A stretch of 64,000 bases of DNA. Source: Crambe crambe (lineage: Eukaryota > Porifera > Demospongiae > Poecilosclerida > Crambeidae). The notes beneath the pieces were generated by a model that saw only the letters and a program-made list of their open reading frames with translations, ran no database searches and had not been told where the DNA came from. The DNA lies in the NCBI GenBank assembly GCA_963924555.1, contig OZ004593.1:5700480-5764479 (forward strand), in the 5' to 3' direction. This document shows positions 1 to 64,000 of the stretch, piece after piece. A program made the translations under genes and the position numbers. The stretch's first letter is position 1. Every line of letters begins with the position of its first letter.

Positions 1-1456
1 GTATCAACTCAAGGTATAGATACTAGCTAGCTATATTTGGTAGTTAGCTAGCTATGTATTCCAGCAGCTATTTCAATCATAGAAGTAGACAGGATCAAGC
101 ATATAAGATATTGATTGATGCAATTACATAGCTAGCTATATATAGCCATTCCTGTTTCTGATAATATAGAGCCAATAACATTCATTTCACAGTCTATCCT
201 GAACGCTACACATTTCTCACTGGTACATCAGTGAATGGATCATCTCCTACTGGAAACTGTTCTAGACTGCAGAATGATAACACAATGACAACCTGTTTTC
301 AACCGCCAAACTCTGGTATTCTGTTTGATGGGCGTGTCCCCACACTCACTGGACTAGATGGTGACATGTGGGCAAGTCAACTACTCACTATAAACACTAT
401 GCAATCCTCGACTAATGTCACCTTTGACTTCACTGATACATCAGGCTATGTTGGGATACAGAGAGTTGAGGTGGTGATGTTCAACTGTCCACAGCGGGGG
501 ATAGCATCTACTACCATTGTCCTCTTAGGGGCCACAGCTAGAGGTCAGCCCTTCAGCACTTTTGTTTCAACCTCTGTTAGTTCTCTCACCTCCTGTGAGT
601 CTCTTGTGAGAGTGTGTTTATCAGGCCATGTATCTCAACCGGTAATTCGTCTACGATTCATCCTTGAATGAAAATACAGTACCAACACATTAGCTAGACT
701 CCTTGTGTATTTATAAGACAGAACTCAGGATCCATGATTATCTTGATATTGATGCAATCTATGTATACAGGATTTGATACAAGAGGCTCTACTCCAAAAC
801 TAAGGCAAAACGTTGAAGCTGCCATCTCCATCTCAGTGGTGTTAACGCTCTTCATTCTCATCATTGTCCTTGTCATTATCATCCTACTTCTAGTCCATCT
901 CTATTGGCAAAAATATCCTATTCGAAAACCCCGAATTCATTCTAGAGAATACGAGCACAAAAAAGGGCACGAAGAGGTGGTAACAGGAAATTTGACTGGT
1001 AAGGAATTTACAAGTCCCACTGCTCAAACAGGAGGGAAGCACTCATCGGTCAACATAGATAAGGATGAATCAAGTCAACCTTACAGCCGCCTTAAGCATA
1101 ATGTGCCACAGAAGGCTGAGATGATACGTCCAATACCTGAGGCTTATTCTCTAATCAGTTTAATTCCAGAAGAAGATGAGTTTGGGTATGTTGTAGACCA
1201 CAAGAAAAAGGATTTACCTACTGAGAAGACTCAGCCAGTAGAGTCAGCACCAAGTGTGGAAGTCAAGAAAGACCAAGCAAGCCGCAAAATGATTAGTGAA
1301 CGAACGATGACTGGAGTGTATGCCAAGGTGGACAAAAAGGGGAAGAGCAAGAGTACGCCTATGCTCGACGACCCATTTGATGATCCGTTTGGTCCTCCTC
1401 CAGTGCCTCAGAAATCAGCTCTACTCTTGGAAGATCTCAAAAGACAACAGCAGTAA
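1..1456 (+). pseudogene. R1: class B kinase-less receptor, 5' partial and internally deleted
   Basis: The window opens inside the signal-peptide exon (1-13, coding VSTQ before a GT donor). The ectodomain exon starts at 193 after a CAG acceptor and reads VYPERYTF. It runs to an in-frame stop at 669-671, because the end of the exon, the stalk and the splice donor are missing. Comparison with R5 shows a deletion of about 190 bases joining the ...ATTCATCCTTGA point to downstream intron sequence. The tail exon (771-1456) is intact: a membrane helix near 795-900, then YSRL, YSLI, YVVD and YAKV tyrosines and a PPPVPQK proline motif, closely matching R5. As it stands the gene could make only a secreted ectodomain of about 160 residues plus signal peptide, or nothing. 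An assembly error is possible. AATAAA follows the tail stop directly. Confidence 0.7.
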
Positions 1457-2356
1457 CTAATAAAGGAAAAGAGCATAGCCATAGTGAATGCTGTAGCTAT
1501 TGTATTGAAAATTTTATTTTCTTGATCTAGTTAGTGAAATTATGATTTAGTGAAAGTTTATCATAACTAGCTAGTTACTTTTGAAGTTTGAATAGCTAAT
1601 AGCTGTAGTTGATGTAGATATCATTGAAACTGAAAGAAGTTCTTAGCTACATATGTAGTTATTTACACTTTAACAACCCTGCAGTAATATTGATAAACAT
1701 GCAAATAGCAATTCTATCATACTAGCGATGATAAATTGTATAGCTAGGTATGTATGCCATGCATGCTGCTCTAATGAGAGTGAATTCCAGGTAGTACTGT
1801 TCCAGCCAGTTCGTTGAAACTGAACACATGTTCAGATGTGAATGCTAGCATCATAGCCAATGGCAACCATGCTCTTGCCAGCATACTTGATGAGTATTAA
1901 AGGCCACAGTATTATAGCTAGCCTATTCAAGACTCATTGTTAACACTATTCACTACACATTGCGTGTTGAGTCAATGACTAATGAATAGCTACCTACTGT
2001 ACATTAGGAATGCTTACACGGACTTCCTTTTTGCAATGTATCTGTCCAGAATTCAGGGTCAACATTATAATTATCGCCCAACTTAAATCCCTACACTTCA
2101 CTCCCCCTTCAGCAATAAGTGAGTCAAGTAACCCCTTACCCGTACCCATCACCAAACTCAGCAATATTATTACAAAACTACTATTCCTACTTCACTCCTA
2201 GGCAATATATATAGGTGTGGTCATTGAAATTTAGGAGGGTTATAGGAGTGATAGGAATGCAGCTAAATCTTATGGCTATCCCTACTTCACTTTTTATTTA
2301 GAAGACATTTTTTGCGCTCATGTTGAATAAGTGTGTATTTTAGTAGTTATAGCTAG
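1457..2356. other. R1 3' flank and R1-R2 intergenic region
   Basis: No gene is seen. Positions 1457 to about 2050 match 17624 to about 18000 (3' flank of R5), so the R1 and R5 3' halves come from one segmental duplication. Around 2265-2325 lies a fragment resembling one arm of the fold-back element at 11961-12216 (shared TATCCCTACTT and TTTTTGCGCTCA words). The small ORF at 2010-2201 has no recognisable features. Confidence 0.6.
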
Positions 2357-3156
2357 GGTACAATTTCAAAGCAGCACTCATTTTGAGTGTCTTCATTCCT
2401 CTTATCTCATCTCAAGGCATGCACTTCAAGTAGCTAGCTATGATAACAGATACACTTTACCATGATATAGCTAAATCTCTCCTCTTCCAGTAGCCTATCC
2501 TGAACGCTACACATTTCTCACTGGTACTTCAGTGAATGGATCATCTCCTACTGGAAACTGTTCTAGACTGCACACAATGACAACCTGTTTTCAACCGCCA
2601 AACTCTGGTGTTCTGTTTGATGGGTATGTCCCCACACTCACTGGACTAGATGGTGACATGTGGGCAAGTCAACTACGTACTCACTATAAACACAACACAA
2701 TCCTTGACTAATATGTCATCTTTGACTTCACTTATACACCAGGCTATGTTGGGATACAGAGAGTCAAGGTCACCTAACTGAGTAGGTTTGTTAAAATAAC
2801 AATTTCGTTTTTTGCAGTGATACTCTGTAGACTCTGTCTCTACCACAAGTTCTCCCCTGTCTGAAGTCTGTGAATGTTCCATTACTCCAGTCATCTTGTC
2901 AGCTGTCATTGCAGTCATTATCACAGCTCTACTGGCCACAGTCATCTTTGTGGTGGTGCGGGTTGTCATCTGCAAGTGCCATCCAAAGTTCAGACCTGGA
3001 GAGACTGAAACAGGAGCCTCAGCAGGAGGGGAGTGGCAGGAGTATGAGCAGGTTGATGTGGAAGGTGTAGCTGTGAGGGGTGGCAATGATGCTAGGTACA
3101 TGGAGGTTGGAGAGCAAGGAGGTATCACCATTGAACTCAAGCATACGCTTAGCTAA
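2357..3156 (+). pseudogene. R2: class C short-tail receptor pseudogene
   Basis: A signal-peptide exon is recognisable at about 2357-2416, but it is 60 rather than 61 bases long (frameshift) and ends in a GC rather than GT donor. The ectodomain exon (from 2494, YPERYTF...) has an indel near 2670 that leads to an early stop at about 2710, and the second half of the domain is gone. The tail exon (about 2867-3156) is still open: a membrane helix (AVIAVIITALLATVIFVVV), CKCHPKFRPG, EYEQVDVEG and YMEVGEQGG. It ends KHTLS, whereas R3 ends AYGTYT. Several independent lesions make a functional product unlikely. Confidence 0.75.
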
Positions 3157-3261
3157 TTAATAGCTAATCTTGTGTGTCAATTTTTACAAGTTTGATAGTG
3201 ATAGCTAGCTATAGATCTGTAGCTAACAAGACTGTATGGCTATGTAGATAAATTACTATTA

Positions 3262-3480
3262 CAGTGGTGTAGGAAGCTTCAAAAAAGTAAGTGGGGGGGG
3301 GGGGGGGGGGGGGCTGGGAATAATAGCTAAACAAAGGAACCAAAAAATCGATTGCATTTAGCATTAATAGATACAAGGCCATGCAGTTAGTACAATCATG
3401 CAATACATGGATGTCACAAAAGTGGGGGGGGGGGGGGGGGGGGGCTCTAGCCCCCCAGCCCCCCTGCTCCTACGCTACTG
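3262..3480. mobile_element. Miniature hAT-like element with two poly-G tracts
   Basis: The ends are CAGTGGTGTAGGAAGC and, inverted, CAGTAGCGTAGGAGC. The element is flanked by the direct repeat CTATTA (3256-3261 and 3481-3486). Two G tracts of more than 20 bases lie inside. It is 219 bases long and has no coding capacity. The terminal sequence and short target duplication suggest a non-autonomous hAT-type element; the superfamily call is inferred from the ends only. Confidence 0.6.
3292..3314. repeat. Poly-G tracts across the window
   Basis: The first of several homopolymer G or C runs of 10-30 bases. Others lie near 3424-3445, 4872-4900, 22758-22778, 24058-24082, 26380-26401, 33381-33394, 42937-42948 and 60673-60692. 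Lengths are likely unreliable in assembly. Confidence 0.8.
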
Positions 3481-3675
3481 CTATTAGCTTATGCACACAC
3501 ACACACAAAACTTGTTCTATGATACGTAACTAACTAACAAGATCATGTCAGTGTCGAATGCTCAAGCAGATGAAGACACATCTCTTAAAAAAATCCACTG
3601 CTGTCATTATGCTTGCTAGCTAGCTAGCTATATAGCTGGTTGTGCTTATATTTTGTGGTATTTTCATTCCTGCAG

Positions 3676-3919
3676 GCGCTATATCTCATAGATGTGCTCT
3701 CTTTTTAAAAGAGCTTCTAATTCTCTCCTGTTCCAATATCATTATCCTGTTGTCATCACTGCCATCACCACAGCCCTGCTGGCCACAGTCATCTTAATGC
3801 TGGTGCAGATTGCTGTATGGAAGTGTTATACAAAGTCCAGGAGGAGGAGGAGGTCATTGAGTTTTAAACATGACAGGGAACAGGGTTCCTTTCAAATTGC
3901 TCCCCAGCTAGCTCTTTAG
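3676..3919 (+). pseudogene. Relic second membrane-helix exon downstream of R2
   Basis: After a CTGCAG acceptor the sequence encodes, in one frame, TALLATVILMLVQIAVWKC followed by a basic run. This is clearly homologous to the class C membrane exon (TALLATVIFVVVQVVICKC). The frame set by the acceptor meets a stop before the helix, so the exon is dead here. A second decayed copy lies after R3 (8052 to about 8200) after a comparable acceptor. It probably represents an ancestral alternative last exon. Confidence 0.55.
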
Positions 3920-3986
3920 GACACCGGTTATAATTTTTAGGTGTGGCTTATAGCTAATGCGCATGCGTGTGCTGCAATTAAGACAG

Positions 3987-4871
3987 ATGTACAGCAAGAT
4001 GCCAACAGATCATGAGGTAAGATAAGTCTACAAGTCAAGATTATTAACTAGAATGTTGGACTGACACTCTCTAGCGAACTAGGAGTTATATAGCTGTCAC
4101 TTAGTGAGGTTCAAAGCAAGCACACTCATTTTTTGTTATGTTAGCTAGTGGGGGAAAACTGTCATGTTAGGGACAGTTAAACACAGTAGCTATATTAGTT
4201 GAGCTGGCATCTCAATGAAACAGTTTCAGTTCATTTGATCAGATTACTGATAGCTAGTTATAGCAAGAAGATATTTGATGGATCGCTGCCTTAAAATGTT
4301 TGCATGTTCAGTTTGTGAAACCTGGGGGGTGGGATGTCAAATGCTTCACTCTGACTCTAGAGCTAATAACATACTTTCAGTTTATGTTGTAGCTGATGTG
4401 TACACAATCTGTGTGTATTCTAATGGTACATGTACTAATATTGTATGCATAACCACTTTAGTGGTTGTTTATTTCTACTGAGTTACGTATAATAATAATT
4501 GTGGAGGATCTCTCACTAGAAACAATTATACTTGATGACTGTGCACCAAATTTTCATACCCATATCTTCATGGGAATTGTTGGAATTCTGAATATTTTTT
4601 CTTACTGTGCCCATGCTTAGCACATCGTTTCATTATCTATAATAATTCATTTTTCATGTCAAGTCATATGTCGTTGTTGAACATAACCATGAAAATAACA
4701 AAGAAAAATTTCCCAATTTATGGTTGAGACTGACTAGAATACAAAAACAACCACAGGAATTTTAGATTGGTGGGGTTGCAGGACTAGGAATCAAATTAAA
4801 AAGTTTCTGGGGCACTAGCTACACAGACTGTGTACTATTTTAGCTGCCACAGGTTTAACTTGGGAACAAAT

Positions 4872-4902
<31 letters not shown>

Positions 4903-7539
4903 GCTGCCCACCCCTGGATCCAGCCCTGGTTGTGGTCTGACTCAGACCACAAGAATGACACATTGCTATGATCACTGCAATTTTTTTTTTTTGAATTAGC
5001 TACAGTGGAACCTCCAAATAATGGACACATGTGACCCATCCTTTTCTTTTTAAAGAGCCTCTTTGGAGGTTATTTTGTATAGAGTGTATATACAGCTAAT
5101 GGTATTTTTAGATTGTCCTTCGTTGAGAGGCTTGTCCTCTTTCAGATGAGGTTCCACTCAACTTCCTCAGGGATTTTGGGCTGGGAGGGAAACTAAACAG
5201 AGGACCTTTCCAATTCTTGTTGTACATGGCCACAAAATTATAGTAGATTAACTACACTATACATGCACATGGGTTTTCAGGGACGGATCTAGGATTTTTT
5301 TTAAAAGAAAGAATTTTTGAAAACCACGCCCACTTCCCAAGCCACACCCATTTTAATTACTTTTTAATGAGCCTGATAATAATATGAATAGGTAACTATC
5401 TAATGATGGATGATAATGCTTGACTGATGAACTGACAAAAAATATTCATGATAACAGTGCTGAAGGAATCAGAGCATGTTGAATGAGGTGGAAATGATGA
5501 AGCATGTTATTAAGTGAATGGAGTGGAGAAAGTCAGTTTAAAAAGTATCATGCATACAAAAATACAATACATACATACATACTTGGGAATTAAAAAGTAT
5601 CACAATACATACATGAAGGGAAAAAAATTTATGCTAAAAAAAACATATATAGCAGTTTCTGTGAATAAATATCAACACAATCCCTACATCACTGCCTTCC
5701 ATCCTAGCTTTCTCTGAGTCATCCTGACAGACCTTGGATCTTCTTGGGTCAGAATCACTGAATCAACCGTGCTAGACCTTTGAAAAAAACTGGTAACTGA
5801 ATAGAAACGTGATGAGCTTTTAATAGAATAATTCTTTAAAGGTGTTATCATGTAATGAGATGGTGAAGGAGGATTGATGATAACACCTTTGCCTAGATGA
5901 GAGATAACCATCGTTTGAGAATAATTCTTATGCGCATGCGTCGAGGGGAAAAAGGGGGGGGGGGGGTTCGAACGAACTACGTCGAACCATACTAGATCCG
6001 CCACTGGTTTTAATGGTTCTTGATCTATACACACAAGAGACCCTATCCAGATAGAAATATTGCAAATGGGACCAGTCTATTTCCAAGACAAAAAAATCAT
6101 AGATCACATCCCAGGCCCCAATAGATGTCCATGCTTAACATATTTTTTAATATGTTAGGTATTATACAAGTTCAAAGCAGCACTCATTTTGAGTATCTTC
6201 CTTCCTCTTATCTCATCTCAAGGTAGAGCTAATAACAGATGCACAGTACTAACAGGACAATACAAATTCCTTCTCAGTGGCCAAGCTACAAGATTACTGT
6301 AATTCCCTCCTATTCCACAGTCTATCCTGAACGCTACACATTTCTCACTGGTATTTCAGTGAATGGATCATCTCCTACTGGAAGCTGTTCTAATGTTAGT
6401 ATGGATGGCACAATGACAACCTGTCTACAACCAACCTCCAGTGTTCTGTTTGATGGGCGTGTCCCCACACTCACTGGACTAGATGGTGATATGTGGGCAA
6501 GTCAACTACTCACTATAAACACAATGGAATCCTTGACTACTCTCATCTTTGACTTCACTGATACACCAGGCTATGTTGGGATACAGAGAGTTGAGGTGGT
6601 GATGTTCAACTGTCCACAGTGTGGGATAGCATCTACTTCCATCACTCTCACAGGGGCCACTAGAGGTCAGACCTTCAACAATTTTGCTGCAACCTATGCT
6701 AATAGTTCCTGTGAGTGTCTTGTGAGAGTGTGTTTATCAAGCCCTGTATCTCGACCACTAATTGGTCTACAATTCACCCATTACCAGGATTCTGACTGGC
6801 TGCACCTTGCTGAGGTGACCTTCTATGGTGGAAATCCTAACTGTCCACCAAATGTCATCCCCAGTCCACCTACTACAACACCACCTAATATAACACCACC
6901 CACCACAACACCACCACCAGATACAACAACATCACCAACTACAACTGCCATTACCATCACCTCAAATAGTAAGTGCATGTGCATGGTTAGGGTGAGGCTT
7001 CAGCCTCATTATCCTCATTATGACCATAATTCAGCTAGCCTATGACCCTATGTCTGCTAGCTATGTGAGTACAAACTGTGCAGGTGTGCATGCATGCAGC
7101 TGCCTTGTTATAAGGTTATAGCTATAATAATGGCTGTAGCTATGTATATGGTATTCCCTATATATTTTAAAATGGACTGTCACTAGCGCTTATATAGTCA
7201 TTTATATACTCTGTTCCAACCACATGTTCTCCCCTGTCTGAAGTCTGTGAATGTTCCAGTACTCCAGCCATCTTGTCAGCTGTCATTGCAGTTATTGTCA
7301 CAGCTCTACTGGCCACAGTCATCTTTGTGGTGGTGCAGGTTGTCATCTGCAAGTGCCATCCAAAGTTCAGACCTGGAAGGACTGAGACAGCAGGAGGGGA
7401 GGGGCAGGAGTATGAGCAGGTTGATGTGGAAGGTGTGGCTGTGAGGGGTGGCAATGATGCTATGTACATGGAGGTTGGAGAGCAAGGAGGTAACACCATT
7501 GAACTCAAGGAGAATCAAGCATATGGCACTTATACTTAA
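3987..7539 (+). CDS. R3: class C receptor, six-Cys-family ectodomain with short tyrosine tail
   Basis: Proposed join: 3987-4016, 6159-6222, 6321-6968, 7244-7539 (345 aa, phases 0, 1, 1). Exon 1 (MYSKMPTDHE before GTAAGA) is the weakest part; 3999 is an alternative ATG. Residues 1-31 form a signal peptide (ALILSIFLPLISSQ). The ectodomain starts VYPERYTF and keeps the family blocks VPTLTGLDGDMWASQLLTI, RVEVVMFNCPQ and WLHLAEVTFY. It has extra cysteines (CPQCG, CECLVRVC). A Pro/Thr stalk precedes the helix at about 257-283. The cytoplasmic tail of about 62 residues carries EYEQV, MYMEV and a terminal AYGTYT, plausible SH2 sites, but no kinase. Intron 1 (2.1 kb) holds a pogo-like and a hAT-like insertion. 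It is the only class C copy without visible lesions. Ligand and partners are unknown. Confidence 0.75.
5003..5158. mobile_element. Pogo-like miniature element in R3 intron 1
   Basis: It begins TA-CAGTGGAACCTCC and ends GAGGTTCCACT, with stem-like internal words about rows of GTCCTT and CCTCTTT. The same family lies downstream of several kinase genes (for example 40364-40541). The last base of the inverted end has decayed. Confidence 0.5.
5278..6006. mobile_element. Non-autonomous hAT-like element (729 bp) in R3 intron 1
   Basis: The termini CAGGGACGGATCTAG and, inverted, CAGTGGCGGATCTAG differ at two positions. The flanking duplication is GTTTT (5273-5277 and 6007-6011). No transposase ORF is present. 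The ends match the style of the element at 10867-13168, which also has a 5-bp duplication. Confidence 0.7.
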
Positions 7540-9158
7540 TTAGCTATAGCTTATCTTGTGTGTAATTTTTACAAGTTGGATATTGATAGCTAGCTAGATT
7601 TATAACAAGACTATGGCTATGATAACAAAGAAGGATTTTTGAATTAAAACAAAACCAAAAACAACCAATCAACCAATCTCTAATTGCTCAAGGAAGCCAG
7701 TGCCTCCTCCCTGCATCCGACCAATACTTATGGGGCCCCATTTACAATGCAGTCCATTGCCATAATATTATAGGACTATAGCTTATATTGTGTTTCAATA
7801 TTATTGTAACTACGTAGCTAATCAATCCATTGCCACTTTTAATAATTGATAATATTATGCACACATACACACACAACACTTGCATGTTTTATGATACATG
7901 CATAACTAGCTAACAAGGTCATGTATCAGTGTCGAATTTTGTTATGCTCAAACAGATGAAGACACATCTCTTAAAAATGCACTGCTGAATTATGCTGGCT
8001 AGCTATACATGTATCTGGCTGTGCCTATATTTTTAGGTATTTCCATTCTTGCAGGCACTAGTTATATCTCTATCCCTACCACAGAGCTTCGAATTCTCTC
8101 CTCATCATCCTATAATCAGTTTCATCACTGTCATCACTGGCCACAGTCGTCTTAATGCTGGTGCAGATTACTGTATCGATAAAGTCCAGTCCTGGAGGAA
8201 GAGGGGAGGGGGAAGAGAAGGGGGAGGAGGAGGGGGAAGAGAAGGGGGAGGAGGGGTGTCTAGATTCAGTGGATTGGGAATGGTGGAATGGAATAATGGA
8301 ATACTGGAATACTGGAATGGAACTAATAATGGAATCCAAGATTTAAATAGCTGATAAAAACACAGCTTCGGAATCCATGTTTCATAGCTCTCTATCAACA
8401 ATATTGCATGCATAGGGTAGTAGCTAATTGCTGGCAACAACTCTGCAAATTCAGATGCATGAATCTGTAGCTAACATGAACCAGTTAAAGGCGAATGTGG
8501 CAGCTTTGTCTACAACTATGCATAATATTCCCAGTGATAAACATATAAGCATTTAAAAAATTGCTCTCATGGAGGGTTGGAAGAGATGTGATCATGTGAG
8601 CTATAGCTAATAGCCATAGCTAGCTGTTAAATTCTGCTGACTACCTGTTAGTTACTACAACAGTTCCCTGAGGATGTTTAATGAAAATGATTAGGTTCCT
8701 GCAGGAGAGTAAAAGTTTCCCAGACATAGACGTCTACCTATTGTGACGTCAACTGCTGGAAGTCAAAATCCTGGACAATTGATATCAGTAGCTGCTGACC
8801 ACCTGTTATTACAGTTCCCTGAGGATGTTTAATGAACAATGATTAGTTTCATGCCGGAGAGTTTGGACGCCATGGCCAAATCCCTGAATATCCAGAATCG
8901 AAATTAATTTGAGATTTTGGTGGCTGGATCGAGTATAGGTGGTATTCCAGTCTAGTATTCCATTCCAGTATTCCATTCTACTATTCCCAATCCACCAAAT
9001 CTAGAGACCCGGGGAGGAGGACAAGGGAAGGGGGATGAGAAGGAGGAGGAGGAGGGGGAGGGGAGGGGAGGGGAGGAGATTTATAAGGAGATGAGTGAGG
9101 TGTGGCTGTGATTATCGGTGGTAAAATTGGAGATAAGTAGATAGCTACCATTTTAATA
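7540..9158. other. R3 3' flank with relic exon and local repeats
   Basis: No intact gene. A decayed copy of the second membrane exon follows a TTGCAG acceptor at 8052 to about 8200. GA-rich runs lie at about 8180-8255 and 9005-9080. A GGAAT-rich segment at 8258-8325 reappears inverted at 8941-9003. A direct repeat containing TTCCCTGAGGATGTTTAATG occurs near 8665 and 8815. The ORFs in this stretch are products of low-complexity sequence. Confidence 0.55.
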
Positions 9159-10866
9159 ACGAAGTGGCTATTGGTCCGGCAACCGGACCAATAGCAAATA
9201 GTTCCGGCAGTCACATTGCGCATGCGCAGTTGAGAACGCGCGGTATTGGCAGGCCAGGCTTTGGGAAGAAAGGCCAGGGTTGGGAAAAATAAGACCAAGT
9301 TAAGCTTACCTGGAATTATGATGTCAAGGCATATTTACCTCCAAAATTTCAACCCCAAAATAGCATTGTTCACAGCTATTTTAATACATGTCAGCTTAAG
9401 TACTTGTGTGAGTGGCTGTTTATAAGTCATGAAGAGTCCTGTCAGTGTGTATCACATGGTATAATAATACAGTAAAGTTACAATAGTGCTATAGCTAATT
9501 GATTGATCATACAATAGACCAACATTATCTGGCCCTCACATATCTTTAGCCAGAACCACTTATCCAGATCCTGATATCCATCCATATAAATCCATCAACC
9601 CAGATCCTGATCACGACTCTGGACTCAACCCACCTTCCACATGTGGATTGTGATCCGGATTCGAATCCAGATCCTAGGTCCTGTGTAAACGGGGCTATAG
9701 ACCCCTACTTTAAATTCCAATCATGCCTTAAATAGGATTCTACTATACTCAACATTCGTGGTTGGTGTATACCATAGTGGTCTGATATGTGAGAGTCTAA
9801 AGCTAACAGTACAAATAAATATTAGTGTTTGATCCACAGGAACCAGTTGCTGTGTTAGGGAGTTAGAGATGCTCTATGATAAATATAAGTACAGTTTTCA
9901 GCCCAGCGTGCTGGATCCAACTTCCTTCCTGCACTATCTGTGGGGTAGGAACACGCAATGATCATAATTAGAGTGTTCATAACACATCTTTTGTGATAGA
10001 ACTGTGTCCATCTATAAGCTATGAGCTTGCTTATGGTAGACAACAGGATGTTTATGAATTCTTGATGGAGTTTCAGGAAGGCATTCTCAAAAAATTATCC
10101 CAGCAAGGGTATAAATAACAATTAGTATGATTATTCTAATTATAATAACTTTATAGCTCTACAGGTGAATGTTTGATGAAGCTAGTGAGCATTGAAGTGA
10201 CAGAAAGTGGTTAGCTAGCACAATAGCAACTACACTTGTAATGGCATTAGCTAACTTATCTTATAGTCACGTGTGGAGACTGGATTACTCTTCTACTCAT
10301 GTGTTTGAAGAGCTATCACTTCAATTGAAGTCTGACCCAATAATTAAATCTTAGTTTAAAGGTCCTTCAGTGCAAGTGTATAACCTTCAAATAAAACACC
10401 TACCTCATTAATTTTAGAAGCCTGGTGCTGGACCTTAAATGCCTGGCTTCAAATAAATAGTAATTCAAAGGTCATTCACTAAGCATGACTAGCAGTTGAT
10501 GTTTCATAAAGGAAACAGAGGCCCTGGCTTTTATTGGAGGAAATATGGTAGTGTTCTAATCAACTCCTGCACTGAGGGTTAGCACTTAGAATTACACAAT
10601 TTGCAGGAAAATCAGATCTGCTCTGTTCAAGACCTTCTAGACTCCTATTTTAAGGATGAGATGGTTAAAAGTGACTGTGCAGATCTTGTAGCTAGCTATT
10701 CACTATCAGCTTGTGGCTGACTAGCAATACATACCTTGTAAGAGTAGAATCTAGATTCTTGCACTACTAGATTATAAGGTTCAAAGTACATCAATTGCGC
10801 ATGCTCAATATGACTGCCGGAACTATTTACTGCAATGCTAATGGTCCGGTTGCCGGACCAATAGCC

Positions 10867-13168
10867 CAGGGGCGGATTTAGAGGGGGGTCTAGGGGGGTC
10901 AGGACCCTCCAACCTCTTATGAAGTGCCTAGTAGCAGTAGCTCCAGTTTATGTCTCAGCGTTCCATATACCACAGTCAGTGCTAGTGCATGCGATCATAG
11001 ACTATATAGGTTCCTACATGGACTGGAAACGCCTATTAAATTAATATTAACAAGCACTTCCGGTCGTGTGATATCCGTGTTGCGCCTATTGCGCTGCTCT
11101 CCATGAACAGGAAAGATCACTTTAGTGGTTAACCGTACAAGCTTGTAAGTGGCTATGAAGAGGCTGAACTCTGCCAGGGAGACTATACTACAAGATGCCA
11201 AGACCCTGGGATTATTGTCAGAGCAAAACTCGAGTTAAAGTGTGCTCTAGCAGTTAAAATTGCATATAAATACTTTGTGTAATTTTATCTCCTGAAGTAG
11301 TTCTATCATCCATAGTTAATGTGGTTGAGGACTTGAAGTACATGTTAGTAAATTGTTTTAAAAGATACATATCAACTTTCTACTACATTGTTACTAACTA
11401 CTACACCTTTCTTTGTCAAATAGTATACCTGCTTTGCGTAATTTTCTAGGACCAAGTTTAACCTATCCAGCTCATACTGTAATATAAGCAGTTCATATAA
11501 AGTTTGCAGTGTTGCATGGTATTGTTTTTATCCATTTGGGGTACATATTTGGTTGTAGAAATTCACTACAATTAATTAATTGATGGAAACAGCCGGCCCA
11601 GAATACAATATCCGGTAAGTATTACCATAAATATACGGAACACCGCAAGGCGGATGTAATTAATCATTTCCAGTCCATTCTGGAACCTCTATAGTCTATG
11701 ATGCGATCCGCGATCGATTGGAAAGCGCGCGATTCGATTACAATTTCTTTCGATGACGACCATTGGGTAAACTGAGCATGCGCACATGCACTTGTAGCAA
11801 TGAAGAGAGCAGCAGCCATCAAACCACAGACCAAGTATTTCAAAAGGTATACGATTTTAGCATAACAATCTATGATTTTATTAATTAACTCGTTGGATAC
11901 GGTCAAGCACAGTGGCAGATGTGGAATGCCATCTGCATGTGGATATGTCTAATACTACAAGTGAGCGCAAAAAATTTCTTCTAAATAAAAAGTTAAGTAG
12001 GGATAGCCTAAAATCTAACTGGGCTGTATAATGTACTGCAGCCTCGTATGAAAACAATCCCTACATTTACATCCACTGCCTACAGCTAGCTATGGGCCGT
12101 TGTAAAAGTAGTAGGGATTGTTTTCATACGAGGCTGCAGTACATTATACAGCCCAGTTAGATTTTAGGCTATCCCTACTTAACTTTTTATTTAGAAGAAA
12201 TTTTTTGCGCTCACTTGTTTCTATCCTTTTTTTTTAGTGCTTGAAGTTGAAAGTAAGTTTGTGTAAGTAAAGAATTGAGGGTGGCAGTATTGATCGTCAC
12301 TTGAACTGAGAGTATACAGTGATTATTAATAATTATTTGACATGAGGCTACAGTACAGTACTATAGTCTATACAAAGCCAGCTCTACATTTCTTTTGTAG
12401 GCACATACACAGTCTCTGGAAGAATTTATTTAGCTATTTAAGTTTTGTCTATTATTTAATATAAAACTTTACAGCAACAGCAATGTAAATGCATGGCATG
12501 GTAAAGTGAGCTGACTACACTACAGCCAAGTACTGGCTATAATACTACTATAGGCTGTACTGCAATGCAGAAAGGAGTGTCAGGAAGATCATCAGATAAG
12601 AATAAATAGCTAGCTAAACGATTAAACTGAAGACCTAAACTGAACTGATTAGGCTGCACTGTAGCCACATGTGGACTTATACGTGGCCCCGCCCATACGC
12701 TCCGCCCCCTATTGACGTGCGCTTCAAAATGGCGTAGAAAGATTAGCCGAGTGCTATCGATATCACTGATTTATGAAGTAGCGCTTTAGTCAAAACTAAT
12801 AGCAAAAGATCAGCCTCTAGGTGCCGCTCTAACAGATGGCCAAAGCAGAATTTTGATGACTATAGCCAGTAAGTCGGTAAGTCGATCTTATTATTATAAA
12901 GAAAAAGAACAAAAGTCAATTTTAGAACTCGTTTTTTTCTTATGTTAGCGAATGAATTTTTTATTTTTGAATGTTCTCCTCTCTTCTTTGTAGATGTAAT
13001 AATTCACTGTAGCCTTCTGAGAACCTGTAGAGTAAGGGTAGAAGAGAAAGAAGAGTTTGTAGTTTATACAGTCTTATGACCTTTGACCTGCCATCCCTAC
13101 TTAGAGAGTGCTAGCGCACTCTCTGATACAACTGACCCCCCTTCTAAATATTCCTGGATCCGCCCCTG
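10867..13168. mobile_element. Nested hAT-like element (2.3 kb)
   Basis: The termini are CAGGGGCGGAT, perfectly inverted at 13158-13168, with a TAGCC target duplication (10862-10866 and 13169-13173). It sits in the right terminal repeat of the 9159-13180 element, so it inserted later. It contains a fold-back element (11961-12216) and, near 13080-13130 in reverse orientation, a piece of the AGAGAGYGC palindrome repeat family. No transposase was recognised. Confidence 0.7.
11961..12216. repeat. Fold-back element (about 105-bp arms)
   Basis: The left arm GTGAGCGCAAAAAATTTCTT through TATGAAAACAATCCCTAC is repeated almost perfectly inverted on the right, separated by about 45 bases. It would form a long hairpin. 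A diverged partial arm is at about 2265-2325. Confidence 0.75.
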
Positions 13169-13180
13169 TAGCCACTTCGT

Positions 13181-13903
13181 AATACTTAGCTACACATCGG
13201 TGCAGCTCAAAGGGGGTGCTCGAGCCCCCTGAGCCCTGGCTATGTGCCTGCTGAATGCTTGAATTATTATATTCTCATGCTAGGTACCTATTACTCAAAT
13301 TTCTTTGTTTCCTGGTGTTTATAGCTAGTACTGTAGTTTGAAAGGTATAATTAGTTTGCTAACAGAGAAAATGCTCTTTCTGAGGAAGGTTAGATGAGCA
13401 GTGCTGCTCTGCGGCCGCTAGATCATCGAGTTGACATGTCATGCATGCAAAATGTAGTAGCTAATTATTTTTGTTGCTCAATATTACCTCCCTGTATGCT
13501 TAGAATCTCAAAATCTTCAGCATTATTCTCCAGTACAGTACACCTATAATCTGAGTCCCAAATTGCAACTCAGAGATAACCTAAAAATGCGTTCATTAAT
13601 TTTATTTACAGTGAAAAAAACATGCATTCAAGCCACAAAGAGAGTGCTTCAAGAAACGGGAAATATGCTAGCAATAAATGTTGAATAAGCACGTATTGTT
13701 ACAAGTTTTCAAAATTCACAGACATATATAGTGAATCTAACCGATTGCTTGCCTGTGCAGTGAGGCAAATATGTAGTGGTACAGCAACTGGGACTAGTCT
13801 GTTGTCTGTACCTTTCCAAGACCAAAAGAATCATAGATCATACCCCAGGGCCCAACAGATATGTCCATGCTTAGCATTATTATTGTTATTTTGAACACTT
13901 TAG
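13181..13903. other. Intergenic, no recognised feature
   Basis: A/T-rich non-coding sequence between the nested elements and the signal exon of R4. No convincing start exon for R4 was found here. Confidence 0.4.
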
Positions 13904-15317
13904 GGGTACGGTTTCAATGTAGCACTCATTTTGAGTGTCTTCATTCCTCTTGTTTCATCTCAAGGTATGCACTTCAAGTAGCTAGCTATGATAACAGATA
14001 TACAGTACTTTAAGTTAGATGTAAATCTCTCCTCTTCCAATAGTCTATCCTGAACGCTACACATTCGTCACTGGTACATCAGTGAATGGATCATCTCCTA
14101 CTGGAAACTGTTCTAGACTGCAGAATGATAACACAATGACAACCTGTTTTCAGCCGCCAAACTTTGGAGTTTTGTTTGATGGGTGTGTCCCCACACTCAC
14201 TGGACTAGATGGTGACATGTGGGCAAGTCAACTACTCACTATAAACACAATGGAAATATTGACTGTTGTCATCTTTGACTTCACTGATACACCAGGCTAT
14301 GTTGGGATACAGAGAGTTGAGGTGATGATGTTCAACTGTCCACAGTTGGGGGTAGTATCTACTACCATCACCCTAACAGCAGCCACTGCTAGAGGTCAGT
14401 CCTTCAATACTTTTTATTCAACCTCTGTTAGTCTCTTGTGAGAGTGTGTTTGTCAGCCTTCGTTCTTCTACCACTAATTGGTCTACAATTCACTTTTCAC
14501 CAGAACTCTGACTGGGTGCACCTTGCCGAGGTGACCTTCTATGGTGGAAGTTCCATCTGTCCACCAAATGCCATCCTCAATCAAACTACAATACAAGATG
14601 CAACACCACCTACTACTGTACAACACCACCAACTACACCTATAGCATTGGATACAATATCATCAGGTAATAATAACATGATAATACCCACTGCAAATTAG
14701 TATATGGTAGTCCTTCACCATAGACAGCTCCATAATTCAGCTAGCCTATGTTTAGCAAGCTAGCTATGTGTACAGTACAAAGTCTGAGGGGTGCAGGCTC
14801 ATACCATGCATTTAACTAGACATAGCTAATATTATAGCTGCCTTGCTTGATATCATACTTCATTTATAGTAGGTATAGCTACCAATTATGGTGTCCTCTA
14901 TCATTAATTCTTTGAAAATGTATTTCATGACTGTTAGTAGCTCTTACATAGTCATTATCACTTTATACTCTGTAGACTCTGTCCCCTACCACAAGTTCTT
15001 CCTTGTCTGAATTAAGTGAATGTTTCAGCACTCCAGCCATCTTGTCAGCTGTCATTGCAGTCATTGTCACAGCTCTACTGGCCACAGTTGTTTTTGTGGT
15101 GTTGCAGTTTGTCATCTGCAAGTACCATCCAAAGTTCAGACCTGGAGGGACTGAGATGGGAGCCTCAGCAGGAGGGGAGGGGCAGGAGTATGAACAGGTC
15201 GATGTGGAAGGTGTGGCTGTGAAGGGTGGCAATGATGTTATGTACATGGAGGTTGGAGAGAAAGGAGGTAACACTATTGAACTCAAGGAGAACGAAGCAT
15301 ACGGCACTTACACTTAA
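13904..15317 (+). pseudogene. R4: class C receptor pseudogene
   Basis: The signal-peptide exon (13904-13964; ALILSVFIPLVSSQ) and the start of the ectodomain exon (14044) are sound. Near 14428 a 19-base deletion removes the block that in paralogues encodes SLTSCE, shifting frame and losing a conserved cysteine. A second indel near 14617 shifts the stalk and creates a stop at 14642-14644, ahead of the donor at 14666. The tail exon (open to 15317) is well kept: a membrane helix ending VVLQFVICKYHPKFRPG, EYEQVDVEG, MYMEVGEKGG and AYGTYT. A 2-base loss at the usual CTGAAG acceptor of this exon also breaks the phase. No start exon was identified. Confidence 0.8.
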
Positions 15318-15832
15318 CAATCAGTACTTTCAAGGTAGATACGTAACTCAGTGCATACTAACTGTTATTTCCACACCTGTGACCACTTCATAGTTAAGTA
15401 GCTAGCTAGCTAGCTTATTGTAGTCATGATAAAGCTATAGCCAGCTATTTTTAATCAAGTTTGAAGTTCTTGTTATTAGCTATTTTTGTCTCAAACAACT
15501 TGTATTCATGACAAGAAACTGCCAACATTTCCCAATTTTTTCTTTGGTCTTCTTCCGGGCTAGAGTATTGATCATGGATGAATAATGACAACTGAGAGTT
15601 TTAATGCTTGTTTAGGAAGTTATCATGCCTATGGTAGAAACTGTAACAGTTTTGATACATAGCTACTTGAAGGCTACACACATTCATTTATCTGCCTTTA
15701 CCTCATGCTAATGGCTCCTTGTCACTATATCAACACCTTTATACACGTCATCATTCTCCAATAGTTAGCTAGCTATAACATTTTTGGATTGCAAGTAGCT
15801 AACTAGACTGAGCTGAGGAACTATCTATAGAC
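15318..15832. other. R4-R5 intergenic region
   Basis: No gene or element recognised; A/T-rich with GCTAGCTA runs. Confidence 0.4.
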
Positions 15833-17623
15833 ATGAGACTAACTAGCTATAGTGGATGGGTAATTCCCAAGGTGAGTTTCACAAGTTATTATGGCCCTTA
15901 ATGATTGTGTCCATAGGAAACTGGAGCTTTCTTATTTTTCCTGAGTATCTTCATTCCTTTCGTATCAACTCAAGGTATAGCTAGATACTAGCTAGCTGTA
16001 TTTGGTAGTTAGCTAGCTATATGTATTCCAGCAGCTATTTTCAGTCATAGAAGTAGAGAATTTCACAAATATCAGTATTATTGATGTGCCGTATCAATAC
16101 AACAATTAGCTATTCCTGTTTCTGATAACTTGCTAGCACTAGAGCCGATTAATGTATGGACATTCATTCACAGTCTATCCTGAACGCTACACATTTCCCA
16201 CTGGTACATCAGTGAATGGATCATCTCCTACTGGAAACTGTTCTAGACTGCAGAATAATAGCACAATGACAACCTGTTTTCAACCACCAAACTCTGGCGT
16301 TCTATTTGATGGGCATATCCCCACACTCACTGGACTAGATGGTGACATGTGGGCAAGTCAACTACTCACTATAAACACAATGGAATCCTTGACTAATGCC
16401 ATCTTTGACTTCACTGATACACCAGGCTATGACAGAATAGAGAGAGTTGAGGTGGTGATGTTCAACTGTCCACAGTTAATAGCATCTACTACTATTGTCC
16501 TCCTAGGAGCCACAGCTAGAGGTCAGCCCTTCACCACTTTTGCTTCAGGCTCTATTAGTTCCCTCACCTCCTGTGAGTCTCTTGTGAGAGTGTGTTTATC
16601 AGCCTTCGTTTCTCGACCACTAATTGGTCTACAATTCACCCTTGACCAGGACTCTGACTGGGTGCACATAGCTGAGGTGACCTTCTATGCCAGAGGTTCC
16701 ACCTGTCCACCAAATATCATCCTCAATCAACCACCACCTACAACACCACCACCAGATACAACACCATCAACTACAACTGCCATCTCGAATGGTAAGAATG
16801 CCATTTTGAATGGTAACTAAGTGATGCATGCATGCATGAAAATACAGTACTAGCTAGACTCCTTGTGTATTTATAAAGACAGAACTTGGGACCCATGATT
16901 AAGAAATTATCTTGATGTTGATGCAAATCTATTACAGGATTTGATACAAAAAGCTCTACTCCAATACTAAGGCAAAATGTTGAAGCTGCCATCTCCATCT
17001 CAGTGGTGTTAACACTCCTCATTCTCATCATTGTCCTCGTCGTTATCATCCTACTCCTAGTCCATCTCTATCAGCAAAAATATCCCAATCAGCGTGATAC
17101 CACAAAACCCCAAACTCATAGAGAATACGATCACAAAAAAGGCCATGAAGCAGAAAATTTGACCGGCAAGGAATTTACAAGACCCACTGCTCAAACAGGA
17201 GGGAAGCACTCATCGGTCAACGTAGATAAGGATGAATCAAGTCAACCTTACAGCCGCCTTAAGCATAACGTGCCACACAAAGCTGAGATGATACGTCCAA
17301 TACCTGAGGCTTATTCTCTAATCAGTTTAATTCCAGAAGAAGATGAGTTTGGGTATGTTGTAGACCACAAGAAAAAAGATTTACCTACTGAGAAGACTCA
17401 GCCAGTAGAGCCAGCACCAAGTGTGGAAGTCAAGAAAGACCAAGCAAGCCACAAAATGATTAGTGAACGAACGATGACTGGAGTATATGCCAAGGTGGAC
17501 AAAAAGGGGAAGAGCAAGACTACGCCTATGCTCGACGACCCATTTGATGATCCATTTGGTCCTCCTCCTGTGCCTCAGAAATCAGATCTACTCTTGGAAG
17601 ATCTCAAAAGACAACAGCAGTAA
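15833..17623 (+). CDS. R5: class B kinase-less receptor with tyrosine and proline motifs
   Basis: Proposed join: 15833-15859, 15917-15974, 16174-16791, 16938-17623 (462 aa, phases 0, 1, 1). The start exon MRLTSYSGW is inferred from phase and the donor. The signal peptide spans residues 1-28 (AFLFFLSIFIPFVSTQ). The ectodomain carries six cysteines (in NCS, TTC, FNC, TSC, RVC, STC) and ends in a short Pro/Thr stalk. The helix lies at about 253-276. The tail of about 185 residues has SSQPYSRLK, AYSLI, GYVVD and GVYAKVDKK tyrosines, the acidic DDPFDDPFG, then PPPVPQK, a likely SH3 ligand. SSQPYSRL and VYAKVDKKGKSK resemble the kinase juxtamembrane segments SSQVYSRL and VYAEIDKLKKKSK, so the tail probably derives from that region. 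Canonical ITIM spacing is absent. AATAAA follows the stop. Confidence 0.8.
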
Positions 17624-18225
17624 CTAATAAAGGAAAAGAGCATAGCTATAGTGAATGCTGTATTGTATTGAAAATTTTATTTTCTTGATCTAGTTAGTGA
17701 AATTATGATTTAGTGGAAGTTTATCATAACTAGCTAGTTACTTTTGAAGTTTGAATAGCTAATAGCTGTAGTTGATGTAGATATCATTAAAACTGAAAGA
17801 AGTTCTTAGCTACGTATGTAGTTATTTATATTTGAACAACCCTGCAGTAATATTGCACTGTATTATAGCTAGCCTATTCAAGACTCACTATTCACTACAC
17901 ATTGGGTGTTGAGTCAATGAGTAATGAATAGCTGCCTACATTAGGAATGCTTACAGGGACTTCCTTTTTGCAATGCATCTGTCCGAAATTCAGGGTCAAA
18001 CCTCAAACTACCGGAATGAATATTATTTTTCATGACGTAATCTAACACTTTGTTATTGTAAAGGGTGAGGCTGCCTACGATAAATTTGTTCATTGAGAGA
18101 ATTCCAGACATTCCCTGGAGATCTAGCTACTGCAGCAGCTCAGGCGTCGGACTCAGTGCGATTTCCTCTGATCAACAAACTAGCTAACCAGCTATACATA
18201 ATAGCTAGGTAGCTAACCTACTGCC
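17624..18225. other. R5 3' flank
   Basis: Positions 17624 to about 18000 duplicate the 3' flank of R1. The remainder, up to the candidate K1 start exon, has no coding signal and could hold the K1 promoter and leader. Confidence 0.45.
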
Positions 18226-20687
18226 ATGTTGAAGGTATGTTATTTTTGTCTGCCTGCTAAGTTAATGGTATACTATCAAGAATTTAGCGTATCTAGCGTG
18301 ATTTTATCCGGCGCTTGTTGTTGCCTAAGCTTACTCAACACTAGTTATTCATGTCAATAATGAGATCATAGTTTACAAAATTATAGCTGGCTACCTCTTA
18401 AAGAGCTTGTAGGTTTGAGCTGATAGAGTAAGGTCCCCTTCTCTCCACATAATGAATGGAAAGTTGCTATATTCCATTCCTTTTCCAAAGTTCTGGCCAC
18501 TTTGGACTCTGTGTGAGCAAGCTAGTCTTTTGATGCTAATTGTGTCTCTTTATGAGCTCGTACAACCATGTGCCATCATAATTGTCCATCTGTGTTTACA
18601 GAAATATCCTTTCAAGAAGAAATAAAACTTCAGACACCCAAAGTAAAGTTTGTTCTAGTGCAGAAGGGGGAAATAATAAAAAACAAAAGAAAGTTCAAAA
18701 ATAATGAAGGAATGCAGAGCCTCTTTAGTGATCCAGAGCCTGAGGGAATTCATGAGATTTACTACTCTATAGTCGTGCATCTTTTTTATTGTTGGATGTC
18801 ATCTTGAGTTGATAGCATTGCTTAGACTACATAGCCTTTGTGTGGGTCTTAACTGATACCAGTGTTGGGTTATAGCCATGATCCCTCCCTTAGTGTGATG
18901 TATCTTCTAAATAAGATAACTCGGGCAATGTACAGCATTTGGGTCACAGCGAGCGAGCAAGTATTCCTATAGGATTTTGTGCTGATAGCTAGCTATTCAT
19001 TTGTGCTTTCAACTCTTTAGAAGATTTTGATAGCCATTATCCCTTATTGTGATGTGTCTTCTAAATAAGGACATATTATTATGTGCCAATTAGTCATCCC
19101 TTTGACCATGTATTGATGATCCCCCCTCACTCCTCTCCTCCCTTATTTGGAAGAGGACCCCATTTGCTAAGAGCAGGGAGGGTGAGCTCGGGGAGGTTTA
19201 GGGGGAGGGGGTGGTGGCAAACAATCATGCCACGTATAAGAAAGATATACTCTATTTTGTTTATCTTCCCACCCTTGAGATAGACGAAACAAAATCCAAA
19301 TTGTTTTAATTGAGGTGCAAGATGAAACATTGTGTGAGGTGACCACCTGCGTCCACATGCACCACTGCCCTTCCAACTAGCTGGGTCGATCAGCAAAAGT
19401 TCTATAGGAGGGAAGATTTTGAAATTCAAAATGAAATATGTCTTCTAAATAAGGACCTATTAGTCATCCCTTTGACCATGTATCGATGATGATGATCCCT
19501 TTCCCCTTACTCCTCTCCTCCCTAATTGGGAAGAGGACCCCATTTGCTAAGGGGAGGTTTAGGGGAGGGGGTGGTGGCAAACAACAATCACGGCACGTAC
19601 AAGAAAGATATACTCTATTTTGTTTATCTTCCCACCCTTGAGCCCTTGAAGTAGACGAACTAAATCCAAATTGTTTTTAATTGAGGTGTAAGATGAAACG
19701 GTTGGTTGTGTGATGTGTGACCACCTGCGTCCACACCACTGCCCTTCCAGCTAGCTATCCAGAGTTCTATAGGGGGGGAAGATTTTGAAATTCAAATACT
19801 CCATGCAGTGAATGTTGGTTTTCATTTTTGCCAAAAAAATAACAACAAATTTTGTTGAAGGTACAGTGATCAATTATGTTGATTCTTGCTGATAGTGCAT
19901 AATCATACAAACTCTACTCCATTATGACCTTTTTCGTTGGCTGGAATTTGAAGATATACCTGATAAGGGAAAGTCAACTAATATGCCTGCGTGTGGGGGG
20001 CTAATAGATTCTGTTATCGAGATGAATTATTGTGGGTCTTCTACAGTAACTAGTGCTTGTATAATGTCAGAGAAACCATACTGTGTGCATTGAGTAATTA
20101 CTTAGCAACCAGCAAATGAAAATGAAAGTTTGTGTTGCTGATAGAGCAAGACGACTTTCTCTGTTGAGAGGGTCGAGATTTGTACACAATTGTATAAAGT
20201 TATTGACTCCTGTCTTCATGGTATTCTTGTAATACCTAATACATATTGACTCTTAACTATTGTTTCCATAACAGACTTTGCTATGGCACCTTGTACTGAT
20301 TCTTACATAACTGGTAGGTTGTTGAAACCTGAGGGTGTGCAGTGTTACTGAACTGTAATTACGTGGCAGCTGCTATTGTGGTGTATTACAGTTGCTATGT
20401 AACCACGTACCTTATATGTACAATGTAGCAATGCTTCTGGACAGAATTAATATGGCCTCTCTAAAGACATACGGTGGCTGGCTAGTCTGGTGAGATCCTT
20501 GCTAGTGTATGGTCCTTGCTTTCTTGTTTGTAAGAGTCCTAACAGTCCTTGCAGTGTATAGTCCTTGCTCTGTTTCTTGTTTGCAAATTTCATTTTCATA
20601 TCAAAGCATTGTGTTTTCATAATTTCACTGGATCACTACAACATTATTTCATATTCTGGGGGTGTCAGAAGTAAAAATGGTCAATTG

Positions 20688-20724
<37 letters not shown>

Positions 20725-23700
20725 TTTTCTATATCTCTTGATTCAAGTAGCAACTAGGTTGGTACTCAGCAGGGTTTCATACAGAGGTAGGGACGCCCTG
20801 GGATCCCCCTCCCCACCCCACCCTTTTGAGATTTATAATAATCTATGGTGGTTGTGATGCATTGTTGGAGCCTCTTAAAAGAGAGACTTGCTTGGGCTTC
20901 AGGAACATAAGGATTAGTAGTTCTGCAATCAACATGCTGACTTACGCTGGAGTGGATCTTGTTTATCCACACCCAATCATACCAAAGTAGTTTGGCTAAC
21001 ACAGGCTCTTTGGGACCAATAGTGCTTCTTTTAGCGTTTTTTAGTTGTGATTGATGAGCAGAGTACCTACGATGTAGGAAATAATCCATTTTCAGTGTTG
21101 GAGACATAGTTATGATAGGCCTAAGACCTGTACACCACTAACTTCCTGTGTATGGTTTTCACTCTGGATATGTAATCTAGTCTCTAGGGATAATCCTTGG
21201 GGGGAAGACCCCTAACTATCTACATGCAGTATAGGTTTGTCCATGTATTAAAAAAAAAAAGCAACTTCCTCCACCTTGGCCTCCTTAAACCATTGGCTCC
21301 TTAGATCTAATGTGTCCTCCCCTAATAGGGCAACTGCCCATCCTAACCGCATTAGTAGAGGAACCCTAATAGTTTGTGTTAACTAGTTGGCAACCACCTG
21401 TTAATGAAGAGGTGATTAGCTACTGTTAGTGGGTAGTTCTAGTCTACAGGGTTTTGCAGAATCTTTGCAGCTCAAATTGTTGTGCTAGAGCTATACTGCT
21501 GTGGTCCAGGCCTATTGTTCTAGCTACCACTGCTCTGCTACTACTTCCAAATAAAGAACGGTCTTGGGTCTTCTCTGTTGCGAAGATTCTGAAAAATCCT
21601 GTACTAGCTATGATTGTCTGGACATAGTGCTGCACTTGATAGTTCTTCTATCTTCGATCAGACACAAAAGCAAATAACCTAACATGGTTATTTGCTATAG
21701 CTACTATTAGTGTATCTAGTGTGATTTTATCCCATGTCAGTTGTTGCCTGTTGTTTAGGTAGCAGCTGTGTATAATGAGATCATAGTTTATTGTAGTACA
21801 CCCAGCTTGTAGGTATCCGTGGTTTTGAGCTGATAGAGTAAGGTCCCCTTCTCTCCACATAATGAATGGAAAGTGCCCAATGTTTGCTATCCATTCCTTT
21901 TCCAAAGCTTTGGACTCAGTGGAAACTAGATGATGAGCAAGCTAGTCTTTTGATGCTAATTATGTCTTTTGTTGGTCTCTGTGTGTGTTGAGTGAGCTCG
22001 TACAACCATGTGCCATCATAATTGCCCATCTGTGTTTACTGAATGAAATATCCTTTCAAGAAGAAACAAAACTTCAGACACCCAAAGTAAAGTTTGTTCT
22101 AGTACAGAAGGGGGAAATAACAAAAACAAAAGAAAGTTCAAAAATTAATAATGAAGGAATGCAGAGCCTCTTTTGTGGTCCAGAGGGAATGAGATTTACT
22201 ACTCTATAGTTGTGCATCTTTTTTATTGTTAAATGTCATCTTGAGTTGATATCATTGCTTAGACTACATAGCCTTTGTGTGGGTCTTAACTCGTAAGTGT
22301 TGGGTTATAGCCATAATCCCTTATTGTGATGTGTCTTCTAAATAAGGACATGTGATTATATGCCAATTAGTCATCCCTTTGACGATGATCCCTTTCCCCT
22401 TACTCCTCTCCTCCCTTATTGGGAAGAGGACCCCATTTGCTAAGAGCAGGGAGGGTGATAGGGGAGGGGGTGGTGGCAAACAATCACGGCACGTACAGCA
22501 TAAACCATACTCTATTTTGTTTATCTTCCCACCCTTGAGGTAGACGAAACAAAATCCAAATTGTTTTTAATTGAGGTGTAAGATGAAACAGTTGGTTGTG
22601 TGATGTGTGACCACCTGTTGTTATGTTGAAGCTAGTGTAATATATAGTGATTATTCTAATACTTTATTGCATAATTCCAACATTTTACAAACTCTATTCC
22701 TTTTTTTGTTGGCTGGAATTTGAGGATATATAAAGTCAACTGATATGCCTGTGTGTGGGGGGGGGGGGGGGGGGGGGCTATCTGTTATTGATATGCCTAT
22801 TGTGGGTCGTGCTTGAGAAACCATACAGTGTGCATTGAGCAACCAGCAAATGAAAATGAAAGTTCGTGTTGCTGTGTTTATAGAGCAAGACAACTTTCTC
22901 TGCAACTTATACTCATGCCTCTCAGACTTTTGGTACACAATTGTATAAAGTTATATTCTTGTACAGAGGATTGCAGGTTACTTAATTTGCTTGTTTACAT
23001 AAGAGGCCACTAGCTATTGTTCTGAACAATGGCTAGTGGTATATTCCCTCAACCAACCTGCAATCCTCTGTAGCACCTACTATGTACTGACTCTTAACTA
23101 TTGTTTCCATAACAGACTTTGCTATGGCTCCTGTTAGTATTATATGTACTGATTCTTACATAACTATGGAAACCTGAGGGTGTGCAGTGTTACCGTGGCA
23201 GCGGCTGTTTTGGTGTATTACCCCTATACTAGCTGTGTTGGGATTTGCTTACAGTTGCTATGTAACCACCTTATGTAGAATGCTGTGTGAGCACATTGCA
23301 GCAATGCTTGTGGACAAAATTAATATGGCCTCTCTAAAGACATACGGCTGGCTAGTCTGGTGAGATCCTTGCTAGTGTATAGCCCTTGCTTTCTTGTTAG
23401 CAAGAGTCCTAACAGTCCTTGCAGTGTATAGTCCTTGCTCTGTTTCTTGCACATCAAAGCATTGTGTTTTCATAATTTCACTAGCTACAACATCATTGCA
23501 GATAAAGATTCTGGGGGTATCACAAGTGAAAATGGACTCTCTCTCTCTCTTCTCTTCTATATCTCTTAATTCAAATAGCACTTTGAGCAACTAAGCAGGG
23601 TTTCATACAGAGGTAGGGGCACCCTGGAATTCCCCACCCTCTTCAATGAAAGAGATTTACTTTGATAGTAATGTACGGTGGTTGTGATGCATTGTTGGAG

Positions 23701-26700
23701 CCTCTTAAAAGAGAGACTTGCTTGGGCTTCAGGAACACAAGGATTAGTAGTTCTGCAATCAACATGCTGACTTACACTGAGAATTTTAGGAGTGGATCTT
23801 GCTTATCCACACCCATTCACACCAAAGTGGTCTGGCTCAGGCTCTTTGGGATAGTGTTTCTTTTAGATGGTTAAACCGGTTTTAGTTGTGATTGGTGAGC
23901 AGAGTACCTACCATGTAGGAAATAATCCATTTCCAGTGTTGGGGACATAGTTATGATAGGGAGACATAGTTATGATAGGCCTATGACCTGTACACCATTA
24001 ACCTCTTGTGTATGGTTTTCACTCTGGATATGTAATCTAGTCTCTAGGGAAAATCCTGGGGGGGGGGGGGGGGGGGGGGGGGAAGACCCCTAACTATCTA
24101 CATGCAGTATAGGTTTGTCCATGTATTAAAAAAAAACAACTTCCTCCACCTTGGCCTCCTTAAACCATTGGCTCCTTAGATCTAAGTTTTTTTCATGTGT
24201 TCCCCCCTAATAGGGCAACTGCCCATCCTAGCCACATTAGTAGAGGAACCCTGGAATAGTTTGTGTTAACTAGTTGGCAACTATCTGTTAATGAAGAGGT
24301 TAAGAGATTAGCTACTGTTAGTGGGTAATTCTAGTCTACAGAATCTTTGTGCTAGAGCTATACTGCTGTGGTCCAGGCCTATTGTTCTAGCTACCACTAC
24401 TCTGCTACCACTTCCAAATAAGGAACGGTCTTGGGTCTTCTCTGTTGCAAAGATTCTGTACTAGCTATGATAGTCTGGACATAGTGCTGCACTTGATAGT
24501 TCTTCTATCTTCGATCAGACACAAAAGCAAATCACCTCACATGATTATTTGGTATCTAGCGTGATTTTATCCTGTCTGTTGTTGCCTAGCTCAACACTGT
24601 TGTTTAGGTAGCAGCTGTGTATAATGAGATCATAGTTTATTGTAGCTGGCTATAACTACACCCAACTTGTAGGTATCCATGTAGGTTTGAGCTGATAGAA
24701 TAAGGTCCCCTTCTCTCCACATAATGAATGGAAAGTGCCCAATGTTTGCTATTCCATTCCTTTCCAAAGTTCTGGCCACTTTGGACTCAGTGTGAGCAAG
24801 CTAGTCTTTTGATGCTGATTGTGTCTATTGCTGGTCTCTTTGTGTGTGTTGAGTGAACTCGTACAACCATGTACTATCCTAATTGTCCATCTGTGTTTAC
24901 TAAATGAAATATCCTTTCAAGAAGAAATAAAACTTCAGACACCCAAAAGTAAAGTTTATTCTAGTGCAGAAGGGGGAAATAAAACAAAAGAAAGTTCAAA
25001 AATTAATAATGAAGGAATGCAAAACTTCTTTTGTGGTCCAGAGGGAATGAGATTTTTGAGATCTACTACTCTATAGTCGTGCATCTTTTTTATTGTTAAA
25101 TATCATCTTGAGTTGATAGCATTGCTTAGACTACATAGCTGTGTGGGTCTTAACTTGTAAGTGTTGGGTTATATGTAGCCATGATCCCTTATTGTGATGT
25201 GTCTTCTAAATAAGGACATATAATTATATGTGCCAATTAGTCATCCCTTTGACCATGTATTGATGATGATGATCCCCTCCCCCTTACTCCTCTCCTCCCT
25301 TATTGGGAAGAGGACCCCATTTGCTAAGAGCAGGGAGGGTGGTGGCAAACAATCACGGCACGTACAGCATAAACCATACTCTATTTTGTTTATCTTCCCA
25401 CCCTTGAGGTAGACAAAACAAAATCCAAATTTTTTTAATTGAGGTGTAAGATGAAACAGTTGATTGTGCGATGTGTGACCACCTGTTGTTTTATAGATAA
25501 TTCTAATATTTTATTGCAACATTTTACAAACTGTACTCCATTATTACCTTTTTCGTTGGCTGGAATTTGAGGGTATATCTGATAAGGGAAAGTCAACTAA
25601 TATGGCTGTGTGTGGGGGGCTATCTGTTATTGATATGCCTATTGTGGGTCTTCTACAGTAACTAGTGGTTGAGAAACCGTACTGTGTGCATTGAGCAACC
25701 AGCAAATGAAAATGAAAGTTTAGAGAGCAAGACAACTTTCTCTGTAACTTATACTCATACCTCTCAGACTTTTGGTACACAATTGTATAAAGTTATTGAC
25801 TCCTGGCTTCATGGTAGACTTTGATATTCTTGTAGTACCTACTAGTACTAATATTATTTCCATAAAAAACTTTGCTATAGCACTAGCCTCGTCCCCAGGC
25901 CTTCCTCTCTCACTGGTATAGTCTCTCACGAAGAAAAGGTAGAGTATCGCACGGGAGGAAAAGAAGAAGAAGAAGAAAATGTTTTCTTCTTCTTCTTTTC
26001 CTTTTCTTCCCGTGCGACAGTTGCTATGTAACCATCTTATATGTAGAATGCTGTGTGAGCACATTGCAGCAATGCTTCTGGACAGAATTAATATGGCCTC
26101 TCTAAAGACATACTATGGTACCTGGTGGCTGGCTAGTCTGGTGACTAGTGTATAGCCCTTACATTTTGTGTATAGTCCTTGCTCTGTTTCTTGCACATCA
26201 AAGCATTGTGTTTTCATAATTTCACTGGATCACTAGCTACAACATCATTGCAGATAAAGATTCTGGGGTGAAAATGGACAATTACCCTCTCTCTCTTCTC
26301 TTCTATATCTCTTGATTCAAGTAGCACTTTTAGCAACTAAGCAGGGTTTCATACAGAGGTAGGGGTGCCCTGGGATTCCCCCCCCCCCCCCCCCCCCCCC
26401 CTTCAGTCACATCTATAAAAAGAAATTCACTTTTATAGTAATGTACTGTGGTTGTGATCTATTATTGAAAAGGAGAGACTTGCTTGGGCTTCAGGAACAC
26501 AAGGATTAGTAGTTCTGCAATCAACATGCAATTAAGAATGCATTCTGAGATAATGCTAAGCAGGTTTAGGAGTGGATCTTGCTTATCCAAACCATTTTTG
26601 GTTGTGATAGTACCTACCATGTAGGAAATCATGCATTTTCAGTGTTGGAGACATAGTTATGATAGGCCTATGACCTGTACACCACTAACTTCCTGTGTAT

Positions 26701-29700
26701 GGGTTTCACTCTGGATATGTAATTTAGTCTCTAGGGAAAATGGGGGGGGGGGTCTAGGGAAAACCCCAGTAGGTTTGTGTGCATGGCCCATGTACTAAAG
26801 AAAACAACTTCCTCCATCTTGGCCTCCTTACTTCCATTGGCTCATGATACTGCCCCTTAGATCTTGCTTTGTTTTCATGTGTTCCCCCTTAATAGGGCAA
26901 GTGAATCAATTGCCCATCCTAACCGCATTAGTAGGAGAAATAATTACCCTAATGAAGTTAATGTTAGCTAGTTGGCAACCACCTGTTTAGGGACTGAAAT
27001 GAAGAGGTTAAGAGATTAGCTACTGTTAGTGGGTAATTCTAGTCTACTACGTAGCTATGATTGTCTTGACATAACACAGTAGTGAATTCTTTGAACAAGC
27101 TATGTATAAAAAGAAGCTGTCGCAATGGCTTTAGCATACTTAATGATCTATGCTAATTAATTTATTGTTTACATACATACATACATACCTACATACATAC
27201 ATACATACATGGTATCAAAGCAAAGAGGACTTTGTTCATGCTGACATTATAATTGCATTGTTATGTTGTTGATTATTATAGGGATACATGTTCAAGAGTG
27301 TACTCTTTTTGAGTATCTTTCTTCCTTTCGTCTCATCTCAAGGTATGTCACTGTGTGAGCACATACTTAAGGTTATCTGGACTTGCTGATGACTTCACTA
27401 GTCTGGCTTGAGTCTGGCTGTGGTTTTTACTAGTCAGGCTTCACTGTAGAAATGGATGACTGGTGTGTGTGTCATGTGATTATCATGATGATTAGCACAC
27501 ATAGTGGGTGAGTAGTGTTACCAGGTCCCATGTAATAGGTACTTATTCCACACTTGGGGAGTTGGTAGCTGAAGTAACCGTAACATTGTATGCATACTGT
27601 ATAGTACGAAATTTGGAATAAAATTTTCGTGGTTTCAAAGTGTGAATAGGCCTTGGCACATAATGCTTAGCTATTATGCTATTCTTGTATGCTCTAAAAT
27701 TATTGACCTTTGACCTCAGTAATCTGACCCTGGGTTTGTGATAATTGTGTTCATGTTTATAAATCAGCTGATACTGAAAGAATTTTCTTTTTCAATGCTA
27801 AAAAAGATTAACTGTTCACTGCAAGACTATGTAGAATTGAGTGTCTGTGCTAAGCATATTCAAAAATTATTTTTAAAATGTGCTGATTATGCTTAATACA
27901 CATATGCTCAAAATTATGCAGGCATAATGTGCCAAGGCAAGGCCTAAGTGTGAACCACATAATTCCCTTATTGTTTTTATGAATCCGTATCATTTCGTGG
28001 TGATCATAGAGGTGGCTTGCATTCTTAAAAAAAATTTTCTCTCCACATTCTGTTTAGTCTATCCTGAACGCTACACATTTCTCACTGGTACATCAGTGAA
28101 TGGATCATCTCCTACTGGAAACTGTTCTAGACTGCAGAATGATAGCACAATGACGACTTGTTTTCAACCACCAAACTCTGGTGTTCTGTTTGATCGGCAT
28201 GTCCCCACACTCACTGGACTAGATGGTGACATGTGGGCAAGTCAACTACTCACTATAAACACAATGGGATCCTTGACTAATGTCATCTTTGACTTCACTG
28301 ATACATCAGGCTATGTTGAGATACAGAGAGTTGAGGTGGTGATGTTCAACTGTCCACAGTTGGGGATAGCATCTACTACCATTGTCCTCAATGGGGCCAC
28401 TGCTAGAGGTCAGTCCTTCAACACTTTTGATTCAACCTCTATTAGTTCCCTCACCTCCTGTGAGTCTCTTGTGAGAGTGTGTTTATCAGCCTTCGTTTCT
28501 CGACCACTAATTGGTCTACAATTCACCCTTGACCAGGACTCTGACTGGGTGCACCTTGCTGAGGTGACCTTCTATGCCAGAGGTTCCACCTGTCCACCAA
28601 ATATCGTCCTCAATCAAACTACAACATCACCAACTATGGCTGGTAGGTGTTATAATAGCAGTAGTGATCCATGATCGCATGTGTGTACTGTGCTTTTCAC
28701 TTCAGTAGTCCATGCAAGGAGAGATTGTAATTGTGTAGTTATGGTGTACTTGCGTTAATCTAAACTCATGTACTGTGAAGTATTTTCAAGTTTATAAGAA
28801 ATATTTCCATTGAGAAAAGCGACAGTAGAGAAATCTAATGACATTGTTCCAATGATTGTTATATTATAGAACTAACAGGTTTGTCCAAATGCTGGACTGC
28901 CTGGGGCGGATAATTATGTTTACTGGTCAATTAATGGGGCTTTGAAAGAAAAAAATAGGGTAGTTTATGAAAATTTTTACCCATAAAAATGTTTTGAAAA
29001 TAATAATACATGAGTAAGACTTCTCATGATGTAGCTACAACATCTTTGAGTACTCTTCCATTATTAGTTGTATATACTGGCTGGCATAATATTGTCCTAA
29101 TAGTTATCTTTTTTCCCTTGTTCTTTAGTTGATACTTTTTCAACTACTTTCAACACTCCAACATCAATGCCACCGCCACCGCCGCCACCAGCAACACCAG
29201 AACCATTGAATGCTGGAATCATTGCAGCAGTGATAATCATTGTTGTCGTCATCATCATCATTATAATCGTAGTTGTGGTTATTATCATCTTTTTTGTACG
29301 CAAGAACAGAAAATATCACATGAAGTTTGACAACAGTATCAGTGGAGGAGGACTGGTTGGTGGTACTTTGGAGAAGATGCAAGATGGGGATCAAGCTGGG
29401 GGGATGGGATACTCCGGAGGTGCCGTCTACGAGGATATTGATCGCAAACCTAAGGTCAAAGGTGGTTCTGCTGTCAAAGGTGCTGGAGTGTACGAGGACA
29501 TGGATGAAGTGGAACCGAAAAATAGTCGCTATGAGAAAACTGGGGAGACTTACTCAACAGTTGATGATGCACGAAGCAAGGGCTCCTCGAGTCAAGTCTA
29601 CAGTAGGCTAAGACAGGACGAAGAGAGGCAGTTTGGTGGCCAAATAGATGACGACAGCTATGCAAAACTCAATCGTGATGAAGAACTAATGAGTCACTCG

Positions 29701-31194
29701 ATCCAGGCGGCCAATAACCCCATTTACTCCAATCCAGATAACGACAGTATGATGAAGAGGAGGGCTACTTCACCTCCGAGGGTCTATGCCGAAATTGATA
29801 AACTCAAGAAAAAATCCAAAAAAACACAGTCTGCTTCTACAGTTGGTACGCAAGATGTGGAAAATACTTCAGTTTACTCTCAAGCCCCCAAAATCCCCAA
29901 CAAATCGCAAGAACTTATGAGTGACCTTGCAGTCGAGGAGCAAGATGAGAATCAGGGTGGTGATGCCGTGTACAGCGAGCCTACTAACCCCTCCTCCAAT
30001 AAGAAGCTTGCTTCACTCTCGAGGCATGCCATAGGTGAAAAGTCCTTGAATGTCAACCCTCTGTATGCCTCAGCTGATGTAGGTGACCAGCCTTCCCCTG
30101 GAGATAACGTCTATGCTGAACCTGGTGCAGCTGCTGCCAAAGAACTGCCAAATCCAAGTAGTAATGTTTATGAGACAATATACGACGAGGCTGGACTCAA
30201 ACCAGCTGTCTTCATGAAAGAAACTAACATCGAAGAGGTCCAAAGTTCAGATGACCTTTGTCCTTATTCCTCCATATACACTGTTCCTGTTGTGAGCACT
30301 GACGAGAAACTGCTGGAAGTCACCGAACAAAATATACAAGAAACAAAAGTCTTGGGTTCTGGGAATTTCGGCAAGGTCATCCTTGCGAAAACAATCGGAT
30401 TAAGTTGCCGAGATTTGAGAATGAGTGCGTCCACTGATACAAACGTGATGATCCAAGTAGCTGTGAAGATGCTCAAGTCAAATGCCAATGCTTCCACCAA
30501 GAGTCAGTTTGAGAAGGAATACCGCTTCATGTCTCGCCTCAACCACCCAAATGTTGTTCGTCTTCTCGGAATCTGTGTGACTGACACGCCCTTTATCATG
30601 ATGGAGTACATGGAGAATGGAGATCTGAACCAATTCCTTCAGGGTTACTCAGCCATTGTCAATGGAAACTCTCCAGAATATGGAGAAATCACCAAATCTG
30701 CACTCATCCATATCTCCACACAGATTGCAGATGCTATGAGATACCTCGCTTTGAAGAACTTCGTCCACCGTGACCTTGCCACACGTAATTGCCTTGTTGG
30801 TGAAAAATTCCACATCAAGATCTCAGATTTTGGGATGAGTCGTAGCCTCTATGAATCTCATTACTACATCATCCGAGGGCATGCCATTTTGCCTATTCGC
30901 TGGATGGCCACAGAGTGTTTCTACGGAAAGTTTTCAGCCAAAACAGATGTTTGGGCTTTTGGTGCCACCATGTGGGAGATCTTCAACCTCTCCAAGTATG
31001 AACCGTACTACGAAATGGGAGACAGGGAGTTGGTTCAAGACGCATGCAAGGGCTACACCCGCAAGCTGTTGACTTGTCCGAAAGACTGTCCTCCTGAGGT
31101 GTACGATATTATGACCACATGTTGGGCCCATGAACCTGCTGATCGAGCAACATTTGAACAGCTCTATGAAAGACTATCCTACCTAGATGAATAA
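18226..31194 (+). CDS. K1: receptor tyrosine kinase, DDR-like kinase, intact
   Basis: Proposed join: 18226-18234 (MLK, uncertain, 9 kb upstream), 27282-27342, 28058-28642, 29129-31194 (906 aa). Without the first exon the rest is secure. Signal peptide VLFLSIFLPFVSSQ, six-Cys ectodomain (R-type: NCSRLQND), stalk, then an almost pure Ile/Val helix near 248-275. The juxtamembrane region (about 280-610) carries a dozen tyrosine motifs: VYEDID, TYSTV, VYSRL, SYAKL, VYAEI, VYSEP, VYETIYDEA and two NPxY (NPIY, NPLY), plausible SH2 and PTB docking sites. The kinase has a GSGNFG loop (about 628), AVKML Lys665, Met gatekeeper (FIMMEYM), HRDLATRN (Asp767) and DFG (Asp785). Its activation loop LYESHYY and the LPIRWM and DVWAFG blocks parallel discoidin domain receptors. 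All catalytic residues are present, so it is predicted active. Confidence 0.85.
20691..20720. repeat. (TC)n microsatellite
   Basis: An uninterrupted CT dinucleotide run in unit 1 of the tandem repeat. It is shorter in units 2 and 3. Confidence 0.85.
22964..23070. mobile_element. 107-bp TA-flanked miniature inverted-repeat element
   Basis: The ends CAGAGGATTGCAGGTT are perfectly inverted, with TA on both sides (22962-22963 and 23071-23072). The centre forms a second hairpin (CCACTAGC...GCTAGTGG). Units 1 and 3 of the tandem repeat lack it at the matching TTCTTGTA point, so it inserted after the unit duplicated. Confidence 0.8.
25950..26019. repeat. Imperfect hairpin of (GAA)n/(TTC)n with GC-rich ends
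   Basis: The segment beginning TCGCACGGGAGGAAAAG and ending CTTTTCTTCCCGTGCGA is self-complementary around a (GAA)n-(TTC)n core. It is found only in unit 3 of the tandem repeat and is probably a short inverted-repeat insertion. Confidence 0.6.
27169..27210. repeat. (CATA)n microsatellite
   Basis: ACATACATAC run just upstream of the K1 signal-peptide exon. Confidence 0.8.
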
Positions 31195-31985
31195 TTTTTT
31201 ATAGCTGGTTTTTACTGAGTGATAAATTTCTGCACTGTAATGTTATTTTGATTAGCCAGGAAGGGTGGGGCTGGGAATGAGAGAGGGGTGGGGCTCATAG
31301 CGCGCGCCATGGTACAAGTGACGACCTTTACCTTTAAGCTTAAATAAGTACAAGTGACGACCTTTACCATAATGTGTGACTAATTCCATAAATACAGAAT
31401 AATAACAAGAGGGAACAATGTATAATATAGACAGGTAGTGATAGCTATTGGAATTGGCTTTCTGTTATTTCAGTGATGATTTAAAGACTCCTCCAATCAG
31501 GACTCTTTTAGTAGCAAGGTCCCACTAGAGCAAATGAATGATAATCTGCACAATCAATACAGTGGAACCTCTGAGGAGTAAAGGACACTTTGGGATCAGC
31601 CACTTTGTCCTTCATAGAGAGGTTTCCTTCTCTTGGAAGTTAAAAATCTACTAGCTAATGCTGTGGGAAAGTGGCCTCAAAGAGTGTCCTTTATCGGGAG
31701 GTTGTCCTTTTCTTGGAGGGACCTTTATCAGACTCAAGTTAGTTCAGTTAGTGTAGCCATAGATACTATGGTGTAGCTAGCTACGTATAAGTATTGTGCA
31801 GAATTACTACATTTGGATTACATACACATGCACAGCAAGGGTTCTTAATTATCGTTTTAATATCGGACATTTTATACAGTGTAAACATGTTGACTGCATG
31901 AGCATGTTATCATTGAACTGCTTGCAGTTCTAAAGTTAGCTGGCTACATAATTTCAGTTAGCACTAGCTATAAGCTAATTGCACC
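31195..31985. other. K1-K2 intergenic region
   Basis: It contains the GC-rich block that follows every kinase gene (about 31255-31345; GAGAGGGGTGGGGCT, then GTACAAGTGACGACCTTTAC) and, from 31560 to about 31736, a pogo-like miniature element starting TA-CAGTGGAACCTC whose right end is eroded. No gene is seen. Confidence 0.6.
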
Positions 31986-34900
31986 ATGTTCGAGGTAAGA
32001 TTATGGGCCTGCTTGGTGTCATGTACCATATCCTAGTTCATCCATAGTTGTATAAAAGATAGATGATTCAGTTGCAAGAATTACTCGGCTAATCAGTTGG
32101 TTTAGTAAGAGCAAGGCAAATACTCTTAATTATATTTTAGCTTATAGTGTACTGACATAGTGCACAGATTAACCTCTATAGCTTCTATTGTTCAATATAT
32201 AGGGATACAAGTTTGAAACAGCACTCTTTCTGAGTATTTTTCTTCCATTCATCTCATCTCAAGGTATATACATAGCTATGACCTTCATCTGAGAGGATTT
32301 GCATTTTGACCTATAACTACAACTGTTATAGCTAGTAAAATTTTTTAGCTACAGAGCTGACTATAGCTAATACTTTTCATTCCTCACAGTCTATCCTGAA
32401 CGCTACTCATTTCCCACTAGTACTTCAGTGAATGGATCATCTCCTACTGGAAGTTGTTCTAATGTTAATATGAATGGCCTCTCAGGGGCCACTGCTGGAG
32501 ACCAGTTCTTCAGAGCTTTTGCTTCAACTCCTCTTAGTTCCCTCACCTCCTGTGAGTCTCTTGTGAGAGTGTGTTCATCAGCCAACATTTCTCAACCACT
32601 AATTCGTCTACAATTTGACTCTGACTGGGTGCACCTTGCTGAGGTGACCTTCTATGCCAGAGATTCCACCTGTCCACCGAATGTCATCCTCAATCCACCA
32701 CCACCTACAACACCACCACAAACATCACCACCACCAAGTTCAACACTGCCACCCTATACTCTACTACCAGCTGTTTCATCAAATAAAATATCATCAGGTA
32801 TATAAATAATTATGATGATTAATTATCATGGTAATTAATGCCCACCAAATATCCACTTAGCTAACTGGCGGAACTCTTATCTGCCCACATTGCACTTTTG
32901 CAGTACATTATGATAGGCTTGCCATTCTACAAGAAGCTACTTGGAGGAACAAACGTTCATCAGCAAATTTGCATGCGTGATACGTATCACCAGTGACCAG
33001 CATAAGAGAGGGGTCAATTGTAGCCACAACATTAGGAATTATGGCTAGTAGTAGATTGAGCATGAGTTCTCATAAGAGGAGAGCAAGTCACTCATCACTA
33101 TAGTTTATGTGAACCTGCATGCCTGATGGGGTGTCCACTTCATAATGATGGTTCTTGAGTGCTTTGTTTTTCCATCAATGTTTAGCAGTGGTGGTAGCTA
33201 GCTAGCTATTAGCTAGTTCCAGGTAGCTAGCTATATTTTAATTCATCAAACAAGCCTGAAATCTATAGCCAATGTTAGCAAAGTATGAAGAAGCGGCCAA
33301 TTTATACGTATAGCTATGACCATACATTAAAAGCTGTAGCTACAAAGTTCTATCTGCTGGGCCCCAAATATTCCAAGCTTCCCCCCCCCCCCCCAATAAG
33401 ACAGAATCCTACATGCTATTTGTATGGGGTATTGTAGACCAGGCTTGAAAGAGTAAATTACTTCCTCCTACTCCTCTTTTAACACTACAGCACTAACATC
33501 ACCACCATCACCATCACCACCATCAGCATCAACAACGTCAGCATCATCAATTCCTGGAATCATTGCAGGAGTGATAGTAGTCATTGTCATCATCATCATC
33601 ATCGTTATAATCGTACTTGTGGTTATTATCATCATTTTAGCTTCCAAGAACAGAAAATATCACATGAAGTTCAATAACAGTATCAGCAGAGGACAGGTTA
33701 GTGATACTTTGGACAAGATGCGAAATGGGGGGACGGGACACTCCAGAGGTGCTGTTTATGAAGATATTAATCAGGTCAAAGGTGGTTCTGGTGTCAAAGG
33801 TGCTGGGATATACGAGGATGTGGATGAAGTGGACCCTAGTAAGAGTCGGCATACTGGAGAGGCATACTCAACGATCAATGATACTCGAAGGAAGGACTCC
33901 TTGAGTCAAATATACAGCAAATTAAAGTGGGAAGAAGAGAGGCAGTTTGGTGGCCAAGTAGCAGACGACAGCTATGCAAAACTCAATAGTGATAAAGAGC
34001 TCATGAGTCACTCCACTTCAGTCCAAGCACCCAATAACCCCATTTACTCTAATCCTGATCATGACAGGGGTACTTCACCTCCGAGGGTCTATGCTGAAAT
34101 CGACAATCCCACAAAAGCACAATGTGCTTCTGCATTTGGTATGCAAGATAACCCACTCTATGTCTCAGCTGATATGGGTGGCCAACCTTCCCCCAGAAAC
34201 ATGTATACTGAACCTGGTGCAGCTGTCATCAATGAACAGTCGAATCCAAACAGTAATATTTATGAAACAATATATGACGAGGCCAGACTCAAGCCAGCTC
34301 TCTTCATAAAAGAATCTAACATTGAAAAGGTCCAAAGTTCAGATGACCTTTGTCCTTATTCCTCCATATACACTGTTCCTGTTGTGAGCACTGACAAGAA
34401 ACTGCTGGAAGTCACTGAACAAAATATACAAGAAACAAAAGTCTTGGGTTCTGGGGAATTTCGGTAAGGTTATCCTTGCAAAAACGGTCGGATTAAGTTG
34501 CCGAGATCTGAGAATGAGTGCGTCTACTGATACGAATGTGATGGTAGCAGTGAAGATGCTCAAGTCAAATGCCAATGCTTCCACCGAGAGTCAGTTTGAG
34601 AAGGAATACCGGTTCATGTCTCGCCTCAACCACCCTAATGTTGTTCATCTTCTCGGAATCTGTGTGACTGACACGCCCTTTATCATGATGGAGTACATGG
34701 AGAGAGATTTGAACCAGTTCCTTCAGGGTTACTCAGCCATTGTCAGTGGGGACTCCCCCAAATATGGAGAAATCACCAAAGCTACACTCATCCACATCTC
34801 CACACAGATAGCAGATGCTATGAAATACCTCGCTTCGAAGAACTTCGTCCACCATGACCTCGCCACACGTAATTGCCTCGTTGGTGAACATTTCCATGTC

Positions 34901-35278
34901 AAGATCTCAGATTTTGGGATGAGTCGTAGCCTCTATGAATCTCACTACTACATCATCCAAGGACATGCCATTTTGCCTATTCGCTGGATGGCCACAGAGT
35001 GTTTCTACGGAAAATTTTCAGCCGAAACAGATGTTTGGGCTTTTGGTGCCACCATGTGGGAGATCTTCAACCTCTCCAAGTATGAACCGTACTACGAAAT
35101 GGGAGACAGGGAGTTGGTTCAAGATGCGTGCAAGGGCTACACCCGCAAGCTGTTGACTCGTCCGAAAGACTGTCCTCCTGAGGTGTACGATATCATGACC
35201 ACATGTTGGGCCCACGAACCTGCTGATCAAGCAACATTCGAACAGCTGTATCAAGGACTGTACTACCTAGATAAATAA
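31986..35278 (+). pseudogene. K2: receptor tyrosine kinase, frameshifted in the glycine loop
   Basis: Exons: 31986-31994 (MFE), 32203-32263 (signal peptide), 32390-32797, 33491-35278. The ectodomain exon is 408 rather than about 620-650 bases. An in-frame deletion removes the central block, with two of six cysteines and the conserved LTGLDGDMW segment. In the last exon an extra G in TCTGGGGAATTTC (near 34456) shifts frame in the glycine-rich loop and stops at 34465-34467. The kinase remainder (from about 34500) is open in another frame, but its catalytic loop reads HHDLATRN instead of HRDLATRN, and the hinge has lost the NG of ENGDL. Translation would give a membrane receptor with all juxtamembrane tyrosines and no kinase. 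One base in a G run could be a sequencing error, but the HRD loss argues for real decay. Confidence 0.75.
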
Positions 35279-36567
35279 ATTTTTATAGGTGATTTTTATC
35301 AAGTGATGTATTTCTCAACTTCTTATTTTGATCAGCCAGGAAGGGTGGGGCTGGGAAATGAGAGAGGGGTGGGGCTCGAGCGAGAGAGCTACCTAGCGCG
35401 CGCCATGCATGGTACAAGTGACGACCTTTATTTTTTTTCTGAAAGTACTAATACGCAGTGGTGTATAGAGGGAATAATGTATAATATTATTGATAGGCCT
35501 GAGTACACTCTGCTTTTAGCTTCTATCTCTGCTATTGTTTGTTTTGTCACGATATTCATATCATGTTGGTAGAATGTGCCTAAGGATAGTTATGTCCATA
35601 GCTACTTTCTGTTATTTTCAGTGATGATTTAAGGACTTCTCCAATCAGGACACTTTTAGTAGCAAGGTCCCACTAGAGCATAATCTGCACAAGCATTGTA
35701 TGGAGTGGTACCTCCGAGTAAAGGACACTTTGGGATCAGCAACTTTGTCCTTCAGAGAGGTTATTCTTCTCTTGGAAGTTAAAAATGTATTAGCTAATGT
35801 TATGGGAAAGGGTCCTTAAAGAGTGTCCTTTATTGAGAGGTTATCCTTTTCTTGGAGGGTCCTTTATCAGAGGTTGCTTCCACTGTAGTTCAGTCAGTGT
35901 ATGTATGAGTATTGTGAATACAATGCAGAATTACTACATTTGGAGTACATACACATGCGAGCAAGAGTTCTTAATTGTTTATCAGACTATCGCTCTATAC
36001 GATGGTAAACTTGTTCCATCAATGCACCCTTAGCTAAACATGCTGGAAGTAAATTTATGTTTATCTAAGCTAATGGAGGTGGTAGCTAGAGAGTTCATTA
36101 CAGGTATAGCAATATGATCAGCTAACATTGCCTCATTGTAAGCTACTAAAAAGCTCTCAAATAACACAGATTGCTATTACAACAGTTGTGATGAGTGGCA
36201 TAGCTACCATAACTAATTGCATCATCATGATTGCACATGATGTAGTAGTCAGCATAATACAGTGCTCACAGACTTCTTTAAAAAAATCAGCCCACAGTGA
36301 ATGAGTGGGAAGATATTGTTGATTTGCAATGTATGCATGTGTGCGTGCACATACGCGTGAGTGTCTTGTGTGTATCTTGGGGGAGTTCTACTTAGAAAAT
36401 GTAACCAAATATTAATCATTATTTTCAATTTACTGCATGATTCCATGCAGGCCACACTAGCTACTTAATTGCACTGTTTGCAATTCATAACAGACTTCAT
36501 GTAGCTACTGCATTTTTTATGATGGTGATTGCAGTTCTAGATGAAGTTAGATAGTTAGCACTACACC
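35279..36567. other. K2-K3 intergenic region
   Basis: Homologous to the other kinase intergenic regions: the GC-rich block at about 35328-35430, a decayed pogo-like element at about 35702-35885 (ending CTTCCACTG-TA), and the leader before the MFE start exon. No gene is seen. Confidence 0.6.
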
Positions 36568-39500
36568 ATGTTCGAGGTAAGATTATGGGCCTGATTGGTG
36601 TCATGTTGGTAATACTTGGTCTCTGACCATATCCTAATTCATCCATAGTTGATAGAAGATTCGGTTGCTTTCTGGTCCAACGATTTCAATAGTAAAAATT
36701 ACTTGGCTAATCAGTAGAGCAAGCAAATAGCTAATTATCATTATCTTAGGCTATAGTGTACTGACATAATATCTTAGTGCACAGATTAACCTCTATAGCT
36801 TTCATTGTTTAATGTATAGGGATACAAGTTTGGAATAGCACTCTTTCTGAGTATTTTTCTTCCACTCATCTCATCTCAAGGTATAGCTGTGACCTTCATC
36901 TGAGAGGGTTTGCATATTTTACCTGTAGCTATAACTGTTATAGCTAGTAATTTTTATTGATGTAGCTTTGCAGAGCTGACTATAATATCCCTAATTCCAC
37001 AGTAGTCTTTCCTGAATGCTACTACACCCTCACCAATGGTACTTCAGTGAATGGATCATCTCCTACTGGAAGCTGTTTTGATGTTAATATGACTGACACA
37101 AGGACCACCTGTCTGCAACCAACTTCCAGTGTTCTGTTTGATGGGCATGTCCCAACACTCACTGGACTAGATGGTGACATGTGGGCAAGTCAACTACTCA
37201 CAATACAAACAATGCGATCCTCGACTAATACCATTTTCGACTTCACTAATACACCAGGCTATGACAGAATAGAAAGAGTCGAGGTGGTGATGTTCAACTG
37301 TCCACAGTGGAGGATAGCATCAACTTTCATCGACATCGCAGGGGCCACTGCTAGAGGTCAACTCTTCAGTGCTTTTGCTTCAATCTCTGTTAGTTCCCTC
37401 ACCTCCTGTGAGTCTCTTGTGAGAGTGTGTTTGTCAGCCAGAGTTTCTCGACCAGTAATTCGTCTACAATTCACCCTTGACCAGGACTCTGACTGGGTGC
37501 ACCTTGCTGAGGTGACCTTCTATGCCAGAGGTTCCACCTGTCCACCAAATGTCATCTTCAATCCACCTACAACACCACCAGATACAATGCCACCAACTAC
37601 ACCTACAACACGATTGGATACAGGTAATAATAACATGATAATACCCACTAAATATCTTCCTAACTACAACACAACCACCACCAGATACAACACCACCACC
37701 AGATACAACACCAGGAACTATGGCTGGTATGTAGAATAATCCTGATGGCATGTGTGTAATGTGCTTTTCAAGAGCAAGGAGAAACTGTTCTGGTATACTT
37801 TGTGTAAACTCACTGGAATAGCTGTTAGTAATAGTGAAGTGAGTTGCATGTTTATACAAGCACTGTTGAGAACATAGTAATTTGTAAGTATTAGTATTTA
37901 CCTGCATTTAGCAGTCCAGCATTTGGAGTACTCTGCAAATATTAGTTGAATATATGCTGGCTAGCATAATATAGTCATCTTTTTTCCCTTGTTCTTTAGT
38001 TGATACTTCTTCGACTATTTCCTTCTTCTCTTCCAACATTTCAACATCAACATCAATGCCACCATCACCACCAGCAATGCCAGCACAATTGAATGCTGGA
38101 GTCATTGCAGGAGTGATAATCGTTGTCGTCATCATCATCATCGTAACAATCGTACTTGTGGTTATTATCATTTTAGTTTGCAAGAACAGAAAATATCACA
38201 TGAAGTTCAATAACAGTATCAGTGGGGGAGGACCAGTTAGTGGTACTTTGGAGAAGATACAAGATGGGGATCAAGCTGGGGGGACAGGATACTCCAGAGG
38301 TGCTGTTTATGAAGATATTGATCAGGTCAAAGGTGGTTCTGGTGTCAAAGGTGCAGGAATATACGAGGATGTGGATGAAGTGGACCCTAGTAAGAGTCGG
38401 TATACTGGAGAGGCATACTCAATGATCAAGGATACTCGAAGGAAGGACTCCTTGAGTCAAGTATACAGCGAATTAAAGTGGGAAGAAGAGAGGAAGTTTG
38501 GTGGCCAAGTAGCAGACAACAGCTTTGCAAAACTCAATAGTGATAAAGAGCTCATGAGTCACTCCACTTCAGTCCAAGCAGCCGATAACCCCATTTACTC
38601 TAATCCTGATCACAACAGGGCTACTTCACCTCCGAAGGTCTATGCTGAAATCGATGATCCCACAAAAGCACAATGCGCTTCTGCATTTGGTATGCAAGAT
38701 AACCCTCTCTATGTCTCAGCTGATATGGGTGGCCAGCCTTCACCCAGAGATGTGTACACTGAACCTAGTACAGCTACCATCAAAGAACAATCAAATCCAA
38801 GCAGTAATATTTACGAAACAATATATGACGAGGCCAGACTCAAGCCAGCTCTCTTCATGAAAGAAACTAATGTCAAAGAGGTCCAAAGTTCAGATGACCT
38901 TTGTCCTTATTCCTCCATATACACTGTTCCTGTTATGAGCACTGATGAGAAACCACTGGAAGTCACCAAACGAAATATACAAGAAACAGAAGTCTTGGGT
39001 TCTGGGAATTTCGGTAAGGTCATCCTTGCAAAAACAGTTGGATTGAGTTGCCAAGATTTGAAAATGAGTGCATCCACTGATACGAATGTGATGATCCAAG
39101 TAGCTGTGAAGATGCTCAAGTCAAATGTTAATTCATCCACCAAGAATCAGTTTGAGAAGGAATACCGCTTTATGTCTCGCCTCAACCACCCTAATGTTGT
39201 TCGTCTTCTCGGAATCTGTGTGACAGACATGCCCTTTATCATGATGGAGTACATGGAGAATGGAGATTTGAACCAGTTCCTTCAGGGTTACTCGGCCATT
39301 GTCAGTGGGGACTCCCCTAGATATGGAGAAATCACCAAACCTGCACTCATCCACATCTCCACACAGATAGCAGACGCTATGAAATACCTCGCTTCGAAGA
39401 ACTTCGTCCACCGTGACCTCGCCACACGTAATTGCCTTGTTGGTGAACATTTCCATGTCAAGATCTCAGATTTTGGGATGAGTCGTAGCCTCTATGAATC

Positions 39501-39840
39501 TCACTACTACATCATCCAAGGACATGCCATTCTGCCTATTCGCTGGATGGCCACAGAGTGTTTCTACGGAAAATTTTCAGCCAAAACGGATGTTTGGGCT
39601 TTTGGTGCCACCGTGTGGGAGATCTTCAACCTCTCCAAGTATGAACCGTACTACGAAATGGGAGACCAGGAGTTGGTTCAAGACGCATGCAAGGGCTACA
39701 CCCGCAAGCTGTTGATTCGTCCGAGAGACTGTCCTCCTGAGGTGTACTATATCATGATCACATGTTGGGCCCATGAACCTGCTGATCGAGCAACATTTGA
39801 ACAGCTCTATCAAGGACTTTCCCACCTAGATAATAGCTGA
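36568..39840 (+). CDS. K3: receptor tyrosine kinase, DDR-like kinase, intact
   Basis: Join: 36568-36576 (MFE), 36820-36880, 37006-37623, 38000-39840 (842 aa, phases 0, 1, 1). Signal peptide 1-23 (IALFLSIFLPLISSQ). The ectodomain starts VFPECYYTL and is of the SCFDVNM type, with the six family cysteines plus one extra (ECYY). The helix is at about 264-289. The juxtamembrane region has VYEDID, IYEDVD, VYSEL, NPIY, VYAEID, NPLY, VYTEP and IYETIYDEA; one position that is usually Tyr has become Phe (SFAKL). The kinase spans about 555-838: GSGNFG, AVKML, Met gatekeeper, HRDLATRN (Asp702) and DFG, all intact. A second donor-like site downstream (near 37730, TATGGCTG before GTATGT) corresponds to the K1 exon end but is out of phase here, so the exon end has shifted to 37623. 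Confidence 0.88.
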
Positions 39841-41340
39841 GTGATAAATTTCTTAACTTCTTTGATCTTGCACTGTAATGTTAATTTGATTAGCCAGGAT
39901 GGGGATGGGAAAGATGAGAGAGGGGTGGGGCTCCAGAGTTAGCTAGCGCGCGCGTGCACCATGGGATAAATGACGACCTTTACCTTTAAACTTAACTAAT
40001 TTTTCTGATGCCATAAAAAAGTACTAATACAGAATACATCAGTTAGCATTGTTAAAAGTGTATGAGGGAATAAGACATGCTGACCAGGTAGTGATTTAAC
40101 ACCTACATACAACACAACACATGAATGAAATATCAATGCTCTGCTCTATGCTCTCTAGTCACTAATAAAACTTATTATGATGTTTGTTTTTGTTTATTTT
40201 TTCACCAAATTTCATATCATGCTGGCAGATGTGCCTAAGCATATATCTGTATCCATAGCTACTGGAACTGGCATTCTGTTATTTTCAGTGATGACTCCTC
40301 CAATCAGGACAAGGTCCCACTAGAATAAATGAACAATCAATATGATGTATCGTGTATTGTATACAGTGGAACCTCCGAGTAAAGGACACTTTGGGATCAG
40401 CCACTTTGTCCTTCATAGAGAGGTTAATGTTTTCATTCTCTTGGCTAGCTAATGCTATCGGAAAAGGGCTTGAAAGAGTCTCCTTTATTGGGAGACTGTC
40501 TCTTTTCTTGGAGGGTCCTTTATCAGAGGTTGCTTCCACTGTAGTTCAGTTAGTGTACATATAGCTAAGTATTGTGAATACAATGCAGAATTACTACATT
40601 TGGACCACGTGCACATGCACAGCAAGGGTTCTTAATTGTTTATCAGACTATCCATAGTTTCACTTTGATGGTAAACATGTTCCATCAATGCACCCTTAAC
40701 TAAACATGCTGGTGTTTATCTAAGCGAATGGCTTAAGAGGATGATGGAGGTGGTAGCATTAGAGTTCATCACAGGTGTGATGTGTAAGCAGTACGATCGA
40801 TATAGCCTCATTGAAAAGCTTTCAAAAAGCAGTCGTGATTTTGATTGTTATTACAACAGTTATGATGAGTAGCATACCATCAGTCATCATGATTGTGATG
40901 TAGTCAGCATAATAGTTGTGTGGAGTGCATCTGCATCAGTATTCACAGATTTTAAAAAAGAATCAGCTTCCATGGAGGGCTTCCCACACTAAATCTCCCC
41001 CTATGAGTGGGATGATACTGTTGTATGTGTGTGTACATATGCGTGAGTGTCTGTGTGTACTTTTGGGGGAATTCTACTTAGGAAATGTAACCAAATCATT
41101 TGCAATTTCAATTTACTTACTGATTCCATGCAGACCACACCAGCTACTTGCAAGGAAATTAGCTACCATTCATAACAGACTTAATTAACATCCTCCAATG
41201 ATATACAGTGTAGACATGTTGACTACATGAGCAGTGTTATCATTGAACTGCATTTTTGATGATGGTGATTGCAGTTCTAGTTGAAGTTAGCTACATAATT
41301 TCAGTTAGCACTATAAGCTGATTGCAAGGATTTGTACACC
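39841..41340. other. K3-K4 intergenic region
   Basis: Near-identical over most of its length to the K6-K7 intergenic region (57635-59089). It holds the GC-rich block (about 39890-39985), a complete pogo-like element (40364-40541) and the leader before the K4 start exon. Confidence 0.65.
40364..40541. mobile_element. Pogo-like miniature element, best copy
   Basis: TA-flanked, beginning CAGTGGAACCTCCGAG and ending TTGCTTCCACTG, 178 bases. Copies at the same relative place downstream of K1, K2 and K6 show it was present before the genes duplicated. Confidence 0.7.
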
Positions 41341-44300
41341 ATGTTCGAGGTAAGATTATGATATCCTAGTATAAAAGATAGCTAGATGATTCAGTTGCTT
41401 TCTGGTCTGACGATTTTGATAGTATATAAGAATTACACAGCTAATCAGTTCCTTTAGTAAGAGCAAAGCTAACTAGTTATATCTTAGCCTATAAGTATTG
41501 ACATAATAGCTATAGCTTAGTGCACAGATTAACCTCTGTAGTTTTATTGTTTAATGTATAGGGATACAAGTTTGGAACAGCACTCTTTCTGAGTATTTTT
41601 CTTCCACTCATCTCATCTCAAGGTATAGAGCTATGACCTTCATCTGAGAGGATTTGGATATTTGACCTGTAGCTATAACTGTTATAGCTAGTAATAATTT
41701 TATTGATGTAGCTTTGCAGAGCTGACTATAATACTTTTCATTCCTTACAGTCTATCCTGAACGCTACATATTTGTCACTGGTACGTCAGTGAATGGATCA
41801 TCTCCTACTGGAAGCTGTTCTAATGTTAATATGGATGACACATGGACAACCTGTCTGCAACCAACCTCCAGTGTTCTGTTTGATGGGCATGTCCCCACAC
41901 TCACTGGACTAGATGGTGACATGTGGGCAAGTCAACTACTCACAATACAATCCTCGACTGTTGTCATCTTTGACTTCACTGACACACCAGGCTATGTTGG
42001 GATACGGAGAGTTGAGGTGGTGATGTTCAACTGTCGACAGCGGGGGATAGCATTTACTACCATCAACCTCTTAGGAGCCACAGCTAGAGGTCAGCCCTTC
42101 ACTAATCTTGGTTTGATCTCTGTCAGTTCCCTCACCTCCTGTAAATATCTCGTGAGAGTGTGTTTTTCGAGCATTGTTTCTCGACCAGTAATTGGTCTAC
42201 AATTCAGCCTTGACCAGGACTCTGAGTGGGTGCACCTTGCTGAGGTGACCTTCTATGCCAGAGGTTCCACCTGTCCACCAAATATCATCCTCAATCCACC
42301 TACAATACCACCACCACCATCACCAACTACAACACCACCACCAGGTATAACACCACTACCTTATACTCTAGTACCAACTGTTTCATCAGATAAAATATCA
42401 TCAGGTATAATAATGATGATTAATTATCATGGTAATTAATGCCCACCAAATATATCATCCTCAATCCACTTAACTAGGGGAACTCTGCCCACATTGCACT
42501 TTTGCAGCACATTATGAAGAAACTGTTTGGAGGAACATTCATCAGTAAATTTTGCATGCATGCATGATATCACCAGTGACTAGCACAAGAGAGGGGTCGA
42601 TTGTCGAACTCCATAGCTACAACATTAGGAATTATGGTTAGTAGCTAGTAGATTGAGCGTGAGCTCTCGATAAGAGGAGAGCAAGTCACTATAGTTTATG
42701 CAAACTTGGGGTGTCCACTTCATAATGATGGTTCTTGAGTGCTTTGTTTTTCTATCAATGTTTAGAGGTAGTGGTATTAGCTATGTGAGAGTTCCAGGTA
42801 GCTATATCTAGCCTAAAGTCTAGCCAATAATATTAGCGAAGTATGAAGATGTGGGCAATTCATGCGACCAGCTACAGTAAAAGCTGTACAGAATTTTATC
42901 TGCCGGGGGAGGAGCTCCCCCCAAATATTCTAAGATCCCCCCCCCCCCACCCCCCACTAAGACAGAAGCCTGCTGTACTACATGCTATTTTAATCGGGGT
43001 TTTGTATGATAAGACCAAGCTCAAAAGAGTAGATTACTTCCTCCTACTCCTCTTTTAACACTACAGCACTAACATCACCATCATCACCATCAGCACCATC
43101 AGCACCATCACCACCATCATCACCATCAGCACCATCACCACCATCACCACCATCAGCACCAACAACGTCAGCACCATCAAATGCTGGAATCATTGCAGGA
43201 GTGAATGTAGTCGTTGTCATCATCATCATCGTTGTAATCGTACTTGTGGTTATTATCATCTTTTTAGTTTGCAAGAACAGAAAATATCACCTGAAGTTCA
43301 ATAACAGTATCAGCGGAGGAGGACAGATTGATGGTACTTTGGACAAGATGCGAGATGGGGATCAAGCCGGGGGGATGGGATACTCCAGAGGTGCTGTCTA
43401 TGAGGATATTGATCAGGTAAAGGGTGATTCTGGTGTAAAAGGTGGAATATACGAGGATGTGGATGAAGTGGATCCAAGTAAGAGTCAGTATACTGGAGAG
43501 GCATGCAGGGTCTATGCTGAAATCGATAATCCTACAAAAGCACAACCTACTTCTACATTTGGTATGGAAGATAACCCTCTCTATGCCTCAGCTGATATGG
43601 GTGACCAGCCTTCACCCAGAGACGTGTACACTGAACCTGGTGCAGCTGCCGTCGAAGAACAGCCAAATCCAATTTATGAAACAATATACGACGAAGCCAG
43701 ACTCAAGCTATCTCTCTTCACAAAAGAAACTAACATCAAAGAGGTCCATAGTTCTGATGACCTTTGTCCTTATTCCTCCATATACACTGTTCCTGTTATG
43801 AACACTGACAAGAAACTGCTGGAAGTCACTGAACAAAATATACAAGAAACAAAAGTCTTGGGTTCTGGGAATTTTGGTAAGGTCATCCTTGCAAAAACAA
43901 TCGGATTAAGTTGCCGAGATTTGAGAATGAGTACGTCCACTGATACAAATGTGATGATCCAAGTAGCTGTGAAAATGCTCAAGTCAAATGCCAATGCTTC
44001 CACCAAGGGTCAGTTTGAGAAGGAATACCGGTTCATGTCTCGCCTCGACCACCCTAATGTTGTTTGTCTTCTCGGAATCTGTGTGACTGACACGCCCTTT
44101 ATCATGATGGAGTACATGGAGAATGGAGATCTGAACCAGTTCCTTCAGGGCTACTCAGCCATTGTCAGTGGAGACTCCCCTAAATATGGAGAAATCACCA
44201 AAGCTACACTCATCCATATCTCCACACAGATAGCAGATGCTATGAAATACCTCGCTTTGAAGAACTTTGTCCACCGTGACCTCGCCACACGTAATTGCCT

Positions 44301-44715
44301 TGTTGGTGAAAAATTCCACATCAAAATCTCAGATTTTGGGATGAGTCGTAGCCTCTATGAATCTCACTACTACATCATCCGAGAGCATGCCATTCTGCCT
44401 ATTCGCTGGATGGCCACAGAGTGTTTCTATGGAAAGTTTTCAGCCAAAACGGATGTTTGGGCTTTTGGTGCCACCATGTGGGAGATCTTCAACCTCTCCA
44501 AGTATAAACCATACTACTACGAAATGAGAGACACGGAGTTGGTTCGAGACGTGTGGAAGGGCTACACCCGCAAGCTGTTGACTCGTCCAAAAGACTGTCC
44601 TCCTGAGGTGTACAACATCATGACCATGTGCTGGGCCCACAAACCTTCTGATCGAGCAACATTCGAACAGCTCTATCAAGGACTGTCCTACCTAGATAAA
44701 TTTTTTTATTGCTAA
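41341..44715 (+). CDS. K4: receptor tyrosine kinase with shortened juxtamembrane region
   Basis: Join: 41341-41349 (MFE), 41562-41622, 41751-42404, 43067-44715 (790 aa). Signal peptide TALFLSIFLPLISSQ; ectodomain VYPERYIF, SCSNVNMDD type, six cysteines. The stalk is extended by a Ser/Pro/Ala run encoded by a TCA-CCA-GCA trinucleotide array (43067-43180). The helix is at about 282-309. About 80 juxtamembrane residues found in K1-K3 (the YST, YSKL, YAKL and NPIY segment) are absent; VYEDID, IYEDVD, VYAEID, NPLY, VYTEP and IYETIYDEA remain. The kinase is intact: GSGNFG, AVKML, HRDLATRN (Asp646) and DFG. An extra Tyr in KPYYYEM and a VWKGY change lie in the C-lobe. It shares the shortened region with K7. 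Confidence 0.88.
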
Positions 44716-45085
44716 TTTTTAGTGTAGAGAGTGGGGCTGAGAAAGAGATTCATGATGAGAGAGGGGTGGGGCTCAAGAGTTAGCTAGCGCGTGCCGTGGT
44801 ACAAGTGATGACCTTATTTTTGCAAAATGACACCTAGGGGATCAGTTACTTTGTTTCTCTCTGGTCCACTGTCATAGCTATGACTAATTTCTCTGGTGCC
44901 ATAAACATGCATGCAGTAGCACTAATACTGCATAATTTATTGCACCTTCAGCTAGCAATGTGATTTGTCAGTCAGTCAGTGTGTGTATTAAAAAGAGGTC
45001 ATAGCTAGGTGTATAAGAGGAATCCATATTGCTATGTACGTACGTAGCTAGCTGGTGGCCACGCCCCGTTTCAAACTGTTATGAG
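44716..45085. other. K4 3' flank up to the oxidase gene
   Basis: It carries the GC-rich block (about 44726-44815). Positions 44820-45010 match the 3' flank of K5 (about 48955-49065). The match stops at AAAGAGGTCATAG (about 45005), just before the oxidase gene, suggesting a rearrangement point. Confidence 0.55.
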
Positions 45086-46579
45086 ATGGCTATGTTAGCT
45101 AATCTGCACCTAAGGAGTTGGCTGATTCCTCGTGGGCTCATTTCTCTGGCAAGGCGCTGCTACAGCTCTGATAACATTGACAAGTGTCTCCAAAGCTTGT
45201 CGGACATTTCTGTTACCCCTGGAAGCGAAGCTTACCAAGAAAGCACCAGGATTTACAATCCAGCCTTTGCTCGAGAACATCCTTCTTTTGTGTCCCTACC
45301 AAACTGTGTAGAAGACGTTCAGAGATGTTTGCAAGTTGCCTCTTATTACCAAGTCCCATTAACTGTCAAATCAGGAGGCCACTGTTTTGGTGGTTATTCA
45401 ACTATTGACAGCCGTGGATTCGTTGTTTCGTTAAGCAACATGAAAGCTATTGAGTGGTCTGATGCTTCAGTTAAGACCCAGGCAGGAGCCTTGTGGAATG
45501 ATGTCTACAGTCAAATGGATGACAGTGTTCTTGTAGTTGGTGGCTGTTGCCCTTCAGTTGGAATAGGAGGGTATGTTCTGGGGGGTGGCTATGGTCTGTT
45601 GTCACGTCGGTTTGGTCTTGCTTCGGACAATGCTATCAGCATGACCATGGTGACTGCTGATGGAGAGGATGTTGTGAAGGCAAGCCCAGATGTGAATTCT
45701 GACTTGTTTTGGGGCCTTTGTGGGGGTGGAGGGGGAAATTTCGGGGTCCTAGTTGATGTGACATTCAAGGTTCATCCTGCTCCTGCAAGTTTTACGTGGA
45801 GTTCCTTCAGCTTCCACACCTCAGAGGAGTCGGAGCAAGCACTGAAGTTAATTGCACAGTTCTCACAGGAGATACCAGATGGGCTGAATGTTGATATGCT
45901 TATTCACAAGCTCACTGGTTACAACCAGTTGGTAGTAGACACGGTCTACTCCGATGAAGAGATTGAACAATTTCCACTCCTCGAAGGCCTGAAAAAAATT
46001 GTAGGTCGACACTATCACAATTCCCAGACCTATACTCTGTACAAGGATCTTTCAACACAGTATGCTACTCGACATGGCTATGTTCGATTTGAGAACGAAC
46101 CAGTCTACATGAAGGGGTCTTTTGTAAATGACTTTGCTCCTCAATTGGCTGAGGAGTTAGTTGAGCTCATTCTACCACAGGATCCTCTAGGGATTATTGA
46201 GTTTGTTAATGTCGGTGGACAGATAGCTAGCAAAGAACCCTCCTATTCTGCTTATCCTCATCGATTGGCCCAGTACAACTGCTACACATATGGTCAATTC
46301 CACAACAAGTCTGAGTGGGAGACAGTTTTTGGCTTTGCCACTAAAGTCCATTCTTTGTTGGCTGCAGGAGGCTATGCTAAAGGATCATATGTAAACTACA
46401 TGGATTGTTTACTCTATGATTGGCAAGAGAAATACTATGCCGCTAACTATGTGAAGCTTTGTGAACTAAAGAAGAAGTGGAACGCAGTTGATAATGGAGG
46501 TCCATTACATTTTTTACAAGAAATTGGGTCGTCCTATGAGCCTGTGATCAAAGAGCCTCCGGCACTGAAAAATAGCTGA
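45086..46579 (+). CDS. Berberine-bridge-type FAD-dependent oxidase, probable mitochondrial presequence
   Basis: A single-exon gene, 497 aa from the ATG at 45086. The frame is open further upstream to 45029, but without a better ATG. The FAD-binding domain shows KSGGHCFGGYS with the expected flavin-linking His (H99), GGCCPSVGIGGYVLGGGYG with the second linking residue (C155), and WGLCGGGGGNFG, the pattern of bicovalently flavinylated oxidases. The C-terminal berberine-like part has YVNYMDC, YYAANYVKLCELKKKW and NGGPLHFLQEIG. Such enzymes oxidise alcohols, sugars or alkaloids with O2; the substrate here cannot be read. The first 25 or so residues (RSWLIPRGLISLARRCYSS) are Arg-rich without acid residues and end in an R-x-Tyr/Ser site typical of mitochondrial processing. 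It has no introns, unlike its neighbours, and is unrelated to the receptors. Horizontal origin or retroposition are both possible. Confidence 0.9.
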   Translation: MAMLANLHLRSWLIPRGLISLARRCYSSDNIDKCLQSLSDISVTPGSEAYQESTRIYNPAFAREHPSFVSLPNCVEDVQRCLQVASYYQVPLTVKSGGHCFGGYSTIDSRGFVVSLSNMKAIEWSDASVKTQAGALWNDVYSQMDDSVLVVGGCCPSVGIGGYVLGGGYGLLSRRFGLASDNAISMTMVTADGEDVVKASPDVNSDLFWGLCGGGGGNFGVLVDVTFKVHPAPASFTWSSFSFHTSEESEQALKLIAQFSQEIPDGLNVDMLIHKLTGYNQLVVDTVYSDEEIEQFPLLEGLKKIVGRHYHNSQTYTLYKDLSTQYATRHGYVRFENEPVYMKGSFVNDFAPQLAEELVELILPQDPLGIIEFVNVGGQIASKEPSYSAYPHRLAQYNCYTYGQFHNKSEWETVFGFATKVHSLLAAGGYAKGSYVNYMDCLLYDWQEKYYAANYVKLCELKKKWNAVDNGGPLHFLQEIGSSYEPVIKEPPALKNS

Positions 46580-47031
46580 CTCCGTAGCTAGGTTAGCTGG
46601 ACTATTTTTATTAGTTTGTATCATTTTCTTATATATACTCTTGCTCTGGGGATTGGCTGAGGGTTGGGCTAGGGGGGCTGGAGCCCCCAGAGTTCAACCA
46701 TGAACCTGGCACATCCTGTGGGTAACCAAAGTTGTTTCCTGTGGGTGAATAATCCTGATGGCATGTGCTTTTCAAGAGCAAGGAGAAATGTTCTGGTATA
46801 TTTTGTGTAAACTGAATGGCTATTAGTGAAGTGAGTTAGCTACATGTTTATACAAGCACTGTTGAGAACATAGTTGTAAGTATTAACATTTACCAGTCCA
46901 GCATTTGGAAAATCTGTGTAGTTCTATTATAATCACTGGAAGACTTCCTACAACAACATACTCTGCAAATATTAGTTGAATAATATACTGGCTAGCATAA
47001 TATAGTCATCTTTTTTCCCCTTGTTCTTTAG
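46580..47031. other. Oxidase 3' flank joining K5 intron sequence
   Basis: From about 46750 (AATAATCCTGATGGCATGTG) the sequence matches intron 3 of K3 (about 37735-37999), up to the TTCTTTAG acceptor. Positions 46660-46700 contain GGGGGGCTGGAGCCCCC, a short palindrome. Nothing coding is seen, and no K5 exons 1-3 are present. Confidence 0.6.
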
Positions 47032-48852
47032 CTGATACTTCTTCAACTACTTCCTCCTCCTCTTCCAACACTCCAGCATCAACGTCAATGCCTCCACCAC
47101 CATCACCACCAGCACAATTGAATGCTGGAATCATGGCAGGAGTGATAATCGTCATCGTCATCATCGTTATAATCGTACTTGTGGTTATTATCATCTTTTT
47201 AGTTTGTAAGAACAGAAAATATCACATGAAGTTCAATAACAGTATCAGTATAGGAGGACCAGTTAGTGGTACCTTGGAGAAGATGCGAGATGGGGATCAA
47301 GCCGGGGGGACAGGATACTCCAGAGGTGCTGCTTATGAAGATATTGATCAGGTCAAAGGTGGTTCTGGTATCAAAGGTGCTGGAATTTACGAGGATATGG
47401 ATGAAGTGGACCCTAGTAAGAGTCGGTATACTGGAGAAGCATACTCAACAATCAATGATACTCGAAGGAAGGACTCCTTGAGTCAAATATACAGCAAATT
47501 AAAGTGGGAAGAAGAGAGGCAGTTTGGTGGCCAAGTAACAGACAACAGCTATGCAAAACTCAATCGTGATAAAGAGCTCATGAGTCACTCCACTTTAGTC
47601 CAAGCAGCCGATAACCCCATTTACTCTAATCCTGATCATGAGAGGGCTACTTCACCTCCGAGGGTCTATGCTGAAATCGATAATCCCACAAAAGCACAAT
47701 GTGCTTCTGCAGTTGGTATGCAAGATAACCCTCTCTATGCCTCAGCTGATATGGGTGGCCAGCCTTCACCCAGAGATGTGTACACTGAACCTGCGTCAAT
47801 GAACAATCAAATCCAAGCAGTAATATTTATGAAACAATATACGACGAGGCCAGACTCAAGCCAGCTCTCTTCATGAAAGAAACCAATGTCAAAGAGGTCC
47901 AAAGTTCAGATGACCTTTATCCTTATTCCTCCATATACACTGTTCCTGTTGTAAGCACTGACGAGAAACCACTGGAAGTCACCAAACGAAATATACAAGA
48001 AATAGAAGTCTTGGGTTCTGGGAATTTCGGTAAGGTCATCCTTGCAAAAACAGTTGGATTGAGTTGCCAAGATTTGAAAATGAGTGCATCCACTGATATG
48101 AATGTGATGATCCAAGTAGCTGTGAAGATGCTCAAGTCAAATGCTAATTCTTCCATCAAGAATCAGTTTGAGAAGGAATACCGCTTCATGTCTCGCCTCA
48201 ACCACCCTAATGTTGTTTGTCTTCTCGGAATCTGTGTGACAGACATGCCCTTTATCATGATGGAGTACATGGGGAATGGAGATTTGAACCAGTTTCTTCA
48301 GGGTTACTCGGCCATTGTCGGTGGGGACTCCCCTAAATATGGAGAAATTACCAAAGCCGTACTCATCTACATCTCCACACAGATAGCAGATGCTATGAGA
48401 TACCTCGCTTCGAAGAACTTTGTCCACCGTGACCTCGCCACACGTAATTGCCTTGTTGGTGAAAATTCCATGTCAAGAGCTCAGATTTTGGGATGAGTCG
48501 TAGCCTCTATGAATCTCATTACTACATCATCCAAGGACATGCCATTCTGCCTATTCGCTGGATGGCCACAGAGTGTTTCTACGGAAAATTTTCAGCCAAA
48601 ACAGATGTTTGGGCTTTTGGTGCCACCATGTGGGAGATCTTCAACCTCTCCAAGTATGAACCGTACTACGAAATGGGAGACAGGGAGTTGGTTCAAGATG
48701 CGTGCAAGGGCTACACCCGCAAGCTGTTGACTCGTCCAAAAGACTGTCCTCCTGAGGTGTACAATATCATGACCATGTGCTGGGCCCACGAACCTGCTCA
48801 TCGAGCAACATTCGAACAGCTCTATCAAGGACTGTCCTACTTAGATAAATAG
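47032..48852 (+). pseudogene. K5: receptor tyrosine kinase remnant lacking exons 1-3
   Basis: Only the last exon survives (acceptor TTCTTTAG at 47031). It includes the stalk, the Ile/Val helix, a K3-like juxtamembrane region (VYAEID, NPIY, NPLY) and a K3-like kinase (TKRNIQE, SCQDLKMS). A deletion near 47795 shifts frame after VYTEPA and stops at 47874-47876. A second lesion, a one-base loss near 48465 in GGTGAAAATTCC, splits the kinase just before the DFG region. GSGNFG, AVKML and HRDLATRN remain readable in pieces. The signal peptide and ectodomain are replaced by the oxidase gene upstream. No start exon, three defects: a pseudogene. Confidence 0.85.
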
Positions 48853-50935
48853 TGATTTTTACTGAGTGATAAATTTCTCAACTTCTTTGGAAAGATGAGA
48901 GAGGGGTGGGGCTAGAATTAGCTAGCTATCCACAAGCACTGCAGAAATGTTATTATCAAGCACCTAGGGGTTGGTGTTTCTCTCTGGTCCACTGTCATAA
49001 CTATGACTAATTTTTTTGGTGCCATAAAAATGCATGCAGTAGCCATAAAGAGGTCATAGGGAATAAGTCAATTAATGTATATAGACTTTCTGGGGTAATT
49101 GGAATCAGGTAGTGATTCGACACCATATAGCTAGCTACATGCAATAGAGGGAATGAAATAGCGATATGCCTCTCTTAGCTATTATGCTATCTAATCTTTC
49201 TTCTGAAATCTCCGCTAAGTTATTATGTTGTTGTTTTTGTTGTTTGTTTGTTTGTTTTTTGTCATCATATCATACTGGCAGAATGTGCCTAAGCCTATAG
49301 CTATCGATAGTGACTTTCTTAATTTTCAGTGATCAGATGATTTAAGGACTCCTCTCCTATCAGGACACTTTTCTGACCCTAAAAGTAGCTAGCGAGGTCC
49401 AACTAGAGCAAATGAAAAGTCATTAGCTACATGGATTGTATAATTAGTGTGGCAGTGCATAATTATAAGTAGCTGTTATGAGTACAATGCAGAACATTTA
49501 CTACATAGCTACATGTACACACAGCACAGGTTCTTGTTTATCAGGCTATCCAGCTAGTTTTGTTCACTTTGATGGTAAACATGTTCCATCAATGCACCCT
49601 TAGCTAAACATGCTGGAAGTATAACTATGAATCTATGTTTATCTTTGCTAAGTTTTAAATGGCCTAAGAGTAGATGCTGTGTAAGAAGTATGATCAATAT
49701 AAGGCCACTGTTAATAATATTCATGTTTCTGGTCACCCGCCCGCGCAGGAAATTGGCTCCGCTTGAAGAATCTCATTAATGTCATTATTACGTATTTAAT
49801 ATAGCTAACATTGCTCATTAGAGGATGTTTAAATGTAGAGCCTCCAACTATACTGTATTTTTACTGAAATTGACTGAAGAATTTTCAAATTAAATTTTGA
49901 AGTTATATTTACACATTTTATATTAGCTTTACCTATAAAATGGTTGAAAATAGGAGCACTTTATAGAGTGCACAGGTTGGAGGCACTGTAAATGGATGTT
50001 TAATGCTACTAAAAAGCTTTCAAAAAACAGACATGATTTTTGATTGTTATTACAAGAGTTAGCTATGATGAGTATAGCATGCATAACTAATCATTGCTTT
50101 CAGTCATCATGATTGTTGTGTGGAGTGCATCTGAATGCTCACAGACTTAAAAAAAAAGAATCAGCTACTGTAATTTAAGTGCAAGTAATTGCAAGTCAGG
50201 GGGTGTGACACAAAATTATAGCTACTTATGACCAGAAGCCTCAAGTGGAGGAGAGTGTGAATTACAGCAAAACTACCAAGGGGGAGATTAGTGTGAAAGC
50301 CCTCCATGCATGGAAGCTGCCAACTTTCCCAAGACCCATGTGCACTTTACGCGTGTGAGAGACCACAATAACAAACCAAACACACTTCCGTATAGCTATA
50401 CATCAAGGCACATCCTTCATAATAAACTATGCATCCATGACTATAGTTGAAGAGTGGGAAGATATTGTTGATTTGCTATCATGTATGTGTGTGCACATAG
50501 CTATAGCTAGCTATGCATGTGTGTGTTGTGTATTTTAGGGAGTTCTACTTAGAAAATGTAACCAAATCATCAAACAATAATTATTTACAGTTAATGACTA
50601 CTGATTCTGATGCACTACTTGCATAGCCTCGTTCCCAGGCGATTCCACGCGCGATAATAATTAGCTTGTGGAGCTAATTATTATTGCGCGTGGAATCGCC
50701 TGGGGACGAGGCTACTACTTGCACTGCCTTGCGAGTAAATTATCTATCATTCATAAGGAGGATACAGAATACTTATCCTCCAATGATAATGTAGACAAGT
50801 TGACAGAGCAATGTTATCATTGAACTGCATTTTTGATGATAGTGATTGCTCCTAACTAGATGAGGCTAGCTGCATAATTTCGGTTAGGGCTAAAAGCTAA
50901 TTGCAAGGATTTGTGAAATGGCCAGTAACCACATC
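48853..50935. other. K5-K6 intergenic region
   Basis: A short form of the GC-rich block (about 48893-48925) is followed by sequence homologous to the other intergenic regions, with a perfect-arm miniature element at 50627-50713. No gene is seen. Confidence 0.55.
50627..50713. mobile_element. Short inverted-repeat element (about 87 bp)
   Basis: GCCTCGTTCCCAGGCGATTC and its complement enclose an A/T-rich centre (TAATTATTA). The arms of about 40 bases differ at one or two positions. Related GCCTCGTCCCCAGGC sequence lies at 25887 in the tandem repeat. Confidence 0.7.
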
Positions 50936-51264
50936 ATGTTTGAGGTAAGATTATGGGCCTGTTTGGGAAATGGTAGCTGTCATATTAGAAGCTGCATAAT
51001 ATTGGTCTCTAGCTCTGATCATGTCCTAGTTCATCCATAGTTCTATAGAAGATAGCTACCGGTATGTAAAGCTAGTTGCTTTCTGGTCTGATAATGGTTA
51101 TCTTAGTGCACTGATTAACTTTTTATTGTTTATTGTTCCATAGGGGTACAAGTTTGGAATAGCACTCTTTCTGAGTATCTATCTTCCACTCATCTCATCT
51201 CAAATAGGTAGCAATATTCTACTTTAATAATAGCTATATCAGAGAGCGCGGTAGCGCTCTCTAT

Positions 51265-53453
51265 CAGTCTAATCGCCAGCGTCGGCGAGGCCCATAGGGC
51301 TAATACAACTTTAATTGCACAGACACGCACTTTTATCACTCACCAGTTTACGGAAGTATCCGGAGAGAGTGTTTGTGGTCAAATTCACTTCCTTTAGTTG
51401 TAGTGCCGAGATTTTCCCTTTACAGAAGGCATAAAGCTGCCTGTAGCTGCACCTTGCACGGTACTAACTCCACTATAATTTTAATAGCAAATGCAGCTGC
51501 ACGCGCGAAGCAGCTGCTACATTTTTGTGGTCTTTGATATTGTGATAATCAATCGTGTTGTGGGCTGTGACATTTGTATTTCACACTTCCTGCCACTACT
51601 TCGAAGGTATGTAGAGCTCCTCCTATTATAAGTGGCATGTTATGCGTAATAAAATTAACTGTCCATTAGTGCATGTCTGTAATACAGCCTTTGGTTTATA
51701 GAGCCTTTGAATGCTACTCATAGCTTGAAGCTATACTGTTCATTGAATATAATGGCCTACTGAATAAGAATGGTGTGTTGGTATTAGCTATTAGCTAGCA
51801 GTAGTCCATCCAAATCTTTTACTATAGCTATACACACACTATAGCAATGACAACCCTTGCCCATGGACCATGTCACTCTGTAAGCAGTGATCATTCAGAT
51901 ACACACTTAAAAATATTGATTGACTATTAATCATCATGGGACACTTTCAGACACGGATACCTCTGCCAGGCTTCCATGAAGCAAATCAAAAGGAAAACCC
52001 TTAGCTAACATTAAAAATTTCCATCCTTGATGGCTGCCCAACCAAGCAGGTAGCTACGAACAGAAACAATTTATTGTATTCAGAACTGTAAAAAACTGAC
52101 ATACAGCACCACCAATCTTTTAATACCCCAGGCCAACCCCAGATAAAGTTGATATTCTCTCTTGATAGGTACAGATGTGTATCACATACGTTTGATACTA
52201 TTATGTTTCCTGGGAGTAAGATTTTCATCCTAAAGATGCTATAGGTTCCTGAATCAGAATGCCCTTATCTCTCTTTGAACACTATCACAGAAGAGCTACT
52301 ACCACACTTAATGTCTGTACTCCTTTTTCATGGGATCGAGAATACCAGTTTTCTCTCTACATTCTATCATTTTTCTCCTTCATCAATAATGAAACACTGT
52401 GTGGTTCACTAGGACAAGTGACAGCAGATCCTGCCTCCCCTTCCCTCCAACTTGTTGGCTGTGGATATTTTAGAGTATATTTATCATGATTTCAGCAATC
52501 TTCACCAATCACCCTCTTTTATTCAATGAAATCAGAGTCTCTCCATGACTTGCACTATCATCAGGAGAACAGTGGGAGTGAGCAGACATGACCATGCCCT
52601 CTACCGAAGCTCTAAAGCTCCACTGGAATCGCTCCCTGTGTATTAGAGATGTGGCATCATGCAACTTCCAACGACATTGATCTTCCAGGTAAGTTAGCTG
52701 TTTGAGAAATGTAATTAAGATTCGATTTCTAGCTCACTGACACACATACATTTACCTATATAGCTGGAAATGGTTGGATGGAAAAGTCCAAAGTGTCTTA
52801 GACGTTCCTGAAAACATGGCAAGAGTTCAGGATTTTGTTTTCAATGGGTGTGGCTGAAAATTGACAAGCATACAAATGTGGACCAGGATGCAAGTGTGTC
52901 AACTGTTTAAATAGCTATAACAACAGTCTCAATCATCCTGAAGCAGTGATGGAGCTGTAAACATTGATGGACTTCAGAAACAGAACGAAGAATTGATAGG
53001 AGATAATACAGAGAGTGATGAAGAACATGAACTAAATGAAAGACAAGATGAATGGGTGTGACATTTGCATTTTGCAATACTTACATCCACAAAATTGCTA
53101 CTGTATATTATACAAGCAATACTACACAGGATCCAGCTAGAATCTGAAGTGTCCACTGCTAGGAACGAAAATTCTAGCAAGAAACACTATGACGTGATGA
53201 AACTAGCCAAGCAACAGAGGCAACATATAGCTGAATTTTCTGCCTGTTTATAGCTTGCAACAATGTTTACTGTGCAGTAATACTTACCTAGGTTTCATCT
53301 TTAGCAGAAAGTGCTCTCCATATTGCTTCTTCGGCTTCTAAGAGGCAGTTACAGTCCATACAAAACACCAGCACAATTTCTGTTTTTCGACTACAATTTA
53401 TGACGTCATCGCTAATACGTGGTAATTAATTACGTCCACTGGCGATTAGACTG
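51265..53453. mobile_element. 2.2-kb DNA element with 15-bp inverted ends and empty-site proof
   Basis: The perfect terminal repeats CAGTCTAATCGCCAG (51265-51279; inverted 53439-53453) are flanked by CTAT on both sides (51261-51264 and 53454-53457). The paralogous repeat at about 62838-63302 reads CTCTCTATGTAGGG straight through, giving the pre-insertion site. No intact transposase was found; see the cysteine-rich fragment at 52840-52962. The superfamily is not assigned. Confidence 0.85.
52840..52962 (+). pseudogene. Fragment of a CXC-type cysteine-rich protein inside the 51265-53453 element
   Basis: One frame reads FNGCG and, after a stop and shift, YKCGPGCKCVNCLNS. The C-x-P-x-C-x-C-x2-C-x-N spacing is that of tesmin/TSO1-like CXC motifs, also common at the C-termini of transposon-associated proteins in invertebrates. 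Only this fragment is legible; the rest of the element has short ORFs. Confidence 0.45.
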
Positions 53454-54417
53454 CTATGTAGGGATGACCTATGACCCTATATAGGACTAATACTAGATGC
53501 AGTTGGATTTACTCAGAAAATAGTAAGTTGTAGCTGCTATGACTGCTTACCCTGTATTTTATGCACATTCTTATCATGCAGGAGAATTTTGGAGACTGAA
53601 ACCGTCAACACGGAAGAGCAATAAAAGCGTGCATATTCATGATTTCTTATTCTTCATGTTCTTAATCATCATATTCTTCATAATAATGGCACGATGTGGA
53701 GAAAAATTGGGCCGCGTTATGGCTATGTTCTATATATGAATGTGTAGCATTTTACCCCGACTAGTGCAGTGTGGCATCGGTTTAGCCTCTAGTTCACTCA
53801 GAAAAAAGCCGCTCTCTTAGTACAGGGACTATACAACCAAAGAAATTGAACATAACGCGCATGCGTAACAAACGATAGTTGCCATGACTCTCGAAGCAAA
53901 AAGCCATTTCGACCATAGAGATAGAGCAGAATAATATAGTCAGCTCTAAGCTAGCTATTACTAGCTAGAACTGTAAGGACAGCGTGTAAATTTTGAATGG
54001 TAGACCTAAGCTTACTCGAGCTCATAATCTGCCAGTGAGTTGTGCATTATTTAGAAACGAAAGCAGGCTCCCTAGCCTGCCCTAGCCCTAGCCCTTCTCC
54101 CTTCTTTTATCTATGAGCTCAGCTAGTTAGAAGATTTTAATTCAGGCTTGGTTGTGATCCAGGATTGCAATACAAGAGCTATGAAAATTGAATTTCATGA
54201 AACAAGAACAGCTACAGTTACCTTGCCTCCTTCACCTACCACTCTATGAACCAGCATAACAATTAATATTAAAAACAGTTATAATAAGGAGGAAAAAAAA
54301 CACTAACTACTTCCTACTGAACAATAATCATAACAAGCAGCTATAATGAGGTATTCATAATAGATGCTCTAATGACCTCCTGCAAAAAGAATTCTATTTT
54401 TTTAAAAAATAAAAGAA

Positions 54418-54688
54418 ACAAGTAAAGAAAAAAACATTTATTCTAATAAATGAAGGTGATGTAGGGATGACTAGTTAACTGGTCAAAAAAGAGTTGGAAC
54501 AAGAGCTGAATAGATGACTGCAAGGATGAAGTCGAATCCAGGTGCAGTCACTAGTGTGACGTACCCACATTCGACTTCATCCTTGCAGTCATCTATTCAG
54601 CTCTTGTTCCAACTCTTTTTTGACCAGTTAACTAGTCATCCCTACATCACCTTCATTTATTAGAATAAATGTTTTTTTCTTTACTTGT
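54418..54688. repeat. Long near-perfect hairpin element
   Basis: Arms of about 120 bases beginning ACAAGTAAAGAAAAAAAC and ending CTTTACTTGT, with AGAGTTGGAACAAGAGCTG inverted in the other arm and about 25 bases of loop. It lies about 90 bases before the ectodomain exon of K6. A recent fold-back insertion. Confidence 0.85.
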
Positions 54689-57634
54689 GTAACTATAGCT
54701 GTGACTTTAATCTGCATATTTAAACTTTTATAATTATTGATAGCTACATAGTTGACTATAATATCCCTAATTCCACAGTAGTCTTTCCTGAACGCTACAC
54801 ACTCATCAATGGTACATCAGTGAATGGATCATCTCCTACTGGAAGCTGTTCTGATGTTACTATGACTGAAGGGACAACCTGTCTCCAACCAACCTCCAGT
54901 GTTCTGTTTGATGGGCACATCCCCACACTCACTGGACTAGATGGTGACATGTGGGCAAGTCAACTACTCACAATACAAACAACAGCACGATCAACACCTA
55001 ATCCTAATGTCTTTGTTGCTAATGTCATCTTTGAATTCAGTGTCACTGAGACACCAGTTTATAGAGTTGTTGAGGTGGTGATGTTTAACTGTCCACAGTG
55101 GGGGATAGGAACTACTAGGATCGCCCTCACAGATGCCATTGCTATGAATCAGACCTACTTTCATTTAAATTCAACTGAGATTACTAGTTCCCTCACCTCC
55201 TGTGAGTCTCTTGTGAGAGTGTGCTTATCAGCCAGAGTTTCTCGACCAGTAATTCGTCTACAATTCATCCTTGACTGGGACTCTGACTGGGTGCACCTTG
55301 CTGAGGTGACCTTCTATACCAGAGGTTCCACCTGTCCACCAAATGTCATCCTCAATCCACCTACAACACTACCACCAACTACACCTACAACACCATCACC
55401 AGATATAACACCCTATACTCTACTACCAACATTAGCAACTGTTTCATCAGATAAAATATCATCAGGTACAATAATTATGATAATATGGTAGCTAATGCCC
55501 ACAAAATAATTATCATCCTCAATCTAATAATACCATCACCAGCTAATAGCTATAACATTAGGAATTATGGCTAGTAAAAGTTACGTGTCTAGTTCATGAT
55601 GATGGTTCTTGAGTGCATTGTTTTTCTATCTATATTTAGCAGTAGCTAGTGATATTACGTGAGAGTTCCATGTAGCTATATTTTAATTGTCTAGCCAACG
55701 TAGCAAAGTATGAAGAAGTGGCCAACTCATATTACCATAGCTACAGTAAAAGCTGTACAGGGGTAAAGCTCCCCCCAAATTAATATTCTAAGCTTTCCCC
55801 CGCCCCCAGAACACTGCTCTACTATGGATTTTTGTATGATAAGACCAGGCTCAAAAGAGTAGATTACTTCCTCCTACTCCTCTTTTAACACTACAGCACC
55901 AATATTACCAACATCAGCACCAACAACATCAGCATTATTAAATGCTGGAATCATTGCAGGAGTGATAGTAGTTGTTGTCGTCATCATCGTTATAATCGTA
56001 CTTGTGGTTATTATCATCATTTTAGCTTGCAAGAACAGAAAATATCATTTCAATAAAAGTATCAGCGGAAGAGGACAGGTTGGTGGTACGTTTATGAAGA
56101 TATTGATCAGGTCAAAGGTGGTTCTGGTGTCAAAGGTGCAGGAGTATATGAGGATGTGGATGAAGTGGACCCTAGTAAGAGTCGGTATACTGGAGAGGCA
56201 TACTCAATGGTCAATGATACTCGAAGGAAGGACTCCTCGAGTCAAGTATACAGCAAATTAAAGTGGGAAGAAGAGAGTCAGTTTGGTGGCCAAGTAGCAG
56301 ACGACAGCTATGCAAAACTCAATCATGATAAAGAGCCCATGAGTCACTCCACTTTAGTCCAAGCAGCCGATAACCCCATTTACTCTAATCCTGATCATAA
56401 CAGGGGTACTTCACCTCCGAGGGTCTATGCTGACATCAATAATCCCACAAAAGCACAATCTGCTTCTGCAGTTGGTATGCAAGATAACCCTCTCTATGCC
56501 TCAGCTGATATGGATGGCCAGCCTACTGAACATGGTGCAGCTGCCGTCAATAAACAGTCAAATCCAAGCAGTAATATTTATGAAACAATATATGATGAGG
56601 CCAGACTCAAGCCAGCTCTCTTCATAAAAGAATCTAACATCGAAGAGGTCCAAAGTTCAGATGACCTTTGTCCTTATTCCTCCATATACACTGTTCCTGT
56701 TGTGAGCACTGACGAGAAACTGCTGGAAGTCACCGAACAAAATATACAAGAAACAAAAGTCTTGGGTTCTGGGAATTTCGGTAAGGTCATCCTTGCAAAA
56801 ACGGTCGGATTAAGTTGCCATGATCTGAGTATGAGTACGTCCACTGATACAAATATCATGATCCAAGTAGCAGTGAAGATGCTCAAGTCAAATGCCAATG
56901 CTTCCACCAAGAGTCAGTTTGAGAAGGAATACCGCTTCATGTCTCGCCTCGACCACCCTAATATTGTTCGTCTTCTCGGAATCTGTGTGACAGACATGCC
57001 CTTTATCATGATGGAGTACATGGAGAATGGAGATCTGAACCAGTTCCTTCAGGATTACTCAGCCATTGTCGGTGGGGACTCTCCTAAATATGGAGAAATC
57101 ACCAAAGCTACACTCATCCACATTTCCACACAGATAGCAGATGCTATGAGATACCTCGCTTCAAAGAACTTTGTCCACCGTGACCTCGCTACACGTAATT
57201 GCCTTGTTGGTGAAAAATTCCATGTCAAGAGCTCAGATTTTGGGATGAGTCGTAGCCTCTATGAATCTCATTACTACATCATCCAAGGACATGCCATTCT
57301 GCCTATTCGCTGGATGGCCACAGAATGTTTCTATGGAAAGTTTTCAGCCAAAACGGATGTTTGGGCTTTTGGTGCCACCATGTGGGAGATCTTCAACCTC
57401 GCCAAGTATGAACCGTACTACGAAATGGGAGACCAGGAGTTGGTTCAAGACGCATGCAAGGGCTACACCCGCAAGCTGTTGATTCGTCCGAAAGACTGTC
57501 CTCCTGAGGTGTATGATATCATGATCATATGTTGGGCCCACGAACCTGCTGATCGAGCAACATTTGAACAGCTCTATCAAGGACTTTCCCACCTGAGTGA
57601 TAAATTTCTTAACTTCTTTGATCTTGCACTGTAA

Positions 57635-59089
57635 TGTTAATTTGATTAGCCAGGATGGGGATGGGACAGATGAGAGAGGGGTGGGGCTCCAGAGTTAGCT
57701 AGCGTACGCGTGCACTATGGTACAAGTGACGACCTTTACTATTTATTATGTGTGACTAATTTTTCTGATGCCATAAAAAAGTACTATTCAGTTAGTATTG
57801 TTAAAAGTGTATGAGGGAATAAGACATGCTGACCAGGTAGTGATTTAACACCTACATACAACACAACACACGAATGAAATATCAATGCTCTGCTCTTAGC
57901 TATTAGCTATGCTCTCTAGTCTTTCTCCACTAATAAAACTTATTATAATGTTTGTTTGTTTTTGTTTGTTTTTTCACCATATTCATATCATGCTGGCAGA
58001 TGTGCCTAAGCATATATCTGTGTCCATAGCTACTGGAACTGGCTTTCTGTTATTTCAGTGATGATTTAAGGTTTCCTCCAATCAGGACTCTTTTAGTAGC
58101 AAGGTCCCACTAGAGCAAATGAACAATCAATATGGTATCGTGTATTGTATACAGTGGAACCTCTGAGTAAAGGACACTTTGGGGATCAGCCACTTTGTCC
58201 TTCATAGAGAGGTTAACATTTTCCTTCTCTTGGCTTGGTAGCTAGCTAATGTTATGGGAATAAAGCTTGAAAGAGTCTCCTTTATTGGGAGATTATCTCT
58301 TTTTTTGGAGGGTCCGTTGCTTCCACTGTAGTTCGTATGAGTATAGTGAGTACAATGCAAAATTACTACATTTGGACCACATACACATGCACAGCAAGGG
58401 TTCTTAGCTAATTGTTATCAGACTATCCATAGTTTCACTTTGATGGTAAACATGTTCCATTAATGCACCCTTAACCAAACATGCTGGTGTTAATCTAAGC
58501 TAATGGCTTAAGAGGATGATGGAGGTGGTAGCATTAGAGTTCATCACAGGTGTGATGTGTAAGCAGTACGATCGATATAGCCTCATTGAAAAGCTTTCAA
58601 AAAAGAGTCATGATTTTGATTGTTATTACAACAGTTATGATGAGTAGCATACCATCAGTCATCATGATTGTGATGTAGTCAACATAATAGTTGTGTGGAG
58701 TGCATCTGCATCAGTGCTCACAGACTTTAAAAAAGAATCAGCTTCCATGGAGGGCTTCCCACACTAAATCTTCCCCTATGAGTGGGAAGATATTGTTGTA
58801 TGTGTGTGTACATATGCGTGAGTGTCTGTGTATATTTTTGGGGAGTTCTACTTAGGAAATGTAACCAAATCATTTGCAATTTCAATTTACTACACTAACT
58901 ACTTGCAAGGAAATTAGCTACCATTCATAACAGACTTAATTAACATCCTCCAACAATATACAGTGTAGACATGTTGACTGCATGAGCAATGTTATCATTG
59001 AACTGTATTTTTGATGATGGTGATTGCAGTTCTAGTTGAAGTTATAATTTCAGTTAGCACTATAAGCTAATTGCAAGGATTTGTACACC
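57635..59089. other. K6-K7 intergenic region
   Basis: Close copy of 39841-41340, with the GC-rich block (about 57641-57737), a pogo-like element (58152-58328) and the K7 leader. Confidence 0.65.
58152..58328. mobile_element. Pogo-like miniature element, K6-K7 copy
   Basis: TA-CAGTGGAACCTCTGAG to GCTTCCACTG-TA, at the position matching 40364-40541. Confidence 0.65.
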
Positions 59090-62000
59090 ATGTTCGAGGT
59101 AAGATTATGATATCCTAGTTCATCCATAGCTACGTAGATGATTCAGTTGCTTTCTGGTCTGACAATTTTGATAGTAAGAATTACTTGGCTAATCGGTTGG
59201 TTTAGTAAGAGCAAAGCTAATTATATCTTAGCCTATAAGTACTGACATAATAGCTAGCTTAGTGCACAGATTAACCTCTGTAGCTTCTATTGTTTAATGT
59301 ATAGGGATACAAGTTTGGAACAGCACTCTTTCTGAGTATTTTTCTTCCACTCTACTCATCTCAAGGTATAGAGCTATGACCTTCATCTGAGAGGATTTGC
59401 ATATTTGACCTATAGCTATAACTGTTATAGCTAGTATTGATGTAGCTACAGCTACAGAGCTGACTATAACATTTTTCATTTCTCACAGTCTATCCTGACA
59501 GTTACTCAATTCCCACTGGTGCATCAGTGAATGGATCATCTCCTACTGGAAGCTGTTCTAATGTTAATATGGTTGACACAAGGACAACCTGTCTGCAACC
59601 AACCTCCAGTGTTCTGTTTGATGGGCATGTCCCCACACTCACTGGACTAGATGGTGACATGTGGGCAAATCAACTACTCACTATAAACACAATAAAATCC
59701 TTGACTATTTTCATCTTTGACTTCACTGATACACCAGGCTATGACAGAGTAGAGAGAGTCGAGGTGGTGATGTTCAACTGTCCACAGTGGGGGATAACAT
59801 CTACTTACTTTATCCTCACTGGGGCCACTGCTAGAGGTCAGCCCTTCAGCAATTTTAATTCAATCCCTATTAGTTCCCTCACCTCCTGTGAGTCTCTTGT
59901 GAGAGTGTGTTTATCAGCCAACGTTCCTCGACCACTAATTGGTCTACAATTTGCCCTTGGCCAGGACTCTGACTGGGTGCACCTTGCTGAGGTGACCTTC
60001 TATACCAGAGGTTCCACCTGTCCACCAAATATCATCCTAATGCCACCACCACCTACAACACCACCACCAACATCACCAACTACAACACCACCACCAACAT
60101 CACCAACTACAACTGTTTCATCAGATAAAATATCGTCAGGTATAATATGATGATTAATTATCATGGTGATTAATGCCCACCCAAAAAAATCCTCAATCCA
60201 CTTAACTAGGGGAATCTGCCCACATTGCACTTTTGCAGCACATTATGAAGAAACTGTTTGGAGGAACGTTCATCAGCAAATTTTGCATGTATGCATGATG
60301 TCACCAGTGACTAAAGTAGCTAGCTACTCAAGAACCATCATTATGAAGTGGACACCCCATAAGTTATGCAGGTTCTTATAAACTATAGTGACTTGCTCTC
60401 CTCTTATTGAGAGCTCATGCTTAATCTACTAGCTACTAGCCATAATTCCTAATGTTGTAGCTATTGAGTTCGACAATCGACCCTTCTCTTGTGCTGTTTT
60501 TCTATCAGTATTTGTAGTAGTAGTGGTATTATGTGAGAGTTCCAGGTAGCCTAAAGTCTAGCCAATAATATTAGCAAAGTATGAAGATGTGGGCAATTCA
60601 TACGACCAGCTACAGTAAAAGCTGTACAGAGTTCTATCTGCTGGGGGAGGAGTTCCCAAATATTCTAAGATTCCCCCCCCCCCCCCCCCCCCACTCACCA
60701 CTAAGACAGAAGCCTGCTGTACTACATGCTATTTATATGATAAATATTAATCGGGTTTTCGTATGATAGCTAAGACCATGCAGATTCGAAAGAGTAGATT
60801 ACTTCCTCCTTCTCCCCTTTTAACACTACAGCACTAACATCACCATCATCACCATCAGCACCATCACCACCATCACCACCATCAACATCAACAACGTCAG
60901 CACCACCAAATGCTGGAATCATTGCAGGAGTGAATGTAGTCGTTGTCATCATCATCATCGCTGTAATCATACTTGTGGTTATTATCATCTTTTTAGTTTG
61001 CAAGAACAGAAAGTATCACCTGGAGTTCAATAACAGTATCAGAGAAGGAGGACAGATTGGTAGTACTTTGGACAAGATGCGAGATGGGGATCAAGCCGGG
61101 GGGGTGGGATACTCCAGAGGTGCTGTTTATGAGGTTATTGATCAGGTAAAGGGTGGTTCTGGTGTAAAAGGTGGTTCTGGTGTAAAAGGTGGAATATATA
61201 TGGATGTGGATGAAGTGGACCCAAGTAAGGGTCAGTATACTGGAGAGGCATACATGGTCTATGCTGAAATCGATAATCCCACAAAAGTACGACCTGCTTC
61301 TACATTTGGTATGGAAGATAACCCTCTCTATATCTCAGCTGATAGGGGTGACCAGCCTTCACCCAGAGACGTGTACACTGAACCTGAACAGCCAAATCCA
61401 ATTTATGAAACAATATACGACGAGGCCAGACTCAAGCCAGCTCTCTTCACGAAAGAAACTAATGTTGAAGAGGTCCAAAGTTCAGATGACCTTTGTCCTT
61501 ATTCCTCCATATACACAGTTTCTGTTGTGAACACTGACGAGAAACTGCTAGAAGTCACTGAACAAAATATACAAGAAACAAAAGTCTTGGGTTCTGGGAA
61601 TTTCGGTAAGGTCATCCTTGCAAAAACAGTTGGATTAAGTTGCCAAGATCTGAGAATGAGTCCATCCACTGATACGAATGTGATGATCCAAGTAGCAGTG
61701 AAGATGCTCAAGTCAAATGCCAATGCTTCCACCAAGAGTCAGTTTGAGAAGGAATACCAGTTCATGTCTCGCCTCAACCACCCTAATGTTGTTCGTCTTC
61801 TCGGAATCTGTATGACCAACATGCCCTTTATCATGATGGAGTACATGGAGAATGGAGATCTGAACCAGTTCCTTCAGGGTTACTCAGCCATTGTCAGTGG
61901 GGACTCCCCCAAATATGGAGAAATCACCAAAGCTACACTCATCCACGTCTCCACACAGATTGCAGATGCTATGAGATACCTCGCTTCAAAGAACTTCATC

Positions 62001-62441
62001 CACCGTGACCTCGCCACACGTAATTGCCTCGTTGGTGAACATTTCCATGTCAAGATTTCAGATTTTGGGATGAGTCGTAGCCTCTATGAATCTCATTACT
62101 ACATCATCCAACGAGAGCATGCCATTCTGCCTATTCGCTGGATGGCCACAGAGTGTTTCTATGGAAAGTTTTCAGCCAAAACGGATGTTTGGGCTTTTGG
62201 TGCCACCATGTGGGAGATCTTCAACCTCTCCAAGTATAAACCATACTACGAAATGAGAGACATGGAGTTGGTTCGAGATGCGTGCAAGGGCTACACCCGC
62301 AAGCTGTTGACTCGTCCAAAAGACTGTCCTCCTGAGGTGTACACTATCATGACCACATGTTGGGCCTACAAACCTTCTGATCGAGCAACATTTGAACAGC
62401 TCTATGAAGGACTGTCCTACCTAGATAAAATTTTTTTATAG
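59090..62441 (+). CDS. K7: receptor tyrosine kinase with shortened juxtamembrane region
   Basis: Join: 59090-59098 (MFE), 59305-59365, 59489-60139, 60832-62441 (776 aa). Signal peptide TALFLSIFLPLYSSQ; ectodomain VYPDSYSIP, SCSNVNMVD type, six cysteines. The stalk contains a repeated PPPTSPTTT, then a second Ser/Pro array from the last exon. The helix is at about 270-296. The juxtamembrane region lacks the same 80 residues as K4 and carries a duplicated GGSGVK; one position reads VYEVID where others have VYEDID. The kinase is complete: GSGNFG, AVKML, HRDLATRN (FIHRD, Asp633) and DFG. The activation segment has one extra residue (YYIIQREHAILP against YYIIREHAILP in K4 and YYIIQGHAILP in K3). 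With K4 it forms the closest pair in the array. Confidence 0.88.
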
Positions 62442-63753
62442 CTGATTTTTACTGAGTGATAAATTTTGCACTGTAGAGAGTGGGGCTGAGAAAGAGATTT
62501 ATGATGAGAGAGGGGTGGGGCTCGAGAGTTAGCTATAGCGCCGCCATGGTACAAGTGACACCATAGATATATAGACTACGTAACCTATATATATCTATGG
62601 TGCTGGTGTCATAAAGTTTTGGGGACCCCGCAGTTTTAGGTACCCCCGTCCCCAAATCTACTGTAGATATGGGGACTCCCACATACGTAGATATAGGGAC
62701 CCCATTCCAAATGTATGCTTATAGAAGATATCTCATCACAAATCTACATAGACATCAGTAATAGTTAAATCCACACCTTTTATGTTAGATCTTGGCCTTA
62801 GGATGGCTGCTCAAAGTGAGGTAGCTGAGTCTGACTTATCAGAGAGCGCGGTAGCGCTCTCTATGTAGGGATGACCTATGACCCTCCATAGGACTAATAC
62901 AAAATGAAGTTGGATTTTCTCAGAAAACAGTAAGTTGTAGCTGCTATAACTGCTCACCCTGTCTCTTATGCACATTCTTATCATGCAGGAGAATTTTGGA
63001 GGCTGAAATACTCAACACGGAGAAACAGTAGTAGCGCACTTTTTCATGATTTCTTATTCTTCAGGTTCTTAATCATCATCATATTCTTCATAATGGCACG
63101 ATCTGGAGTAAAATTGGGCCGCGCTTTGGCCATCTTCTATATATGAATTTGTACCATTTTACTCGGACCAGGTCCACATCCCATCAGTTTAGCCTCTAGT
63201 TCACTCAGAAAAAAAAGCCGCTTCCTTAGTACAGTTATACAGCTAATCAGCCATTAAACTTAAATAGATTGCGCATGCGTACGTACAGTTACCATGACTA
63301 AAATCTACCGTCCGGATCGATACCGTCTGAGCTAAACTAGCTACTTGCTATTCTTCAAAGTCCTCGAGATAAGTTGTTATTCTTTTATTAGCTATTGTTA
63401 TAGCTATTTTTGCTAGCTAACTAACTAGCTAGCTAAATACCTAGGTAAATCTTACCAAAATTCAAGTTGGTTAAAAGTCAACTTTATACTGAGCTAGCCA
63501 ACTACTTAGTGTTAACCAGCTACCTTTGTAGCTCTTATCACTTAGCTGAATAGTTAGCTACAGCAAATTGCTAGCTCTGTAAACTTGTATTTAATGCTAG
63601 CTGTAGTGTAATACTCAGCTACAGTATACAGCATATTATTATTATTAATTATTATTTTATTGGCATATTAATTTTATCTACTACTCTATATATATTGGAT
63701 AAATAACATAATAGAAAAAAAAACCTATACATCTGTCTACACTAATAATTACT
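62442..63753. other. K7 3' flank and palindrome-headed repeat copy 2
   Basis: GC-rich block at about 62478-62560, a short A/T hairpin at about 62563-62603 (CATAGATATATA inverted), then the uninterrupted dispersed repeat (about 62838-63302). Positions 63310-63750 are A/T-rich with many AGCTAGCTA words and no gene. Confidence 0.55.
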
Positions 63754-64000
63754 ATGGCTTCAGCAAAAAAAAAGAGGGCACAGCGAAAAAAGAGGTATGA
63801 AATGAATAAAGCTGCAGAAAAGTCCACAATGAAACAGTACCATGATAAACACAGGGATACCATGAAATCAAAATCTAAACACAATTATGAAAAGAACAAA
63901 GATGCCATAAAATCTAAGTCTAAACAAAATTATGAAAAGAACAAAGATGCTGCAAAATCTAGATCTAAGCAAAATTATGAAAAAAACAAAGACGCCATGA
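63754..64000 (+). CDS. Open repeat-rich ORF running off the window
   Basis: ATG at 63754, no stop by the window end (82 codons). A Lys/Arg-rich start (MASAKKKRAQRKKRYEMNK) leads into 15-residue repeats of the form KSKSKQNYEKNKDA, three copies with one diverged copy before them, matching 45-base DNA repeats. Basic repeats of this Y-x2-N type precede helicase or nuclease domains in some Helitron-like and other sponge and cnidarian transposon proteins, but no catalytic domain is visible here. It could equally be a host low-complexity protein. The A-rich tract at 63765 is a possible slippage site. Confidence 0.55.
   Translation, partial: MASAKKKRAQRKKRYEMNKAAEKSTMKQYHDKHRDTMKSKSKHNYEKNKDAIKSKSKQNYEKNKDAAKSRSKQNYEKNKDAM

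Follow-up and report, generated by a model that had tools for sequence, protein, structure and literature searches.

The window, a stretch of 64,000 nucleotides of the Crambe crambe genome (C16:5700480-5764479), contains an array of receptor genes and gene remnants. Searching it with ectodomain, tail and kinase queries, we found 12 units, all on the + strand (B1, C1, C2, C3, B2 and K1-K7), in agreement with an earlier note on this DNA that had counted at least twelve genes or remnants on one strand. The three kinds of tail that it described are all present, with seven kinase, two class B and three class C units, and the final stop codon ends at 62441. Ungapped 300-nt blocks repeat 7 or 8 times in the window at identities of 62-97%, a recurrence that excludes chance. 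Five units (K1, K3, K4, K7 and B2) yielded complete models, which we defined as having an open frame, canonical splice sites and an ectodomain exon that is in phase 1 at either end. The other seven (B1, C1, C2, C3, K2, K5 and K6) are damaged, among them all three class C copies. The common exon plan proposed earlier therefore stands in the five complete models, and the wording "genes or remnants" was right, yet with 7/12 units damaged some do not have all the shared exons.

The class B and C units come first. B1 (1-1456, +) is a remnant in which the end of the signal exon reaches position 13, the ectodomain exon (about 193-671) is ended early by a stop and the class B tail exon occupies 771-1456. 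C1, another remnant (2343-3156, +), retains a signal exon with a GC instead of a GT donor, a truncated ectodomain and a class C tail. In C2 (6162-7539, +), the signal exon runs to 6222 without an ATG, the ectodomain exon (6321-6968) is open and the class C tail extends to 7539; compared to a sister at C16:5695764 this unit has a 9-bp deletion, because of which the usual tail acceptor is lost, and an in-frame substitute AG is present. C3 (13904-15317, +) is a remnant with frame breaks in the ectodomain and the start of the tail. The complete gene B2 (15833-17623, +; 466 aa) has exons at 15833-15871, 15917-15974, 16174-16791 (ectodomain) and 16938-17623, the last of which encodes the membrane segment and the class B tail. 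From 18556 to 25510, similar short open frames follow on both strands at intervals of about 3 kb; a repeat search at a length of at least 150 found no repeat in this interval, and the series perhaps represents copies with many indels.

The kinase units occupy the remainder. K1 (27288-31194, +; 901 aa) is complete, with exons at 27288-27342, 28058-28642 (ectodomain) and 29129-31194, the last encoding a membrane segment, a tyrosine-rich juxtamembrane segment and a DDR-like kinase. K2 (31986-35278, +) is a damaged kinase gene whose ectodomain has no middle part and whose frame breaks ahead of the kinase. K3 (36568-39840, +; 842 aa; exons 36568-36576, 36820-36880, 37006-37623 and 38000-39840) and K4 (41341-44715, +; 790 aa; exons 41341-41349, 41562-41622, 41751-42404 and 43067-44715) are both complete. 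The damaged unit K5 (47001-48852, +) consists of a membrane segment, juxtamembrane segment and kinase with two frame breaks, and the ectodomain query found no ectodomain for it in the window. K6 (50936-57634, +), also damaged, has an open ectodomain near 54784-55440 and a broken tail frame, and a first exon at 50936 together with a signal exon running to about 51204 probably belongs to it. K7 (59090-62441, +; 776 aa) is complete, with exons at 59090-59098, 59305-59365, 59489-60139 and 60832-62441. Lying between two of these kinase units, at 45017-46579 (+), is an intronless open frame for a FAD-binding oxidase (PF01565 plus BBE), with 9p1p_A as its top PDB match (E 3e-39) and EncM as the next.

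The signal exon that had been described for these genes is present, but it is preceded by a phase-0 acceptor and the start codon mostly lies in a tiny exon further upstream. Among the ten signal exons that fall entirely within the window, only that of K1 contains an in-frame ATG, so the other genes must start upstream. The sequence ATGTT(C/T)GAG|gtaag occurs at five sites (31986, 36568, 41341, 50936 and 59090). The first coding exon is nine bases long in K3, K4 and K7 and 39 nt long in B2, and each ends in phase 0; given this short first exon, the signal exon is the second coding exon in these four genes, while K1 starts within it. For the class C units, no upstream start exon was found in the window. 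The characterization of the ectodomain as a six-cysteine module was correct for 24 of the 35 family I sequences counted, a set that includes the divergent ones, but the remainder have 7 or 8 cysteines, and across 39 ectodomains four cysteine columns are invariant (residues 22, 34, 98 and 134). The ectodomain exon is phase 1-1 in all five complete models, just as the claim of phase-1 introns had it.

Across the genome (143,139,886 bases, 119 contigs), at least 152 matches were listed for the family I ectodomain query and at least 151 for a query from the divergent family II, the two sets overlapping. The two families are related, being about 31-38% identical with E values down to 1.1e-14. Merging by hand gave at least 166 ectodomain loci, fragments included, with at least 108 on the plus strand of C16, at least 5 on its minus strand, at least 31 on C21, at least 12 on C12 and at least 10 elsewhere. 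The next tail within 5 kb was of class C at 44, class D at 32, class K at 19 and class B at 4 of the 108 listed C16 plus-strand loci, with none at 9, an assignment made for these 108 of the 166 listed loci. Along C16 the tails are ordered as a C/B block, then a kinase and a D block, and lastly a mixed stretch that holds duplets; the window spans the border of the C/B and kinase blocks. A class B tail query had five matches, on C16 only, and a K-type juxtamembrane query found the seven units of the window and one weak match in the genome. Class C tails are present on C21 and at other places too.

The fourth tail class, D, has a long tail in which LYAQV-type sites are repeated. At all four loci that were read whole (L029, L030, L031 and L033), the ectodomain, membrane segment and tail lie in one open frame, and class D tail pieces gave 87 matches in the genome search, with many long open frames. 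The number of LYAQV-type repeats varies strongly among class D genes (L033 607-2880; L029, L030, L031). For class C, 11 of the 24 models in the 264 kb ending with the window are complete under rules that were lenient in donor choice and needed an ATG within the signal exon, so class C genes with an upstream start exon were scored as incomplete. Kinase-domain remnants of 37-62% identity were seen shortly behind class C tails at C16:5540618, 5596819-5597730 and 5627045 (L013, L018 and L021), and C genes may once have had an adjoining kinase gene. At C16:5511639, 5545041, 5617738, 5649462 and 5656892, a further and weaker class C tail match (43-58% identity) follows the main match at a distance of some 350-600 bases. 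More kinase-domain matches with long open frames are located at C16:4976850-4980570 (-) and 5421987-5432529 (+).

The proposal that kinase and kinase-less tails in this cluster share a common ectodomain was upheld, and indeed the ectodomains make up a single pool. None of the tail classes represented at least twice formed a clade in a tree of 39 ectodomains, and constraining C, K or D as a clade was rejected (p-AU 0.0009, 0.009 and 0.007, respectively) in a set of 31 ectodomains from which 4 family II, 3 divergent (L033/L036) and 1 unlabelled sequences had been dropped. Tail labels were more clustered on the tree than shuffled labels (C 13/500, K 15/500, all together 4/200), which counts against free exchange between the classes. 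Synonymous divergence (pS) was 0.144 between classes and 0.136 within them, a difference reached by 85 of 500 shuffles (30 ectodomains). Among the best 22 BLASTN matches per gene, the cross-class matches of B2, K3, K4 and K7 start at the start of the ectodomain exon and stop near its end, and some run tens of bases into the adjoining intron (K3 to 37702, K4 from 41718). K1 is made of two different blocks, again judged from its best 22 matches: 27234-28632 resembles class C genes, with 78-81% identity over about 1.5 kb that includes the intron, and 30055-31250 resembles other kinase genes at 89-91%. With this class C-like 5' part and kinase-type 3' part, we interpret K1 as a recombinant in which the tail was exchanged at the border of the two blocks. 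Furthermore, adjacent informative sites in the ectodomains (83 sites) conflict less than permuted ones, with only 2 of 1000 permutations as low, and fewer conflicts between neighbouring sites are a sign of recombination. The nearest neighbour differs in each third for 26 of 32 ectodomains. The ectodomains are mosaics that have been homogenised between members, probably by gene conversion, and unequal crossing-over may also be a process behind their exchange.

The ectodomains and tails evolve very differently. Pooled pairwise dN/dS (Nei-Gojobori type, codon bootstrap in brackets) was 0.85 (0.66-1.09) for 32 family I ectodomains, compared to 0.25 (0.15-0.41) for 21 C tails, represented by their final 87 codons, and 0.26 (0.17-0.38) for five kinase domains, that of K6 being from a damaged gene; the juxtamembrane segment gave 0.40 (n=4) and the D tail 0.51 (n=3). 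The contrast weighs more than the values themselves because the pairs are non-independent and recombine, and the ectodomain value is below 1. Kinase-less tails are under purifying selection, the constraint on the C tail being equal to that on the kinase. In ectodomain loops picked after looking, dN/dS was 1.37 versus 0.58 elsewhere in the ectodomain. Variability is highest at sites such as 107, 109 and 111, which lie on one predicted strand, and 121, 122, 124, 125 and 126, which lie on the next, and our guess from the predicted strands is that they could form a single exposed face.

Eight family II duplets, each a C gene with a K gene next after it, occur among the loci listed; of the 13 K and 11 C genes of this family, five and three, respectively, are outside these duplets, and seven loci have no assigned tail. 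Family I tail classes occur as blocks, not duplets. Six of the eight duplets were compared, one C ectodomain being partial and frame-broken, and their ectodomains are 81-88% identical within the duplet (mean 83.6), versus a mean of 65 (51-86) for other C-K pairs. When all six were permuted jointly, the real pairing alone was as high (1/720). However, the own partner is the top match for only 3/6 duplet C ectodomains, and the match is partly explained by the existence of two ectodomain subtypes. The duplet 5953321/5955281 fits this pattern, both members being 58% identical to one query, whereas 6013832/6015668 is an apparent mismatch (84 and 60% to one query).

We also scanned the tails for signalling motifs. 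Strict ITIMs occur in 1/21 family I C, 2/6 family II C, 1/3 other C, 0/5 B and 2/4 D tails, and in 0/4 K and 4/4 family II kinase juxtamembrane segments, but their number is not above chance in any of these seven sets (never fewer than 5/100 shuffles reach the count). ITAM spacing was found in 0/39 kinase-less tails and 1/4 K juxtamembrane segments, and the class C membrane segment has no charged residue. Signalling through ITIM/ITAM was thus rejected, with the motifs not above chance in the shuffle test. In contrast, Yxx[ILV] is in excess in 7/7 tail sets, with none of 100 shuffles reaching the observed number. YxxM is found in 0/21 family I C, 4/6 family II C and 3/3 other C tails, and NPxY in 4/4 K and 0/4 family II K juxtamembrane segments. 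We considered whether the juxtamembrane segment of the kinase genes gave rise to the B and D tails and rejected this, as the matches are only short or composition-biased and suggestive at most (B-D, E 2e-4 over 15 residues; D-K1, E 1e-4; D-family II K, E 0.005) and the B tail had no match to K1; the motif scan for tail origin missed class D because its pattern demanded trailing residues.

The K1 ectodomain matched no Pfam family, a sequence search found no PDB match for the ectodomain, and none of the 39 ectodomains matched a Pfam Ig domain or PF00754 (F5/8C discoidin). The commonest Pfam match, to Myf5 (11/39 ectodomains, best E 0.0036), was judged to be chance. Foldseek on its own yielded mixed matches with low TM-scores (TMq 0.23-0.44 among the 50 listed), and the ectodomain is predicted to be a beta-sandwich, a fold class that discoidin-type domains presumably share. 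F5/8C itself has two exon-level matches in the genome, none on C16. The top PDB matches of the K1 kinase are DDR1 and DDR2 (E about 4e-75), and the kinases of the other K units share 87-94% identity with that of K1 over aligned pieces. The kinase activation segment contains YESHYY, which fits the YxxxYY motif of the DDRs. Since a wider kinome study places DDR among families emerging in bilaterians (PMC8662651), we use "DDR-like" for the best match and not for orthology.

We give roughly a 50% probability to the reading that the window marks the edge of an expanded receptor system of large size, in which variable ectodomains are shared and the mix of tails sets the output. The fast-evolving ectodomain in its phase 1-1 exon is the outward module, pooled by exchange mainly of that exon. 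The membrane-plus-tail part differs between members, supplying a DDR-like kinase in K, a short conserved tyrosine tail in C, a tyrosine/proline tail in B and a long LYAQV-type repeat tail in D. From the gene sequences we infer that kinase and kinase-less members may have identical or overlapping sets of variable ligands, which could be molecules from microbes or from sponges of another genotype. The ligand would gather the members, the kinase could then phosphorylate its own tyrosine tail and, in trans, those of its neighbours, and the output would be set by the mix of tail classes, with C, B and D acting as docking or dampening partners. Of this, the gene anatomy, the shared pool, the constrained tails and the duplets are seen in the sequences, and common ligands, phosphorylation of neighbours and a role in recognition are what we infer. 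The complete K, B and C models, the constrained tails, the fast recombining ectodomain pool and the fact that tail classes are not clades favour this explanation, as do the recombinant K1, the eight duplets, the Yxx[ILV] excess and the DDR1/DDR2 match. It is weakened by the clustering of labels on the tree, the 3/6 own-partner matches, the apparently mismatched duplet 6013832/6015668, the genes outside duplets, the family I blocks and the damaged class C units of the window.

A DDR-like kinase family might instead have diversified for adhesion at tissue contacts or for matrix sensing, with kinase-less members as co-receptors and with no self/non-self or immune role. The kinase itself, the absence of an immune motif and a predicted fold class that takes in carbohydrate-binding (and presumably discoidin-type) domains are all consistent with this. 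However, an ectodomain dN/dS of 0.85, with 1.37 in the post hoc loops, a recombining pool and well over 100 loci would in our judgement be unusual for matrix sensing, and we find the idea rather doubtful. The common ectodomains and linked C-kinase duplets could also belong to decoys or dominant negatives, that is, kinase-less members that absorb ligand or block kinase dimers and whose tails serve trafficking or turnover only. Trafficking motifs are possible in these tails, but C tails are constrained like the kinase and tyrosine sites are above shuffles, which suggests a tail function and makes decoys unlikely.

If a receptor kinase had expanded by ordinary birth and death, with kinase-less genes as truncated leftovers, this would account for the damage to 7/12 window units and the kinase remnants behind some upstream C genes. 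The C tail dN/dS of 0.25 and the 11/24 complete C models nevertheless disfavour kinase-less copies as debris, and since there are many long open D frames, and further C tails on C21 and at other places, we regard this account as improbable. In protocadherin clusters many exons are spliced over a long range to few common tails, and a phase 1-1 ectodomain exon would permit the same joining of many ectodomains to few tails here. Such splicing is very improbable given that an own tail lies within 5 kb at 99/108 listed C16 plus-strand loci and that in class D a single open frame runs through both ectodomain and tail.

Within the preferred reading of shared ectodomains and mixed tails, we tentatively put forward a narrower proposal, which may well prove wrong: that the sponge has a paired-receptor system of its own, in which a recombining beta-sandwich pool sits on kinases and kinase-less docking receptors, with duplets, and serves self/non-self or symbiont recognition. 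If so, paired-receptor logic, with one binding module and several competing tails, would have arisen in a sponge too, in a form where one partner is a receptor kinase and canonical ITIM/ITAM motifs are absent. Allorecognition or symbiont recognition in sponges would then become open to molecular study, and the balance of ectodomain exchange versus tail choice could be followed as a natural experiment.

These genes share a kinase domain with DDR1 and DDR2, as well as NPxY in 4/4 K juxtamembrane segments, but differ in having an ectodomain without a recognisable discoidin domain, and the kinase likeness is one of best match. Plant receptor kinases and kinase-less receptor-like proteins are also clustered and have related ectodomains, although their domains and kinase class are unrelated. 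A Geodia cydonium receptor tyrosine kinase with an Ig-like domain is named in an allorecognition review (PMC12018476); compared by description only, it is likewise a sponge receptor tyrosine kinase and differs in its Ig-like domain. In text searches that did not reach most subscription papers, we found no title describing a receptor system of this kind. Paired receptors, as set out in PMC5701461, have homologous ectodomains on differing tails, opposite signalling roles and overlapping immune-cell expression, with an inhibitory ITIM versus an activating ITAM or charged membrane segment. In the same source, the ectodomains of Siglec-11/16 are homogenised between members; near-identical ectodomains on different tails, linked genes and tails that are kept apart are common to that pair and the sponge set (PMC5701461). 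In contrast to Siglec-11/16, the sponge set has a receptor tyrosine kinase partner, no canonical ITIM/ITAM and no Pfam Ig domain. The likeness to paired receptors suggested by the earlier note thus fits in layout and evolution, the ectodomains being homologous across tails and homogenised, but failed on motifs, as the 39 kinase-less tails have no ITAM, ITIMs are not above shuffles in any set and the class C membrane segment is uncharged. Because of this, and because the discoidin domain is unrecognisable, we place the sponge system under neither paired receptors nor DDRs. The analogy with vertebrate paired immune receptors is partly supported, and would be one of a similar arrangement built from other parts.
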